Shown here piece by piece: positions 1 through 64,000 of a stretch of DNA of 64,000 bases (position 1 is its first letter; each line of letters starts with the position of its first letter). The notes below the pieces were generated by a model. That model had not been told where the DNA came from, searched no databases, and was given only the letters and a program-made list of their open reading frames with translations. A program made the position numbers and the translations under genes. Source of the DNA: Siphonodentalium dalli (taxonomy: Eukaryota; Mollusca; Scaphopoda; Gadilida; Siphonodentaliidae); NCBI GenBank assembly GCA_032622095.1, contig CP136065.1, forward strand, positions 56,043,949 through 56,107,948, given 5' to 3'.

Positions 1-448
1 AATCCACTCAGTTCAAAAAATGTGTTCCATTTAATTCTAGTGGAACATGTGATGATTTCTAGTTTATTCAATCTTGAAATTTGCTGTTTTCCAACTTTTA
101 AATTTTCGGTAGAAAGAAGAGATACCTATTCTCTGAGTTCCTTCAGTCTTTTTACATCACATTCTTACAATTTGGTCCGAATAATATGGCTTCAACTTTT
201 AAATAAACAATTCATAAATCACTTATATAGTATATAATAATATACATGTTATTTACCTCTATCACCAGCTTGAATTAATATGCTTCTAATTATTAGCATT
301 AGTTCGCATAGTAGTATACACATGTACAAATAAATTGCATAAATCAATGTAAAGTATGCTGTTCAAAGGCTGAAACAATCCAGCTTTTCCCAAAATAAAT
401 GCATTTCCATTGATATTAGGGACCTACAATCACCTTATTTATTCTTTA
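1..448. other. AT-rich non-coding, no gene seen
   Basis: Only short frames without family resemblance were seen. No splice-flanked conserved segment was found. It may be intronic to the MICU-like gene if that gene's 5' exons lie left of the window. Confidence 0.5.
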
Positions 449-632
449 TTGGAAATGCCCTAAGTAATCGACTCCTTAACCACAGCATAATTATGGGTAA
501 CTTTTCAGGATTTAGTAGGAAATATGGCTAGTTGCATTGATGAATGGCAACAAGCCATATTTCCGACTAAATCCTGAAAAGTTACCCATAATTCTACTGT
601 GTTTAAGGAGTCGATTACTTAGAGCATTACTG
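449..632. mobile_element. Palindromic MITE, family A copy 1
   Basis: The two halves are near-perfect reverse complements (TAATCGACTCCTTAACCACA at one end, complement at the other). The ends are degenerate on the left and GCATTACTG on the right, followed by TA. It fits a non-autonomous Tc1/mariner-type element with a TA target; there is no coding capacity. Confidence 0.75.
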
Positions 633-1138
633 TAGCTTGGTTATGGTACTATTTTAAAGCAACATATAATCTTAAAATTAAGTCTCAAATTGCATGTTAT
701 TAACCTTTTCTATGCTAATTGGATTCTCCTAATTAGTCATAAAAGTATACATTGGATCCAGAGGGATGATTAGGAAATATGAGCAGACAATGGAAAGTGC
801 AGAAGGAATCCTATTCATTGGTGGGATATGTTGAGATAATGTTCTTGTCATTGTTGAATTTATTATCTGAACATTTCCTAAGGGATGACTACTCGTCAAT
901 GAGTATTTAGAAAAGAAAAGGTTAAAATAGGGATCATAATAGGTTCATGAATACACGAAACACTAATAATATATTAAAAAAACTTAGTGATATAAATTTA
1001 TTATTTGTTTTATATATTTAAGCAGCAGTGATTTGAACCCTCTTTATTTGTATCGTTTTATGGAAAAGCTGAGGAGGAACGCTCTTTATTGTTATATACT
1101 GCTGAGAACATTTTGATGTGTATAAAATATATATACAG
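633..1138. other. No feature recognised
   Basis: AT-rich sequence with no conserved frame or repeat termini that I could identify. Confidence 0.5.
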
Positions 1139-1561
1139 GCACGAGAATATGGTGCCGGACATTTGCAGAATGAGGTCCCCAGAGGGTGAATTTAGTGATG
1201 CTACCCACACAGCGGGTGAGCATGACTAAATTCACCCTCTGGGGATATCATTCTACTTTAGGCCTCATCTTTATTGTAAAATTAACGAGTTTTTAAGTTT
1301 CTTTAGAAAGTTTCTTTTTCATTTTTAGTTTTGTTTCTCAATATCCTCAAATTAGCAGACGACATAATCGAGGTGCCCAACGGGTGCACATCACAATATC
1401 CACCATCTGGGAATTTAAATCTGAGTCTATATCTCCCATAGCAGATGAGACCTAAGCAGAAGGTGAATTTAGTGATGCTAGCTTGCTGTGCAGGGTATCG
1501 TCACTAAATTCACCCTCTGGGGACCTCATACTGCAAATTTCCGGCACCATATTTTCAGGCC
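1139..1561. mobile_element. MITE, family C copy 1
   Basis: Terminal inverted repeats ATATGGTGCCGG / CCGGCACCATAT enclose two inner hairpins built from AATGAGGTCCCCAGAGGGTG and its complement. The same inner block recurs at about seven other places in the window, which makes this a dispersed family. No coding potential. Confidence 0.7.
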
Positions 1562-2232
1562 TCTTTGTATATGAGTTTATAATGAATTAATCTGTCTTTT
1601 GATCCTTGGAAAATGATGAAAGTTACTAGGCTCATATCAGTTTGAGATTTGAAAATTATATGTCGTTTTAAGGAATTTTCTTTGTAAGCTTTTAATGTAT
1701 CACTTGCAAGTTTCTTAGGTTAGGTGAGCTGTTGAGAATCTAACCTTCTTATATTGTATTCAGATTTGACCCCATTCCCTGATGTTATATCATTATCCTG
1801 TGCCTACTATAAAACATTGTGATATCAGATGATAAACGGTGTCATAGTGCCGGGCCTATCGCTGGAGGGGGGGGGGGGGGGGGGGGGGGGGGTTGGGGGT
1901 AATATGTATAGAGTGTCTCAGAAGACATTTCTCGATTAAAATCGCTATACATTTATCAAACTAATTACTATTAATGAAACTTCTTGTTTGCTCCTGGATA
2001 ACTTGTAGCACAGTTTATCACCTGATTCATTTTATAGTGTAAGCAGCATTGTGATGTCACCCAAAATGTAGAGAAACCCAAGCTTTTAAATATGACAACT
2101 AACATTTCAACACTCATAAAAAAAGGTTCTTCAAGGATAGTGACTTGTTAATCATTAATTTCTTTTCTCTGCAGGGTGAGAGGAGCTTATTGTATTAATC
2201 TGAAGGGATTTTCACATGCAATGCGATGATAT
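1562..2232. repeat. Non-coding stretch with a ~26-bp poly-G run
   Basis: A homopolymer G run occupies about 1867-1892. The rest is AT-rich with no gene seen. Confidence 0.7.
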
Positions 2233-2236
2233 TTAA

Positions 2237-2465
2237 CCCTTTGAGTGCCAGGGGCCGATCTCATCGGCCCTAAACCTACAAAATAAGTCTGTTAAAGAAT
2301 ATAAGAATAAATTATTAAAATTGTCAAAAAAAAAAAAAAAAAATGTTAGGCCAATGCATTCTCTTATATATGAGAGGCGACCTATGGTCAACTCGCATAT
2401 ATAAGAGAATGCATTGGCACAGGGTATATGGGTTGATACAAAAATCGGACCTGGCACTCAAAGGG
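2237..2465. mobile_element. TTAA-flanked hairpin element, family B copy 1
   Basis: TTAA (2233-2236 and 2466-2469) flanks inverted termini CCCTTTGAGTGCCAG. Inside is a ~70-bp hairpin with arms TATATAAGAGAATGCATTGG. An A-tract lies next to it. TTAA duplication and CCC/GGG ends fit a piggyBac-type MITE. Confidence 0.8.
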
Positions 2466-2469
2466 TTAA

Positions 2470-3414
2470 GTCTCTTTGAAAAGCCGACGAATATCCTAAC
2501 GGATGTTCATCTCTAGCAGTGTCCATTATATTTCATTTCTACAATGACACAGCATTCCCAACATGATAATAAACCGTTTCCAAATATGGAGTGCATTCCT
2601 TGCATAGTAAATGTTTGTGAGAATCGTTGTATTTAGAAATAGTTATAAATACAACAAGATGCGAAAGAATAATCAGTCATGAATATCATTGACTGATAAA
2701 AACTCGAAGATGATGTCTCCTATATTGCGATGAGTAAAATGAATTATGGATATACGTCTGTATTCAGTTTTCCAACAATAGTTGAGTTTGACAATGCATG
2801 GGGAATATTGTCAACGCGTCATTGACCTCAGATCTGTGAAGTGATCTGTTATGCCATAAACCAATGAAATCGCACGTAGTCTGTGTCACTCTCCAATGAA
2901 ATGGAGGAAATCCCTTCCAAACAGAACCTAATTTTAATAGAGAGTTCTAGAGATGTACATCCGATATAGGATTTTCGTTAGCTTTTCAAAGAGACTGTGG
3001 GATGATAAGCCCCAAAACCCTAATTTCATTGACAAAGTGCAGGCTCATTTAGAAATCTCTTTGAACAGTTTTGTCTGGCATCTTGGTTTGCCAGCACCCA
3101 AGGTGTAACCTCTTGTGAACACCATGTTTCTTTGAAAATCAGCTTGTGATATCGGTTTTTCAGCACCATTTTAAAACTTTGCAGCATATGAGAGCCCAAT
3201 AGATATCACAAGTTGGATTTAGTCAAAGGAATCTTTAATATATTAAACTCTTCAAATATCAAAACTGAAAGGTACCAGGCTTTCTCAGCAGAGGTGTGCA
3301 ATCTCCACTCTTACCCTGCTATGTGTGTTTTTATGGAATATCTGGGATAATTCCCAAAAGAAAAACAAATGAATTAAAAATTTCATCATGGATGGGTCGA
3401 ATTTTAGGGAGACT
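2470..3414. other. No feature recognised
   Basis: No conserved frame or element ends seen. Confidence 0.45.
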
Positions 3415-3935
3415 GTTGCTAATTATGAAATGGTCAATTCACTCTTTCTTTTTGTGTACCCAGGATCTCCCTCAACATTGGTTTTGGGTTCCCAGGATCA
3501 CCAAAACATTGATTTAGAGTACCCTGGTTCTACAAATAACACCCAATTAACATGCAACATCTATCAAAGAGAATTAACAAGATGGCTGCAACTTCAGAAT
3601 ATTATTTCTTTTCAATTACGGATTCTTTGTGAAAAATTTAATAAAATTGGCTTAAATTGTGTGTTTTTTTCGTTTAGTCAAACTTATTATGGATCAGAAA
3701 TGTCAATTTGTTGTAACTGAATCAAACCTGATGACCTATCTAAGACTTAGATGTCCCATTATATTAGGCCAGATTTTGAGATCCTGGGTACCCTGATCGC
3801 TGTTTCTGAAATCATGGGGGGTACCCCAGTCAATGTTGCAGATATGCTGGGTACGATAATCAATATAATATTTGGAGATCCTGGGTATCAAAAATTAACA
3901 GAAACATGCAAAATTGACCATAATTCAGCTAATGA
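3415..3935. repeat. Imperfect inverted repeat with CCCAGGATC motifs
   Basis: Left-arm blocks ATGGTCAATT and TACCCAGGATCTCC recur in reverse complement on the right (GGAGATCCTGGGTA near 3872, AATTGACCAT near 3915). Several extra CCCAGGATC/GATCCTGGG motifs lie between. This fits an old, diverged TIR element; short open frames inside resemble no family I know. Confidence 0.5.
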
Positions 3936-4847
3936 TGAACAATTTATTTTTCATTGAAGGACTTTTATCATCCATGCTGAACTGTAAAATGTCCTGTCTC
4001 TATGCCAGGCAAGACAGGAACTTCCAATGCACTCACACATATAACATACGTTAAAAATTCATTTCAGTTGGAAAATTTCTTCGTTCTTGCTCCAAATGAG
4101 AGAAAGTTTGTTCCAAGGCAACAGAAGTCCATTCAAAACGTAGCGGGAGTAGGTTTTTATCTCACAATGCTTTCATGTATATATCACATCTCCGCACTAA
4201 CCCACTTTGGGCCATCATTGAAAGATTTTGTGTTTCCCCTCGCCTGACCCATATTGTTTAAATTGTTAAAAATCATGTCAGAATGTTATTACTTAAAGAC
4301 ATATTATGGACTTGTTTGGGTGCGTGAAACTGATAAGTTAGTATTCAGGCACTATACCAACTGGAAGAATGTAACATTCTACTAACATCGCCGAAAATCG
4401 TAAACAAATCGACCATACCACTCCATAGAAAACATTGTCTGAACAATGCTCAATTGTAAATATTTACTTCTTGATTCAGGACGCAACTATCAAGGTAAAC
4501 TAACGAAAATGATTTCGCAATCGAGAGTCACTGCATTTAATTAATATTTAAGAATGACGTCATGTGTTGTCAATTTTTATGTCAATATAATATTTGTACA
4601 AATAACTACTTTGAGCAAGATTAATCTCCATTTCTATTTGATCAACCTACCGGAGTGTTTCAATCACTTTAATAATTCAATAACTTTCACTTCGTTTTTT
4701 TAAATTGGATTTTGTTTTTGGAATGTGTTTCCCATTATTAATAAATCGGTCATGGACAGGAATTAAGGTGAAGGTGTCACAGCAACATTCCTTTGATCCC
4801 AACAGTCAATATATAGCAACCAAAATATTGTTCTTGGCATGTGCATT
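3936..4847. other. No feature recognised
   Basis: AT-rich; no conserved coding segment or repeat boundary identified. Confidence 0.45.
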
Positions 4848-5325
4848 GATAGATCATGCCATGAATCTCCACTCTTGCTAAGGCCCATTAAAGATCATAT
4901 TCACCAGTACAAAACCTGGGAACTTTTTGATGTTATGGCCCCTTCTGACAGGGAACTTTATAACATTGAACAAAGCAGGGAATATATTTCTTTGTTTAAA
5001 TTTGTTCCTCGATAATCTACTTCAGAGTATAGGGTGGTTCCAGCTCGAAATTTCAATCTTTTTATGACTTTAGTGAGCTGATTTCACAAAAAACATTGAA
5101 TAAATTACCATGGAGAAATTCCATGATTGTAAGTGGCGCAAAGCAAAATCGCCCCCACAGTTCCTTAAATAATGTAATCTCGAGTTGGGACCGTATTATT
5201 TTTTCGACTTTATAAGGTTCCCTGTCAAAACTTCAAACAAAAAGTTCCCAGGTTTTGAACTGGTGGAAAATTATGATCTCTATGGGCTTTAACCAGAGTA
5301 AAGATTCATGGCATGATCTAGTGCA
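4848..5325. mobile_element. TIR element, family D copy 1
   Basis: Ends are AGATCATGCCATGAATCT and its near reverse complement (AGATTCATGGCATGATCT). Inner matching blocks are CACCAGTACAAAACCTGGGA versus TCCCAGGTTTTGAACTGGTG. A shorter relative lies at 63490-63630. No coding capacity. Confidence 0.7.
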
Positions 5326-6809
5326 TTGAATACTTCCCAACACAGACCCTTGGAATTACTGTTTGTTAAATAAAAGTTTTATTTAAATCAAGTTTTATTC
5401 AATAAACAGTGATACTTAGGGACTGTGCTTTTAAATTTTGACACCATCTGAATCAAAAGTGTCTTGGTCGAGCGCAGTTCACGATTGGAACTACTTGAGC
5501 TGAACGCACTAATTCAGACTTGTTCTTCTATGCTAATTCTGCCGATAAGCAGCATATTTTATTTCCACAAATAATTTGTTCTTCAACCATCCTTGATTAT
5601 TTTCATTGTGCAACATAAAGTTGCAACATGCGTTGGAGTCTTTTAATCAATTCAGTCTATTTTAAGTGGCTTTTGTTACTTCCCCACTTGTCATGTGCTC
5701 AATTTCCATGCCTGTGCAGGTTTATATGAAAATGCAGAATACGAAAATCAAAGAATATGTAATTTTTCTTGATAAATTAGACAAATAAAAATATTTTCGA
5801 ATTTTGAGTCAGTGCCAAAAAAAAATGGGACGGTAAGGCGAGAGGAAACAAACAATCCTTTAATAATGGCCTTGTTATCAATGTTGGTGGCAATCTAACC
5901 ACAAGGCATGGTGTTTATCTCTACAAATCATAAAGCTTGGGAGGTTAAAGAGCTTTGGCTGCACCTAGGTATATCACAGTTTTATACATTTCATATGTGG
6001 GATAGAGTTTTTATAAGCATTTAGGCTATCAGCTCTCTTCCAATATATCGGCATCAATCTGATTCAATCACCAATATATCACATCAATCACCAGCATCAA
6101 TCACCGCTATGTGGTTTGTAACTGCCGAATGCATGGGTTTGTGATGAGTGATTGTGATTTCCAGTCTGTGGACAAATTGAAAACAGGGATGAATGTGTAA
6201 GTCTTCAAGTAAAGGGTGCAGCCCTTGTGTTTAAAGGTGCAATATATTGTGTCTTATAAACCATGCCTTTATAAATATAATATAAAGACACTCATATGAC
6301 AAATTTTCCCATCCCAAATAACATCTGGAGAGTCGATTGTATTAAACTGGTCATCTTTCTGAAGTGTAGGTGTTGTTGGATTTCTAATGGGGATAAATCA
6401 TAAAGTTCAAATTTTATGAGAAATCTCTTTTTTGAAGAAAATTAATTTTAAAACTAATTTAAATAAAGCAATATCAAATTGAACCATTACAAAAGTCACA
6501 CAGATAGAAGCTATTGTGAACTATGAACAACATGTAGTAACACTCATCGGTTTATTAAATTTTTTGAGTTGTTCGGTATACTATAATTCTTTTCAGCTTT
6601 TAGTCTTTATTTTAGTCTTTATGACTCATCAATTCATCACATGGTTTTGACATATTCTCTCTCTTTCACTAAATTGGTGACTGGTTTTAGTTATTCTTAA
6701 TTTGGTTGTTGGGTACATATGCTATGTTAGATTGCCATTGAACTCGGATAACAAATCAAATTCTGTTGCTTGCCATCTAGAACTGACATGGCTGCCTGGT
6801 AGTCTGCTC
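5326..6809. other. No feature recognised
   Basis: AT-rich sequence with short local repeats (AATATATC/ATCACCA around 6045-6110) but no gene or element ends identified. Confidence 0.45.
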
Positions 6810-6977
6810 CAAGGCTTGAAATAGTGTGCCTGTCTCATTCTGCTTACACCTCAGCAGAATGAGGTTCCCAGAGGGTGAATTTGGTGATGCTAGCCCGCTA
6901 TGCGGGGTAGCATCACTAAATTCACCCTCTGGGAACCTCATTCTGCAAATGACAGACACACTATTTCAAGGCTTGGT
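6810..6977. mobile_element. MITE, family C copy 2
   Basis: Inverted termini AAGGCTTGAAATAGTGTG / CACACTATTTCAAGGCTT enclose a near-perfect hairpin of AATGAGGTTCCCAGAGGGTG. This is the clearest compact member of family C. Confidence 0.8.
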
Positions 6978-7804
6978 CTGCTCCTTATAGAATGACCAGA
7001 TATGACTATGCTAAACTGCTTGTTACTAGTACATACAATGTTCTTCCATGCTGAATGTGCTGATTTTGTAGATAGTCTTGTGGGCATCATTATGCTTGAA
7101 CCTATGGTCAGTACCGCTGACCTACATGTATCCTATGAGAATGTCAATTAATATTGGTTTATTTCAGATTAAATTGGATTTTATACAACAGAAAAGAATT
7201 CATAAATTATTATGTTTTAGACACATCAAAAATGTTAATTTCCAACAGATATTTACATGTATTAAATCTCTTCATTATTACTCTTAATGTTTCCAGTACG
7301 AAGTGTGGGTGGCAAAATAAATCTAAACTTTACAGTCTACTTTCTAATTTTTGCTGTTTTAATATGTTATATAAAGTCATGTACGGTAAGATTCGTGTTG
7401 AGTTAGACGAAGAGGTCATGAGTTCAAACCCTGACATGGGTGAAAAATGGGCCAGATTTTCAAGCTTGATATAAGATCGAGGGACATCATAATGTTCCAT
7501 TTCGATCTTAACATGGCCGTTTCGATAAGATATTATAATTTGTTTACACACATATGAAGCAATGAACACACCGTATCGAGCCAGTGCCGCATATATTCTG
7601 ATATGTCTATATAGAAGTAGCATGTAATATGGTGGTGTGGGTAATGTTTTGCAGTGGCTTGATGTGGTCAATATTGTTCTGAAACATGACAAATGAAATT
7701 ATGAATGGAAATTTAGTTGAAATCAATAAACATTCCCTCCAAAATCAAGGCAATGATATTATTTCAATAATGTTATGATAGTGTGTCAAATTAGACCCTG
7801 ACTA
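6978..7804. other. No gene; weak tRNA-like B-box
   Basis: GAGTTCAAACCCTG near 7418 resembles a pol III B box within a stretch that could be a tRNA-derived SINE, but I could not place a convincing A box or tail. Otherwise no feature seen. Confidence 0.3.
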
Positions 7805-7808
7805 TTAA

Positions 7809-8207
7809 CCTCTTTGCTGCCATGACGTCCATAACTATTGCGGATGTAAAAGTGCATGTTGTGTGCTACAGTAATATGCTCTAAATAATCGACTCCTTAA
7901 CCACATCAGAATTATGGGTATTTTTTCAGGATTTAGACGGAAATTTGGCTTGTTGCCATTCACCGGAAAGCTCTCACTGAGCTTAACTTCAGCATTCTAG
8001 CAGTAGGACATTATTCTGAGAAATTGGTGCATAGGAATAACTGTATTTCGAGGTGTCAAACAGTGTATGATGTTAACAATAATAGCCTTTCAACTGAGTC
8101 AGTTTTATGGTTCTTGTGATATTCCCGTCATAATTTTCCACTAGAAAATGGCAATAACATCAACAGCCCAGCACACGATGTCATAACGTCATTTAGCAGC
8201 GAAGAGG
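7809..8207. mobile_element. TTAA-flanked element with nested half-MITE
   Basis: TTAA at 7805-7808 and 8208-8211 flanks inverted ends CCTCTTTGCTGCCATGACGT / ACGTCATTTAGCAGCGAAGA. A left-half copy of family A (7869-7980) is inserted inside, starting at a TA. A diverged relative of the right end lies at about 18545-18615. Confidence 0.7.
7869..7980. mobile_element. Palindromic MITE family A, single arm
   Basis: Starts CAGTAAT after TA and carries the arm through TTGCCATTCACCGGAAAGCT, but the complementary second arm is absent. It is a truncated or arm-deleted copy. Confidence 0.7.
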
Positions 8208-8211
8208 TTAA

Positions 8212-9311
8212 AGGTTCTCTAGGTATTTGCCAGTTGAATTAAAATACAGACTATTAAATAAGCTACTCATTCTATAGTCTGAAACATTTTAGAGGATTTA
8301 TTCGGTCTAGAAACTATCAAACGCAATAGGAAAGCCCTTCCTGTTGTGATTACAAAGTCCCATTCCGATCGGATAATAAATAAACCGAAAAATTTATAAA
8401 TAATACCACCACGGATATTCAGAGATTTCCGTGACTAAACTACGGATGGCGTAGTAGTGGGCGAGAAAATTAAAAAGACAGATTCGGAGCCGGAGTTTGT
8501 TATGCCGACTACGATTACTAATTGTAGTCAGCCGATACTAAAATGCGAAATTGGTTTGTTCACGTGGGGTGTATATATAGATTACATTGCTATATGAGGA
8601 GTTATTTCAGTAAATCAAGATAGCGTGGTTCACTTTGGAAGTCATTATCATATAGAAGACCATATATTTATACCAATAAAGTAATTAGTAGCGCTAATGA
8701 TAGTCGTTTTTGCAGCCATTAATAACATGCCATGGCTTGTTTGATTTGTTTAATCGATGTTACTTTAGTGCTAAATTTGATAGTCACTCAGCGACTATTC
8801 ATCAGTGTCAACCGACGAAATTGTTTGCACTATAAAATGAGACCCAATGTAAGTGGTAATGGCAGCAGACGATCGCATCAACTTTGTTATAAGAAGCTCC
8901 CAAACGTTATAAAAACACTGGGCAGAATAATGTTAACTATATATCAGGTGTTTCATTTGTTGTTCTTTGTAAGTTATTTCCAAATTCTCAATCATTCATA
9001 TATTCGAATGCCACCATGCCACATACAGATACCAAGCCTTGAAATAGTGTGTCTGTCATTTGCAGAATGAGGTCCCCAGACTTGAAAACTTCCTCTCTTG
9101 AAAGTCAATATCTGCCATCAAAACGTAAAATGAAACGAAAAAAAAAAAACGAACAACAAACAAAAACTGAAAAACAATGCCCGTCTGGCCTTCAATTTAG
9201 AAGAAAAAATTGCTGTAATGCCAAATTGCCTAATTAATAATTCGACAGTCTGTTGTGTAATCAAATTAATTCTTTTGTTTACACACTATCTGATCGTATC
9301 TTGACTGGAAG
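8212..9311. other. No gene; fragment of family C near 9033-9087
   Basis: A short piece of a family C end (TTGAAATAGTGTGTCTGTCA then AATGAGGTCCCCAGA) is broken off at about 9080. A 112-codon open frame at 8732-9070 shows no recognisable domain and overlaps this fragment, so I do not call it a gene. Confidence 0.5.
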
Positions 9312-9550
9312 GATTTTAGCAAGCAGGCTGGCTTCGTGTGAAGAAACAGAGAGGAACAATATTATGACGAATATAAGCCATCATGATACATGATTTTAGC
9401 AAGCAGTCTGGCTTCGTGTGAAGAAACAGAGAGGAACAATATTATGACGAATATAAGCCATCATGATACATGATTTTAGCAAGCAGTCTGGCTTCGTGTG
9501 AAGAAACAGAGAGGAACAATATTATGACGAATATAATTAAGCCATCATGA
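9312..9550. repeat. Three-copy 80-bp tandem repeat
   Basis: The unit begins GATTTTAGCAAGCAG at 9312, 9392 and 9472 (period 80) and contains GAAGAAACAGAGAGGAACAA. The copies are almost identical, implying recent duplication. No coding role seen. Confidence 0.9.
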
Positions 9551-10791
9551 TACATGTACTAGTATATTAACCGACACCTTTTTAATCACACCCCATTTTT
9601 GTTTAATTTGACTCCTTTTGCGCACAACGGTATGACTATTTCAGTGGTATAAATTAGCTTCCGAAATTTGTACCATACAATGAAGAAGAAGCTAGAAGGC
9701 CCAACTTGTATTCTTTCAGAAACAGTTAAATTTCGTTTCTCACTATATTCCGCTCATTGCATTTCTGCATAAATTAATCTCATTTCTCTCCACTTTTATT
9801 GCTTCAAAGTACACTTTAGCCATCATTATTTGTTATATAATCTAACATTCTAGCAAATCCAGTTCATAATAAGCACATTTAATTATCACTATTCATCGTA
9901 TTAAGGTATTTATTCGGAGATTGCCAAATTTCATATGTAATTTATCAACTATTTACGTGATTGGCGGAATTATTTCAAGCTCGGCCCACCGGTAAGCAAA
10001 TCGGGTAAACTTACCGCGTCGATCATGCAGCTGATCCGTCATGAGACCATGTTGTAATCATGTGATCGCACTAATCATCATGTGACTTACCTGAGTAAAA
10101 TCTTCAGATACTTCCGCGATTTTTTAAAATTTCATAATAATAAAAATATCTGCTCGATTTTGAATTGGATCTGTTAGACATATATTTTTAGTATTATAAC
10201 GATAACAAAATTATGTTTTTGACAAAATAATTCCTTTAACAATCTTCCCATTACATGCGCTATAAATATCTTTCCCAAGTAATCCTCACAGTATGACGTA
10301 ACCGCACACATTTCACATTTAAAAATAGTTTTACGATTGATAGATATCTGCTTTCGGTTTTGTTTTCGCGAAAAACTGTTGAAATTCTTAGAAATACTTA
10401 ATTCTTATCCCCTTGCTAGGTATTATTGGTAAATTCTTGACTCTTCATAGACGCTATTTATTGTTTAATTAGTTGTTGTAATCTCTAAATTTATAAATGA
10501 TGCGTGAAATTAGTAATGTCACAAAAAACTTTATTAGGCTATTTTTGAGCTTTGTGGCAAGGTTTACTGGAATCGCAGTCGCTGCATAGGAATTTTGAAA
10601 ACTTATGATTGGCTTCATCTCTTTACCGTGGAATGGTGTGACTGGCTGACACTGACATAATTCTTCTTGGAAGTAGTGGGATTACCTGCTATTTTTTCAG
10701 AATATAGAATGTGCAGCTTATTCAATAGTCTGTATTTTAATTGGACTGGGCATCTTCTAGGTACAAGAGTGACAAGAGGACTTCCATTTTC
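9551..10791. other. No feature recognised
   Basis: AT-rich; no conserved exon-like segment found. Confidence 0.45.
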
Positions 10792-10795
10792 TTAA

Positions 10796-11222
10796 CCCTT
10801 CTATGACTCACAGTAATGCCCTAATTAATCGACATCTTAACCACAGCAGAATTATGGGTAACTTTTCAGGATTTAGTCGGAAATATGGATTGTTGCCATT
10901 CATCGGAGCTCAGGCAACAAGTCATATTTCCGACTAAATCCTGAAAAGTTACCCATAATTCTGCTGTGGTTAAGAAGTCGATTAATTAGGGCATTACTGT
11001 ATAGCATCCTGAAATTTTGCTAAAACTGCCAATGCATTCTCACATATATAAGCATCATATATATAAGAGAATGCATTGGCCTAATAATATTTACCTTGAC
11101 CTTATAAGCCAGTGCATTTTCTAATATATTCAAGGTTCCCTATAGGAGACTCGCATATATAAGAAAATGCACTGACACAGGATCTTTAATGCTGCACCAG
11201 CACAGCTCCCGTCATGAAAGGG
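10796..11222. mobile_element. TTAA-flanked hairpin element (family B) with nested family A MITE
   Basis: TTAA at 10792-10795 and 11223-11226; termini CCCTTCTATGACT / GTCATGAAAGGG. Two hairpins of the ATTCTCTTATATAT type lie inside. A complete family A palindrome (10811-10999) interrupts the left end, so A inserted after B. Confidence 0.8.
10811..10999. mobile_element. Palindromic MITE family A, nested copy
   Basis: Runs from CAGTAATGCCC to GGGCATTACTG, near-perfect palindrome. Its flanks match the continuous sequence of the copy at 20119-20342 (TATGACTGGAGCCTCCTG), which confirms nesting. Confidence 0.85.
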
Positions 11223-11226
11223 TTAA

Positions 11227-11855
11227 CCTTTTTTCCAGGATATTTGATACTAGTTTTACAGGGCATTGTAGTAGTATCTGTTTAGCACCTTGTGTCTAGC
11301 TATATACCCTTGTCTCTGTGTCTCTAACATAGTTGCAGACTGTTTGAATCTTTGTGAATCTTTATAGTAATGGTTTGTGGATGTAGGTGGTTGGTATATA
11401 GACCTCATGTGATGAACTTATTGTATATTAGCACTGTAGAATGTGTATCGTTGATGTGGATTTTGTAAGTACCTGATATTTAGTGTGCGTTTGTATGTCT
11501 GAATATTTATGATAATTTTATTTCTTTTCAGATTTAGAACCTTGATAAATTTCACAAAATCATTGTGACAGCGTACATTATCCAAGATTGGTTGATACGG
11601 TTGCTGGCAAAAGTTCTGTCTTGTGCCTCTCATATTGAACACTTTATGAAAAAATAGCAGATGGGAACTTACTTTTTTAGGTGTTTATTTTTTATAACTT
11701 GTTTTTTGAGACAACTCTTGATACTCATCAGCTAATTTATTGAATCTAGAAGAACATGAATTGACAATTTAATTCTGATGACATGCAAACCCTTATAATC
11801 AGGGGCACTAGAGCATGAGGTCAAGGGGGGTGCAGCAACTGCTCCTCCAGTCCTC

Positions 11856-11886
<31 letters not shown>

Positions 11887-12614
11887 CAGCACATGGGTAC
11901 ACAAAGTTCATTCTTCATTACATTGCAAGAAAGACATCATACATGAGTTAAATGGCATTGTTATATTATTATATTAAGAGAAAATTATACCTATTATATT
12001 AGCATAATTTGAGCTTATAGTCCTTGACAGAGCGTTAAAATATAATATGATTACCAAATTACGGCCTTTTTGACATTTATGCACATACTGTGCCCCCTTG
12101 CCCTTGGTTCCTTCCCGACGCTCCTGCTTATAAGTTTTCACCAACACTTTATCACCCTAAGTGTTGAAATTCTTTTATTTATTCTTACACTTTATTCAAT
12201 CTAAGAAGGGTAACTCTATTTGCACGCATCTCTTAGAGAATACATGTGCTCAGTTGACCAATTAATATTAAAAGTTTCTTTTCCTGTTTTTATCTTTCAT
12301 TTTTGTTTCTTTTTGTCTATTTTTTATTTATTTATTTATTTATTTATTGTGTTTGTTGACTTAATTTTATAAATCTTTTTAAATCATTATATGAACCATG
12401 TTTAAGGTTGCAGAGTCCCTATTACCACATATAGACATTGTTGTGGTCACGTCATATTTCACATATCTTAAACATTTGATCTTTTATAGTTGTATTAATC
12501 TTAATTTTCAGCTCAAGTTATATCGATTCAATACTTTAAATATTTAGCAATGAAATCTTTTTCAATATTAAAACAGTATCACAACATGTCTCGATCTGTG
12601 AGAAGAAGTATTTG
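11227..12614. repeat. Non-coding; poly-G tract and TTTA microsatellite
   Basis: A ~26-bp poly-G run lies at about 11861-11886 and a (TTTA)n run near 12325-12350. No gene seen. Confidence 0.6.
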
Positions 12615-12618
12615 TTAA

Positions 12619-13748
12619 CTCTTTCGCTGCCACCTGCCACCACAGACATACCCCCCAGTGCCACGCATCCTGTACATATATCCATGTATTTCAGGTATAT
12701 ATGGGTAATACATTATATCTCAAGCAGTTTCTAATATAATTAGTTGAAATTCACATGTATATAGACATAGGTATATCCTGTCGAATGCCGCCGTGGACAC
12801 GCCCACCAAGGTCACGTGACATTGGCGGCCATCTTGGATTAGTGGCTATTTGCCGGTATAGGTACAGTTTGTGTGGGTATGCATGGGTGTGTTGTTTGTT
12901 TTCTAATTTTCAACCCAATTATACGATGTCCAACAGTAAGGTACACGGGAGTAACATATATGAACATACTTTGGACATAAAATAGGTCACGTGACCTTGG
13001 CGTCCATCTTGGATTTATGCAAGTTGCCACCTATTTGTAGCAAAATGGGATACAATGGCGCACATTGTTGAGTTCGTGCTTTTGTTGCTTGAATATTCCC
13101 TGATAGGTACAATTCCAAATATAGATATATATATATAACCATGCATACCCACATGTATATATACCTGCAGGGGGACATATGACACTGCTCCGCCCCTTAT
13201 AAGTCACGTGATCTTGACGGCCATCTTGAATTTCAGGAAAATTGGTTTTTACGATGATTTATGTGAATTATATGGGTCACGCGGGCGTACGCATGGTCAA
13301 CTCACCAGCATAATTAATTTAGTTGCCTGTTATCACCACTGGAAAACGATACAATAGACAAGGGTTGTTCAAAACCAGTAAAGGTGTATTATAAGAAAAC
13401 AACATTTGAAAATAATCCATTCTGGAAAGGAAAGTTTTGGCAAAGATGGACGCCAAGGTCACGTGACCTATTTTACATGGATATATGTACAGGATGCGTG
13501 GCACTGGGGGGTATATTCCGGCTCTGACTGTACTCCCATAACGTTAGAAATAGCATTACCTTGATGACGTTGTCGCTTTAAATTGTTCGCGCGCAACAGT
13601 ACTACAGATAGAATCATTGTACACTGTCAAACATGCCGGAAAGAATAGAGTTATATCCCATACATTAGACTACATACCAAATTCGCAAAAATGCGCGATT
13701 GGCAGTGACACGGGAGTTCGCATTTATGCGCGTTTGGCAGTGAAAGAG
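12619..13748. mobile_element. TTAA-flanked 1.1-kb element rich in CACGTG
   Basis: TTAA at 12615-12618 and 13749-13752; termini CTCTTTCGCTGCCA and TGGCAGTGAAAGAG. Inner inverted blocks share GTGCCACGCATCCTGTACAT (near 12659 and 13489). GTCACGTGAC or close variants occur at four sites, mostly followed by GGCG-CCATCTTGGATT. No open frame resembles a transposase; it is a non-autonomous element. Confidence 0.7.
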
Positions 13749-13945
13749 TTAAGTCGGTTTTAATTTTATCTTGATTAGCTTTTCAGTATAGTACTGTAGA
13801 TTTATACAGTTTTAGTTTAATTAACTAGTCATCATATGCTGAGGCCTTAGATTTACACTACTAAAGTCTGTCGGTAGTTATGAAAAGTTTTAATATTTAG
13901 TTTTGTTAGGTGCAAATTGTGCTATAGTGTTAACTGCTGGTCTAG

Positions 13946-14169
13946 CCCTTTCATGACTGGGAGCTGCGCTGGTGCAGCATGAAAGATCCTGTGCCTGTGC
14001 ATTCTCTTATCTATGCCAGTCTCCCATAGGGACCCTCACATATATAAGAGAATGTACTGGCTTACAAGTCAAGGTAAATAGTGTTAGGCCAATGCATTTT
14101 CTCATATATATGATAATGCATTGGCACAGGGTTTTTGCAAAATTTCAAGAAACTCCAGTCATGAAAGGG
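13946..14169. mobile_element. Hairpin element family B, CTAG target
   Basis: Termini CCCTTTCATGACTGG / AGTCATGAAAGGG with CTAG directly on both sides (13942-13945, 14170-14173) in place of the usual TTAA. Two inner hairpins carry the ATTCTCTTATAT core. Confidence 0.75.
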
Positions 14170-14173
14170 CTAG

Positions 14174-15252
14174 ATATTGGCACAAGTATTCGGTAATGAT
14201 AACATATATACTGATACATGTTTGATGCATTCATGCTAGTCATATGGTATTGCTATAATGTTCTGGTATTGGTAAAACAAGCTGATATTTTTTTTTTTTT
14301 ATTGGAAAATGTGAATGATTCAGGATATCTCCCTTATTATCATTCAAGATATCTTATCACCATTCAAGAATATTGGTTGAACATAGGCTCCAAGCCGTAA
14401 ATGTAACTCCATGTTACCGTCAATCAACCACAATAATGTATATGTTTTGCCAACAGTCCTGGTCATTCATAGCAATTTGACATTTATTCCGGAAGAAAGA
14501 TCATCACAAAATTTGAAATCTCCTATCGGTCTCTCCATAACGTTATTCAACATAAAGGACGTCATAAAAAAGCAGTCCAGCAGGTGACGATGGAACCGTT
14601 GTCTTGGTTTCCCTTATGTTAATCGCTGTAGACGTAAATATGGGATATATCTTGTGTGACTCTCTGACCAATCATATACACTGTTTCTTACTGGAGGCAG
14701 AACATAGATATTTGAAAATATTTTAACCATGGCTGTTTTGGTTGTTGCACTACAGTTTTAAGAATGAACATAATTTGTTCCAAATAAAAAAAAAAAAAAT
14801 AATGATTTGTGAAAATTATAAGCACCAGTTTTCTGTGCCAACATCAGAGCTATTTCATCAGAAACCACCAATATCACATCATTATAGAGGGTTTCAGACT
14901 TAATAATTTGACGACTAAACCTCACCTCACCAATCTTATGTTTTAACTTCTCACATATCTATCAGACTATGCATCGTACTTTATAATATTTACTGTGTCC
15001 AACATAAAAAGAATGCCTTCTGAATCATTTTTATATTCCAAAGAAATGTTTTTTATAACCATGGATGACATTTGGAACAATCATTGAACTTGCTGAATTA
15101 TTTAAGAAATGAATGTACAATAGCTTTGTTTTCAAGAAGAATACAACAATGTGCCCTATTCGGGAATTAAATATGAATGGCACCAACAGCCAGAGCCATA
15201 TTCTGTAGTATACACAGCCTGCTACATATACATACATAATTATCTAATAGCA
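14174..15252. other. No feature recognised
   Basis: AT-rich with short T and A runs; no conserved frame. Confidence 0.45.
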
Positions 15253-15388
15253 GTTGAGGCCTAAGCAGAATGAGGTTCCCTGAGTGGGTGAATTTGGTGA
15301 TGCTAACCCCACGTGCAGGATAGCATAACTAAATTCACCCTCTGGAGACCTCATTCTGCAAATGTGAGACACACTATTTCCAGGCTTA
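15253..15388. mobile_element. MITE, family C copy
   Basis: AGGCCTAAGCAGAATGAGG on the left and TTCTGCAAATGTGAGACACA on the right enclose the family C hairpin, with moderate divergence between arms. Confidence 0.7.
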
Positions 15389-16235
15389 CATGCATCACCA
15401 TATAAAGTTAGTAGAGCATTCACTTGATTTCTAACTTATCAATCCATTACTGTGTTTTGGTTACTTGATACCAGTTTTTGTGGTCTGTTTTATTCAGGAG
15501 ATAAACGTACTCTGTTAAGTTGGATATTTTGGGATTTGAGCATGAAAACTGTTTTTGAACGAGCCAACTTGTCAGTGAGTTCACAAACCGTTTCCATGCT
15601 TGAATTCCCGAATTTCCAACAAAACATAGTATGTTTATCTCCATTTGTAAATCATTCCACCAAAAAAATTGAATGAAACTGCATGAAATTCGCTTTTCAT
15701 CAGTATCACATGCAATGACATGCGATATCCTATCCTATTTTCAGTGGTCAAATCTCTGGGTACGTTCTATGTATTTACTTGGAACAGTGCCCAATCAACT
15801 TCCTGTCAAACATATCTATAGTTAACAGCTGTGAGCTGTTGACCCCATTATGCAACTCCTGGCTGTGATATGACATATTTTACCTCATTGTCATGACATG
15901 TTGCTCTATTTAAAATTTGTTAACCTATCAGTGGCCGATGCTGGTGAATCGAAAACTAAAGTTAGCAACTCTCGAACAATCAGAATGCATGTTTTAGTGA
16001 CAAATATTCAACTTGAATAACAGTGAGGTATAAAATGCGTGACCAAATTGACAACTCACCAATTGGTGAACAGAATTTAGTTCAATACACATGGGCTATG
16101 ACAAAACAAACTGGGTGAATTTTCCTAGAGACCTAGCTTTACCATTGAATACTAGTACTTATAATAAATGATTTCAGAGGGCATATCTTACGATTTAACA
16201 TTGATGTATAACACTGAGCTATATATAGAACATGT
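15389..16235. other. No feature recognised
   Basis: No conserved exon found here, although the exon before 16578 might be expected in this intron. Confidence 0.4.
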
Positions 16236-16239
16236 TTAA

Positions 16240-16477
16240 CCCTTTGAGTGCCAGGGGCCAATCTCATCGGCCCTAAACCTACAAAATAAGTCTGTTAAAG
16301 AATATAAGAATAAATTATTAAAATTGTAAAAAATTGTAAAAAAAAGAAAGAAAAAGGTTTAGGCCAATGCATTCTCTTATATATGCGAGGCGACCTATGG
16401 TCGACTCGCATATATAAGAGAATGCATTGGCACAGGGTATATGGGTTGATACAAAAATCGACCTGGCACTCAAAGGG
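16240..16477. mobile_element. TTAA-flanked hairpin element, family B copy
   Basis: TTAA at 16236-16239 and 16478-16481; termini CCCTTTGAGTGCCAG. Nearly identical to the copy at 2237-2465, including the A-rich spacer. Ends 100 bp before the first MICU exon seen. Confidence 0.85.
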
Positions 16478-16577
16478 TTAACAACAAGAGTCTGATCTAT
16501 AGATATATAGCACTAATCATCTATTCACCTTCTGTGCACCATACATTGTTACTCATAGCATGGTTTCTCCATTACAG

Positions 16578-16631
16578 TTGCAACGGATATTCAGTGCCAA
16601 AGATATCAAGGATGGACAGAAGAATATGGAT
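16578..16631 (+). CDS. MICU3: MICU3-like exon a (18 codons, linker after EF-hand 1)
   Basis: The exon follows an attacag acceptor and ends before a gtatgt donor; both junctions are phase 0. It encodes LQRIFSAKDIKDGQKNMD, a charged stretch that fits the linker after the first EF-hand, where family members read LQ-x-IF and then a basic, variable segment. It is short and weakly conserved, so it is the least secure exon. The in-frame join to the next exon and good splice sites support it. The exon before it, expected to carry the EF-hand 1 loop, was not found upstream. Confidence 0.7.
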
Positions 16632-19600
16632 GTATGTCTCTTGTCATAACATGTTACATGTCACCATAGAAATGTAGTCCCTTCACCTGTTTTGTGTGGT
16701 TTCCATGTTCTCGTGTGCAGTGTCATTCTGTTTTAATGTTACTGAAAGTAATTTTTGGTTGAGTTGTATAACAAACTCAACCAATGATTTGATGAATGAC
16801 TGTGTTCATCCATCTGTCCGTCCATGTTATGACTTAACCATGATAATTTAACAAAACGTAATCAAATTTCGACCATATTTGGATCATTACTTCTACAAAT
16901 GAAGCTCTTGGGTGAGTTCGAAAACCTGTCCTGCCATAATTACTTTTAGATGTTAAATGTCGCCTGACACTTGGGTGTCTTTTTCACAACTTACAGGGTT
17001 ATAAAGGTGATCCAATTTCGACCAATTTTGGAACATATGTTTTCTACTCATGAAACTTACTTTATGAATATGTTTGAACCCAGAGAGGCATATGTGTGAA
17101 CCTGGAACCCATATTCTGTCCATTTAAGGGGTTTCTACATGAAATGATGTCAAACTGCTCCATCAGTTTTTCGCCATGGAAATATTTCAGAACATTTGTT
17201 TACAGAAACATTGTTTTTAAGAACAATGTTTACAGAGTCTAAACTACATGATAAATGATCAATCTAAATATTCCCTCCACGAAATTTTGTTGTTGCACTG
17301 GATGCTTCAGTTATTTCAAGAGTGAGCAGGAGTTACCAAAATTATTGCAATATCTTCACTAAACTGTGTTACTAGTATGTTGGTTGCACTGGCGATATTG
17401 TACTTTGCACTGCATAAACAATAAATTTCTTCAAACCATTCACTAAAGTAATAAATAACATGCTAAGGGCCTACAGTGAACATTTTGATTGATTAAACAT
17501 TTTATTTTAAATGCTGTTTCTGGTATAACATCTGCCAGGGTACCCTGAGTTAATACCACACCAAATTTTGCTGAAGTCAGCCCAGGTGTCTGGCATGCAA
17601 ATATGTTTGGGCCTAGATTATTTGGTTTGGTATATAAAGTGGGTAAAATTGACATCATTGCATATAGAAACCCTTTATTATTTCTACAGTCTGAGTAAAA
17701 TATGGACTATAAACAGCTGTGTGTAGATTATCTGACTTACTTTACAAAGAGTCCCATTACCATGATAAATTAGATTTAAAAGGGCCCACACATCTATACT
17801 GCTATATGTTCACACTGAGTATGGATGTAAGGTGTCACTGTGTGCTATACCTCCATAATAAGTATGGACCTACAGTAATGCTCTAAGTAATCGACTTCTT
17901 AACCACAGCAGAATTATTGGTAACTTTTCAGGATTTACCCGGTAGTCGGAAATATGGCTTGTTGCCATTCATCGGAAAGCTCTCCCCGAGAGCTTTCCGA
18001 TGAATGGCAACAAGCCATATTTCCGACTAAATCCTGAAAAGTTACCCATAATTCTGCTGTGGTAAGAAGTCGATTACTTAGAGCATTACTGTACTTCAGC
18101 CCACCAGCAGACGGCTATCACTTATAACGGTGACTCAGATATTAGTGTTTCGAACCAGTGTATCTCGATGTTTTAACACCTTTGCATTAGGCTTCAATTT
18201 TATGTGAAATCTTGCAAAAGGTTCGATTCGCTTTGAAATGATAGCGGAGAAATTTGATAAATTTTCAAACCCTCGAAAAAGACCTTAAAACATTGATCTT
18301 GTTACAGAAGGGAGATAACCACCTATGTATCAATCATTAGGGTACAAATGTAGCCTTTTCTAATCTGATTTAATTTATCCATTCAATTTTCCAATATAAT
18401 AAGGTATAATCAGCCAAAATATGACAGCGTAGTGTGACTAAATCAATTCATGGTTCGATTCAATGAAAAATATGTGAATTGCAGTAGCCTACTTTGCAAG
18501 GAGTCAAATTTAAGGTTTTCGCGACATTCCTGCTAAATTGTTTGACTGCAAAATGGTCACAGCATTAACAACCAACACACGCATCATGACGTCATTCAGG
18601 AGTGATGAGGTTGGAGACTGGAATAAATTAGCCATATTCGAGACAATCAGTTGCGAATATGACCCTAGTTGAGTTGTTTTATGCTGTCTTGGTTGTTGTA
18701 TTATTGTTAAGACTGGAAAAATTAACCATATGAGAGACAATCTGTGAGGCTATTTTAATAGTTAAGTCAGGATTTAACTTGTCCACTCAGAGGAGAAATG
18801 CAGATTTGTTCACATTCCATCCATTTGTCATTTCATTGGATGAGATCATAGTTTTAGCATGCTATGATTGGCTGACATTGAAGTCATATTTTTCGGATGG
18901 TATTAAATGTGTCTCTGTGAAATAATTACAGCTATCTATACAAAGCTGATTAACAGCCTACTTTTAATTCAAACTGTATTTTATTATTCAGTATGCATGC
19001 AATATCTTGGTATTGGGATTTTCACATATTTATGTCCCTCATGCCAGCTGTGTGATAATTTCACTACATTTTTGTATATACACAAATTTTTCATAAACTA
19101 TACATGTACTACTATTGCATTGGGACATAAATATGATGAGATGATTTTGGCATGTTCTCTGAGGTGCCTAATAATAGTGTCAGCATGATTAATTTTGGAG
19201 AAAATTCCCAATTATCAATATTATTTGGCATTGAGACAAAGAGTGAAATTGCCATCACTATTATTAATTTCAGCCTAAATCCCCACTCATCACGATTATT
19301 AGGCACCTGAGAGTATTGGTTGTTGAATATATATGTATATATAACTATTATGAATTGAGTTTAATTCAGTGCTAATTTAAGACTAAATTTAAAGAATTAC
19401 ACATTGACATTTTAAATTATCTCAACAAAAGGAGATGCTGTTTCTTCTATTCTGGTGTGAGGGCAAGCCTGAGTTTAGTGCAGAATGAGGTCCCCAGAGG
19501 GTGAATTTAGTTAAGCTATCCCTCATAGTGGGCTAGCATCGCCTAAGTCACCCTCTTGGGACCTCATTCTACATGACCTCATCTGCTATAGGAGACTCAG

Positions 19601-22600
19601 ACTCAGATTGAAGTTCCCAATTGGTGAATATTGTGATGTACACCCCTTCGGAACCTCGATTTGGGGATATAGAGAAACTAAATTTGGGCATATAGAGAAA
19701 CTAAACTAAAAAATAAATAGAATCTAATTTGATAATAAAGAAACTTTCCAGAGAAGATGAGGCCTAAGCAGAATGAGGTCCCTAGAGGGTGAAGATCATG
19801 ATGCTAGCCCGCTATGCGGGATAGCATCGCTAAATTCACCCACTGGGGACCACATTCTGCAAATGACAGACACACTATAATCAGGCTTGCATGAGGGATA
19901 TGCCATTCCATAATAATTTTCAGTTATTTTTTTTTTAAATTACCCAACAGAAAAGTAGCCTTATATGGCTCCAAATTAGTCCTGGATTAAACACTTGACA
20001 TGTATAATATAATATTAATTAGTTCCTTCTAACCAATGTTTAATTTATGTTTTGTCTGTCTTGTTCTGTGTGCTTCATTGTGACATACTGACACTCTCAC
20101 TTTCATGGGATTTAATAACCCTTCTATGACTGGAGCCTCCTGAAATTTTGCGAAAACCCTGTGCCATTGCATTCTCTCATATATAAGAGAATGCCTTGGC
20201 CTAACAATATTTACCTTGATCTTATAAGCCAGTGCATTCTCATATATATGTGAGGCTCCTTACGGGAGACTCGGATATATAAGAGAATGCGCTGGCACGG
20301 AATCTTTAATGCTGCACCAGCTCAGCTCCCGTCATGAAAGGAAGACGGTGTTCGCAGTTGATTTATGTGAGGAATCACACGGCAAATTTCTGTAAATTGA
20401 TCATCACTAAGAACATGGGAAAATATTTGTTCTCATATTGACTACAAATTATTCTCCAATAACGATATTTCATGTAGAGACTATTGTTATATAAACATTA
20501 CTGTTACAGTAGTTTGTCAACAAACATATCATTGATTGCACCATTTATTCAACTATTTCTGTCTAAATCTGTTTTTCAGAATATTGTTCAATGCTTTGAA
20601 CTTTTCCAATGTTTAGCTTTACATTTTAGCTAAACTTTACATTGTAAAGTTTGAGCCATTGCCATGGGTTGGTATCGGCGTTTGTCAACAATTTCTTCCA
20701 TGCGTGCATCATCAATTTCGTAATTTTGGTTGCATCATTATGAAATTTTTCTTGGCTGTTGACATTGACATGTAGATGGGAACAAGTCATTTTGGGGTAA
20801 TTTGGCAAAAAAACATGGCCGCCAGTGGCCATCTTTCACTTCAAAATTCAATCCATTGGCCCGGGCTACGTACAGGCCATACCGTTCGTCTGATCATCAT
20901 AAAATTTGCCATGTACATTGACAATTTGACATTGACATGCAGACGGGAACGATATGTTTTGGGATGAATCGGCCATCTTGATTTTCAGTATTAAACAATT
21001 TAAATCTATTAGCACGGGCGGAAGGCTGTACCCTGATCATAAGCCAGTGCATTCTCTTATATATGTGAGGTTCCCTATGGAAGACAGGCATATATATGAT
21101 AATGCACTGGCACATGATCTTTAATGCTGCACCAGCGCAGCTCCCTTCATCAAAAGGATAAAGAACCAATTGCAAGGTCCAACTTTACACCATTAAACTC
21201 ACCATTGGTACATTTTCTGTACCAAAAATAAATATATCGTTCCATTGAACTCACTAATGTATGTTCTGATCGTCAGATATTGACTTTCAAATGGGGAAGT
21301 TTTAACATGTTCTGAATTTAGATAATAAAGAGCGTTCTCAATTATGTTCTTGTATTCGTTTTCAACATAAAACTTATCAATGATTTTCTAGGATTTCCGT
21401 GATGACTGTCCCATACAAATGTTGGTGACTGCAAATATTTGTTTTATTTTGGTTGGTAAGCTGAAAATTGGCTTTTGGAAAGTTTGAATAATTTGGTGTC
21501 AAATCGACCATGAATCTTTAAAGACTTCTGTTATTATTGCGATTGTGGTCTATTGTTCAGTAATTGCGCATTTACACTTGTTTGTAGGTTAACTGACCTT
21601 GTTTTCAAAGTGATTCAGTGAACTTGTTTGTGTGTACAACTGTTATAAATTTGATTGCAACCAGACGCATCTTCATGAATAATTCGGAGCATATAGTGCT
21701 GTCTGATTCCTCTGGGTGTTAAAGGATAGCTTTGATAATACCAGGCGATTCTATAACCATTACAGTAATGAACTTGAGTAATTTTGTTTTCGTCTTTATT
21801 ATCAGTATGAATAAGAAACCTTCCCAAATTTAGTAAACAAGTATAAATAGTTGAGTCATAGTGAGTAGATGTCTGCTCTGGCTATGCTCGGAGAGATCAT
21901 ACTCCAGGGGAAGGGGTGGATTGCTTGAAAGTTTCTGACAAAATCCTGGTATTGTTTTTGGAAGAATTACCCACTTATAAACACAAGCATGAAACCTGAG
22001 TTTTACCCTTGTGAAAACTTTGCAATGATAATTATTTTTGTTATTTTCAGGTTTGGTACGTAAAAATAGTTATTACCACACAATTATAGGCCCATATAAT
22101 GTTTGTTAATTTTGTTGTGTATATCCTTTAAACATTTCAAACTACATTTGTTTGACAGTTTAGTTTTAGGAACCATATACAATCAGGAACATCTCATTAC
22201 AATACATTAATTGTTCAGCTGTTGTAATATTTAGTTGATTTAGTAGATTTATTTATGTTCTCAGACAACTGTTAAACAATTAAAAGATACTTACTTTAAT
22301 AATGATATAATAATGATCTATATTTTCACTAAAAACTTTTATTTCCCTTACTGAATCTTCCTATTGATATTGAATATATTGGTAAATATTTTTAATTTGT
22401 GCAGTTCAAGTGATATATTCTCTGAAATTGCTAAAACATATGGTGTCACTTTATGGCAATCATAGTTCAAAGCATGATCTGTTGGTTTTAAAAGCTGTAA
22501 TTTGTGTACAATATGCTTTGAATTTGAAATGAAATTAATTTTGAAATTTGAAAAATCTTAGTTTGAACTGTGTTGTGAGGACAGCTCATTCATTCTTGTT

Positions 22601-25600
22601 CTTTGTGCTTTCAATATCGTATTATTCAACTTACATATAATATATAAAATGAAAGTGTCAATGACACTATAGCTGAACTTGTGTTACAGTCAATGGAGCT
22701 ATGAAGTTTTATGATGACCGGACAAGGCATGTCATCTGTAGGATGAGCCAAATGATTTACGGTAGTAACACAGAGAGTAAAATCCAAGATGCTCGCTGGC
22801 ATCCATGTTATTTTTTCGCGAAATTCAGAATTTTTTTATGGCTCCCATCTAGTGGCCACTCAAAAGATCCATATGAAGTTTGGTGACAATAGGGTGTGGG
22901 ATGTGGCCTGTAGGGCATGCCAAAAGATTTAGTCTTGCTAAGAGTAAAATCCAAGATGGCTGTCGGTGGCCATGTTTTTCATCAAAAAAAATTCAAATTT
23001 GATAGCTCCCATTCTAAACATGCCTGTAAATTTTCAAAACAATTCTCCAATAAATGTGGGCAGCAGGATGTGCCGATGGATTCAAATTTGATCTTCAAGA
23101 TGGCTGCTGGCGGCAATGTTTTTAACAAATTTCATAAAAAATTTATGGCTCCCATCTAGAGGTTACCCTGAAGATCCATATGAAGTTTGGTGATGATCCG
23201 ATGAGAGATGTGACCTGCAGGGTGTGCTAACAGAAATTGTTGATGGATCACAGACGCCATGCCATGGCAATAGCTCAAACTTCTAAAGTTGAGCTAATTA
23301 AATAGAACTTTGTTTAAAGAGAATTATTTTCAGGCTATGGATGAAGTACAGAACACTACATTACTCGTCCATTTCTTCGGTTCCAAAGGAAATCAGGTCT
23401 TGAAGTACAATGACTTTTACAGGTAAGTTGAGTTGTTTGATTATCACCTAGGCTACATGCTTGGTATGTCACTGAATTGGCCCACATTGCAAGCTGTGTT
23501 AGAATCTGTCAGGGATTAACCTACTCTAATTTAGTGTAAACATATTTTTACAGATGACACAAATATGCAAAATAGCAGAGTTAATGTATGGAAACAAGGA
23601 TCAGACAACAAGCCCAATGGCTTATTTGAAGTCTTTTTCTCTTTAGTGACATGACCCATCCCCAATAAGTGAGGGAGGGTGTAGATCAGATGGAAATAAT
23701 GGTTTTAGGAGAAATGGAGATATATAACTGAATTTGCATGAGTTAGTGATGGAAAAAAGGGAGAAGATAGTGTTAGGGATAGCAGGAGGCAGAGAGAGAG
23801 AGAGAGGGGGATGAGAAACTAGAAGACAGGAGGGGGACAGATGAAGTTGTGAAATGATGACAGTGGTGGGGAGTTTTCAATAATTGGGTTGTTGCATGAT
23901 AAAAATGAGGCACGTCTATAGTAATCTTCATGTGTCAGGCACCATGGGAGGGGGTCAATCACAATGACTGTAAATGGTTACATCTGTCAATAAGTAATTA
24001 AACAAACACTTACACACCCTAATTTGGAAAGGGTCATGCAAAAAATTAATGCAATGGGGAGAAGTTGGGAATTCTTAAACAGTTGAACTACTGCAAAATT
24101 TATTGGATCCTCATACTGAAATCACCTTGGTAAATTGGGAAATGTCAGACTCTAAATTAGGGGGAAAAAGTCATACATTTGGTGCTTATATTCGACCCTT
24201 TATGCTACCAAGGATAATCCCTGTCCAATGATTTTTAGCTCACATGAGACGAAGTCTCCAGTGTAGCTACTAGTATAGTCATCAGTCCTTTTCCATCTGT
24301 CCATCCGTCAACAATTCTTTAATCAGTTTCTTCTCCAGGACCATTCGACCAAATGGGTTCATATTTTTGTATAGATGTTGACTGGGACTGTGATTCAGAT
24401 TTGTTCAAATGGTTTCACCAACACCCGGTCATATAGGGGAGAGCCTGGGACATAACTCTTTTCCTCCATAGTAATTCTTAAAACGACTGCTTCTCAAGAA
24501 CCATTAAGCCTATTTAGCTTATATTTGATACAGAGGGTCCTTGTGTGACTGAGTTCCAGATTTCTTAAAACTGGGTAAACTGATCAAAAAGGGGCTGAGT
24601 AGGGGACTCAATACATTTTTCTCCAATGACATCACTGAGACTCATTAAAGCATCTTCTCATGAACCGCTGTGTTGATTAATCTGACATATGGCATGGTTT
24701 CAACTGCTCCTTGCATTTCCTTGAACACCCTTGAATATGAAAATCCATTTTCAAGGCCCTTGAATAATATGCATGTATAAATCCTTGAAATATTGGAAAA
24801 CCCTTGAATAGTTGGCATTCCATTATGATCGCAAGATTCGGAATGATTACACAAATCGATCGGCAAAATAATTATGTGCGATAAAAATAAGAGTATTTAT
24901 GGTAATTCCTATTTCCGTCTTCCTAAATTTAATCTATGGTTTCAGTTTCATTACTGTTTGTTGGCGACTCTGTGATTAGGTAAACACATTTGTTTCGATG
25001 TATTTGATTTTAATTAGTCACAATTGCATACACACAGGAGAATTAAATTGATTTAGTTGGCCAAGTATTAAAATAAAAGTATGCTGGGTGGAAAATACTG
25101 TTTCCAAAAATTGTGGGATCAAAATTGCAGTCGACCGAGTCTGTGGAACTGGAGTGTTCGAGGCCAAATGTCAACTCAGCATAAATCCAATAGATGTTGC
25201 CAATATGGCATAATATATACCGTATGCCTTAGTTTCCCTTTCTAAAAAAAATATTGTTCTCAATATATTTAGTTACAACACTTTTATCTCCCCATTATTA
25301 TGCACCCACTGTTTGAAGTACTTTAGTCTTATGTAATACTAGTAGGTAACATGTATGCACTTGCTAATTCATTGTGATTCAGCCAACCCGACTCGTGGAA
25401 TACCCTTGAATTTCTAGCAGGCGTACCCTTGAAAAGCCCTTTAATCCTGCCTTGGATACTCCTGGAATACCCTTGAATTTGATCACAAAATATGTGCAGG
25501 AACCATGTATGATGTGAAGTGGCCTTGTATGTTAGTGATTCAGATTTGTCAAACCATGAGATTAGGAGGTGACACCGTGAGATGCATGGTGAAAACGGGA

Positions 25601-28600
25601 GACTCATGATAACTCGGGGAGAAGTAACAGGTCTGATCCCCATATGAAAGCTGTTTATTGTTGACATGAACTGCTCCAATTTCACATTCCTTTTCTCATT
25701 GATGATTGCTGTTAACATAAGTTCATTCTTATTATTATTGGCAGTCTGTTCCTAAAGCCTATTTGAGTGTTTTCCTATTTTGATAGATATAGAAACTTAT
25801 TGTATTAGATCTGTATGTTATAAAACATATTAATATGACTGAAAATGTACTGGATATTTCATCCTTAATACTTGAAATGTGCTGGAAAAGTACTAAGATT
25901 TCAATTTGAGAAATGCTTAAGTCCCAGTCTTCTCTGTCCAGATAGTCAGGTGAGCGACTCCACAGTTATTGACTGTCTTGTTTAAGAAATATGGGCATTT
26001 ATTGGCTGAGAAAAGTTTTATATGCCAAAACACTGATAATTGTATTCATCTTCAGGTTTATGGAGAATCTACAGAGTGAAGTAATTGAGATAGAGTTTCT
26101 GGAATTCTCGAAGGGCATGGCCACGATATCGGAGGTCGATTTCGCCCGTATTCTGCTGAGGTACACACTGCTTGACAAATCAGAAATTGACGAATGCATA
26201 GAACGAGTACAAAAAAGAATTCCTCAAGAAAAGGTGGGTCAATTAGAACCATTATTCTGTTTGACACTTTTTATCATATTTACAGAGTTTTGTGAAATTA
26301 CTGAAGCTGCCGGTTGATATTGATGAATTCCGTTTTTACCGGCCTCTGCCTGCCACTCTGATGATGTCACAACAACACTCCTACCATTCGACCCTACGTC
26401 TCTCCTACGTCTTCTGATGAATGGCAACAAGCCATATTTCCGACTAAATCCTGAAAAGTTACCCATAATTCTGCTGTTTTTTTAGGGCATTACTGTAAGG
26501 CTCAAAATGTTCTCAAGGTTCTTTCGCAAAATGAACAGTGCTTAAATATCGACCCACTCTTTAAAAGTACTTAAGTAGATTTCTTCCTTTAAAAGTACTA
26601 AATTACTCCTTTTAGGGTGGACGAATATTCAAATGCGATTTTGATATTCGAATACCACAATTTACGAACGAATATTTGTATATTCATTTCAGCATATTAC
26701 TCTAATCAAACCAACTAGCCACCGGTGCATAACGTAGGCCTCAAATTTGTTGACGAATCTTGTTCCTATAATTATGACAGCGGGAAAATTTCAGTGCATA
26801 AATCATGTCATATGCAAATTTACAGTTTATATATAATTTATATCAAATGACTTTTAGTAATGATACTACATAAGTATGCAGTTAACCGCACAGTTGATAT
26901 TATTACCATATAATCTGGAGATCAAAATATTTGTGTCATTATCATGCATGTGTCACTAATTATAGTGATATATTTACATGTATACACTCACAATTGTCTA
27001 GTTTGCGAAAATAGAAAATAAGGGACATAGACATGGACACGTATACAGATCGATATCCATCCTGATAATGCAATTAACCAGCAACTAACCCTTTCATGAC
27101 AGGAGCTGCGCTGGTGCAGCATTAAAGACCCTGTGCCAATGCATTCTCTTATATATGCATTTATAAGAGACTGCACTGGCTTACAAGGTCAAGGTAAATA
27201 TTGTTAGGCCAATACATTCTCTTATATATGCCCTATGGGAGACTCACATATATAAGATAATGCACTGGCACAGGGTTTTCGCAAAATTTCAGGAAGCTCC
27301 AGTCATGGAAATGTTAAACGATAGATCATAAAATAAGAGACCTTGTGACTCTTGTGCACGGTTTGACAATTAACTCTTTACCCAACAAACCGGCCACAAC
27401 CGGCCAAATAAAGCTTCAACAGCCTAAAATATCTTCGGTCTGTCTCAATAGAACCATACACATATGGATATCATTGGAACCGGCTCCTTGACCACATTGT
27501 GATAGTTACAGTTATGCCCTGTGCCAATGCATTCTCTTATATATGCGAGTCGACCATAGGTCGCCTCGCATATATAAGAGAATGCATTGGCCTAAAAAAA
27601 TCTTTTTTTAACACTTTTTACCATTTTTTCTTACATTCTTTAACAATTTTATAATTTTTAATGTGTTAAGCCAATGCATTCTCTTATATATGCGAGGCGA
27701 CCTATGGTCGACTCGCATATATAAGAGAATGCATTGGCACAGGGCCCTTCTGTTGGGTAAAGGGTTAAGTGAAACAACCTCTGTAATTTAACATAATATG
27801 TGTGTTGTGACAAATATCACAGAGACATTACACCTAGCTCATCATCACCATGTGAAAAAATCACAACATTGTGACAATGATCAGGATAAATTGCATATTC
27901 GGTACCGAATCACACCGGCGTTATTGACATCGAATCTGGAATATACGCTGGACCCTATATTGAAAGCCCTATTTATCTGATTCAATTGATACATTCAAAG
28001 TCTTTGACAATCATTGATCATGGAAGAGAAATTCCTCCAAAACACACTGCTACTCTTATACAATCACAGACTCACAGTACTTGTTATAATTAATGAAAAC
28101 TGCCCATTTTCTTGTGATGATATGCATCAATAATGTTAACAATAATGGCGTTGGCAATGCCATATATGCAAGTCTGAGTTTAGTGTGCCTGTCATTTGCA
28201 GAAAGAGGTTCCCAGGGGGTGAATTTAGTGACGCTATCCTGCATAGCGGGCTAGCATCACTAAATAAAGAAACTTTCCAGAGAAGATGAGGCCTAAGCAG
28301 ATTGAGGTCCACAGAGGGTGGATTTAGTGATGCATAGTGGGCTAGCATCACTAAATCAACCCACTGGGGACCTCATTCTGAAAATGACAGGCACACTCAA
28401 CTCAGGCTTGCATATATGCAGTGATTCAGCTAACAAGTTCAACTTTGGCTCAGTTGGCTTTGCATGCAAAACATATATTTATACATAGTACTCATGTCAA
28501 CTGATCCCATTAGGTGACAAGTGTGTTTCTGTTGTGGAAAGATTATTGATGTTCATAAAGCAGGGATTTTCTTCGCTTTTTGGGAAAGTGTCCCAGACAA

Positions 28601-31600
28601 TTTCCATTGGGAAAATTTGCACCATAGAGGCTTGTACATGTAATCGGGAATATATGGGAGGAACAAGCATTTTCATTGTGAAACTCAAGTGTAATCAAAC
28701 AATTTAAATTAATATATCTCTTATATTGTTTATTCCTCTTTTATGAAAATGGTCACAAAATGAATGGGAATTCCTCTCTTTTTTAGAAATCATTTCGCTC
28801 TTCATCTGATTGATCATCAGGTGATATCAGCAGTTTCAGGATAGGCATGACACAGATAAAATAGTGCATTGCAGAAGGCAATGACCGGTACATTGACTTT
28901 TAGCTACGGATGCATTTTCATTCATGATCATTACTGACCCTTCAGCCCCCCACCTGCAACATTCCCTGGGTGTTGTGTCTGTCAAACAATTGTTGATGAC
29001 AACATGCATCACAATATCTTACATAGCTGTAGTCGATGTGTCCACATTGTCAAAATAAAATCTAGTTTGTATCAGCCAGCACGTGTTGTTGATATGTCTA
29101 TGCCCATTGTAACTCTTCTGAAGTTTCAGACAGATGTACTGAGCTTATAAATGATGATATAAAAGTAAAAATCCTAGCCACAAAAAGACTGTACTTATGT
29201 ACTATTATAGGTCAATGAGACCCAAATCTAGTTCACAAGGGTTTGTACCAGATTCGGATACTGATCGAACAATGTTGGGACAGTCAGCCAATATCGAGTT
29301 CTCTTGTACCTCCCTAGATTCTCCCATTCAGTTACAGTATTGTTCTAAATAATCAACCCCTAACCACAGCAGAGCTTTCCGATGAATGGCAACAAGCCAT
29401 ATATCCAACTACATCCTGAAAATGTTTCCATATTTCTACTGTGGTTAAAGGGTTATATACGTCGGGCATTACTGTACAAGAACACTAATGTTTAAGAACA
29501 TTGTATACCAAGCATTATTGCCAAAGAATGTAATTAAAATGAGGTTAAAGACATATTATGGACTTGTACTAACATCACCGAGTTTAATTTTCACCTTTAG
29601 GCAACATCGAGGTCCTGTCCAACAGCCAAATGTCAAAACTGAAAAAAAATTCCAAGAACTGCTTCCACCCTTTTAAGCCCCACCTTTTTAAAAACATACG
29701 GCTACATCCGTGAAATTTGAACCTTTATGAAATTATGAAATTTCTACTTCTAGAACCTTATTAGCTCAACTTTACTTTGTAAAGTTTGAGCTATTGCCAT
29801 GGCTTTGTCGTCCGTGTGTGTATGTGCGTGATTCGTCAACAATACAGGCTACAGGTCGTACCTTTGGTCGGATCATTATGAAATTTGTCATAGCTGTTGA
29901 CATCAACATTTAGACTGGAACGATTCATTTTGGGGTCATTCGAAGAAAAAACATGGCTGCCAGTGGCCATCTTTGATTTCAAAATTCAATCCATTAGCAC
30001 GGGCTACAGGTCGTCCTGTTTGTCTGATCATCATGAAATTTGTCGTGGATGTTAATATTGACATGTAGATGGGAACGAGTCATTTTGGGGTCATTCGGAC
30101 GAAAAACATGGCCACCAGCAGCCATCTTGGATTTTACTTTTTGCATGACTGAATCCTTTGTCACGGGCTACAGGTCGTACCTTTGGCCGGATCATTTATG
30201 AAATTTGTCATGGATGTTGACATTGACATGTAGATGGGAACAAGTCATTTTGGGGTTATTCGGCAAAAAAACATGGCCACCAGCGGCCATCTTGGATTTC
30301 AATATTCAATCCATTAGCACGGGCTACAGGTCGTACTATTCGTCTGATCGTCATGAAATTTGTCATGGATGTTAATATTGACATGTAGATGGGAACGAGT
30401 CATTTTGGTCGTTCGGCCAAAAAACATGGCCGCCAGCAGCCATTTTGGATTTTACTTTTTGCATGACTAATCCTTTGGCATGGGCTACAGGTCGTACCTT
30501 TGGCCGGATCATTATGAAATTTGTCATGAATGTTGACATTGACATGTAGATGGGAACGAGTCATTTTGGGGTCATTCGGCCAAAAAACATGGCTGCCAGT
30601 GGCCATCTTGGATTTCAAAATTCAATCGATTAGCACGGCCTACAGGTCGTTCGGCCAAAAAACATGGCCACCAGCAGCCATCTTGGATTTTACTCTTTGC
30701 ATGACTAAATCCTTTGGCACGGCTACAGGTCGCAGCTTCGGTTGTATCATCATGAAATTTGTCATGGATGTTGACATTGACATGTAGATGGGAACAAGTC
30801 ATTTTGGGGTCAATCGGCCAAAAAACATGGCCACCAGCAGCCATCTTGGATTTTACTCTTTGCATGAATAAATCCTTTGGCACGGGCTACAGGTCGTACC
30901 TTTGGCCATCTTGGATTTCAAAATTCAATCCATTAGCACGGGCTACAGGTCACACTGTTCATCTGACCATCATGAAATTTGTCATGGATGTTAATATTGA
31001 CATGTAGAATGGAACGAGTAATTTTGGGGTAGTTCGGCCAGAAAACATGGCCGCTGGCAGCCATCTTGGATTTTACTCTTTGCATGACAATCCTTTTGCA
31101 TGGGCTACAGGTGGTACTTTTGATCACATCATCATGGGTGTTAAGAATGACATGTTGATGGGAACGAGTCATTTTTAGGTCAAGTACATTATGTTGCAAT
31201 CAACAGAGTTACAACTATCAATTGGCAGAAGAAAAAATTAAAGTTGACAAACGTGTCCCTGTTGAAATGGAAAGGCTGAGGTCAGACTCGCAAAACAAAT
31301 TCTTATTATGCTACACACCAGTCTATCAACTCCCTGACAACACGATAATGATTATGTTCCACAATGCCAGATCAGTTCACAAGCATTTTGAGGACATTGC
31401 TGCTGCCAGAAACTCCCAAGCATGTGACATAGGATTTGCAGAATCTAGATTGACTGACACAGACATTGGCATGTACACATTTGATGGATATCAGTCGACT
31501 TACAACAATTGCCACATGAGTAACAGAGGCAGATCACATCATGGTATTCTCAATTTGTACAGAACAAATATTCAGTTGCAGACTTCAATGTTGACCTTAC

Positions 31601-34600
31601 TGAACCTAGTTGTTCACATTTTGTTCAATTCATGAAAGACACCTTCAAATGCCAACAGCTTATTAATCACAATACAAGTTTACCAAACAACAGTAGCCAA
31701 ATCCTCAATTGATCTCATTTTCACAAACATGACTGATGTTCTCACAACATTGATAGAGTGTCCATGGTCTGACCATAAGGGAGTTGTTGCTGCAATTCCA
31801 TCAATTACATAAATGGCACTGCCAGCTGCACACCCTGCAGCCCTCACTTATTGATGAAATGCTTGCAATGAACATAACTTCATCTACACATATACAACAC
31901 AAGGCCTTTTACTGCTCATTTTTTACATTCCTTTTTAATCTTTCCATTCATTGCTCATCACAAAAATTTAAATTCTTCCCAAAGTTGAGCTACAGTGTCA
32001 TTGACACTATCATTTGTTGAGATAACGTGCAAAAATCATTCATACCCCTCCTAGCACCACCACTTAAATAAGCAGCTACGTCACTGAACATAATCTTACT
32101 TTTGGTGACTGAATCATGCCATGAACATTTTAAATCTGTAGACATATTACATTTTAAGATATTCCGCAAGAACCATTTCCACCCCCTCATAGCCTTATAC
32201 CTTGCAAGTACATTCCTGCAATTTCAACTTGGTCAAATCCTGTTCAGCTGTTTGTCACTTTGTTCCATGTCCCATCCTATTCAGCATGAAACATAATTAC
32301 ATCATATACAGTAATGCCCTAAATAATCGACTCCTTAACCACATGAGAATTATGGGTAACTTTTCAGGATTTAGTCGGAAATATGGCTTGTTGCCATTCA
32401 TCGGAAAGCTCTCAGTGTGAGCTTTCCGATGAATGGCAACTAGCCATATTTTCGACTAAATCCTGAAAAGTTACCCATAATTATCCTGTGGTTAAGGAGT
32501 CGATTATTTAGGGCATTACTGTAGGTACGGTACGAACTAATAGATACTACTAGCCGATGAGCCCGACGTTGTCCGGGCTATTCAAAAACCAAATTTCAAG
32601 TCGATAGCTCTACCCGTTTCCGAGATCTGGTCTGCGCATGCGCGAAGCTGGCGTCGCACAGGCTTGGCGACCCGATAAAATTTGTATCCGGGGCAAGATA
32701 CATTCACATACAAAATTTCAAGTCGATAGCTCCACCCGTTTCCGAGATCTCATCTGCGCATACGCGAAGCTGGCATCGCACGGACTCGGCGACCCGATAA
32801 AATTCGTATCCGGGGCAAGATACATTCACATAGCAAATTTCAAGTCGATAGCTCCACCCGTTTCCGAGATCTCGTCTGCGAAGCGGGCGCCGCACGGGCT
32901 CGCCAATACGACAACGTCCACCGCCTGGTCAAACTACACACACGTACCAAGTTTCGTCCCGATCGGTCGAGAATCGTAGATTTGTATAAATGACAGACAA
33001 ACATACAGACAGACAGAGGTCTTCAAAATATATATGAGACTAGCCGATGAGCCCGACGTTGTCCGGGCTATTCAAAAACCAAATTTCAAGTCGATAGCTC
33101 CACCCGTTTCCGAGATCTGGTCTGCGCATGCGCGAAGCTGGCGTCGCACGGGCTCGGCAACCCGATAAAATTTGTATCCAGGGCAAGATACATTCACATA
33201 GCAAATTTCAAGTCGATAGCTCCACCCGTTTCCGAGATCTCGTCTGCGCATGCGCGAAGCGGGCGACGCACGGGCTCGCCAATACAACAACGACGACCGC
33301 CTGGTCAAACTACACACACGTCCCAAGTTTCGTCCCGATCGGTCGAGAATCGTAGATTTGTATAAATGACAGACATGCAGACAGACAGACAGACAAACAG
33401 AGGTCTTCAAAATATATATGAGATATACTATATGTGATGTTCTCCATCGCTCCATATGTCAGACTTAATTACTATCAAAACATACTTATGCATAAAAGTA
33501 TACATATTTATTATTTATTAGGAGGGTGTTTTGAAAATACAGGTGCATTATAAGCATTATTTTTTTGCTTCTTTTCAGGGAATAACTTTCGAAGAATTCA
33601 AGAAATTTTGTCAGTTCCTAAATAACCTGGATGACTTTACTATTACAATGAAGATGTACACATATGCCCAGCAAGCCGTGTCACAGGGTTAGTAAAATAC
33701 CAATTGTTTAAGATTTATAGTTCCCACCAGAAAAGCCTTGAAATAGTGTGTCTGTCAATTGCAGAACGAGGTCCCCAGAGGGTGAATCCCATAGGGAGCC
33801 TCGAATAAATAAGAGAATGCACTGGCTTACAAGGTCAAAGTAAATATTGTTAGGCCAATGACTTCTCTTATATATGCGAGGCTCCCTATGGGAGACTCAT
33901 ATATAATAGAATGCATTGGCACAGGGTTTTCGCAAAATTTGAGGAAGCTCCAGTCTTGGGAGGGTTAACTCCGATATAGCTTGCCAATTTTGATCAATTG
34001 TCAAGCCTTTGCATACTGCATTTTATCTTCTGCAAATTAGGGGATACAGAAATTTAACAGAAGGGAAAAAGTAACTATAGATACTTCCCAGAAGATGAGG
34101 CCTAAGCCAGGGTTCGCGCTGGCCCAAAATTCCATGGTGCCAATACTGTTGCCAATTGCATTATTTTTAGAGCCACATTATACTTTCTGTTGCCACTTTT
34201 TTCCGACCAATATTTTTTGGTGCCACTTTTGAATTTGTTTTTCCAAAAAAAAAAATACAAACAAACAAGCAAATTACCCATTATTTTTGTCACCATCGAA
34301 TGATACCCATTCGCGAGATATTTTCCATTCATTTCGAAATTTTCGTTTTGGCAAACATGCAGCTTTTTGTGGCGTTATCGTGGCATTGAACACTTGTATG
34401 TTGCTCGCTTTAGGTGGTTTAGCACACGTCGATGTTAAATCAACCACTGTATTTGGACTATCGGTAATGTCCGAAGAAATCAGTAACTTTCTTAATTTTA
34501 GAAGGATGTTGTGTGTCTGATGCATTGTTGCCGAAATCTAACTTGCGCTTACGATTCATATTTGCTGTTTGTCACACTTTGTGAAATTGAGCTACGAAGG

Positions 34601-37600
34601 ACATATTTATGATAATTTATCTAACACCTACTATCAATACACAGTGATGTGATGTAGACTTCAGGAAGCCCTTGTTTGGCTAAATGTTTGTAAAATTGGA
34701 GTCAGTGTTATAATCGAGTAGAAATTCGAAACCCATTCACCCCAGCAATATAATACGTCGATCTGACATAAGCCGCGAATCTATTATACGCTTTAAATTA
34801 GGACACATTTAGCTATATCGCAACCGGATATCAATGTGTGTTTTGTTTCCGACCGATTGACTGCAAGCTTTATTATATCCCCGATGGGTATCAATTGCCA
34901 AAAGCCAAAAAGCTAGGTGCCAATTTTTGTAGCAAATCGGGATTTTTTTGGAGCCATTTCATTCAATTGGCGATCGGCAGCGCGAACCCTGGCCTAAGCA
35001 GAATTGTTTCTAAAATCTTAGTTCCCAATGAATAAAATTCAGCAAACTATGTCATGGTTAATGTGAAGTGAAACACCCCGCTGGGATGACAAAATGCATA
35101 TAGCAAGTAAACTTATGAAGTCAAGTTTGTATTGCCATTGGTTGGCATCGGTCGTCAGTCCATCAGTGCGTGCATGCATCTGTCCATCAACAATTTCCTT
35201 AGGCACACCCTACAGGCCACATCAGTCATCCGATCATCACCAAACTTAATGTAGATCTTCGGGATAACCTCTAGATGGGAGCCATCAAATTATTTTCGAA
35301 ATTCGTTAGAAACATGGCTGCCAGCAATCATTTTCAATTTCACATTTGAATCCATCAGCACACCCTGCAGTCCATATTTATTGGAGAAATGTTTGAAATG
35401 ATAAATAGTAACTCTAATTGGCTGAATCATTCTTGTACGTTTTTGACCCTTTGATGACTGGAGCTTCCTGAATGTTTAGCAAAAACCCTGTGCCAATGCA
35501 TTGTCTTATATATGCGAGTCGCCCATAGGGCGCATCTTTTGTTCAGGCCTGTATTCCGTCATTTTACAGTAAAACTTTTTTTAACTTGACTTGTCACAGA
35601 TCTCAACTAGCATGGGAACCTGCGCATCTGCGAATTTAGTTCAGTCGGAGTAATTTTAGCACCGTTACTGCCATTTTTTATTTTAGAGTTACTGACCCTT
35701 TCTCAACACATTGAAGAATTGCAACATATTTAGTGAATATGCACTTTGTATCATATTGGTGTAATCAATTCCTCACAACAGTTTGTAGTATAGGGATCTA
35801 AAAACCTGCCACCTTCGTCGGGGGACATTTTGGTCAGCAACCTTTTATTTTATTTGGCTTTATTGTTTACAGAAGAATTCCAGAGAGCTGTTAAGGTGTG
35901 CACTGGTTTCATGCTAGGTCCCCATGTCGTCAACACTGTGTTCCAGATATTTGATTCCGATGGTGATGGACATCTCAGTCACAAAGAATTTGTATCCATC
36001 ATGAAAGACAGGCTACACAGAGGATCTAGGGTATGCTACCTGATAGATTGACTTGTCCAGTACTGGCCCACATTATGACTACTAGTGTAGTCATGACTAG
36101 TAATACTCCTACCAGTGTTGTTATGGAGACAACCCAATTACAACATCTTCCAAATATCTCCAGAATAACAATAATTATCCACAAGGGATAAACAGAAAAT
36201 ATAATGCAAGCAAGGAGACTAATTAAAGTCCTTCTTGTTAGTGCCTACTATAATGGTAGGGTGTGCAGAGAGTGAAGATCCGCGCTATCTCTCTTTAATT
36301 GCGCACTGAGGTGCTGTGCTGAGGTTTATTGTTCCAGATTTGTTCGTGTGCGTTTTGTTCCCCTTTGCGAGTTGTCATCATAGTGAGTTACACGTTGGGT
36401 GTGGGGAAGTTGATGTCAACGGGTGTGACACTGGTGAGAGAGATGCTCATGGCCATATTGCACGCGATTGAGTTATGAGTAAATAAATTAGGCGAGGATG
36501 ATCCTCCAGGGAGGTACTCAATCACTTGAATATCCTAAAAATGGTCTAGCGCTTTCGATAACAAGTGTATCTTCATCAGGACCAGGATGGCGTGGGTAGA
36601 TGTGGATTTTGCCTGTCCTTTTATACTCTAGGTTGGTTGAGCATGGATTTGATTGGTCAATGGGTAGATGTCGGGAGGTTATGGACACAGAAGAGGTCTC
36701 GGGGTTGAGTGCGGGTATATTGCGGGTATGTTGTCCCTTGGTTCCCGTTAGTCTATGCGGTTAGTTTGTGCGGGTATATCATTGCTGCCCAGTCACTGTA
36801 GTTTAGTGCGGTAGTTGTAGCGGGTATATTGGATACAGTGCTACTAATAACGTGGTGTGTCCATGAGTTAAAGTACAAACGGCGCTGGTATATGATTTAT
36901 AACCTAGATCGCCGGATGTGGGGTTGTGGGTATGCTCCGAAGAACTCATTGGAAAACAAAAAATGCATGTTGTGTGATTCTTATGTCTGTCGTTCCTAGG
37001 AACGGGGAAGTTTTTCATCAGGGCAGTTTTTCCGCCCGATGTACCTTAAATTAACTCATTGAAAAACAAGAAATTTAATTAAAATATTTAAAAAAAAATA
37101 ATTTAAATGTCATGTTTCTGACCAACCACGCCAGTCTAGTCTATACTATATATTTTGAGACTTCGTATATATGTGTGTGTGTGTACTTCATAGAATCCAA
37201 AACGCGTGTACAGATTGAGATCAAATTTCGTATGTAAGTGTAAAATCCCACCGACACCGCCGTAGTCGCGGTTTAGAGAAGCTCAGAGCACCCGTTCTCC
37301 AATCTCAAATCACTGCAAAGGCACGGCGGGGGTTAATCAAGTGATTATTTAATGAGCGTTTGTTTTTGACGCATCTCTATAAAGAGCGTCTGTTTCCCAT
37401 TCAACGTTATTCGCATCTGCAGAGTTATACGGGAACGCAAACGTTATCGCTCGAAATTTATTCCCTGCGAGCACGGATGGCGCGCTCTGTTTTTACAGTA
37501 TATACCTTTGGTATATACCGAAATCATCCCAGATAATCACGAATATAGCATCAGATTTCTCCCCAGATATACCGTTATAAAGCTACTGGAATCTGCCAAT

Positions 37601-40195
37601 CTACGGGAAATTCCAGGGAATGCCGATTGAGCTCAAACTTGCTACCTACGGGAAGTGTCATATATATGAGTGTATCCTTTATAGACTCTAACCGATTGAG
37701 CTCAAACTTGCTAAATAAGAAAATAGCCCCCAAGCCGTAAATATCAACAACAACGATATTACTAAATACACGTTTTCGGCAATGTGAGAGTTTTCGGGGA
37801 GCCGTGATGCCAACAACAACGACCCGAAGACAGATTTCCCGACGGGAAGCGTTTGTTTTAAATTCAATGCAATGTTATCGTAGAGAGATTTCGCGAAACA
37901 AAGAATGCGTTGTCTGTCGTTCCTAGGAAGGGGGGGATTTCTACGGGTAAATTTTTCCGCCAGAAACAAAAAAATTAAATAAAACAATTTACAATTTAAT
38001 TAAAACAATTTAAAATTAAAAAAAATTAACAATAAAAAAACAATTCAGAAACAAAATATATTAAATTTAAAAAACATTAAATTCATATTCAAAAATAAAA
38101 AACAAAAATAAATAAAAACAAAATAATTACAAAAATGTCATGTTTCTGAAACAAAGCCATGGGACGAATGCCGCCAGTGGCGGGCTAACCTGCTAGTCTA
38201 CTATATATTTTGAGAACTCCGTATATATATGTGTATGTGTGTGTGTATGTGGGTACTTCATAGAATCGAAAACTGCTGCGCGGATCGAGCTCAAATTTCG
38301 TATATAAGGGTAAAAACCCACGGGGATCGTCCACGTCGCATTTTGGATAAGCTCTGAGCACTCATTCTCCACTCCCAATCATCAAAATCACCGCAATCGG
38401 CACTTCGGGGGTTAAGGCATCAACAATCTTTATATTGACCATATTTGGAGTCATTAACCAACTAACGCTCTTTATTGCCGTCGACGTTGCTAAACGGTTA
38501 ACCATGCATACGAAACTACGGACGCAAAACGCGAAATGCATTTATCTCGATTAAAAAGGCAGAATTAACGTGTTGTGTGATTCTTATGTCTGTCGTTCAT
38601 AGGAACGGGGGAAATTTTCAATCATACCTCTTTTAGGGACGGGTACTGCGTGTTGTGTGAAAAAAAAAAATGCGTGTTGTGTGATTCTTATGTCTGTCGT
38701 TCCTAGGAACGGTGGAAATTTTCATTGGGTCAGTTTTTCCGCCCGATGTACCTTAAATCATACCTCTTTTAGGGACGGGTACTGCGTGTTGTGTGATTCT
38801 TATGTCTTCTTCACCTTAATCGGGTAAAATAAGGTCTAATCGGGTAAAATATTGAAAAACCAAAAATTAAATTAAAAATTTAATCAAAAAAATTAATTCA
38901 AAAATACAGTAAATTAAAAATGCACAATTAACTCATGTTATAAACAAAAAATTAATTCAAAAATTAATTCAAAAGTTAATTCAAAAATTAATTCAAAAAA
39001 TTTAAAATTGTCATGTTTCTGACGAACGCCGCCAGTGGCGGGCTAACCTGCTAGTCCACTATATATTTTGAGAACTACGTATATATATAAATATATGTGT
39101 ATATTTGTCCTCTATAGACTCGAAAACGGCTGCACCGATCGAGACCAAACTTCCCATCTAAGGGTAAAAACACACGGGAATGGTCGTCGCGGCAGTTTGG
39201 AGAAGCTCCGAGCGCCCGTTCTTCACTCCCAGTCACAAAAAACGGCACTGTGGGGTTAATCGCGTTGATAGTTAAAGAGCGTTCGTATCCGCAGTGTTGT
39301 TGATAAAGAGCGTATGCGTATAATGTGATTCTTACGTCTGGATCCGGGCGTGAGCGTGACTGTATCCAGACATGAGCATGTTGTGTGATTCTTACGTACT
39401 TAGGGCTTCCTAGGAACGGGGGAGATTTTCATCGGGTCACTTTTTCCGCCCGAGGTGATCTTCACCTTGAAACGGGTACCCACAAATGATATATATGTGT
39501 GTGTCCTTTATAGACTCGAACCGATTGAGCTCAAACTTGCTACCTACGGGAAGTGTCATGGACGGGTTAAATTGTGACCTTGACCTTGAAAATGATCAAT
39601 TCAAGGTCAAATCGGGTCAAATTGAAAAACAAAACATTAAATTAAAAAATTCAAAAGGCACAATTAACTCAAGGCACAATTAACTCATTGAAAAACAAAA
39701 AATTAAATTAAATTAAAAAATTAAAAATTGTCATGTTTCTGACGATTGCCGCCAGTGGCGGGCTAACCTGCTAGTAATATATAAAATATAGAAGTGTGCT
39801 TGGGTTAGAGGGTTTGTGCTGACCACTCCTGTGCATTTCTATATGATGTGATCATATAACAATTAGATAACCAATTTCTTTCTAATGAGTAGTTAAATTC
39901 CCATTTAGTCATTTGTAGGGACTTTCAGCTAATAATGTCAAGGTTGTTTGTTGCACTTATTAGCAGACTCATTGGGAGTATTTCTCAACAGTTTGTTTGT
40001 TTATAGTATAAGAAGCTCCCTTCAAATAGATTCTAATTCACACTTTTAGAAGTTAGTGAGAAAATACTTTCAATAATCAAGGTGATAACCAAACATTATT
40101 TTGTGTTCTAATTTCAGTCACACCTGATGCACACACAAGGAAATTGGGATTCATTCAAGACATGTGTTCGCACTGAGATGAGGTCTTACACCTGA
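16578..40195 (+). CDS. MICU3: MICU3-like mitochondrial calcium uptake protein, C-terminal half (six exons, partial)
   Basis: Joined coding exons are 16578-16631, 23334-23422, 26056-26233, 33579-33687, 35873-36030 and 40118-40195. They total 666 nt, or 221 residues plus stop. MICU proteins are EF-hand gatekeepers on the intermembrane-space side of the mitochondrial calcium uniporter (MCU); they hold the channel shut at low Ca2+ and open it cooperatively when Ca2+ binds. Family signatures seen are TTLLVHFFG, FMENLQSEVIEIEF, ILLRYT, GITFEEF, a canonical EF-hand loop (DSDGDGHLSHKE) and MKDRLHRG. The wording NLDDFTITMKMY, HVVNTVF and the short tail favour MICU3 over MICU1; MICU2 is the alternative. 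The family usually has 430-530 residues, so the transit peptide and EF-hand 1 are missing here. Introns run from 2.2 to 7.3 kb and are full of mobile elements. Family call is near certain; paralogue call about 70%. Confidence 0.9.
16742..17110. mobile_element. Possible HINE-like fragment
   Basis: A leading hairpin (TTGAGTT...AACTCAA) is followed by CATCCATCTGTCCGTCC and CAAATTTCGACCATATTTGG, wording typical of mollusc Helentron-derived repeats. The end is not defined. Confidence 0.4.
17111..17872. other. No feature recognised
   Basis: Intronic AT-rich sequence. Confidence 0.45.
17873..18091. mobile_element. Palindromic MITE family A, complete
   Basis: TA before CAGTAATGC and after GCATTACTG (TA at 17871-17872 and 18092-18093). 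The two arms match over about 100 bp with one 9-bp difference near 17938, the centre being AGCTCTCCCCGAGAGCT. Confidence 0.85.
18092..19156. other. No gene; diverged TTAA-element end near 18545-18615
   Basis: CATGACGTCATTCAGGAGTG and flanking bases resemble the right end of the element at 7809-8207. Nothing else recognised. Confidence 0.4.
19157..19310. mobile_element. Small TIR element
   Basis: Ends CTCTGAGGTGCCTAATAAT and ATTATTAGGCACCTGAGAG are inverted repeats, 154 bp apart outer to outer. Inner blocks are also partly inverted (GGAGAAAATTCCC region). Only one copy seen in the window. Confidence 0.65.
19465..19891. mobile_element. MITE, family C, two-hairpin form
   Basis: Ends GCAAGCCTGA / TCAGGCTTGC. 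It contains two copies of the AATGAGGTCCCCAGAGGGTG hairpin with a spacer, as at 1139-1561. Confidence 0.75.
20119..20342. mobile_element. Hairpin element family B, uninterrupted copy
   Basis: Left end CCCTTCTATGACTGGAGC, right end CCCGTCATGAAAGG, two hairpins inside. The left flank is ATAA; the right flank duplication is not clear. It is the intact counterpart of the interrupted copy at 10796-11222. Confidence 0.7.
20630..20987. mobile_element. Helentron/HINE fragment (pearl-like)
   Basis: Starts with the hairpin AACTTTACATTGTAAAGTTT and GCCATTGCCATGG, then one to two units with GGGAACAAGTCATTTTGGGG and ACATGGCCGCCAGTGGCCAT. It matches the longer elements at 29761-32016 and 51025-53719. Confidence 0.75.
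21035..21161. mobile_element. Family B right-half fragment
   Basis: One ATTCTCTTATATAT hairpin plus the right end (TTTAATGCTGCACCAGCGCA) of family B; the left end is missing. Confidence 0.65.
21162..22647. other. No feature recognised
   Basis: Intronic AT-rich sequence with no repeat ends identified. Confidence 0.45.
22648..23298. mobile_element. Helentron/HINE element, minus orientation
   Basis: Left end AAAGTGTCAATGACACT (hairpin) and AGCTGAACTT; right end CATGGCAATAGCTCAAACTT and AAAGTTGAGCTAA. Inner units carry AAAATCCAAGATGGCTG. It ends 35 bp before MICU exon b. Confidence 0.75.
23334..23422 (+). CDS. MICU3: MICU3-like exon b (TTLLVHFFG motif)
   Basis: The acceptor is ttttcag and the donor gtaagt (strong consensus). 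The 89 nt encode 29 residues plus two bases of a split Arg codon. The motif TTLLVHFFGSKGNQ followed by LKYNDFYR is the hallmark start of the MICU2/MICU3 middle lobe (the cryptic EF-hand region). Phase 0 in, phase 2 out, matching the next exon. A Helentron-like element ends about 35 bp upstream of this exon. Confidence 0.93.
23423..24237. other. Intronic; GA-rich microsatellite
   Basis: A (GA)n run near 23790-23810 in purine-rich sequence; no gene. Confidence 0.5.
24238..25984. mobile_element. HINE/Helentron of the common mollusc type
   Basis: The start AGCTCACATGAGACGAAGTC forms a hairpin (GAGACGAAGTCTC), followed by CATCTGTCCATCCGTCAACA. The end has GTCAGGTGAGCGACTC and a hairpin (ACAGTTATTGACTGT). 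This architecture (hairpin start, GTGAGC-hairpin end, no TIR) fits Helentron-derived elements. The middle is unique sequence with imperfect CCCTTGAATA repeats (24720-24800, 25385-25480). It ends about 70 bp upstream of MICU exon c. Confidence 0.6.
26056..26233 (+). CDS. MICU3: MICU3-like exon c (FMENLQSEV to PQEK)
   Basis: The acceptor is cttcag and the donor gtgggt. The first base completes the Arg of FYR; then 59 codons encode FMENLQSEVIEIEF, ISEVDFARILLRYT and RVQKRIPQEK. This covers the middle degenerate EF-hand lobe and the helix leading to the C-terminal lobe. It ends in phase 0. A HINE-type element ends about 70 bp before the acceptor, and a half-copy of a palindromic MITE lies about 180 bp after the donor. 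Confidence 0.95.
26414..26495. mobile_element. Palindromic MITE family A, single arm
   Basis: TGATGAATGGCAACAAGCCA to GGGCATTACTG followed by TA; the opposite arm is missing. Confidence 0.7.
26496..27084. other. No feature recognised
   Basis: Intronic AT-rich sequence. Confidence 0.45.
27089..27313. mobile_element. Hairpin element family B
   Basis: Left end CCCTTTCATGACAGGAGCTG (flank CTAA) and right end GCTCCAGTCATGGAAATG then TTAA. Two ATTCTCTTATATATG hairpins inside. Confidence 0.75.
27374..27764. mobile_element. TTAA-flanked hairpin element, ACCCAACA type
   Basis: TTAA at 27370-27373 and 27765-27768; ends CTCTTTACCCAACA / TGTTGGGTAAAGGG. It carries two copies of the ~65-bp hairpin cassette (27515-27592 and 27665-27741). 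The near-identical copy at 40496-40887 is in the opposite orientation. Confidence 0.85.
28167..28412. mobile_element. MITE, family C, rearranged
   Basis: Ends AAGTCTGAGTTTAGTGTG / CACTCAACTCAGGCTT. The first hairpin has lost part of its right arm compared with 19465-19891. Confidence 0.7.
28413..29334. other. No feature recognised
   Basis: Intronic AT-rich sequence. Confidence 0.45.
29335..29474. mobile_element. Palindromic MITE family A, internally deleted
   Basis: TA, then CAGTATTGTTCTAAATAATC at the left end, and GGGCATTACTG then TA at the right. The left arm is shortened (joins directly at CAGAGCTTTCCGATGAATGG). Confidence 0.75.
29761..32016 (+). mobile_element. Helentron (pearl-like) with tandem core and endonuclease remnant
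   Basis: Start TTAGCTCAACTTTACTTTGT with hairpin AACTTTACTTTGTAAAGTTT; end AAAGTTGAGCTACAGTGTCA with hairpin AGTGTCATTGACACT. About eight tandem units of ~160 bp, some shortened, fill 29860-31190 (GACATGTAGATGGGAACGAG, TTTTGGGGTCATTCGGCC, CAGCAGCCATCTTGGATTTT). A coding remnant of an AP-type endonuclease follows. Helentrons are rolling-circle transposons that encode Rep-helicase, often with a C-terminal endonuclease; this copy is non-autonomous. Confidence 0.8.
31222..31812 (+). pseudogene. Endonuclease/exonuclease/phosphatase-domain remnant of a Helentron
   Basis: An open frame (31222-31635) reads VPVEMERLRSDSQNKFLLCY, IMIMFHNARSVHKHFEDI and DIGFAESRLTDTDIG, the wording of EEP-fold endonucleases next to a helicase C terminus (N-A-R-S start, E-S-R-L metal-site block). 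After at least two frame changes, SSIDLIFTN and ECPWSDHKGVVAAI follow near 31702-31793, the SDH catalytic motif being intact in wording. Frame breaks and missing middle make it a dead copy. The helicase part is absent. Confidence 0.75.
32309..32521. mobile_element. Palindromic MITE family A, complete
   Basis: TA at 32307-32308 and 32522-32523; ends CAGTAATGCCC / GGGCATTACTG, two ~100-bp arms almost perfectly complementary, centre near GCTCTCAGTGTGAGCTTTCC. Confidence 0.88.
32549..33425. repeat. Direct repeat pair with GC-rich head and CAGA/ATATA tail
   Basis: Two units (from about 32549 and 33041) start TAGCCGATGAGCCCGACGTT, contain GATAGCTCCACCCGTTTCCG repeated three or two times, then GTCCCGATCGGTCGAGAATC, a (CAGA)n stretch, and AAAATATATATGAGA. 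The second unit lacks one internal repeat. Layout resembles widespread invertebrate repeats with a CTAGC start and TATA tail; class not resolved. Confidence 0.8.
33579..33687 (+). CDS. MICU3: MICU3-like exon d (GITFEEF to AVSQ)
   Basis: The acceptor is cttttcag and the donor gttagt. The 109 nt encode 36 residues plus one base of a split Glu codon. GITFEEFKKFCQFLNNLDDF is strongly family-like and continues the K of exon c. The exon sits between two repeat blocks: the direct-repeat pair ending near 33425 and a nested MITE cluster starting near 33731. Confidence 0.94.
33731..35003. mobile_element. Family C MITE holding nested family B and hAT insertions
   Basis: Left end GCCTTGAAATAGTGTGTCTG is followed by a family C hairpin piece, then a family B fragment (33785-33964, ending at TTAA), then family C sequence AGATGAGGCCTAAGC, interrupted by a hAT element at 34108-34991, and resuming CCTAAGCAGAAT. 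It is a three-level insertion cluster. Confidence 0.65.
34108..34991 (-). mobile_element. Non-autonomous hAT element with perfect 8-bp target duplication
   Basis: The 8 bp GCCTAAGC occurs directly at 34100-34107 and 34992-34999. Between them, ends CAGGGTTCGCGCTG / CAGCGCGAACCCTG are perfect 14-bp inverted repeats. On the minus strand, 34525-34274 encodes KRKFRNEWKISREWVSFDGD, resembling the N-terminal region of hAT-type transposases (zinc-finger entry). No full transposase is present in the 884 bp. Confidence 0.85.
35100..35405. mobile_element. HINE fragment
   Basis: GTATTGCCATTGGTTGGCAT, GCACACCCTACAGGCCACAT and AACATGGCTGCCAGC match the unit found in the element at 22648-23298 (reverse orientation). 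The termini are lost. Confidence 0.6.
35448..35535. mobile_element. Family B left-end fragment
   Basis: CCCTTTGATGACTGGAGC and CCTGTGCCAATGCATTGTCT to GCCCATAGGGCGC; the rest is missing. Confidence 0.55.
35873..36030 (+). CDS. MICU3: MICU3-like exon e (C-terminal EF-hand)
   Basis: The acceptor is tttacag and the donor gtatgc. Two bases complete Glu, and 52 codons follow. It encodes EFQRAVKVCTG, HVVNTVFQIF and an EF-hand loop D-S-D-G-D-G-H-L-S-H-K-E with Asp at positions 1, 3 and 5 and Glu at position 12, so this Ca2+ site looks functional. It is followed by FVSIMKDRLHRGSR. Ends in phase 0. Confidence 0.95.
36230..36964. other. Intronic, no gene; imperfect GCGGGTATATT repeats
   Basis: GCGGGTATAT recurs several times between 36710 and 36830. 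Not assigned. Confidence 0.4.
36965..39775. repeat. Large tandem/composite repeat, three ~0.7-1.0-kb units
   Basis: The motif CATGTTTCTGA near 37112, 38137, 39012 and 39732 is followed (last three) by GCCGCCAGTGGCGGGCTAAC and, in most units, CTATATATTTTGAGA, a TATG microsatellite, ATCGAGCTCAAATTTCG and a CGGCACnGnGGGGGTTAA block. TGTGTTGTGTGATTCTTATG with GTCGTTCCTAGGAACGG recurs at 36965, 38570, 38650 and 39385. The A-rich ends (AAAATTAATTC) are low complexity. It fills most of the last MICU intron. Confidence 0.75.
40118..40195 (+). CDS. MICU3: MICU3-like terminal exon f with stop
   Basis: The acceptor is atttcag. The 25 codons read SHLMHTQGNWDSFKTCVRTE and MRSYT, then TGA. The pattern W/Y-x-x-F-K-x-C-x-x-x-E near the C terminus resembles the short MICU3 tail and is unlike the longer helical MICU1 tail. 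The intron before it (36031-40117) is filled largely by AT-rich tandem repeats. Confidence 0.9.
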   Translation, partial: SHLMHTQGNWDSFKTCVRTEMRSYT

Positions 40196-40495
40196 AATTC
40201 TTGAGTCGTTCGAAGAAAATAATTGAAATGATGCCCTATGTGGGATTGTTAACCTATCGGAATGAAGCAGCCTGCAAAACCAGTTACTCTTACTCAACGG
40301 CCAAGTTTTATTGGCCAACTTTTATCTCCTCCTAGAATTATCAATTATGTAAACAAAACTCGAAACCAATTCTAGTAGTTAGTGTCAAACCAAGCATTGA
40401 TATTAGATGTTTTTTACATTGTCACAATAATTACAATAGTAATGAGATAGCATCTTTAATCGGAATACTCACAATATAATTTATAGATCATTTAA

Positions 40496-40887
40496 CCCTT
40501 TACCCAACAGAAGGGCCCTGTGCCAATGCATTCTCTTATATATGCGAGTCGACCATAGGTCGCCTCGCATATATAAGAGAATGCATTGGCTTAACACATT
40601 ACAAATTATAAAATTGTTAAAGAATGTAAGAAAAAATGGTAAAAAGTGTTAAAAAAAGATTTTTTTTAGGCCAATGCATTCTCTTATATATGCGAGGCGA
40701 CCTATGGTCGACTCGCATATATAAGAGAATGCATTGGCACAGGGCATAACTGTAACTATCACAATATGGTCAAGGAGCCGGTTCCAATGATATCCATATT
40801 TGTATGGTTCTATTGAGACAGACCGAAGATATTTTAGGCTGTTGAAGCTTTATTTGGCCGGTTTTGGCCGGTTTGTTGGGTAAAGGG
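40496..40887. mobile_element. TTAA-flanked hairpin element, ACCCAACA type, inverted copy
   Basis: TTAA at 40492-40495 and 40888-40891; ends CCCTTTACCCAACAG / TTGTTGGGTAAAGGG. Two hairpin cassettes (40515-40590, 40668-40740). Nearly identical to 27374-27764 in reverse. It lies 300 bp after the MICU stop, probably in the 3' UTR. Confidence 0.85.
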
Positions 40888-41052
40888 TTAATTCAAGGTC
40901 TAATTCCATAAAGTCTGAGATGGCAGCATAGAACTGTTAGTTGTTTGCAATAGATTTCATCTTAGAAGTGTTATTATAATATAAATTCCTTGCACCTTTA
41001 TTGTGATACTTGGCTGTGATTATTATGAGCTTGTTTGGCCATGACATTTATC

Positions 41053-41190
41053 TCTTTCATGACGGGAGCTACGCTGGTGCAGCATTAAAGATCCTGTGCC
41101 AGTGCATTCTCTTATATATGTGAGTCTCCAAGAGAATGTATTGGCCACATGGTTTTTGCCAAATTTCAGGAAACTCCAGACATGAAAGGA
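41053..41190. mobile_element. Family B element, internally deleted
   Basis: Ends CTCTTTCATGACGGGAGCT / CTCCAGACATGAAAGGA then TTAA; one partial hairpin (CATTCTCTTATATATGTGAG). Also inside the probable 3' UTR. Confidence 0.65.
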
Positions 41191-41392
41191 TTAAGGTTCC
41201 TTGTAAGTCACCCAGTCCAAGATTTCAGGTTATATTGCACAAATTGTTGTTTCAAATACAAGTACCATAATGGTAATTTCAGTTTGAATTTATTTCCTTT
41301 TCCTCTGACGATATCTTTTCAGCTGGAGCTCTAGTTGGCTTTAATGTATTACACTTGTGCTCTATCGAATGTGGTATAAATTTCTTATTGAA

Positions 41393-41398
41393 AATAAA
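41393..41398 (+). promoter_or_regulatory. Candidate poly(A) signal AATAAA
   Basis: A perfect AATAAA in an AT-rich context, about 1.2 kb downstream of the MICU3-like stop codon. It is the first such hexamer I noted after the stop. Confidence 0.4.
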
Positions 41399-41410
41399 GC
41401 ATTAAATTAT

Positions 41411-42374
41411 TTCCATAGATCAGCGTTCTTTCTAGAGTAATCAATCAAACTTATCAGTTAGCAAGTGGATAAGGCCATACAAATTTATTCCTGGTGTAAG
41501 TATTGTCGGAATTTCCTTGTGAACCAGGGCAGGAAGAAGGATTTTTCCAGAATTTTTTTTTTATTTTTGTATATGTAAATTCAGTACATGCACCTTCAAG
41601 TTCTGGCATTACTGTGATGATTTAAATAAGTTATAAATATTTTCCTTTTCAATGAACTATATTTCAAACAGCCTTATATTTTGTGATCACAATTTTTAAA
41701 ATTTAGTTTGAATGAAATATATGGAGGTGATTTACTTGTAGGACTATATCTATTATGTTATGGTGATCAACAAGGAATCTTTTTAAATGGTTTTATAACG
41801 AAAGATATGTAAGTTTCATGTTTGTTTTGTACTTGTCTTCACTTCACTGTATTCTACGGTTATTTGAGTCTCAACTTATAAATTGGATGATCAGATAACT
41901 TGGAGAATTTTTTTTCTCCAAGCCAACGAATTAACATTTATATAACGAAATAGGGTTCTATGAGTTCTATCCATCATTGTTGATGATGTCATGACCCTGT
42001 TATTGAATCGTTATTTTGTGGATCTGTTTCCATGGTAATTTATATTCTAGTTTATAAAATAACTTGCTTGAGCTGAGTAGGGGCCACATGGAACAGAGCA
42101 TTGTTTCCAGCAACCATGTCTGCAATGTAGTACCCTTCGAATCGGCACTACTCTGCAGATTCGTAATCTGATATTGAATTGGGAGGCTGATGTCGATTTC
42201 AAATTGAATCTTGAATTGTTTAGCCACTGGTGCATAGGTCCTCAAGTCGGTCACGTATTTGTTATTACATAAGTCGTTGGGAAATTTCAGAGTGTATTTT
42301 GAAATAAAATAACATCACATGTGGGATTCTCTGAGTCTATAATTTATATATATATTTCGATTAAGTTTTAGCAC
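41411..42374. other. Intergenic, no feature recognised
   Basis: An 84-codon minus-strand frame at 42000-42254 shows no domain I recognise. Confidence 0.45.
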
Positions 42375-42378
42375 TTAA

Positions 42379-42621
42379 CCCTTTAATGATGTGAGCTGCG
42401 CTTGTGCAGCATTTAAGATCTGAGCCAGTGCATTCTCTTATATATGCAAGTCTCCTCTAGGGAGCCTTGCATATATAAGAGAATGCAATGGCTTACAAGG
42501 TCAAGGTAAATATTGTTAGGTAATGCATTCTCTTATTATTATTATCTCTTGTTAGGCCAATTTATTCTCTTATATATGCGAGGCTCACTATGGGTTTTAG
42601 CAAACTCAGGATGCTCCAGGG
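42379..42621. mobile_element. TTAA-flanked family B element
   Basis: TTAA at 42375-42378 and 42622-42625; left end CCCTTTAATGATGTGAGC, right end GATGCTCCAGG. One complete hairpin (42425-42492) and a partial second one with an internal TTATTATTATTATC stretch. Confidence 0.7.
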
Positions 42622-42625
42622 TTAA

Positions 42626-43014
42626 ACTAAAATATTTCAGGAAATTAATAATTGCAGTCATTCCCGATGCGAGTTGAAATCAGACAGATTCGTGGATTGA
42701 TCATGTGACACTAATTAGCAATATATCTACATGTACACCCACAGTTTATCTCCTGTGCCTTTTTTGACGATACTTAAGGAAATATACTTGATTATTTAAA
42801 GCAATACACCGGATGAGACAAATATCACGGATGAATATTTCATCCTCACCCTGGGCAAAATTTGCAAACATGCATTGTCAATGATGGGGACAAATTGGAT
42901 ATTCAAATCGTAGGTCAGATTTGGTGTCGACAACGAATCACACTAGCAATATCGACATCGAATTGAATCTTAAATATTCACAGGGCCATACTGCAAAGTG
43001 ATCATAATAAGACT
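42626..43014. other. Intergenic, no feature recognised
   Basis: No coding or repeat signal beyond AT richness. Confidence 0.45.
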
Positions 43015-43018
43015 TTAA

Positions 43019-43425
43019 CCCTTTCAGTGCCAGGGGCCGATCTCATCGGCCCTAATTTAAGGTCTGTAAAATTTTTGGGTATGCTTAAGCATGCTATAGC
43101 GAATTTAAAAACAAACTAGATAAAACCTTAGGGGCATGTTATAACGCAAAACTATCACCAAGTATTCATAGTAATAATTTTGATTCCCATGAAAAACGTG
43201 AGATTCACTGGCACTAAACCTACAAAATAAGTCTTAAAGAATATAAGAAAAAATTATTAAAATTGTAAAAAATTGTAAAAAATAATAACAAATGATGAAA
43301 AATTGTTAGGCCAATGCATTCTCTTATATATGCGAGGCGACCTATGGTCGACTCGCATATATAAGAGAATGCATTGGCACATGGTATATGGGTTGATACA
43401 AAAATCGGACCTGGCACTCAAAGGG
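43019..43425. mobile_element. TTAA-flanked family B element with ~170-bp insertion
   Basis: TTAA at 43015-43018 and 43426-43429; ends CCCTTTCAGTGCCAGG / CCTGGCACTCAAAGGG. Compared with 2237-2465, extra sequence lies between CATCGGCCCTAA (43054) and ACTAAACCTACAAAATAAGT (43213). Confidence 0.8.
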
Positions 43426-43429
43426 TTAA

Positions 43430-44507
43430 TGCTCTTGATTATGGTTGAATGAATAAAATCTTATTCTAGCATAAGAACAAGTGTTGCCTATGTGAAAACA
43501 TTAACCACTTTCTCATTAATATTTGGAGGGATTGTGCAAAGTAGGTCTGTAAAATTTCTTGTTGGTTTTAGTGGCATATAAATATTATATTCCTTCTCAC
43601 TGAGCTATGCTTCTTTTCGGACAACTGAAGCTTGCTTAAAAGTGAAAGGATTCTCCGTGCTTGGAGATAGAGAACGATTGATTCTTCTCTATCATTTATT
43701 ATTTCATTTGAGCCACTTTAAAGTAGGAAATGTGATTTTTTTTAACAATATCTTGGATAGTTTCAAACCCCAAATTACAACTAAAAAACTTCATCTAAAT
43801 TGAAACGCAGTGTCAAATATTCCTGAAGTAATATTAAATTGTTCATGCACACACGAAGCAATCAACATATCATGCTGAGCCTGTGTTACCTATATTCTAA
43901 TATATCAGCTCACTTCTGAAATTTAAAGCCTAGAATTAGAATGTATAGCAAAGGCACCAGAAACCCTGACAGTACATTTATCTTCAAAGCGATAGAATAT
44001 GGAATGCCTCAGATATTCATCCGTTTCAAGTAAGCTTTCCATTGACGATATTGTACTAATTTTTATGTAATAAAATCTTGATCATCTTGATAGATTCATA
44101 ACAGACTCTTCCCTTTTATTGTTTGACAAAATTGTAACTGACATACTCCAAAGTTGCTTAAATTTTCATACTTTTCTCTTGCTTTTTCAACTTTCAACAG
44201 CTTTCAATACCATTTTCTATTCAGTCAAATTTACAAGATATCATGAGGATTGAACAAAGATTATGAACTTGACTTATTAAATATGTTGAAAAGATTCTAC
44301 TGCTGAGGAGCACATGTTATGTTCAAGTCCTGAACAAGTGCCATTGAAAAAAAGAAGCCCCGTGTCATTTGAATATCGATAATATTTTATTCGGAGAATA
44401 TTGTGTAATATAGGAAAAGTTGTCTTCTAATCAAGTTTGTTCAAAATGCTCCATATATGGCCATACTTTATTGAAACATCTAGGCTTGTCCCTGGCTTGC
44501 CCATGTA
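43430..44507. other. Intergenic, no feature recognised
   Basis: AT-rich; no gene. Confidence 0.45.
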
Positions 44508-44720
44508 CAGTAATGCCCTAATTAATCGACTCCCTAACCACAGCAGAATTATGGGTAACTTTTCAGGATTTGGTCGGAAATATGGCTTGTTGCCATTCAT
44601 CGGAAAGCTCTCGGGGAGAGCTTTCCGATGAATGGCAACAAGCCATATTTCCGACTAAATCCTGAAAAGTTACCCATAATTCTGCTGTGGTTAGGGAGTC
44701 GATTAATTAGGGCATTACTG
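44508..44720. mobile_element. Palindromic MITE family A, best copy
   Basis: TA at 44506-44507 and 44721-44722; CAGTAATGCCCTAATTAATC at one end and the exact complement at the other. The 213-bp palindrome has almost no arm mismatches, centre GCTCTCGGGGAGAGC, suggesting recent insertion. Confidence 0.9.
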
Positions 44721-46418
44721 TATGTTTCTGCAAAATGGCCAAACAAATTCAGAATTGGCCAAAATAATTTCCTGGCAAGCACAGACCCTGCTAAGAATTT
44801 AATGCAAGCATACTTATCAGACTTGAACATAAGATGTTGCTTTAATTTATTATTTAAGACATTATTGATTGAGATATGTCACAAACCATGGCAACCACTT
44901 GTTATGTCCTATTTGAACTGTTTTATTGTTGATGTGAATATAATTAATTTATTATGTAAATAAATTAAAGATTTCCTAGCTATTTGAGTCTTGAATTTCT
45001 CTTCTTGGATTCAGAAATCCTTATGTCTCTATGGTCCACCTCCACTACAAACAACATCTTTTATTGGCCAGAAAGAAAAAAACAAAGGAAAACAAGTGAA
45101 CTGCTCGTACATTTTTTTATTTGCTGGACAGCTCCTACACATGGTCACTTATGTTCTACAAGACAAACCATTAAGAGAGTTTAACATCTTTTGCTGTTTG
45201 TCCAACTCCAAACCTGTGCATATTTGACACAAATACACAAAGCATACACAATGCAATAGCACATGCAATGAAATGAGGATTAAACATCGAGCCTGCATGT
45301 TGATATTAGGTTTGCTCCTCTTTGAAATTATTGAAATTTTGGCGATCATATAAGAATTAAATGTTGTACGAATCACAACCGTATCAGTATATCACCTAAA
45401 ATCATATTTGTTGAGCTGTCCTCAATTTAACTCATTGCGGTATTTACCAGAACACTTATGCAAAGTCCTACAACTAATGTTACTGTATTTTAGAATTATT
45501 TGTTGCTGAAAGCATAAACATTGGCTTTTATACCAGGGAACCCTGACCATGGATGTTGAGTATATTCTGGGGCATCCACTGCCAAGGGGCAAGCTTGTTC
45601 AAAGCCAAGATATTTGTGGCGTAAGGAGCAGTTTATTTTCATATAAACTACCGATATTGTATATTACAATTATATTTTACATAATTGTTAGAATGGCATG
45701 AAGGTGAAGGCCAAAAACACCCACATGCATGAATACACACACATACATGTACATGAATTGTTATATGTGAATAAATTGTAATACATTTTATATCTCTAAT
45801 ATGACCGCATTCCTGCACTCGGTAAACATTGTGAAAAATTAAAGGTGGCAATGTCCAATACTATCTCATTTGAATTCATTCCTACTGTTGAAATGGGGCA
45901 GGTGGGTGGGTAATGATTGATGCCGATATTTATAGATTCATGGAGCTAAAAAATAACTTGCCTTGTTGACATAAATGGATATGATGAAAGGACGTTTAAG
46001 GGTGTATAACATAACATAACATCACCCACATACAATTGTCACAATTGTGAATACAATTATCGCAAACCAGTTAGTTCTTCCATCAAAATAACTTGATCTT
46101 GCGCATACTATTTGATGCGTAATTAAATATAATAATGTGTAAATCGGCCATTGTTCTACCTACAGTTGTTAACAGAAAGATGTGGATGTTCTTATAAGCG
46201 TTAGAGCCGTTAAGGTTGCTGCAAGTTCCCAAGCATAAAATTGGCTATAAATATAGCCTTTCATCTGTTACAGTAGATTGTTAACAAATATTGCTTTCAA
46301 CATGTGGAATCTCATCATTGGAGGGTTATTGATAATGGATATAAGGACAAATTCCTTCTATTTTATTTCATGCTCTTCTTTGTAATAATTGTTTAACAAT
46401 CTTGCTATAAATTTCCAG
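44721..46418. other. Intergenic, no gene recognised
   Basis: Short open frames (for example 44984-45227) show no family resemblance. Confidence 0.45.
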
Positions 46419-46750
46419 CCTGGAGGGCGACTTGGGATATATATTCTCCCCAAAATGTGCCACTTCTCCCTATTTTTGTCCCAGGGAAAAGTGACTTCTC
46501 TCTTGTATACCAACATGTGTATGACCAAACAGAATATTCAAAGTGTATTTACTGATTTCAATGGTATACTTACCCACTGTAATGGTTTTACAAATGGGAT
46601 CTTGTATTACAAAATACTTATTGGATCATTGAAGTGTGATGTAGGGTGTCAATTGAACTTCAGCTTCAACGACTTCTCCATGATAAAAGTCATCTCCTTA
46701 ATTTCTAATAGGGAGAGATGACTTCTCCCAATTTGAAACTGTAGGCTGGC
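46419..46750. repeat. Possible inverted-repeat element (CCAGCCT ends)
   Basis: CCAGCCTGGAGGG on the left and GTAGGCTGG on the right, with GACTTCTC/GAGAAGTC-like blocks inverted between them. The termini are weak. Confidence 0.35.
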
Positions 46751-46879
46751 GAATGCCTTCTGTAGCTGAGACTGGGGCTGTTCAGACGGGAAGGAGCGAA
46801 AATAGAATGGATTCTGGAGATATTGGGTGGGGGTTGCAAGAAGAGATATGCTATGGAGGAATAAGATAGGACAGAAATA

Positions 46880-46990
46880 CAGTAATGCCCTAAGTAATCG
46901 ACTCCTTAACCACAGCAGAATTATGGGTAACTTTTCAGGATTTAGTGGGAAATATGGCTTGTTGCCATTCATCGGAAAGCTCTCAGTGAG
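46880..46990. mobile_element. Palindromic MITE family A, single arm
   Basis: TA (46878-46879) then CAGTAATGCCC through CATCGGAAAGCTCTCAGTGA; the complementary arm is absent. Confidence 0.75.
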
Positions 46991-47571
46991 GGGGAAAAAA
47001 TAAAATAGGTATCGGAGAGAAATCAAATATTTGCTATATAATAATAATCTCCCTGTCTAAAACAAAATGCACCAGGTCACCTATGGCTATATTATCATCT
47101 GTGTCCACTTGCAAGGGCAAAGAGATTTTGTTTTATTTGGAAGTGTCTTTAAAGCATGATAAATTGGGTAGTTGTCTTTACTAGTAACATACAAGATCTG
47201 TAGCATATCATATACATCGCCAGGAGGCTTCACTGTTCAATCGATTTTGTTGTATATTTTATGCAAACTTAAACTTTTTTTATAATTTGTATTTTGTTTA
47301 TGTCTGGATTAATATCCCCGTTGGCGGAAATAAAAAAAAAGAGGATAATAAAGTAATAAAAAATAAAATGCCTCGGCGTAAAATTGGCTGAGGAAATTCT
47401 GACTTATTTGGTGTCAAATCAGACCAAATATGAATTCTCAATATATTTCCTCAATCTGGTTATTATTTTCAAATCCTGAATAAGTTATTAACATCTGAAC
47501 TCAGATGCCACCTGAGTATACTGTGATGATATTGGAATATTTATAGGGTTATTGGTGAATCTCTCTGATCC
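46991..47571. other. HIUase 3' flank
   Basis: Presumed 3' UTR and downstream sequence of the minus-strand HIUase gene; TTTATT at 47132-47137 is a candidate poly(A) signal on that strand. Confidence 0.4.
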
Positions 47572-47661
47572 TCAACTTCCTCTATAGGTGCTGTACCCAT
47601 ATGGACTCAGCAATAAAGGCACATGGTAATGTTCCGTTGAATCTTCAATTTCAAAGACAAT
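47572..47661 (-). CDS. URAH: HIUase exon 3 (terminal, YRGS)
   Basis: The acceptor (minus strand) is tttttcag. The 29 codons encode [18 protein letters not shown] and [11 protein letters not shown], then TGA. The [10 protein letters not shown] block carries the second catalytic His, and YRGS is the family's C-terminal signature. A candidate poly(A) signal for this strand (AATAAA on the complement) lies at 47132-47137. Confidence 0.96.
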
Positions 47662-50600
47662 CTGAAAAATTAAATTTAAATAGCTGTTATCAATCATGCC
47701 ATATGGAGTAGTAACTCTACATGTTCCTGAAAAGAATGTCAAAATAAACTGAAATTGGAATTAAATGGACATGGATAGCTCGAACCCCAACCTGTTTCTT
47801 GTATTTTTTTTATAAATGATGGTGAATTTAAAGACAATATTCTGCATGGCGGGTTAGTCGCCTCGATTAATATGCATTTTATCATCTGCAAATTAGGGGA
47901 TATAGAAACTGATCAGAATGGAATAAGTAACTTAAAAACAATGTTAATTTGAGATTATAGATACTTCCCAGAAGATGAAGCCCAAGCAGAATGAGGTCCC
48001 CAGAGGGTGAATTGTCTGATGTGAGCCCTCTGTGGACATCATTCTGCAAATGTCAGACACTATTTCAAGACTTGTCAGATGGTGCATGTGGTCGCCAGGT
48101 GCTGACAGCTACCAACAGTCAGATGGTGCATGAGGACGTCGGGTACCAACAGTCAGATGGTGCATGTGGTCGCCAGGCGCTGTCAGCTACCAACAGTCAG
48201 ATGGTGCATGTGGTCGCCAGGCGCTGTCAGCTACCAACGGTTAGATGGTGCATGTGGTCGCCAGGTGCTGACTGCAACCAACGGTCAGATGGTGCATGTG
48301 GTCGTCAGGTACCAACAGTCAGATGGTGCATGTGGCGGCCAGGTACCAACAGTCAGATGGTGCATGTGCTGACAGATACCAACGGTCAGATGGTACATGT
48401 GGTCGCCAGGTGCTGACAGCTACCAACGGTCAGATGGTGCAGGTGCTGACAGCTAACAACGGTCAGATGGTACAGGTGCTGTCAGCTACCAACAGTCAGA
48501 TGGTGCATGTGGTCGCAATATGCTGACAGCTAACAACGGTCAGATGATGCATGTGGTCGCCAGGTGCTTTCGGCTACCAACGGTCAGATGGTGCATGTCA
48601 TCGCCAGGTGCTGACAGCTACCAATTGTCAGATGGTGCAAGTTGACACTGCCAACGATCAGATGGTACATGCTGTCGCCAAGTGCTGTCAGCTACCAACG
48701 GTCAGATGGTGCATGTGGTCACCAGGTGCTGTCAGCTACCAATTATCAGATGGTGCATGTTTGCGCTGCCAACGGTCAGATGGTACATGCTGTCGCCAAG
48801 TGCCGTCAGCTACCAACGGTCAGATGATGCATGTGGTCACCAGGTTCTGTCAGCTACCAACGGTCAAACAGTGTACATGGTTGCCAGGGACTGTAAGCTA
48901 CCAACAGGGAGATGGTGCATGCGGTAGCCAGTTGTTCTCGCATATCAATAATGATGGATCACATTTATCCATACACAAAACGTCTGATCATATGCCTCAT
49001 CCGACCGTTGGTAGCTGACAGCACCTGTCTGGTAACCCATGCCTCATCTGACCATTGGTAGCTGACAACACATGTCTGGTAATCCCATGCCTCGTATGAC
49101 CGTTGGTAGCTGACAACACATGTCTGGTAATCCCATACCTCATCTGACCGTTGGTAGCTGACAACACATGTCTGGTAATCCCATGCCTCATATGACCGGT
49201 GGTAGCTGACAACACATGTCTGGTAATCCCATGCCACATCTGACCGTTGGTAGCTGACAGCACATGTCTGGTAATCCCATGCCCCATCTGACCGCTGGTA
49301 GCTGACAACACATGTCTGGTAATCCCATGCCCCATCTGACCGCTGGTAGCTGACAACACATGTCTGGTAATCCCATACCTCATCTGACCGCTGGTAGCTG
49401 ACAACACATGTCTGGTAATCCCATGTCTCATCTGACCGTTGGTAGCTGACAGCACCTGTCTGGTAATCCCATGTCTCATCTGACCGTTGGTAGCTGACAG
49501 CACCTGTCTGGTAATCCCATGTCTCATCTGACCGTTGGTAGCTGACAACACATGCCTGGTAATCCCATGTCTCATCTGACCGTTGGTAGCTGACAACACA
49601 TGCCTGGTAATCCCATGTCTCATCTGACCGTTGGTAGCTGACAACACATGCCTGGTAATCCCATGTCTCATTTGACCGTTGGTAGCTGACAACACATGTC
49701 TGGTAATCTCATGCCTCATGTGAAATTCGTAGCTGACAGCACCTGTCTGGTAAATCCATGCCTCATCTAAACGTTGGTAGCTGACAGCACCTGTCTGGTA
49801 GTCCCATGCCTCATCTGACCGGTGGTAGCTGACAGCACATGTGACATGTCTGGTAGTTCGATGCCTCGTCTGACCATTGATAACTGACAGCACCTGAAAT
49901 TTTGAAGTTCTCTATCTAACCTCCCTATTTGGACGCTCCCAACGTGAGAAAATCATAATGGAATATACAGTCATCAGCGGTTTATATAAAGACTTCATAT
50001 CTGGTCATTTTATTGTCAAACTATGTGTCATATCTTACCTCCGCATAAGGATAGAAACCTTTTGTACCAATGCTGCGGAAGTATTCTCCTGTTTCAAATC
50101 TGATCTTATAAATACCAGGCTCTAACCGGCTGTTCTCAAGAAAACTGCTTCTGCCATCACTGTTAGTTTTCCTGCAGTATTATACAAAAGAATTAGCTCA
50201 AGATAATATAATTACATACAGTAATTAAAACTACTTCTATGTTCTTGGTCCATTCGTTGTACGTCCATATTTCGTTTCCGGTTGATGACTTCAGTTAATA
50301 TTGACTGAATGGAATGCAATTTGGTATGCATGTTTGAGACCAGTCTGGGTGAACGTCGACTCTATATTTGAAATGAATATTTAGGTATGAGTTTACTCAG
50401 ACTGGTTTGAGACTATATAATACAGGTCAAGTTCAAACTTCGATTCCGTCTGCCAAATTTTACCAGAGTTCGGTCATTTTCGACTTGCAGTCAGGCGTGA
50501 TTGGTCACTACCAAACTTGGTATATGGCTGACTTGTCTCAATATATAAGCTGTGGTTGAAACGGAGATCTGTCCAATGACTCACCAGCCTTATGAACCAT

Positions 50601-53600
50601 TTTTAAATGTATTCATTTTCGGCTGATAACTCCAAGTTATGGAATCATAATGAAATGCGTTTGAAATAAGCCAATGGTTGTATTATACAACAGGGGCGGT
50701 CCTCTTGTTAGAAAATACTCAGCCTCCAGTTGGCCATTTTATTATTTTTTATTTGGCAGCCTTCATCGCTGAAGAAAGGCCGTCAAATAGAAAAATAAAT
50801 AAGGTCAAGTGGAGGCTTGAGTATTAGCTAATTCATATTTTTCCTATATTTTGATGCTATTAGTTTACAAAAGAACCAATGAATGTGTTTGAATAAGGGA
50901 ATTAACTTCACAGGCTCCTGGGGAAAATTCCGAAAATACCAATATATAGACTATACCAGTGTATATTGGTATTTTAGTAATTTCCCCCAGGGCCCGTGAT
51001 TAACTTAAGGTGGAAGTGAACTTTAAATGAAAGTGTCAATGACACTGTAGCTCAACTTGGAAAGGGAATAATTTAATGTATTACAGTCAATGGAGCGATT
51101 AGGAATGTGGAAAGTTAAATGTCTAATACTAGTTTATAGACATGAAGATAACAGTAAAATCCAAGATGGCTGCTGGCGGCCATGTTTTCAGCCGAATGAC
51201 CCCAAAATGAGTCGTTCCCATCTACATCTCATCGTTAACATCCATGACAAATTTTATGACGTTCAGACTAAAGGTACGACCTGTAGCCCATGCTAAAGAA
51301 TTTAGTCATACAAAGAGTAAAACCCAAGATGGCTGCTGGCGGCCATGTTTTTTGGCCGAATGATCCCAAAATGACTCGTCCCCATCTACATGTAATTATT
51401 AACATTCTTTACATATTTTATGATGATCAGACTAACGGTACGACATGCAGCCCGTGCTAAAGAATTTAGTCATACAAAGAGTAAAATCCAAGATGGCTGT
51501 TGGCGGCCATATGTTTCGGCCGAATGACCCCAAAATGACTCGTTCCCATCTACATGTCATTGTTAACATCCATGACAAATGTTATGATGATCAGACAAAC
51601 AGTACGACCTGTGGCCCGTGCTAATGGATTACATTTTGAAATACAAAGAGTAAAATCAAAGATGGCTGTTGGCGGCCATGTTTTTTGTCCGAATGACCCC
51701 AAAATGACTCGTTCCCATCTACATTCCAATTTCAACAGCCATGACAAATTTTATGATGATCAGACCAAAGGTACGACCTGTAGCCCGTGCTAAAGGATTT
51801 AGTCATACAAAGAGTAAAATCAAAGATGGCTGTTGGCGGCCATGTTTTTTGTCCGAATGACCCCAAAATGACTCGTTCCCATCTACATTCAAATTTCAAC
51901 AGCCATGACAAATTTTATGATGATCAGACCAAAGGTACGACCTGTAGCCCGTGCTAAAGGATTTAGTCATACAAAGAGTAAACTCCAAGATGGCTGCTGG
52001 CGGCCATGTTTTTTGGCTGAGTGACCCCAAAATGACCCATTCCCATCTACAAGTCATTATTAACATTCATGACAAATTTAATGATGATCAGACTAAAGGA
52101 CTGACCTGAAGCCCGTGCTAAAGGATTTAGTCATACAAAGAGTAAAATTCAAAATGGCTGCTGGCGGCCATGTTTTTCGGCCGAATGACCCCAAAATGAC
52201 TCGTTCCCATCTACATGTCATTGTTAACATTCATGACAAATTTTATGATCAGACTAAAGGTACGACCTGCAGCCCGTGCTAAAGAATTTAGTCATACAAA
52301 GAGTAAATTCAAGATGGCTGCTGGCGGCCATGTTTTTTGGCCGAATGACCCCAAAATGACTCGTTCCCATCTACATGTCAATATTATCATCCATGACAAA
52401 TTTGATGATGATCAGACGAACAGAACGACCTGTGGCCCGTGCTAATGGATTAAATTTTGAAATCCAAGATGGCCGCTGGCGGCAATGTTTTTTGTCCGAA
52501 TGACCCCAAAATGACTCGTTCCCATCTACATTTCATGATGATCAGACTAAAGGTACGACCTGTAGCCCGTGCTAAAGGATTTAATCATACAAAGAGTAAA
52601 ATCAAAGATGGCTGCTGGCGGCCATGTTTTTTGGCCGAATGACCCAAAATGACTCGTTCTCATCTACATGTGATTATTAACATTCTTGACAAATTTCATA
52701 ATGATCCGGCCAAAGGTACGACCTGTAGCCCGTGCTAAAGAATTTAGTCATACAAAGAGTAAAATCCAAAATGGCTGCTGGTGGCCATGTTTTTGGGCCG
52801 AATGATCCCAAACTGACTCGTTACCATCTACATGTCAATATTAACATCCACGACAAATTTCATGATGATCAGACAAACAGTACAACTTGTAGCCCGTGCT
52901 AATGGATTGAATTTTGAAATCCAAGATGGCTGCTGGCGGCCATGTTTTTTTTTCCGAATGACCCCAAAATCAATAGTTCCGGTCTAAATGTTGATGTCAA
53001 TAGCTATGACAAATTTCATAATGATCTGACCAAAGGTACGACGTGTAGTCTGTATTGTTGACAAATCACACACACGGACAACGGACGACAAAGCCATGGC
53101 AATAGCTCAAACTTTACAAAGTAAAGTTGAGCTAAAAATCAATGGCTCCCATCTAGAGGTCACCCGAAGACCAGTATGAAGTTTGGTTATGATCGGATGA
53201 GGGATGTGGTCTGTAGGGTGAGCCAAAGGATTTAATCATTCAAAGAGCAAAATCCAAGATGGCCATGTTTTTCATCGCGGCTGCGACCTGTAGCCCGTGC
53301 CAAAGGATTTAGTCATGCAAAGAGTAAAATCAAAGATGGCTGCTGGTGGCCATGTTTTTTTGGCCAAACGACCCCAAAATGAATCGTTCACATCTACATG
53401 TCAATATTAACATCCATGACAAATTTCATGACGATCAGACGAACAGTACGACCTGTAGCCCGTGCTAAATGGATTGAATTTTGAAATCAAAGATGGCCAC
53501 TGGCAGCCATGTTTTTTCTTCGAATGACCCCAAAATGAATCGTTCCGGTCTAAATGTTGATGTCAACAGCTATGACAAATTTCATAATGATCCGACCAAA

Positions 53601-55179
53601 GGTACGACCTGTAGCCTGCATTGTTGACGCCTTACGTACACACGTACACACGCGCGCACGGACGACGGACGACAAAGCCATGGCAATAGCTCAAACTTTA
53701 CAAAGTAAAGTTGAGCTAAAAAAGGAAGTTTGTCATGGCAACATCTGAGATACAATATAAGGAATAATCTTCATTTTCTGATACCAATAGACAGTACATT
53801 GTATAAACACTTTGGTGGCGATTGTACTATGTTTGTGATTTATTAGTGTAAACATATTTTATTGCATAATAACGCAACGGGATTGAGACACGAGTTGTGC
53901 AACTTACAAAGCGTCCCTCCCCCACATAATTGTATTACACAAAACGAACATTTGTGATTTATTCCCAATGTGTTGTGCACAATGATCTAAGGATATCTGT
54001 AAAATTCAATTCCAATTCAATCTCTAATAGACGCAACTGAAATATTTACTTTATGTAATTCAATATACATGACATATCATACATATACAGGCTTATAACG
54101 CTTCCATGACTTGAGATTCCTGAAATTTTGCGAAAACCCTGTGTCAAGGCATTCTCTTATATATGAGTCTCCCAAAGGGGGCCTCGCATAAATAAGAACA
54201 CATTGGCCTAACAATATTTACATGGACCATGTAAGTCAGTGCATTCTCTTATATAAGCAATGCTGCACCAGCGCAGCTCCCATCGTGAAATGGATAAATG
54301 ACATATTAGGTATTTTATTGCAAAAATATATATATGATGTGCTATAATTGTCAATGTCCCTCTGAATCATTGAAAAATATTGTAAATATAATTGAATGTG
54401 CCAGCAGGGAAGATGGGCCCCGTGACTAGAAGCAGACAATGTTTCATTGATCTCAGATCATCTTCTTCGTGTTACATGTTAGAGCGGTTCATAAAACTTC
54501 TAACTTCGCCCATAAAGATGGCCAATCATGATTCATCACAGTGTGCTGGGAGATTCTGACCAATCACAGAACAACTTACAGTCTGTTGGTAAATTCTGCT
54601 CAACACTAAGTGTGATAGTCACGAACGAATAGCAGCCTTGTTTTTATTGCTGGCTTTGGTATGAAACGTTTCGTGTCGAATTGCTAACTAACTAAATCGC
54701 TGTGTTATGTTGCATGGACTTCGTTTAGAGATGGAACATAGCTGGCTGAATGCTGGATAACACTTTCCCGCCTCGGCCTCAGAACATTACAGTTTTTTGT
54801 GCCTAACGGGCGAAGTCAGAAGTCTTATCAATGTATACCTCTCTATTATAATGAATCCATATATACAATTGGAAATAAATATTGTTCAAACCAACCTGGT
54901 GTCAATGAGTTGGAAATTTGAGTTTCTTATATTTGGATCTCGAGACAGTGACACAGACACTCCAGCAGCAGGCTTTCCGAGAGCAGTGTCGAGGATATGT
55001 AACGTGATTGGTGGATTGGAAGCCGCAGCTGTACTAACAGCTGCTAAACATCTATGCTCCGCTGAGAACTCAACATCCTCACGATCGGAATTGGCCACGA
55101 CATCAGCCATCGGAAATATATTGTCGTTATTTGCACCCGAGGTCTGTGGAAGAGAACGTTTCCTGATAAGTTTAACCAT
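47572..55179 (-). CDS. URAH: 5-hydroxyisourate hydrolase (HIUase, transthyretin-related), complete, three exons
   Basis: Joined exons on the minus strand are 55179-54896, 50171-50039 and 47661-47572 (507 nt, 168 residues plus stop). HIUase hydrolyses 5-hydroxyisourate, the product of urate oxidase, to OHCU on the way to allantoin. Diagnostic features are [19 protein letters not shown] (first catalytic His), NSDGR (catalytic Arg region), [33 protein letters not shown] with the second catalytic His, and the C-terminal YRGS tetrapeptide that separates true HIUases from transthyretin. All splice phases agree (2/1, then 0). About 54 residues precede the conserved core; no clear PTS2 peroxisome signal was seen in them. 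The gene converges on the MICU gene. Intron 1 holds Helentrons, intron 2 two minisatellites. Confidence 0.94.
47940..48078. mobile_element. Family C fragment
   Basis: AAGCAGAATGAGGTCCCCAG to TTCTGCAAATGTCAGACACT and ATTTCAAGACTTG; the inner hairpin is shortened. It directly abuts the minisatellite that follows. Confidence 0.6.
48079..48940. repeat. Minisatellite 1 (44-bp unit, about 20 copies)
   Basis: The unit is built of TCAGATGGTGCATGTGGTCG, CCAGGTGCTGACAG and CTACCAACGG. Period 44 measured between 48156 and 48200; some units are shortened. Lies in HIUase intron 2. Open frames through it are by-products of the repeat. Confidence 0.92.
48996..49892. repeat. Minisatellite 2 (48-bp unit, about 18 copies), inverted relative to 1
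   Basis: Unit GACCGTTGGTAGCTGACAAC plus ACATGTCTGGTAATCCCATG and CCTCATCT. Period 48 measured at 49561/49609. GTTGGTAGCTGACAGCACCT is the reverse complement of part of minisatellite 1. Because 48 is divisible by 3, a 298-codon minus-strand frame stays open, but its product is a pure repeat with no support as a gene. Confidence 0.92.
50039..50171 (-). CDS. URAH: HIUase exon 2
   Basis: The acceptor (minus strand) is ctgcag and the donor gtaaga. One base completes Arg (TR), then 44 codons encode [26 protein letters not shown] and [10 protein letters not shown]. These are core transthyretin-fold strands and the conserved FYPYxE segment. It ends in phase 0. Confidence 0.95.
50714..50825. repeat. 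Small hairpin element (AATACTCAGCCTCCA ends)
   Basis: AATACTCAGCCTCCA on the left and TGGAGGCTTGAGTATT on the right are inverted repeats, with a partly paired interior (GGCAGCCTT / AAAGGCCGTC). Confidence 0.6.
50901..51005. repeat. Small hairpin element (ATTAACTTCACAGG ends)
   Basis: ATTAACTTCACAGGCTCCTG / AGGGCCCGTGATTAACT with inner arms AAAATACCAATATA / TATATTGGTATTTT. It lies 20 bp from the Helentron start at 51025. Confidence 0.65.
51025..53138 (-). mobile_element. Helentron (pearl-like) with ~12 tandem 164-bp units
   Basis: Read on the + strand it begins AAATGAAAGTGTCAATGACA (hairpin) and TAGCTCAACTTGG and ends GCAATAGCTCAAACTTTACA with AAAGTAAAGTTGAGCTAAA. Units carry AAGATGGCTGCTGGCGGCCA, TGACCCCAAAATGACTCGTT and CGACCTGTAGCCCGTGCTAA; period 164 measured at 51651/51815. 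Same family as 29761-32016 in opposite orientation, without coding remnant. In HIUase intron 1. Confidence 0.85.
53139..53719 (-). mobile_element. Second Helentron copy, head-to-tail with the first
   Basis: It begins abruptly inside a unit (ATGGCTCCCATCTAGAGGTC, as in 22648-23298), has two more units and ends with the same CATGGCAATAGCTCAAACTT / AAAGTTGAGCTAAA terminus at 53719. Confidence 0.75.
53720..54098. other. Intronic, no feature recognised
   Basis: AT-rich HIUase intron 1 sequence. Confidence 0.45.
54099..54293. mobile_element. Family B element with ATAA flanks
   Basis: Left end CGCTTCCATGACTTGAGATT, right end CAGCTCCCATCGTGAAATGG; ATAA on both sides (54095-54098, 54294-54297). One and a half ATTCTCTTATATA hairpins. 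Confidence 0.65.
54298..54895. other. HIUase intron 1 proximal part
   Basis: No further feature recognised between the family B element and the exon 1 donor. Confidence 0.45.
54896..55179 (-). CDS. URAH: HIUase exon 1
   Basis: It starts at an ATG ([12 protein letters not shown]...) and runs 94 codons plus two bases to a gttggt donor after ...FQLIDT-AG. The first ~54 residues are a low-conservation extension, followed by the core start [20 protein letters not shown] second in-frame Met (residue 24, at 55110) is an alternative start that would give a 145-residue protein, closer to the usual ~115-140. The extension is not obviously a signal peptide. Confidence 0.9.
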
Positions 55180-55770
55180 TTCTTCTGCTTTCTTTACTAA
55201 ATAAAGTCTGTCCGTCTGTCGTCTGTTTATCTTTCCTATATCCTTAAATCACAATATACCGTACAGTGGCTCCATAAATCTGATACATGTATACGGGGTA
55301 CAGTGTGTATACGTTAGTCCGAGCTAGGGTTCAATAGTGCGAGGGTTAATTCGATAATACGACGGTTCAATATTCCGAGGATTCCATATATAGTCCGAGG
55401 GTTCGATAGTCCGAGGGGTCGGCCATACACAAAAAAAAAAACCAACGTGCACTTACTGTCAACTTGTCTGTTAAAAGTCGCCACGCTTTTCCCGTTGTGT
55501 GGGATAAGAGAGGCGACTCTAAATGTCGTCGACTGGTAATCTGACAATGTGATATTACAGTTATGCCTCTTTGATTTCTCATCAGGTACCTGACAGTATA
55601 ACAACGGAACAAGAGAACTTGTGGCGCATTGGAACGCGGTCATAACATTGCCCAGTATTCCCGTTATAAAGCGACATGTTTAAAAAGCATTAAAAGTTTA
55701 TGGTCGTATATAGACACACGCACACAAAGGTACAATCTGTATTTGATCATGCCATGATGAGTATCTACAC
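55180..55770. repeat. HIUase 5' flank with short degenerate repeats
   Basis: GGGTTCAATAGTGCGAGGGT, ACGGTTCAATATTCCGAGG and AGGGTTCGATAGTCCGAGGG are variants of one ~20-bp repeat between 55314 and 55420. The HIUase promoter should be in this stretch; no clear TATA box was seen. Confidence 0.5.
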
Positions 55771-56937
55771 GCTGGTCATCCTATAATCCCCGCTGCGGGC
55801 AGGGGGTGGATTCCGGGCACGTATGCTGGGGTGGGTGTGTGGTCGATAGGACCAACAAACAATTTATTCCGCAACTCAAAAATATTTTTCCTGCAAGTCT
55901 TTTTGACTGTTTTTGCAATGAGTTTGGCTTAAAACACATCTATATGTCAATATGAACATAAAGGGGGACATGATCGACAATCTGCGGGATGGGATGGGAT
56001 ATGGGACAAAACGACAATCTGCGGGACAGAATTTCAAATTGCGTGGGACGGCCGATATATCGAGGAATACAGGGCGTAGGGGGCTCATTTTCATGTCTAA
56101 CGAAAGGCACACGTTCGCCCTATCCATATTAACCCCACCACTAACCAAACACCAGAAGTTGCATTATTTGATCGACAACTGACCTAACATGGGGTGGAAT
56201 TTGGGATAGCATGACAATCTGCGGGACAGGATTTTCAAATTGCGTGGGACGGCCGATAGCTCGAGGAATACAGCGCACAGAGGGCTACTTTTGGTGTCTA
56301 ACGAACGGCCCACATTCGCCCTATCCACACATATTAACCCCGCCACTGACCGGACACCGGAAGTTACATTATCCGGTCGACAACTGACCTAACATAAAAT
56401 GCCACAAACACGAAAAACTGCGTTCGACATTAATGTTTAGAATTTAGATTTCTCGATGAATACACTAGCAAACAATAAGTTTTAGGTATCAAATAACGCA
56501 GTGGAATACTGTGCATTCGTTTTAGCTACAATATGGCTGTTTTAGTGTAATGGCGAACACGCAAACACGCTCCGATAAAACAGCTAAAAATAGACTCGAT
56601 GTTTACAATTACTGTATGCAGGATCGATTTCAGCCGGTATATTCAATATAATGGGGCGTATAGTATATCAAAATGTAGAATTAGACACAGGGAATGTATT
56701 TTTTTCCAAATGGGTCCACCAGGCGGTGAAATTGTTGCAGAAATTCGCTCCAAGATATTCTCACTTATTTTTATTTCAGTTGTGACTAAAAGCCCAGATG
56801 CCGGAGCCCAGCGACTAAAAGCCAAGTTACAAAATAGATCAACTGGTTTGAACGAATGAATATGTCAATGGTAAGACTATTCAAAAGAATATTCAAATCA
56901 AATAGTGTTTATAGACTTAAAAACTTATGTGTCCGCC

Positions 56938-58559
56938 ATTCATATATGCGGTGAAGTTTTCATATTATCTGCCAGTAATACGCGGGGGAGGTTCTCATAT
57001 GAACATATTATCTGCCGGTCATACACGGTGGAGGTTTATATTATCCACCGGTCATACGCGAGGGAAGTTTTCTTATTATCCTCCAGTCATACGCGGGGGA
57101 AGTTCTGATATGAACATATTATCTGCCGGTCATACGCGGTGGAGGTTCATATTATCCACCGGTCATACACGAGGGAGGTTCTCATATTATCCTCCGGTCA
57201 TACGATGGGGAGGTTCTCATATGAACATATTAACCGCCGGTCATACACGAGGGAGGTTCTCATATTATCCACCGGTTATACGCGAGGGAGGTTCTCATAT
57301 TTGAGGGAGGTTCTCATATTATCCACCGGTTATACGCGAGGGAGGTTCTCATATATTATCCTCCGGTCATACATGGGGGAGGTTCTGATATGAACATATT
57401 ATTCGCCGGTCATACGCAGTGGAGGTTCATATTATCCACCGGTCATACGCGGTGGAGGTTCTCATATGAACATATTATCCACCAGTCATACGAGGTGGAG
57501 GTTCATATTATCCGCCGGTCATACGCGAGGGAAGTTCTCATATTATCCTCTGATCATATGTGGGGGAGGTTCTGATATGAACATATTATCCGCCGGTCAT
57601 ACACGGTGGAGGTTCATATTATCCGCCGGTCATGCGCGAGGGAGGTTCTCATATTATCCACCGGTCATACGCGAGGGAGGTTCTCATATTATCCTCCGGT
57701 CATACGTTGGGGAGGTTCTCATATGAACATATTATCCGCCGGTCATACGCGGTGGAGGTTCATATTATCTGCCGGTCATACGCGAGGGAGGTTCTCATAT
57801 TATCCACCGGTCATAAGCGAGCGAGGTTCTCATATTATCCTCCGGTCATACGTTGGGGAGGTTCTCATATGAACATATTATCCGCCGGTCATACGTGGTG
57901 GAGGTTCATATTATCCGCCGATCATACGCGAGGGAAGTTCTCATATTATCCTTCGGTCATATGTGGGGGAGGTTCTGATATGAACATATTATCCGCCGGT
58001 CATACACGGTGGAGGTTCATATTATCCACCGGTCATACGTAGGGGAGGTTCTCATATGAACATATTATCCGCCGGTCATACGCAGTGGAGGTTCTCATAT
58101 GAACATATTATCCGCCGGTCATACGCGGTGAAGGTTCTCATATGAACATATTATCCGCCGGTCATACGCGGTGGAGGTTCATATTATCCGCCGGTCATAC
58201 GCGAGGGAAGTTCTCATATTATCCTTCGGTCATAGGTGGGGGACATTCTGATATGAACATATTATCTGCCGGTCATACACGGTGGAGGTTCATATTATCC
58301 ACCGGTCATACGTAGGGGAGGTTCTCATATGAACATATTATCCGCCGGTCATACGCAGTGGAGGTTCTCATATGAACATATTATCCTTCGGTCATACGCG
58401 GTGGAGGTTCTCATATGAACATATTATCTGCCAGTCATACGCGGTGGAGGTTCATATTATCTACTGGTCATACGCGGTGGAGGTTCTCATATGAACATAT
58501 TATCTGCCGGTCATATGCGAGGGAGGTTCTCATATTATCCACCGGTCACACCCGAGGGA
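56938..58559. repeat. GGTCATACGCG minisatellite, left inner arm
   Basis: Roughly 40 units of 33-46 bp built from CCGGTCATACGCGAGGGAGG or CGGTGGAGG, then TTCTCATAT, optional GAACATATT, and ATCCGCC. Units alternate in a higher-order pattern (long, short, short). Several overlapping open frames are artefacts. Confidence 0.9.
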
Positions 58560-58867
58560 GGATATGACCGGCGGATAATATGTTCATATGAGAACCTCCC
58601 CAACGTATGACCAGAGGATAATATGAGAACCTCCCTCGCGTATGACCGGTGGATAATATGAACCTCCACCGCGTATGACCGGTAGATAATATGTTCATAT
58701 CAGAACCTCCCCCGCGTATGACCGGAGGATAACATGAGAACTTCCCTCGCGTATGACCGGCGGATAATATGAAACTCCACCGCATATGACCGGCAGATAA
58801 CATGTTCATATGAGAACCTCCCCCGCGTATGACTGGCAGATAATATGAGAACCTCCACCGCATATGA
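58560..58867. repeat. Same minisatellite, inverted right inner arm
   Basis: About seven to eight units in reverse complement (CCTCCCTCGCGTATGACCGG), beginning directly at the centre with no spacer. Confidence 0.9.
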
Positions 58868-59847
58868 ATGGCGGACACATAAGTTTTTAAGTCTATAAAC
58901 ACTATTTGATTTGAATATTCTTTTGAATAGTCTTACCATTGACATATTCATTCGTTCAAACCAGTTGATCTATTTTGTAACTTGGCTTTTAGTCGCTGGG
59001 CTCCGGCATCTGGGCTTTTAGTCACAACTGAAATAAAAATAAGTGAGAATATCTTGGAGCGAATTTCTGCAACAATTTCACCGCCTGGTGGACCCATTTG
59101 GAAAAAAATGCATTCCCTGTGTCTAATTCTACATTTTGATATACTATACGTCCCATTATATTGAATATACCGGCTGAAATCGATCCTGTAATTGTAAACA
59201 TCGAGTCTATTTTTAGCTGTTTTATCGGAGCGTGTTTGCGTGTTCGCCATTACAATATTCGCACTAAAACAGCCATATTGTAGCTAAAAACGAATGCACA
59301 GTACTCCACTGCGTTATTTGATACCTAAAACTTGTTGTTTGCTAGTGTATTCATCGAGAAATCTAAATTCTAAACATTAATGTCGAACGCAGTTTTTCGT
59401 GTTTGTGGCATTTTATGTTAGGTCAGTTGTCGACCGGATAATGTAACTTCCGGTGTCCGGTCAGTGGCGGGGTTAATATGTGTGGATAGGGCGAATGTGG
59501 TCCTTTCGTTAGACACCAAAAGTAGCCCTCTATGCGCTGTATTCCTCGAGCTATCGGCCGTCCCACGCAATTTGAAAATCCTGTCCCGCAGATTGTCATG
59601 CTATCCCAAATTCCACCCCATGTTAGGTCAGTTGTCGATCAAATAATGCAACTTCTGGTGTTTGGTTAGTGGCGGGGTTAATATGATTGGATAGGGCGAA
59701 CGTGTGCCTTTCGTTAGTCACCAAAATGAGCCCCCCTACGCCCTGTATTCCTCGAGATATCGGCCGTCCCACGCAATTTGAAATTCTGTCCCGCAGATTG
59801 TCGTTTTGTCCCATATCCCATCCCATCCCGCAGATTGTCATGTCCCC

Positions 59848-60014
59848 ATAAATGACAAATTTCATGATGATCAGACAAACAGTGTAGGCTGAGGCTGTAG
59901 CCCATGCTACTGGATTGAATTTTAAAATCCAAGATGGCAGCCATGTTTTTTTTTTGACGGAATGACCCCAAAATGACTTGTTCCTATTTACATGTCAATG
60001 TTAACATCCATGAC
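59848..60014. mobile_element. Helentron unit fragment next to the foldback
   Basis: GACAAATTTCATGATGATCA, ATCCAAGATGGCAGCCATG and GGAATGACCCCAAAATGACT match one pearl-like unit. It starts at the foldback boundary, so the foldback may have inserted into an older Helentron. Confidence 0.6.
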
Positions 60015-61920
60015 TAATAGTATGCACAGAAATTCATATAAAGCTGTTTACAGTGAATTCCCCCCCCCCCCCCGCAAATCTCTGTTTTAGTGTTTAAAGG
60101 GGTGGGTGTCCAAAAATGGTCGGAAAAAACTGCCGAAAATGGAAAAAAAATTTGGACGCGGGGGTGGGTGGGTGGATCCCAACAAGGGTCGAAAGTCAAA
60201 AATCAGCATACGTGCCTGCAATTTTTTTCCGAACCCCCCCCCCCCCCGCCCTGCTGCGGGCAGTAAACCCCGGTGCGGCCGTCAGTAAACCGCACATCGG
60301 ACTATACCAGTTAGAGTTTTTCATACCAGGACTAGTCTAATCAGTCAATTTAGAAGTTGTACAAACTAATGGAAGACACATATGATAGGCAATGCCTATT
60401 TATGTTGTGACAGGAGTTCAGAGAAAATTCAGATATCAGTTCTCGAGAAAAACACAATCTTATACACAAGGCGTCCAGACCAAATATCTGACCCTGAAGA
60501 TGACATTTTTCCATGCCCATATCCCAGGTCATGATGGATTATTTTTCTCCCAACCCAAGAGCCTCGTACTGATTTTTTTTTTTTATCAGTAGTTTCGTAA
60601 AATGGAACATTTGGGGAGAAATCTGATATTTGTGATTATATTCGATGATTATGGTATATACTGGAAAATCAAACCATGTTATCCACACAGGCTAGGTTAA
60701 TAGGTTTGAGTAAAATATACATGGCTCATTAAAACGACATGGCTATGTCATCATTGGTCCAGGCATTAATTCTGAGAAACATGGTATGAATTTCTGAGAA
60801 ATGCGTTTATTGATATGAACTGGGTTTGCCAAGATAAATGTCCTTACCATGGAAAGGTGAACATGTTTCTGTTTAATTGACAGAAAAAAAATCATGTTTT
60901 GAAGTGTTTGACAATTTGTTGCAACAATAACATTTTTCAAAAGTCTACCCACGTTGTTTGTAAATTGTGGCACGCCTCAGTATTGTTAACAAAATGTACA
61001 TGCATAAGTACTGTAGAACTAATGAGCCTATTTGATGGACAGATATTGACTTTCAAAAGTTTGTTCACGTATTCACTTTCTGTCAGCAATTTTGACTAAT
61101 TAGGTGATTGACATTTTCTTTGACTGCATATAAGACATGAGGTGTTTTTTGCTTCAAGTGGACTACATATTGTCAAAATTATATCAAAACAATTATTTTT
61201 GGCATAGCCACGTGCATGAGCCGATGCGATTCTACTCGACTGAAATGGTATGAAAGAGACAATAATACTATTTTGGATGCCTTGCACTTGGTGTCTCGAT
61301 GCACTTAAAGTGGGAGAGTGGCTCCGCCCAGTTGTGACGAGGAATACTAATATTACCATGCCCGCAATGTTCGCTTGGTCGCAGACTGGAATAATGTCTG
61401 AAGGGTGCTTCCGTCTTATTTATTATTGGTTAAAGCTTAACAAAACTATTTCGAACATGTCTATGTTCTTTGGAATTATTTATAGAGTGTCGTGTAGTCC
61501 ACAAGACAAATAAACAAAACTACATTAATTATAGTTCATAACAAAATGGCATGCTTTTTTATTTTATATGGGTATGGGTATGGGTATAACTGCTGCTCCA
61601 ACTAGATTGTATGCAAGACACACAATAGAAGGTCAATAGTTGGTAAACTACCTTAAGAGAACCGTGCAATCCCATATCATTGGAAAGGAAAAAAATCTAG
61701 TTATATAATTATTGGCAATGATGGGGCTAGTCAATTGTCAAAATATTAGGGCTCATCCGCACCAAACGAAAATTTGATTTGTTTATATATTCTGATACAT
61801 ATAAAGCAAAATCTATACAGAATGAACCTGAAAATTAATTATTTTTGAAATCATAATTGCTACTCTTCTTGCATTGAAAATTAAAATATTAAATCTATCC
61901 ATTTAAAGTTTATTTTATGC
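60015..61920. other. No gene recognised; poly-C tracts
   Basis: C runs at about 60060-60073 and 60233-60247, GC-rich spacer with GCGGGCAGTAAACCCCGG near 60257. The remainder to 61920 is AT-rich with no conserved frame. Confidence 0.45.
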
Positions 61921-61979
61921 TTAGAATGGGCTCAACCATCCTCATTTTCAAGTTTCTTCTCCATGGTGGTAACATCTTT

Positions 61980-62770
61980 GTGCTCTGCCACTCTTGGAGG
62001 GTACTTTGTCCATCAAGAGTGTCAGAGTACCATCACCCGAGAATTGTTCATGTTACATCTCTTGAGTGATAGGTTGCCTCCCCGGGGAGGCAACATCCTA
62101 ATGTTCAACTGATGCTACTCAGTCTCTCTTGGTGGGTAAATTTGCACACCAAGAGTGTCAGAGTGGCAATCCAAAAACTGCAAGGTTGCCTCTCCGGGGA
62201 GGTAAAATATGAACTCTCCTAGGCGGGGTTGGCTAAACTGCACCCCTGAGGTGCACTATTTCACCACACCTCCAAAAGGGGTAGATTATAACCTCTCCAT
62301 GGGGGGTCGTCTTTGCCCCTCCTGAGTGATTATGTATATCTCCCGCTGAGTGACAAATTGTGCTTCGACAGGGATGAACTTGGGTCCCATTGAGGGACAA
62401 ATTGTTCTTCAACGGGGATGCACTTTAATCCCATGGAGGGACAAATTGTTCTTCGATGGGGAACCACATTTGATCCCGTTGAAGGTCAAATAGTTCTTCG
62501 ACAGGAGGTGCTTGACCACCAGTGAGTGACACATTGTTCTTCAACAGGGATCCAATTGACTCACATGAGGGACAAATTGTTCTTCGTCAGGGAGGTACTT
62601 GACCCCCGTGGAGTGACAACTTGTTCTTCGTCAGGGAGGTACTTGACACCCGTTGAGGGACAAATTGTTCTTCGGCTCCTATCACCCCAACGGAGAAGCA
62701 AGTTAGCCTTTTGGAGAGGTGGTTAAATAGTGCACCTCAAGAGATGCAAATATTGCCACTCCGAGGAGCA
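61980..62770. repeat. Degenerate ~60-bp tandem repeat with inverted flanks
   Basis: GAGGGACAAATTGTTCTTCG with GGGAGGTACTTGAC or variants repeats about seven times between 62330 and 62680. Flanking blocks (CCACTCTTGGAGGG, CACCAAGAGTGTCAGAGTGG, GGTTGCCTCCCCGGGGAGGC) are palindromic or inverted. No coding role seen. Confidence 0.7.
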
Positions 62771-63489
62771 ATATTGCATATCCATTATTTAGAGTGTATA
62801 GTCAAGCGCATTCGGAATTTCGGGGTAAATTTAAGTTTCATTCAGCAAAACTTTCACTGCAAACACTTTTTGAGAATTTTTGTTAAACGTGAAACAATCT
62901 ATATGGGACACTCTATCCCTGCATGACGTGTTTTGATACTAAAAAACCCAAATCCCTATCCAGTAACTCGAAGAAAGATATCTTTCCAAACATAATGAAC
63001 ATCGATAAAGTAAAACGTAATGCGGGCAGGAGTAAAATGCGATGCGGGCAAATTCGTGCCCGCTTAGGGGTTTACTCCGACACCGTGGAGTATCACATAC
63101 AATTGTCAATATTTTCCAAATTAAATGCAGAAAATTCCTATGTGAATGTAGATTTAGTTTCCTTAACTATCTATAACAAAGTAACGTTGACAACGATGTC
63201 CAAATTTATCACCACGCACTCATCTTGGAGCTGAAAACACACAAATTTGAAAAATGGAAGTTTATTTTCACAATTCATCGAGCATTTCGTCACTTTATGG
63301 AGGTTTATTCATCAAACTGTTGACATTTGGCTGAAGATGGGTTCATCAAGCACCTCGTGGATCCGGACTTGTGTCCGAAGAAAAACAATTAATGACAAAA
63401 TTTCCCTTAAAACCAACCTACCTTTAGTCTTCACTCGTGCCCGCAACGGGGTTTACTCAATATTTTCCCGCAGGGGGTATTATAGGATG
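62771..63489. other. Uncertain; 103-codon frame without known domain
   Basis: The frame 62923-63234 (starts MTCFDTKKPKSLSS) has mixed composition and no family I recognise. GCGGGCA and GTTTACTC motifs here resemble those near 60250. No gene is called. Confidence 0.3.
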
Positions 63490-63630
63490 CCCAGCGTGAT
63501 CTACTCTGGCTAACGCCCGTTGGGATCATATTCCACCAGTACAAAACCTTGGAACTTTTTGAAGTTTTGCACTGGTGGAATGTGATCTCTATGTGGGTTA
63601 GCCGTAGAGATTCATGGCATGATCTAAACC
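63490..63630. mobile_element. TIR element, family D copy 2 (short)
   Basis: CACCAGTACAAAACCTTGGA and TTTTGCACTGGTGGAATGTG form a hairpin; right end GATTCATGGCATGATCT matches 4848-5325. It is internally deleted. Confidence 0.65.
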
Positions 63631-64000
63631 TGTATTTGACATTTTTGTGTTTCTATAATTCATTAATGCATGCATGTACCGATACGTGCAATCTCTATTT
63701 GAGTTTTGTGATTCTATACAACCTAATTATATATCCTTCCAGCTGTTGAAAAAAATGACCAAAGTTGGGAGTGTGACCCAAAACTCCGCAACCTCTTCTA
63801 AAGGACCCCCTTAGATTAACCCTCGGACTATTGAACCCACGGAATACAATATACATAAAAGAGGTATGGCGTTGACTAACGCACTGCCCCCCCCCCCCCC
63901 ACAGATATACGCCTTTGCCAGTAATCACATAGTACAATTTCGGAGGAAGTGTATTATGCTGTTAAGTGTTCTGCTAAATAAACGTTAGATCCATTCTGTA
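63631..64000. other. No gene; poly-C tract
   Basis: A C run lies near 63887-63900, and CCCTCGGACTATTGAACCCA near 63822 is the reverse complement of the short repeat at 55314-55420. Confidence 0.45.

Follow-up and report, generated by a model that had tools for sequence, protein, structure and literature searches.

The classification of MITEs rests on the ends, and the interior is usually regarded as filler. The window analysed here, a stretch of 64,000 bases, raises the question why one hairpin should recur nearly unchanged inside small elements whose ends differ. If this hairpin outlives changes of the ends and its tip recurs in another superfamily, then a piece of non-coding DNA could be the persistent unit and the ends would be replaceable. 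The hairpins, named H1 here, are also a natural test of what keeps long palindromes paired, self-templated repair or selection.

The H1 hairpin and the elements that carry it

H1 is a 69-bp near-perfect hairpin whose arms pair over 27 bp and, past a single T×C mismatch, over 5 bp more up to an ATA loop. The first-pass annotation had estimated about twenty copies, one or two per element, in elements with three types of terminus. We counted 24 whole or broken cassettes in 15 small TTAA-type (piggyBac-like) MITEs, leaving out a small arm fragment near 42519 in the element E9, and the 12 sites listed earlier were correct to within a few bases. The arm AAGAGAATGCAYTGGC gave 44 matches at up to 2 mismatches, where 100 shuffles averaged 0.17; all 44 lie inside the 15 elements, as do all 24 terminus matches with up to 3 substitutions. 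The three terminus types are real, with the refinement that the first six bases, CCCTTT, are common to all. They are represented by 3 (T1), 2 (T2) and 10 (T3) elements with 3, 4 and 17 cassettes, respectively, a small sample from one 64-kb window. T1 elements carry one cassette, and T2 and most T3 elements carry two in inverted orientation.

The T1 elements are T1a (2237..2465, plus strand; termini CCCTTTGAGTGCCAG; cassette hpB at 2350-2418), T1b (16240..16477, plus; hpB at 16363-16431) and T1c (43019..43425, plus; hpB at 43310-43378), the last with an unrelated insert of ~155 bp at about 43056-43209. They differ among themselves at 5 to 8 of about 230 sites. The T2 elements, T2a (27374..27764, minus; termini CCCTTTACCCAACAG; hpB at 27523-27591 and hpA at 27670-27738) and T2b (40496..40887, plus; hpA at 40522-40590 and hpB at 40670-40738), differ by 5 substitutions in 391. 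TTAA flanks both sides in all five T1 and T2 elements. The end sequences of the piggyBac-like and hAT-like elements in the window are CCCTTTGAGTGCCAG, CCCTTTACCCAACAG, CCCTTTCATGAC and CAAGSCTTGAAATAG.

In the T3 elements the tip or one arm is missing from 10 of the 17 hairpins. E1 (10796..11222, minus) has cassettes at 11028-11080 (tip-deleted) and 11108-11176 and is interrupted at about 10810-11000 by a TA-flanked palindromic MITE. E2 (13946..14169, plus) has cassettes at 13993-14061 and 14088-14125 (tip-deleted), E3 (20119..20342, minus) at 20163-20200 (tip-deleted) and 20228-20296, and E5 (27089..27313, plus) at 27135-27180 (tip-deleted) and 27208-27269 (partial tip deletion). E4 (21029..21157, minus; cassette 21043-21111) has lost one end, E7 (35447..35536, minus) is broken just past the hairpin tip, and E8 (41052..41190, plus) has one short cassette at 41098-41145. 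In E6 (33733..33964, plus) a fragment of a second kind of hairpin, H2, lies on the left (33733-33787), followed by a half cassette to 33826 and a cassette at 33854-33920. E9 (42379..42621, plus; cassette 42424-42492, half cassette 42556-42594) has its right terminus mostly deleted, and E10 (54099..54293, minus) has a cassette at 54143-54207 and a half cassette at 54235-54266. Two of the seven T3 elements with both ends visible (E1 and E9) have exact TTAA on both sides; the other flanks are CTAG/CTAG (E2), CTAA/TTAA (E5), TTAT/TTAA (E8), ATAA/ATAA (E10) and ATAA/AGAC (E3).

These features are those of piggyBac-type MITEs. Besides the TTAA duplication, the terminal inverted repeats start with CC[C/T]T, by which MITEs of the piggyBac superfamily are recognised (PMC2872659), with substitutions in some T3 copies. 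The elements are short (those with both ends visible measure ~140 to 430 bp) and non-coding: there are 28 stop-to-stop ORFs of at least 110 aa, and not one of them overlaps any of the 15. The Kolobok-type T2-MITEs of Xenopus share the TTAA target site but begin with AGGRR according to the available text of PMC6004289, whereas the H1 elements begin with CCCTTT. The core was also considered as a nested transposon with CCCTGT...ACAGGG ends and rejected, as by eye it is without target duplication in T1, T2 and T3. A weak arm-like match at 714-756 was not accepted as a cassette; it sits in a different TTAA pair, 700-925.

Cassettes compared with termini and spacers

The earlier claim that the interior is the conserved part and the termini differ was borne out. 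The four T2 cassettes and those of T1b and T1c are identical at 69/69 positions, whereas beyond CCCTTT the next 14 terminal positions match at only 2 to 5 between families (ungapped). In the one pair compared, T1b and T2b, the neighbouring spacer is alike at 53 of 61 aligned sites, with indels, a score above all 1000 shuffles; the outer flank does not stand out in this way, its score being reached by 153 of 1000 shuffles. The part common to these two elements is therefore wider than the cassette and comprises the spacer and hpB, which is expected of descent. At the spacer rate (8/61 plus indels), however, 0/69 differences in the cassette has a probability of ~6e-5, which is at odds with simple clock-like descent; identical cassettes would also result if the core had recently been transferred between T1 and T2. 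Within T1 the cassette shows no special conservation, with 2, 2 and 0 substitutions in 69 compared to 3/159, 4/157 and 8/167 outside it.

The consensus hairpins of T3 are 63/69 and 64/69 identical to those of T1/T2, and no T3 spacer or end matching T1/T2 was found among the self-comparison matches listed. In a tree of 23 of the 24 cassettes, with modest support, T1 and T2 are intermixed and T2 hpA groups with T2 hpB and T1 and not with T3 hpA. What stood of the claim that the cassette is an exchanged module is its conservation across unlike termini. Exchange between families would be no more than a possibility. The T3-ended E7 carries an intermediate tip, CGCCC-ATA-GGGCG, which favours stepwise descent.

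Paired changes in the stem

The 6 differences between T1/T2 and the T3 hpA consensus form 3 complementary pair changes, for which the chance is ~7e-6 if the arms changed independently. The T3 hpB consensus differs by 2 complementary pairs and one unpaired change (position 24, few copies). Among 10 distinct cassettes, 10 cells were changed on both sides compared to 3.0 in shuffles (0/500), and 5 pairs had such changes compared to 2.2 (16/500). In single T3 copies, 5 double changes were seen, 3 of them complementary, against 3.6 expected; these copies are without clear pair coordination, and a surplus of double changes is not evident. In the alignment of tips, 4 pairs were changed on both sides against 4.0 in shuffles (331/500), which is no excess, and further pair types were not clearly in excess (81/500). 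The changed cells and the covariation score did exceed all 500 shuffles, the score being inflated because the alignment splits into two related groups. A covariance model search gave 65 matches at E <=0.1 with both strands counted, among them the TA-flanked family and other hairpins; these were not counted as cassettes, because the model rewards any long stem.

The two T2 cassettes are identical over 69 bp and yet have unlike inner flanks, CTTAA at hpA and CCTAA at hpB, the counterparts of those of T3 hpA and hpB, a pattern that suggests homogenisation. The T×C mismatch, on the other hand, stays uncorrected in H1. This counts against plain template-switch repair, because such repair is expected to fix it sometime.

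H2 elements and the common tip

H2 has a 93-nt consensus and ends in the same mismatch, 5 bp and ATA tip as H1. It was found in an element at 6810..6975 (hairpin 6854-6946) with the 8-bp duplication GTCTGCTC on both sides, and as two inverted hairpins at 28169..28410 (duplication CATATATG on both sides), 19464..19889 (flanks TGTGAGGG/CATGAGGG, 6/8) and 1136..1560 (no clear target duplication). There are also a copy at 15260..15388 (minus; one hairpin, one end seen), a fragment at 9033..9080 (plus; terminus and start of the stem) and a tip-deleted copy at 47985..48074 (minus). Thus the duplication is perfect in two of the four two-ended elements and 6/8 in a third, and these elements are called hAT-like from the duplication length only, 8 bp being the target duplication of hAT-type MITEs. 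They differ from hAT-type MITEs in that one or two hairpins make up the interior, the tip resembling that of the piggyBac-type group.

The H1 and H2 consensuses are alike in polarity, in the T×C mismatch with ATGC/GCAT below it, in the 5-bp tip stem and in the ATA loop, and the remaining stem looks unrelated. This similarity of the tips was noticed post hoc. Given the same architecture, the tips match at 11/15 positions (chance 4e-3 to 7e-3), the T1/T2 tip at only 9/15, and the likeness of loop and mismatch has a chance of ~1e-3. In E6 the H2 fragment passes into the T3 hairpin at 33788, 3 nt from the loop. This is a T3/H2 fusion, but it may have arisen in place, by a deletion joining two adjacent insertions, and nothing in E6 indicates that it moved as a chimera. 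The breaks in E7 and E9 likewise fall within about 10 nt of the loop; that in E10 is lower in the stem, away from the tip. The TA-flanked family, the third palindromic family in the window, also retains long perfect stems. It was rejected as a sharer of the tip, because the loops of its copies are CCC, GGG or longer and the mismatch is absent at that place.

What keeps the hairpin

From the anatomy, the target sites, the pair-preserving consensus changes, the tip deletions and the E6 fusion observed above, a probable explanation, to which we give odds of about 0.55, is that the H1 elements are a CMITE-like group with a hairpin core in common, whose termini were turned over and whose palindrome was kept by self-templated correction, selection or both. 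They would be small non-autonomous piggyBac-type MITEs, moved in trans by a presumed transposase through their CCCTTT termini at TTAA. T1, T2 and T3 would derive from a single core with two hairpins, in the order end, hpA, spacer, hpB and end, of which T1 retains hpB only, and the bases just inside CCCTTT would have turned over between families, presumably under different piggyBac transposases. In active lineages the 69-bp palindrome would persist with its stem almost fixed and its tip altered mainly by matched pair changes. Correction templated by the palindrome, putatively template switching at the extruded hairpin, may be joined by gene conversion between the two cassettes and by a fairly recent spread of T1 and T2, and some selection for paired structure is likely. 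We propose that the inserted copies decay freely and that the hairpin tip is a weak point for deletions and fusions. The unpaired change in T3 hpB, the double changes in single T3 copies, the ordinary T1 cassettes, the uncorrected mismatch and the small sample count against this explanation.

The other explanations overlap in their odds with each other and are not mutually exclusive. It could be, with the odds somewhat against it, that nothing special is going on and that this is an ordinary MITE group of young copies, in which nothing beyond the mechanics of mutation maintains the palindrome. The few differences among T1 and among T2 copies, the decay of single T3 copies and the long perfect stems of the TA-flanked family are all consistent with it, but T3 is old and its consensus hairpins still resemble those of T1/T2, with spacer and ends for which no match was listed. 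Exchange of a recombinogenic hairpin between elements, even from piggyBac-like to hAT-like, by tip breakage or template switching, is rather doubtful. The identical cassettes of T1b/T1c and T2 between unlike ends, the similar tips of H1 and H2 and the breaks near the loop in E6, E7 and E9 argue for it; it is weakened by the T1-T2 homology reaching into the spacer, by the post hoc tip similarity, by the other reading of E6 and by the break of E10. Exchange across superfamilies is possible. A more specific suggestion, which we hold tentatively and think unlikely, is that MITEs of two superfamilies, piggyBac-like and hAT-like, have a module in common, a hairpin with the conserved tip T, C-NNN-C, ATA, G-NNN-G, C in which the NNN pairs covary. 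This module would be passed between elements by tip breakage and kept by a host factor or by hairpin recombination, and by neither of the two transposases.

In piggyBac and piggyBat, cysteine-rich domains bind palindromes; that the palindrome here might by analogy be a cis-acting site for a transposase we consider improbable. The distance from hairpin to nearest element tip is nearly fixed at 44-47 bp in all 15 measured T1 and T3 cassettes (20 exist), though the flanks look unrelated, which would suit such a site; the T2 spacings are 26 bp (hpA) and 149 bp, and a similar tip occurs in hAT-like elements, for which a different transposase is expected. Still less probable is a role as RNA, in which cassette transcripts would fold into a long stem and be processed into small RNA or bound as such. 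The predicted fold is very stable (-54.3 kcal/mol for the T2 cassette, z -14.3; 5/5 cassettes tested beyond all 200 shuffles) and the pair-preserving changes agree with it, but any palindrome folds so, and no Rfam model matched at gathering score in the 64000 bases.

Comparison with known systems

The palindromes near the ends of piggyBac and piggyBat, which are also TTAA-targeting elements, are bound by a pair of C-terminal domains, but in the available text of PMC11707139 these sites are 14-19 bp, far shorter than the 69 bp of H1. Upkeep of hairpins by template switching accounts for matched double changes in stems; in the available text of PMC8794818 it is described for RNA genes, and it differs from H1 in that the T×C mismatch here is uncorrected. 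Exact matches to the H1 arm, a T3 subterminal stretch, the T1 end and the H2 arm were absent from viral contigs, and matches to the H1 and H2 arms from bacterial and archaeal genomes, as expected because the sequence is eukaryotic. A text search of the literature for the sequence letters gave nothing relevant.

Among the literature matches listed for MITEs with interiors in common, the single real precedent is the CMITEs of the coral Acropora (PMC2872659). These are piggyBac-like MITEs at TTAA sites, in several families with mostly CCCTTT-type but otherwise unlike terminal inverted repeats, and their interior is highly conserved across families, which those authors regarded as their most unusual feature. 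The H1 elements resemble them in the TTAA sites and in having different terminal repeats around a common interior that is more conserved than the ends. The interior sequence itself is another one: the 60-bp CMITE consensus had no real match in the 64-kb window (best 16 bp, E 0.10), and the H1 interior consists of a long hairpin with near-perfect pairing, often present as two inverted copies. A conserved interior shared by elements with unlike ends is thus already known from the coral CMITEs. No report of a hairpin common to piggyBac- and hAT-type MITEs was among the matches listed from the open-licence literature, and what is new here is H2 with its H1-like tip in hAT-like MITEs, together with a T3 element fused to an H2 fragment.

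The H1 hairpin and the elements that carry it

The first-pass annotation had reported one hairpin shared by elements with different termini, and the shared hairpin proved to be real and far above chance, with 44 arm matches (at most two mismatches) against 0.17 expected. When 24 cassettes from 15 elements were aligned, each turned end-inward (CCCTGT - hairpin - CYTAA), the whole H1 cassette was found to be 69 bp long, with a stem of 27 bp, one T×C mismatch, a tip stem of 5 bp and an ATA loop. The folding energy of the T2 cassette was -54.3 kcal/mol (z -14.3), and in 5/5 cassettes tested the fold was more stable than all 200 shuffles. Family-level statements made here are based on three T1, two T2 and ten T3 elements, T1 to T3 being the three terminus types, in a single window. 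The T1 elements at 2237, 16240 and 43019 carry one cassette each, in the hpB position, the T2 elements at 27374 and 40496 carry two inverted cassettes each (hpA and hpB, with a spacer between them), and the ten T3 copies (E1 to E10) carry mostly two cassettes or remnants of two. All seven T1 and T2 cassettes were whole; the 17 T3 cassettes comprised seven of near full length (65-69 nt), six with the tip deleted and four halves. TTAA flanked both ends in 5/5 T1 and T2 elements. T3 target sites were frequently degenerate, with exact TTAA at both sides in two of the seven copies that have both ends visible, and the pairwise identity of T3 copies was about 70 to 94 percent among the blast matches listed; T3 is older than T1 and T2. 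E2 (13942-14173) has CTAG at both flanks instead of TTAA, E10 has ATAA at both flanks and E4 has ATAA at its single visible flank. The T1 copy T1c contains an unrelated insert of about 155 bp (43056-43209) adjoining a CTAA.

What is common to the terminus types

The three termini have CCCTTT in common and little beyond it: in the 14 bases that follow, ungapped comparison of the families gave 2 to 5 matches; CAG at positions 13-15 is common to T1 and T2, as are hpB and the adjoining spacer. When T1b and T2b were compared, 53/61 spacer sites were aligned, with indels, and the score was above that of all 1000 shuffles; outside hpB the similarity of this pair was not above chance, as 153/1000 shuffles equalled or exceeded its score. 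The cassettes of T1b, T1c and all four of T2 were identical over 69 bp, and that of T1a differed at two sites. If the cassette changed at the spacer's rate, 69 unchanged sites would be expected with P of about 6e-5. Within T1 there was no special conservation of the cassette, the three pairs having 2, 2 and 0 substitutions in 69 and 3/159, 4/157 and 8/167, respectively, outside it. In the cassette tree (23 of 24 cassettes, many supports low) T1 and T2 copies were intermixed, and T2 hpA was placed with T2 hpB and T1 and not with T3 hpA. The inner flank of T2 hpA is CTTA, as in T3 hpA, and that of hpB is CCTAA. Since the T2 hairpins retain different inner flanks despite their grouping in the tree, they look as if they had been homogenised within an old two-hairpin frame.

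Pair-preserving changes and breaks at the tip

The T3 hpA consensus differs from T1/T2 at six sites, which form three pairs, every one complementary: an A-T to G-C change near the stem base and two more pairs in the tip (chance about 7e-6, assuming independence). The T3 hpB consensus has both tip pairs as in T3 hpA and one unpaired difference at position 24, the latter based on few copies. The tip of E7, a single copy with a T3 end, is CGCCC/GGGCG, between CTCCC/GGGAG of T3 and CGACC/GGTCG of T1/T2. In a set of 10 distinct cassettes there were 10 cells in which both sides had changed, against 3.0 in shuffles (0/500), and 5 such pairs, against 2.2 (16/500). In individual T3 copies there were five double changes, three of them complementary, against 3.6 expected, which suggests that dead T3 copies decay freely.

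E6 starts with 55 bases of an element of H2, the second hairpin group, and switches to T3 hpA 3 nt before the loop. E7 and E9 also have breaks, at most about 10 nt from the loop, and the break of E10 sits lower in the stem. The hairpin tip is a fragile spot where unlike elements can become joined.

The H2 hairpin group

H2 was detected with the H1 covariance model and by an independent palindrome scan, and its module was found at 11 places in the window. Its consensus is a 93-nt hairpin of 39 bp, a T×C mismatch, 5 bp and an ATA loop, and three H2 elements have two inverted hairpins. Of four H2 elements with both ends visible, two have perfect 8-bp target duplications, CATATATG and GTCTGCTC, one has a 6/8 duplication and one is unclear; because of these 8-bp duplications, and from their length only, H2 elements are classed as putatively hAT-like. 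The tips of H1 and H2 align as ATGC-(2-3 bp)-T-CNNNC-ATA-GNNNG-C-(2-3 bp)-GCAT. In 16 aligned rows the mismatch position has T and C in 10/10 H1 rows, and in H2 rows T in 4/6 and C in 5/6; the loop is exactly ATA in 7/10 and 4/6, respectively. The T3 tip matches H2 at 11/15 positions and the T1/T2 tip at 9/15. The chance of the 11/15 match is 4e-3 to 7e-3, and that of the coincidence of loop and mismatch about 1e-3, both given the architecture, which was itself among the things that the model sought. Tip covariation amounted to 22 cells, where shuffles gave 7.8, and to a score of 0.386, where they gave 0.155, and none of the 500 shuffles came as high in either measure; the number of pairs was not raised (4 against 4.0).

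The palindrome scan gave 17 palindromes: 8 H1, 3 H2, 5 of a TA-flanked family and a lone weak one at 15497-15642. The TA-flanked palindromes are without the H1/H2 tip. This third palindromic family (CAGTAATGC...GCATTACTG) has near-perfect arms, with copies at 454-634, 10810-11000, 17871-18093, 32305-32523 and 44506-44722 and partial copies near 7867, 26412, 29371 and 46877; one copy sits inside E1.

Other features of the window

A TTAA-flanked structure of about 2 kb (56917-58890) with 16-bp inverted ends AAACTTATGTGTCCGC encloses oppositely directed minisatellite arrays. Further TTAA pairs without a cassette lie at 12615-13752 (CTCTTTCGCTGCCA ends) and 7805-8211 (CCTCTTTGCTGCCA ends), the latter containing half of a TA-flanked repeat. 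Long tandem arrays with units of about 155-164 bp at 51153-53616 and 29847-30853 are of the same sequence in opposite orientation, judged from consensus units. Among six frames scanned against Pfam, the sole plausible match lay in a minus-strand frame at 54886-55248; it is exon-like and points to the HIUase/transthyretin family, weakly both in Pfam (E 1.6e-4, which does not pass the Pfam cut-off) and in PDB sequences (E 0.0023), and it fits an ordinary eukaryotic genome.

Origin of the shared hairpin

The explanation we favour is that the H1 families descend from a common two-hairpin core, that the ends would have turned over during this descent, and that the palindrome may have been maintained by template switching, conversion and perhaps selection. 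Template switching has been described as a means of keeping hairpin stems paired (PMC8794818). What descent from a common core explains poorly is that the T×C mismatch was left uncorrected and that the tip possibly recurs in the hAT-like elements. Because of these two points we retain a bolder reading, that a hairpin module crosses superfamilies, which we regard as rather improbable. A precedent for the H1 elements is found in the CMITEs of Acropora corals, piggyBac MITE families in which the TIRs are less conserved than the interior (PMC2872659). The H1 elements are alike to CMITEs in behaviour but differ in sequence, so that by sequence they are not CMITEs.
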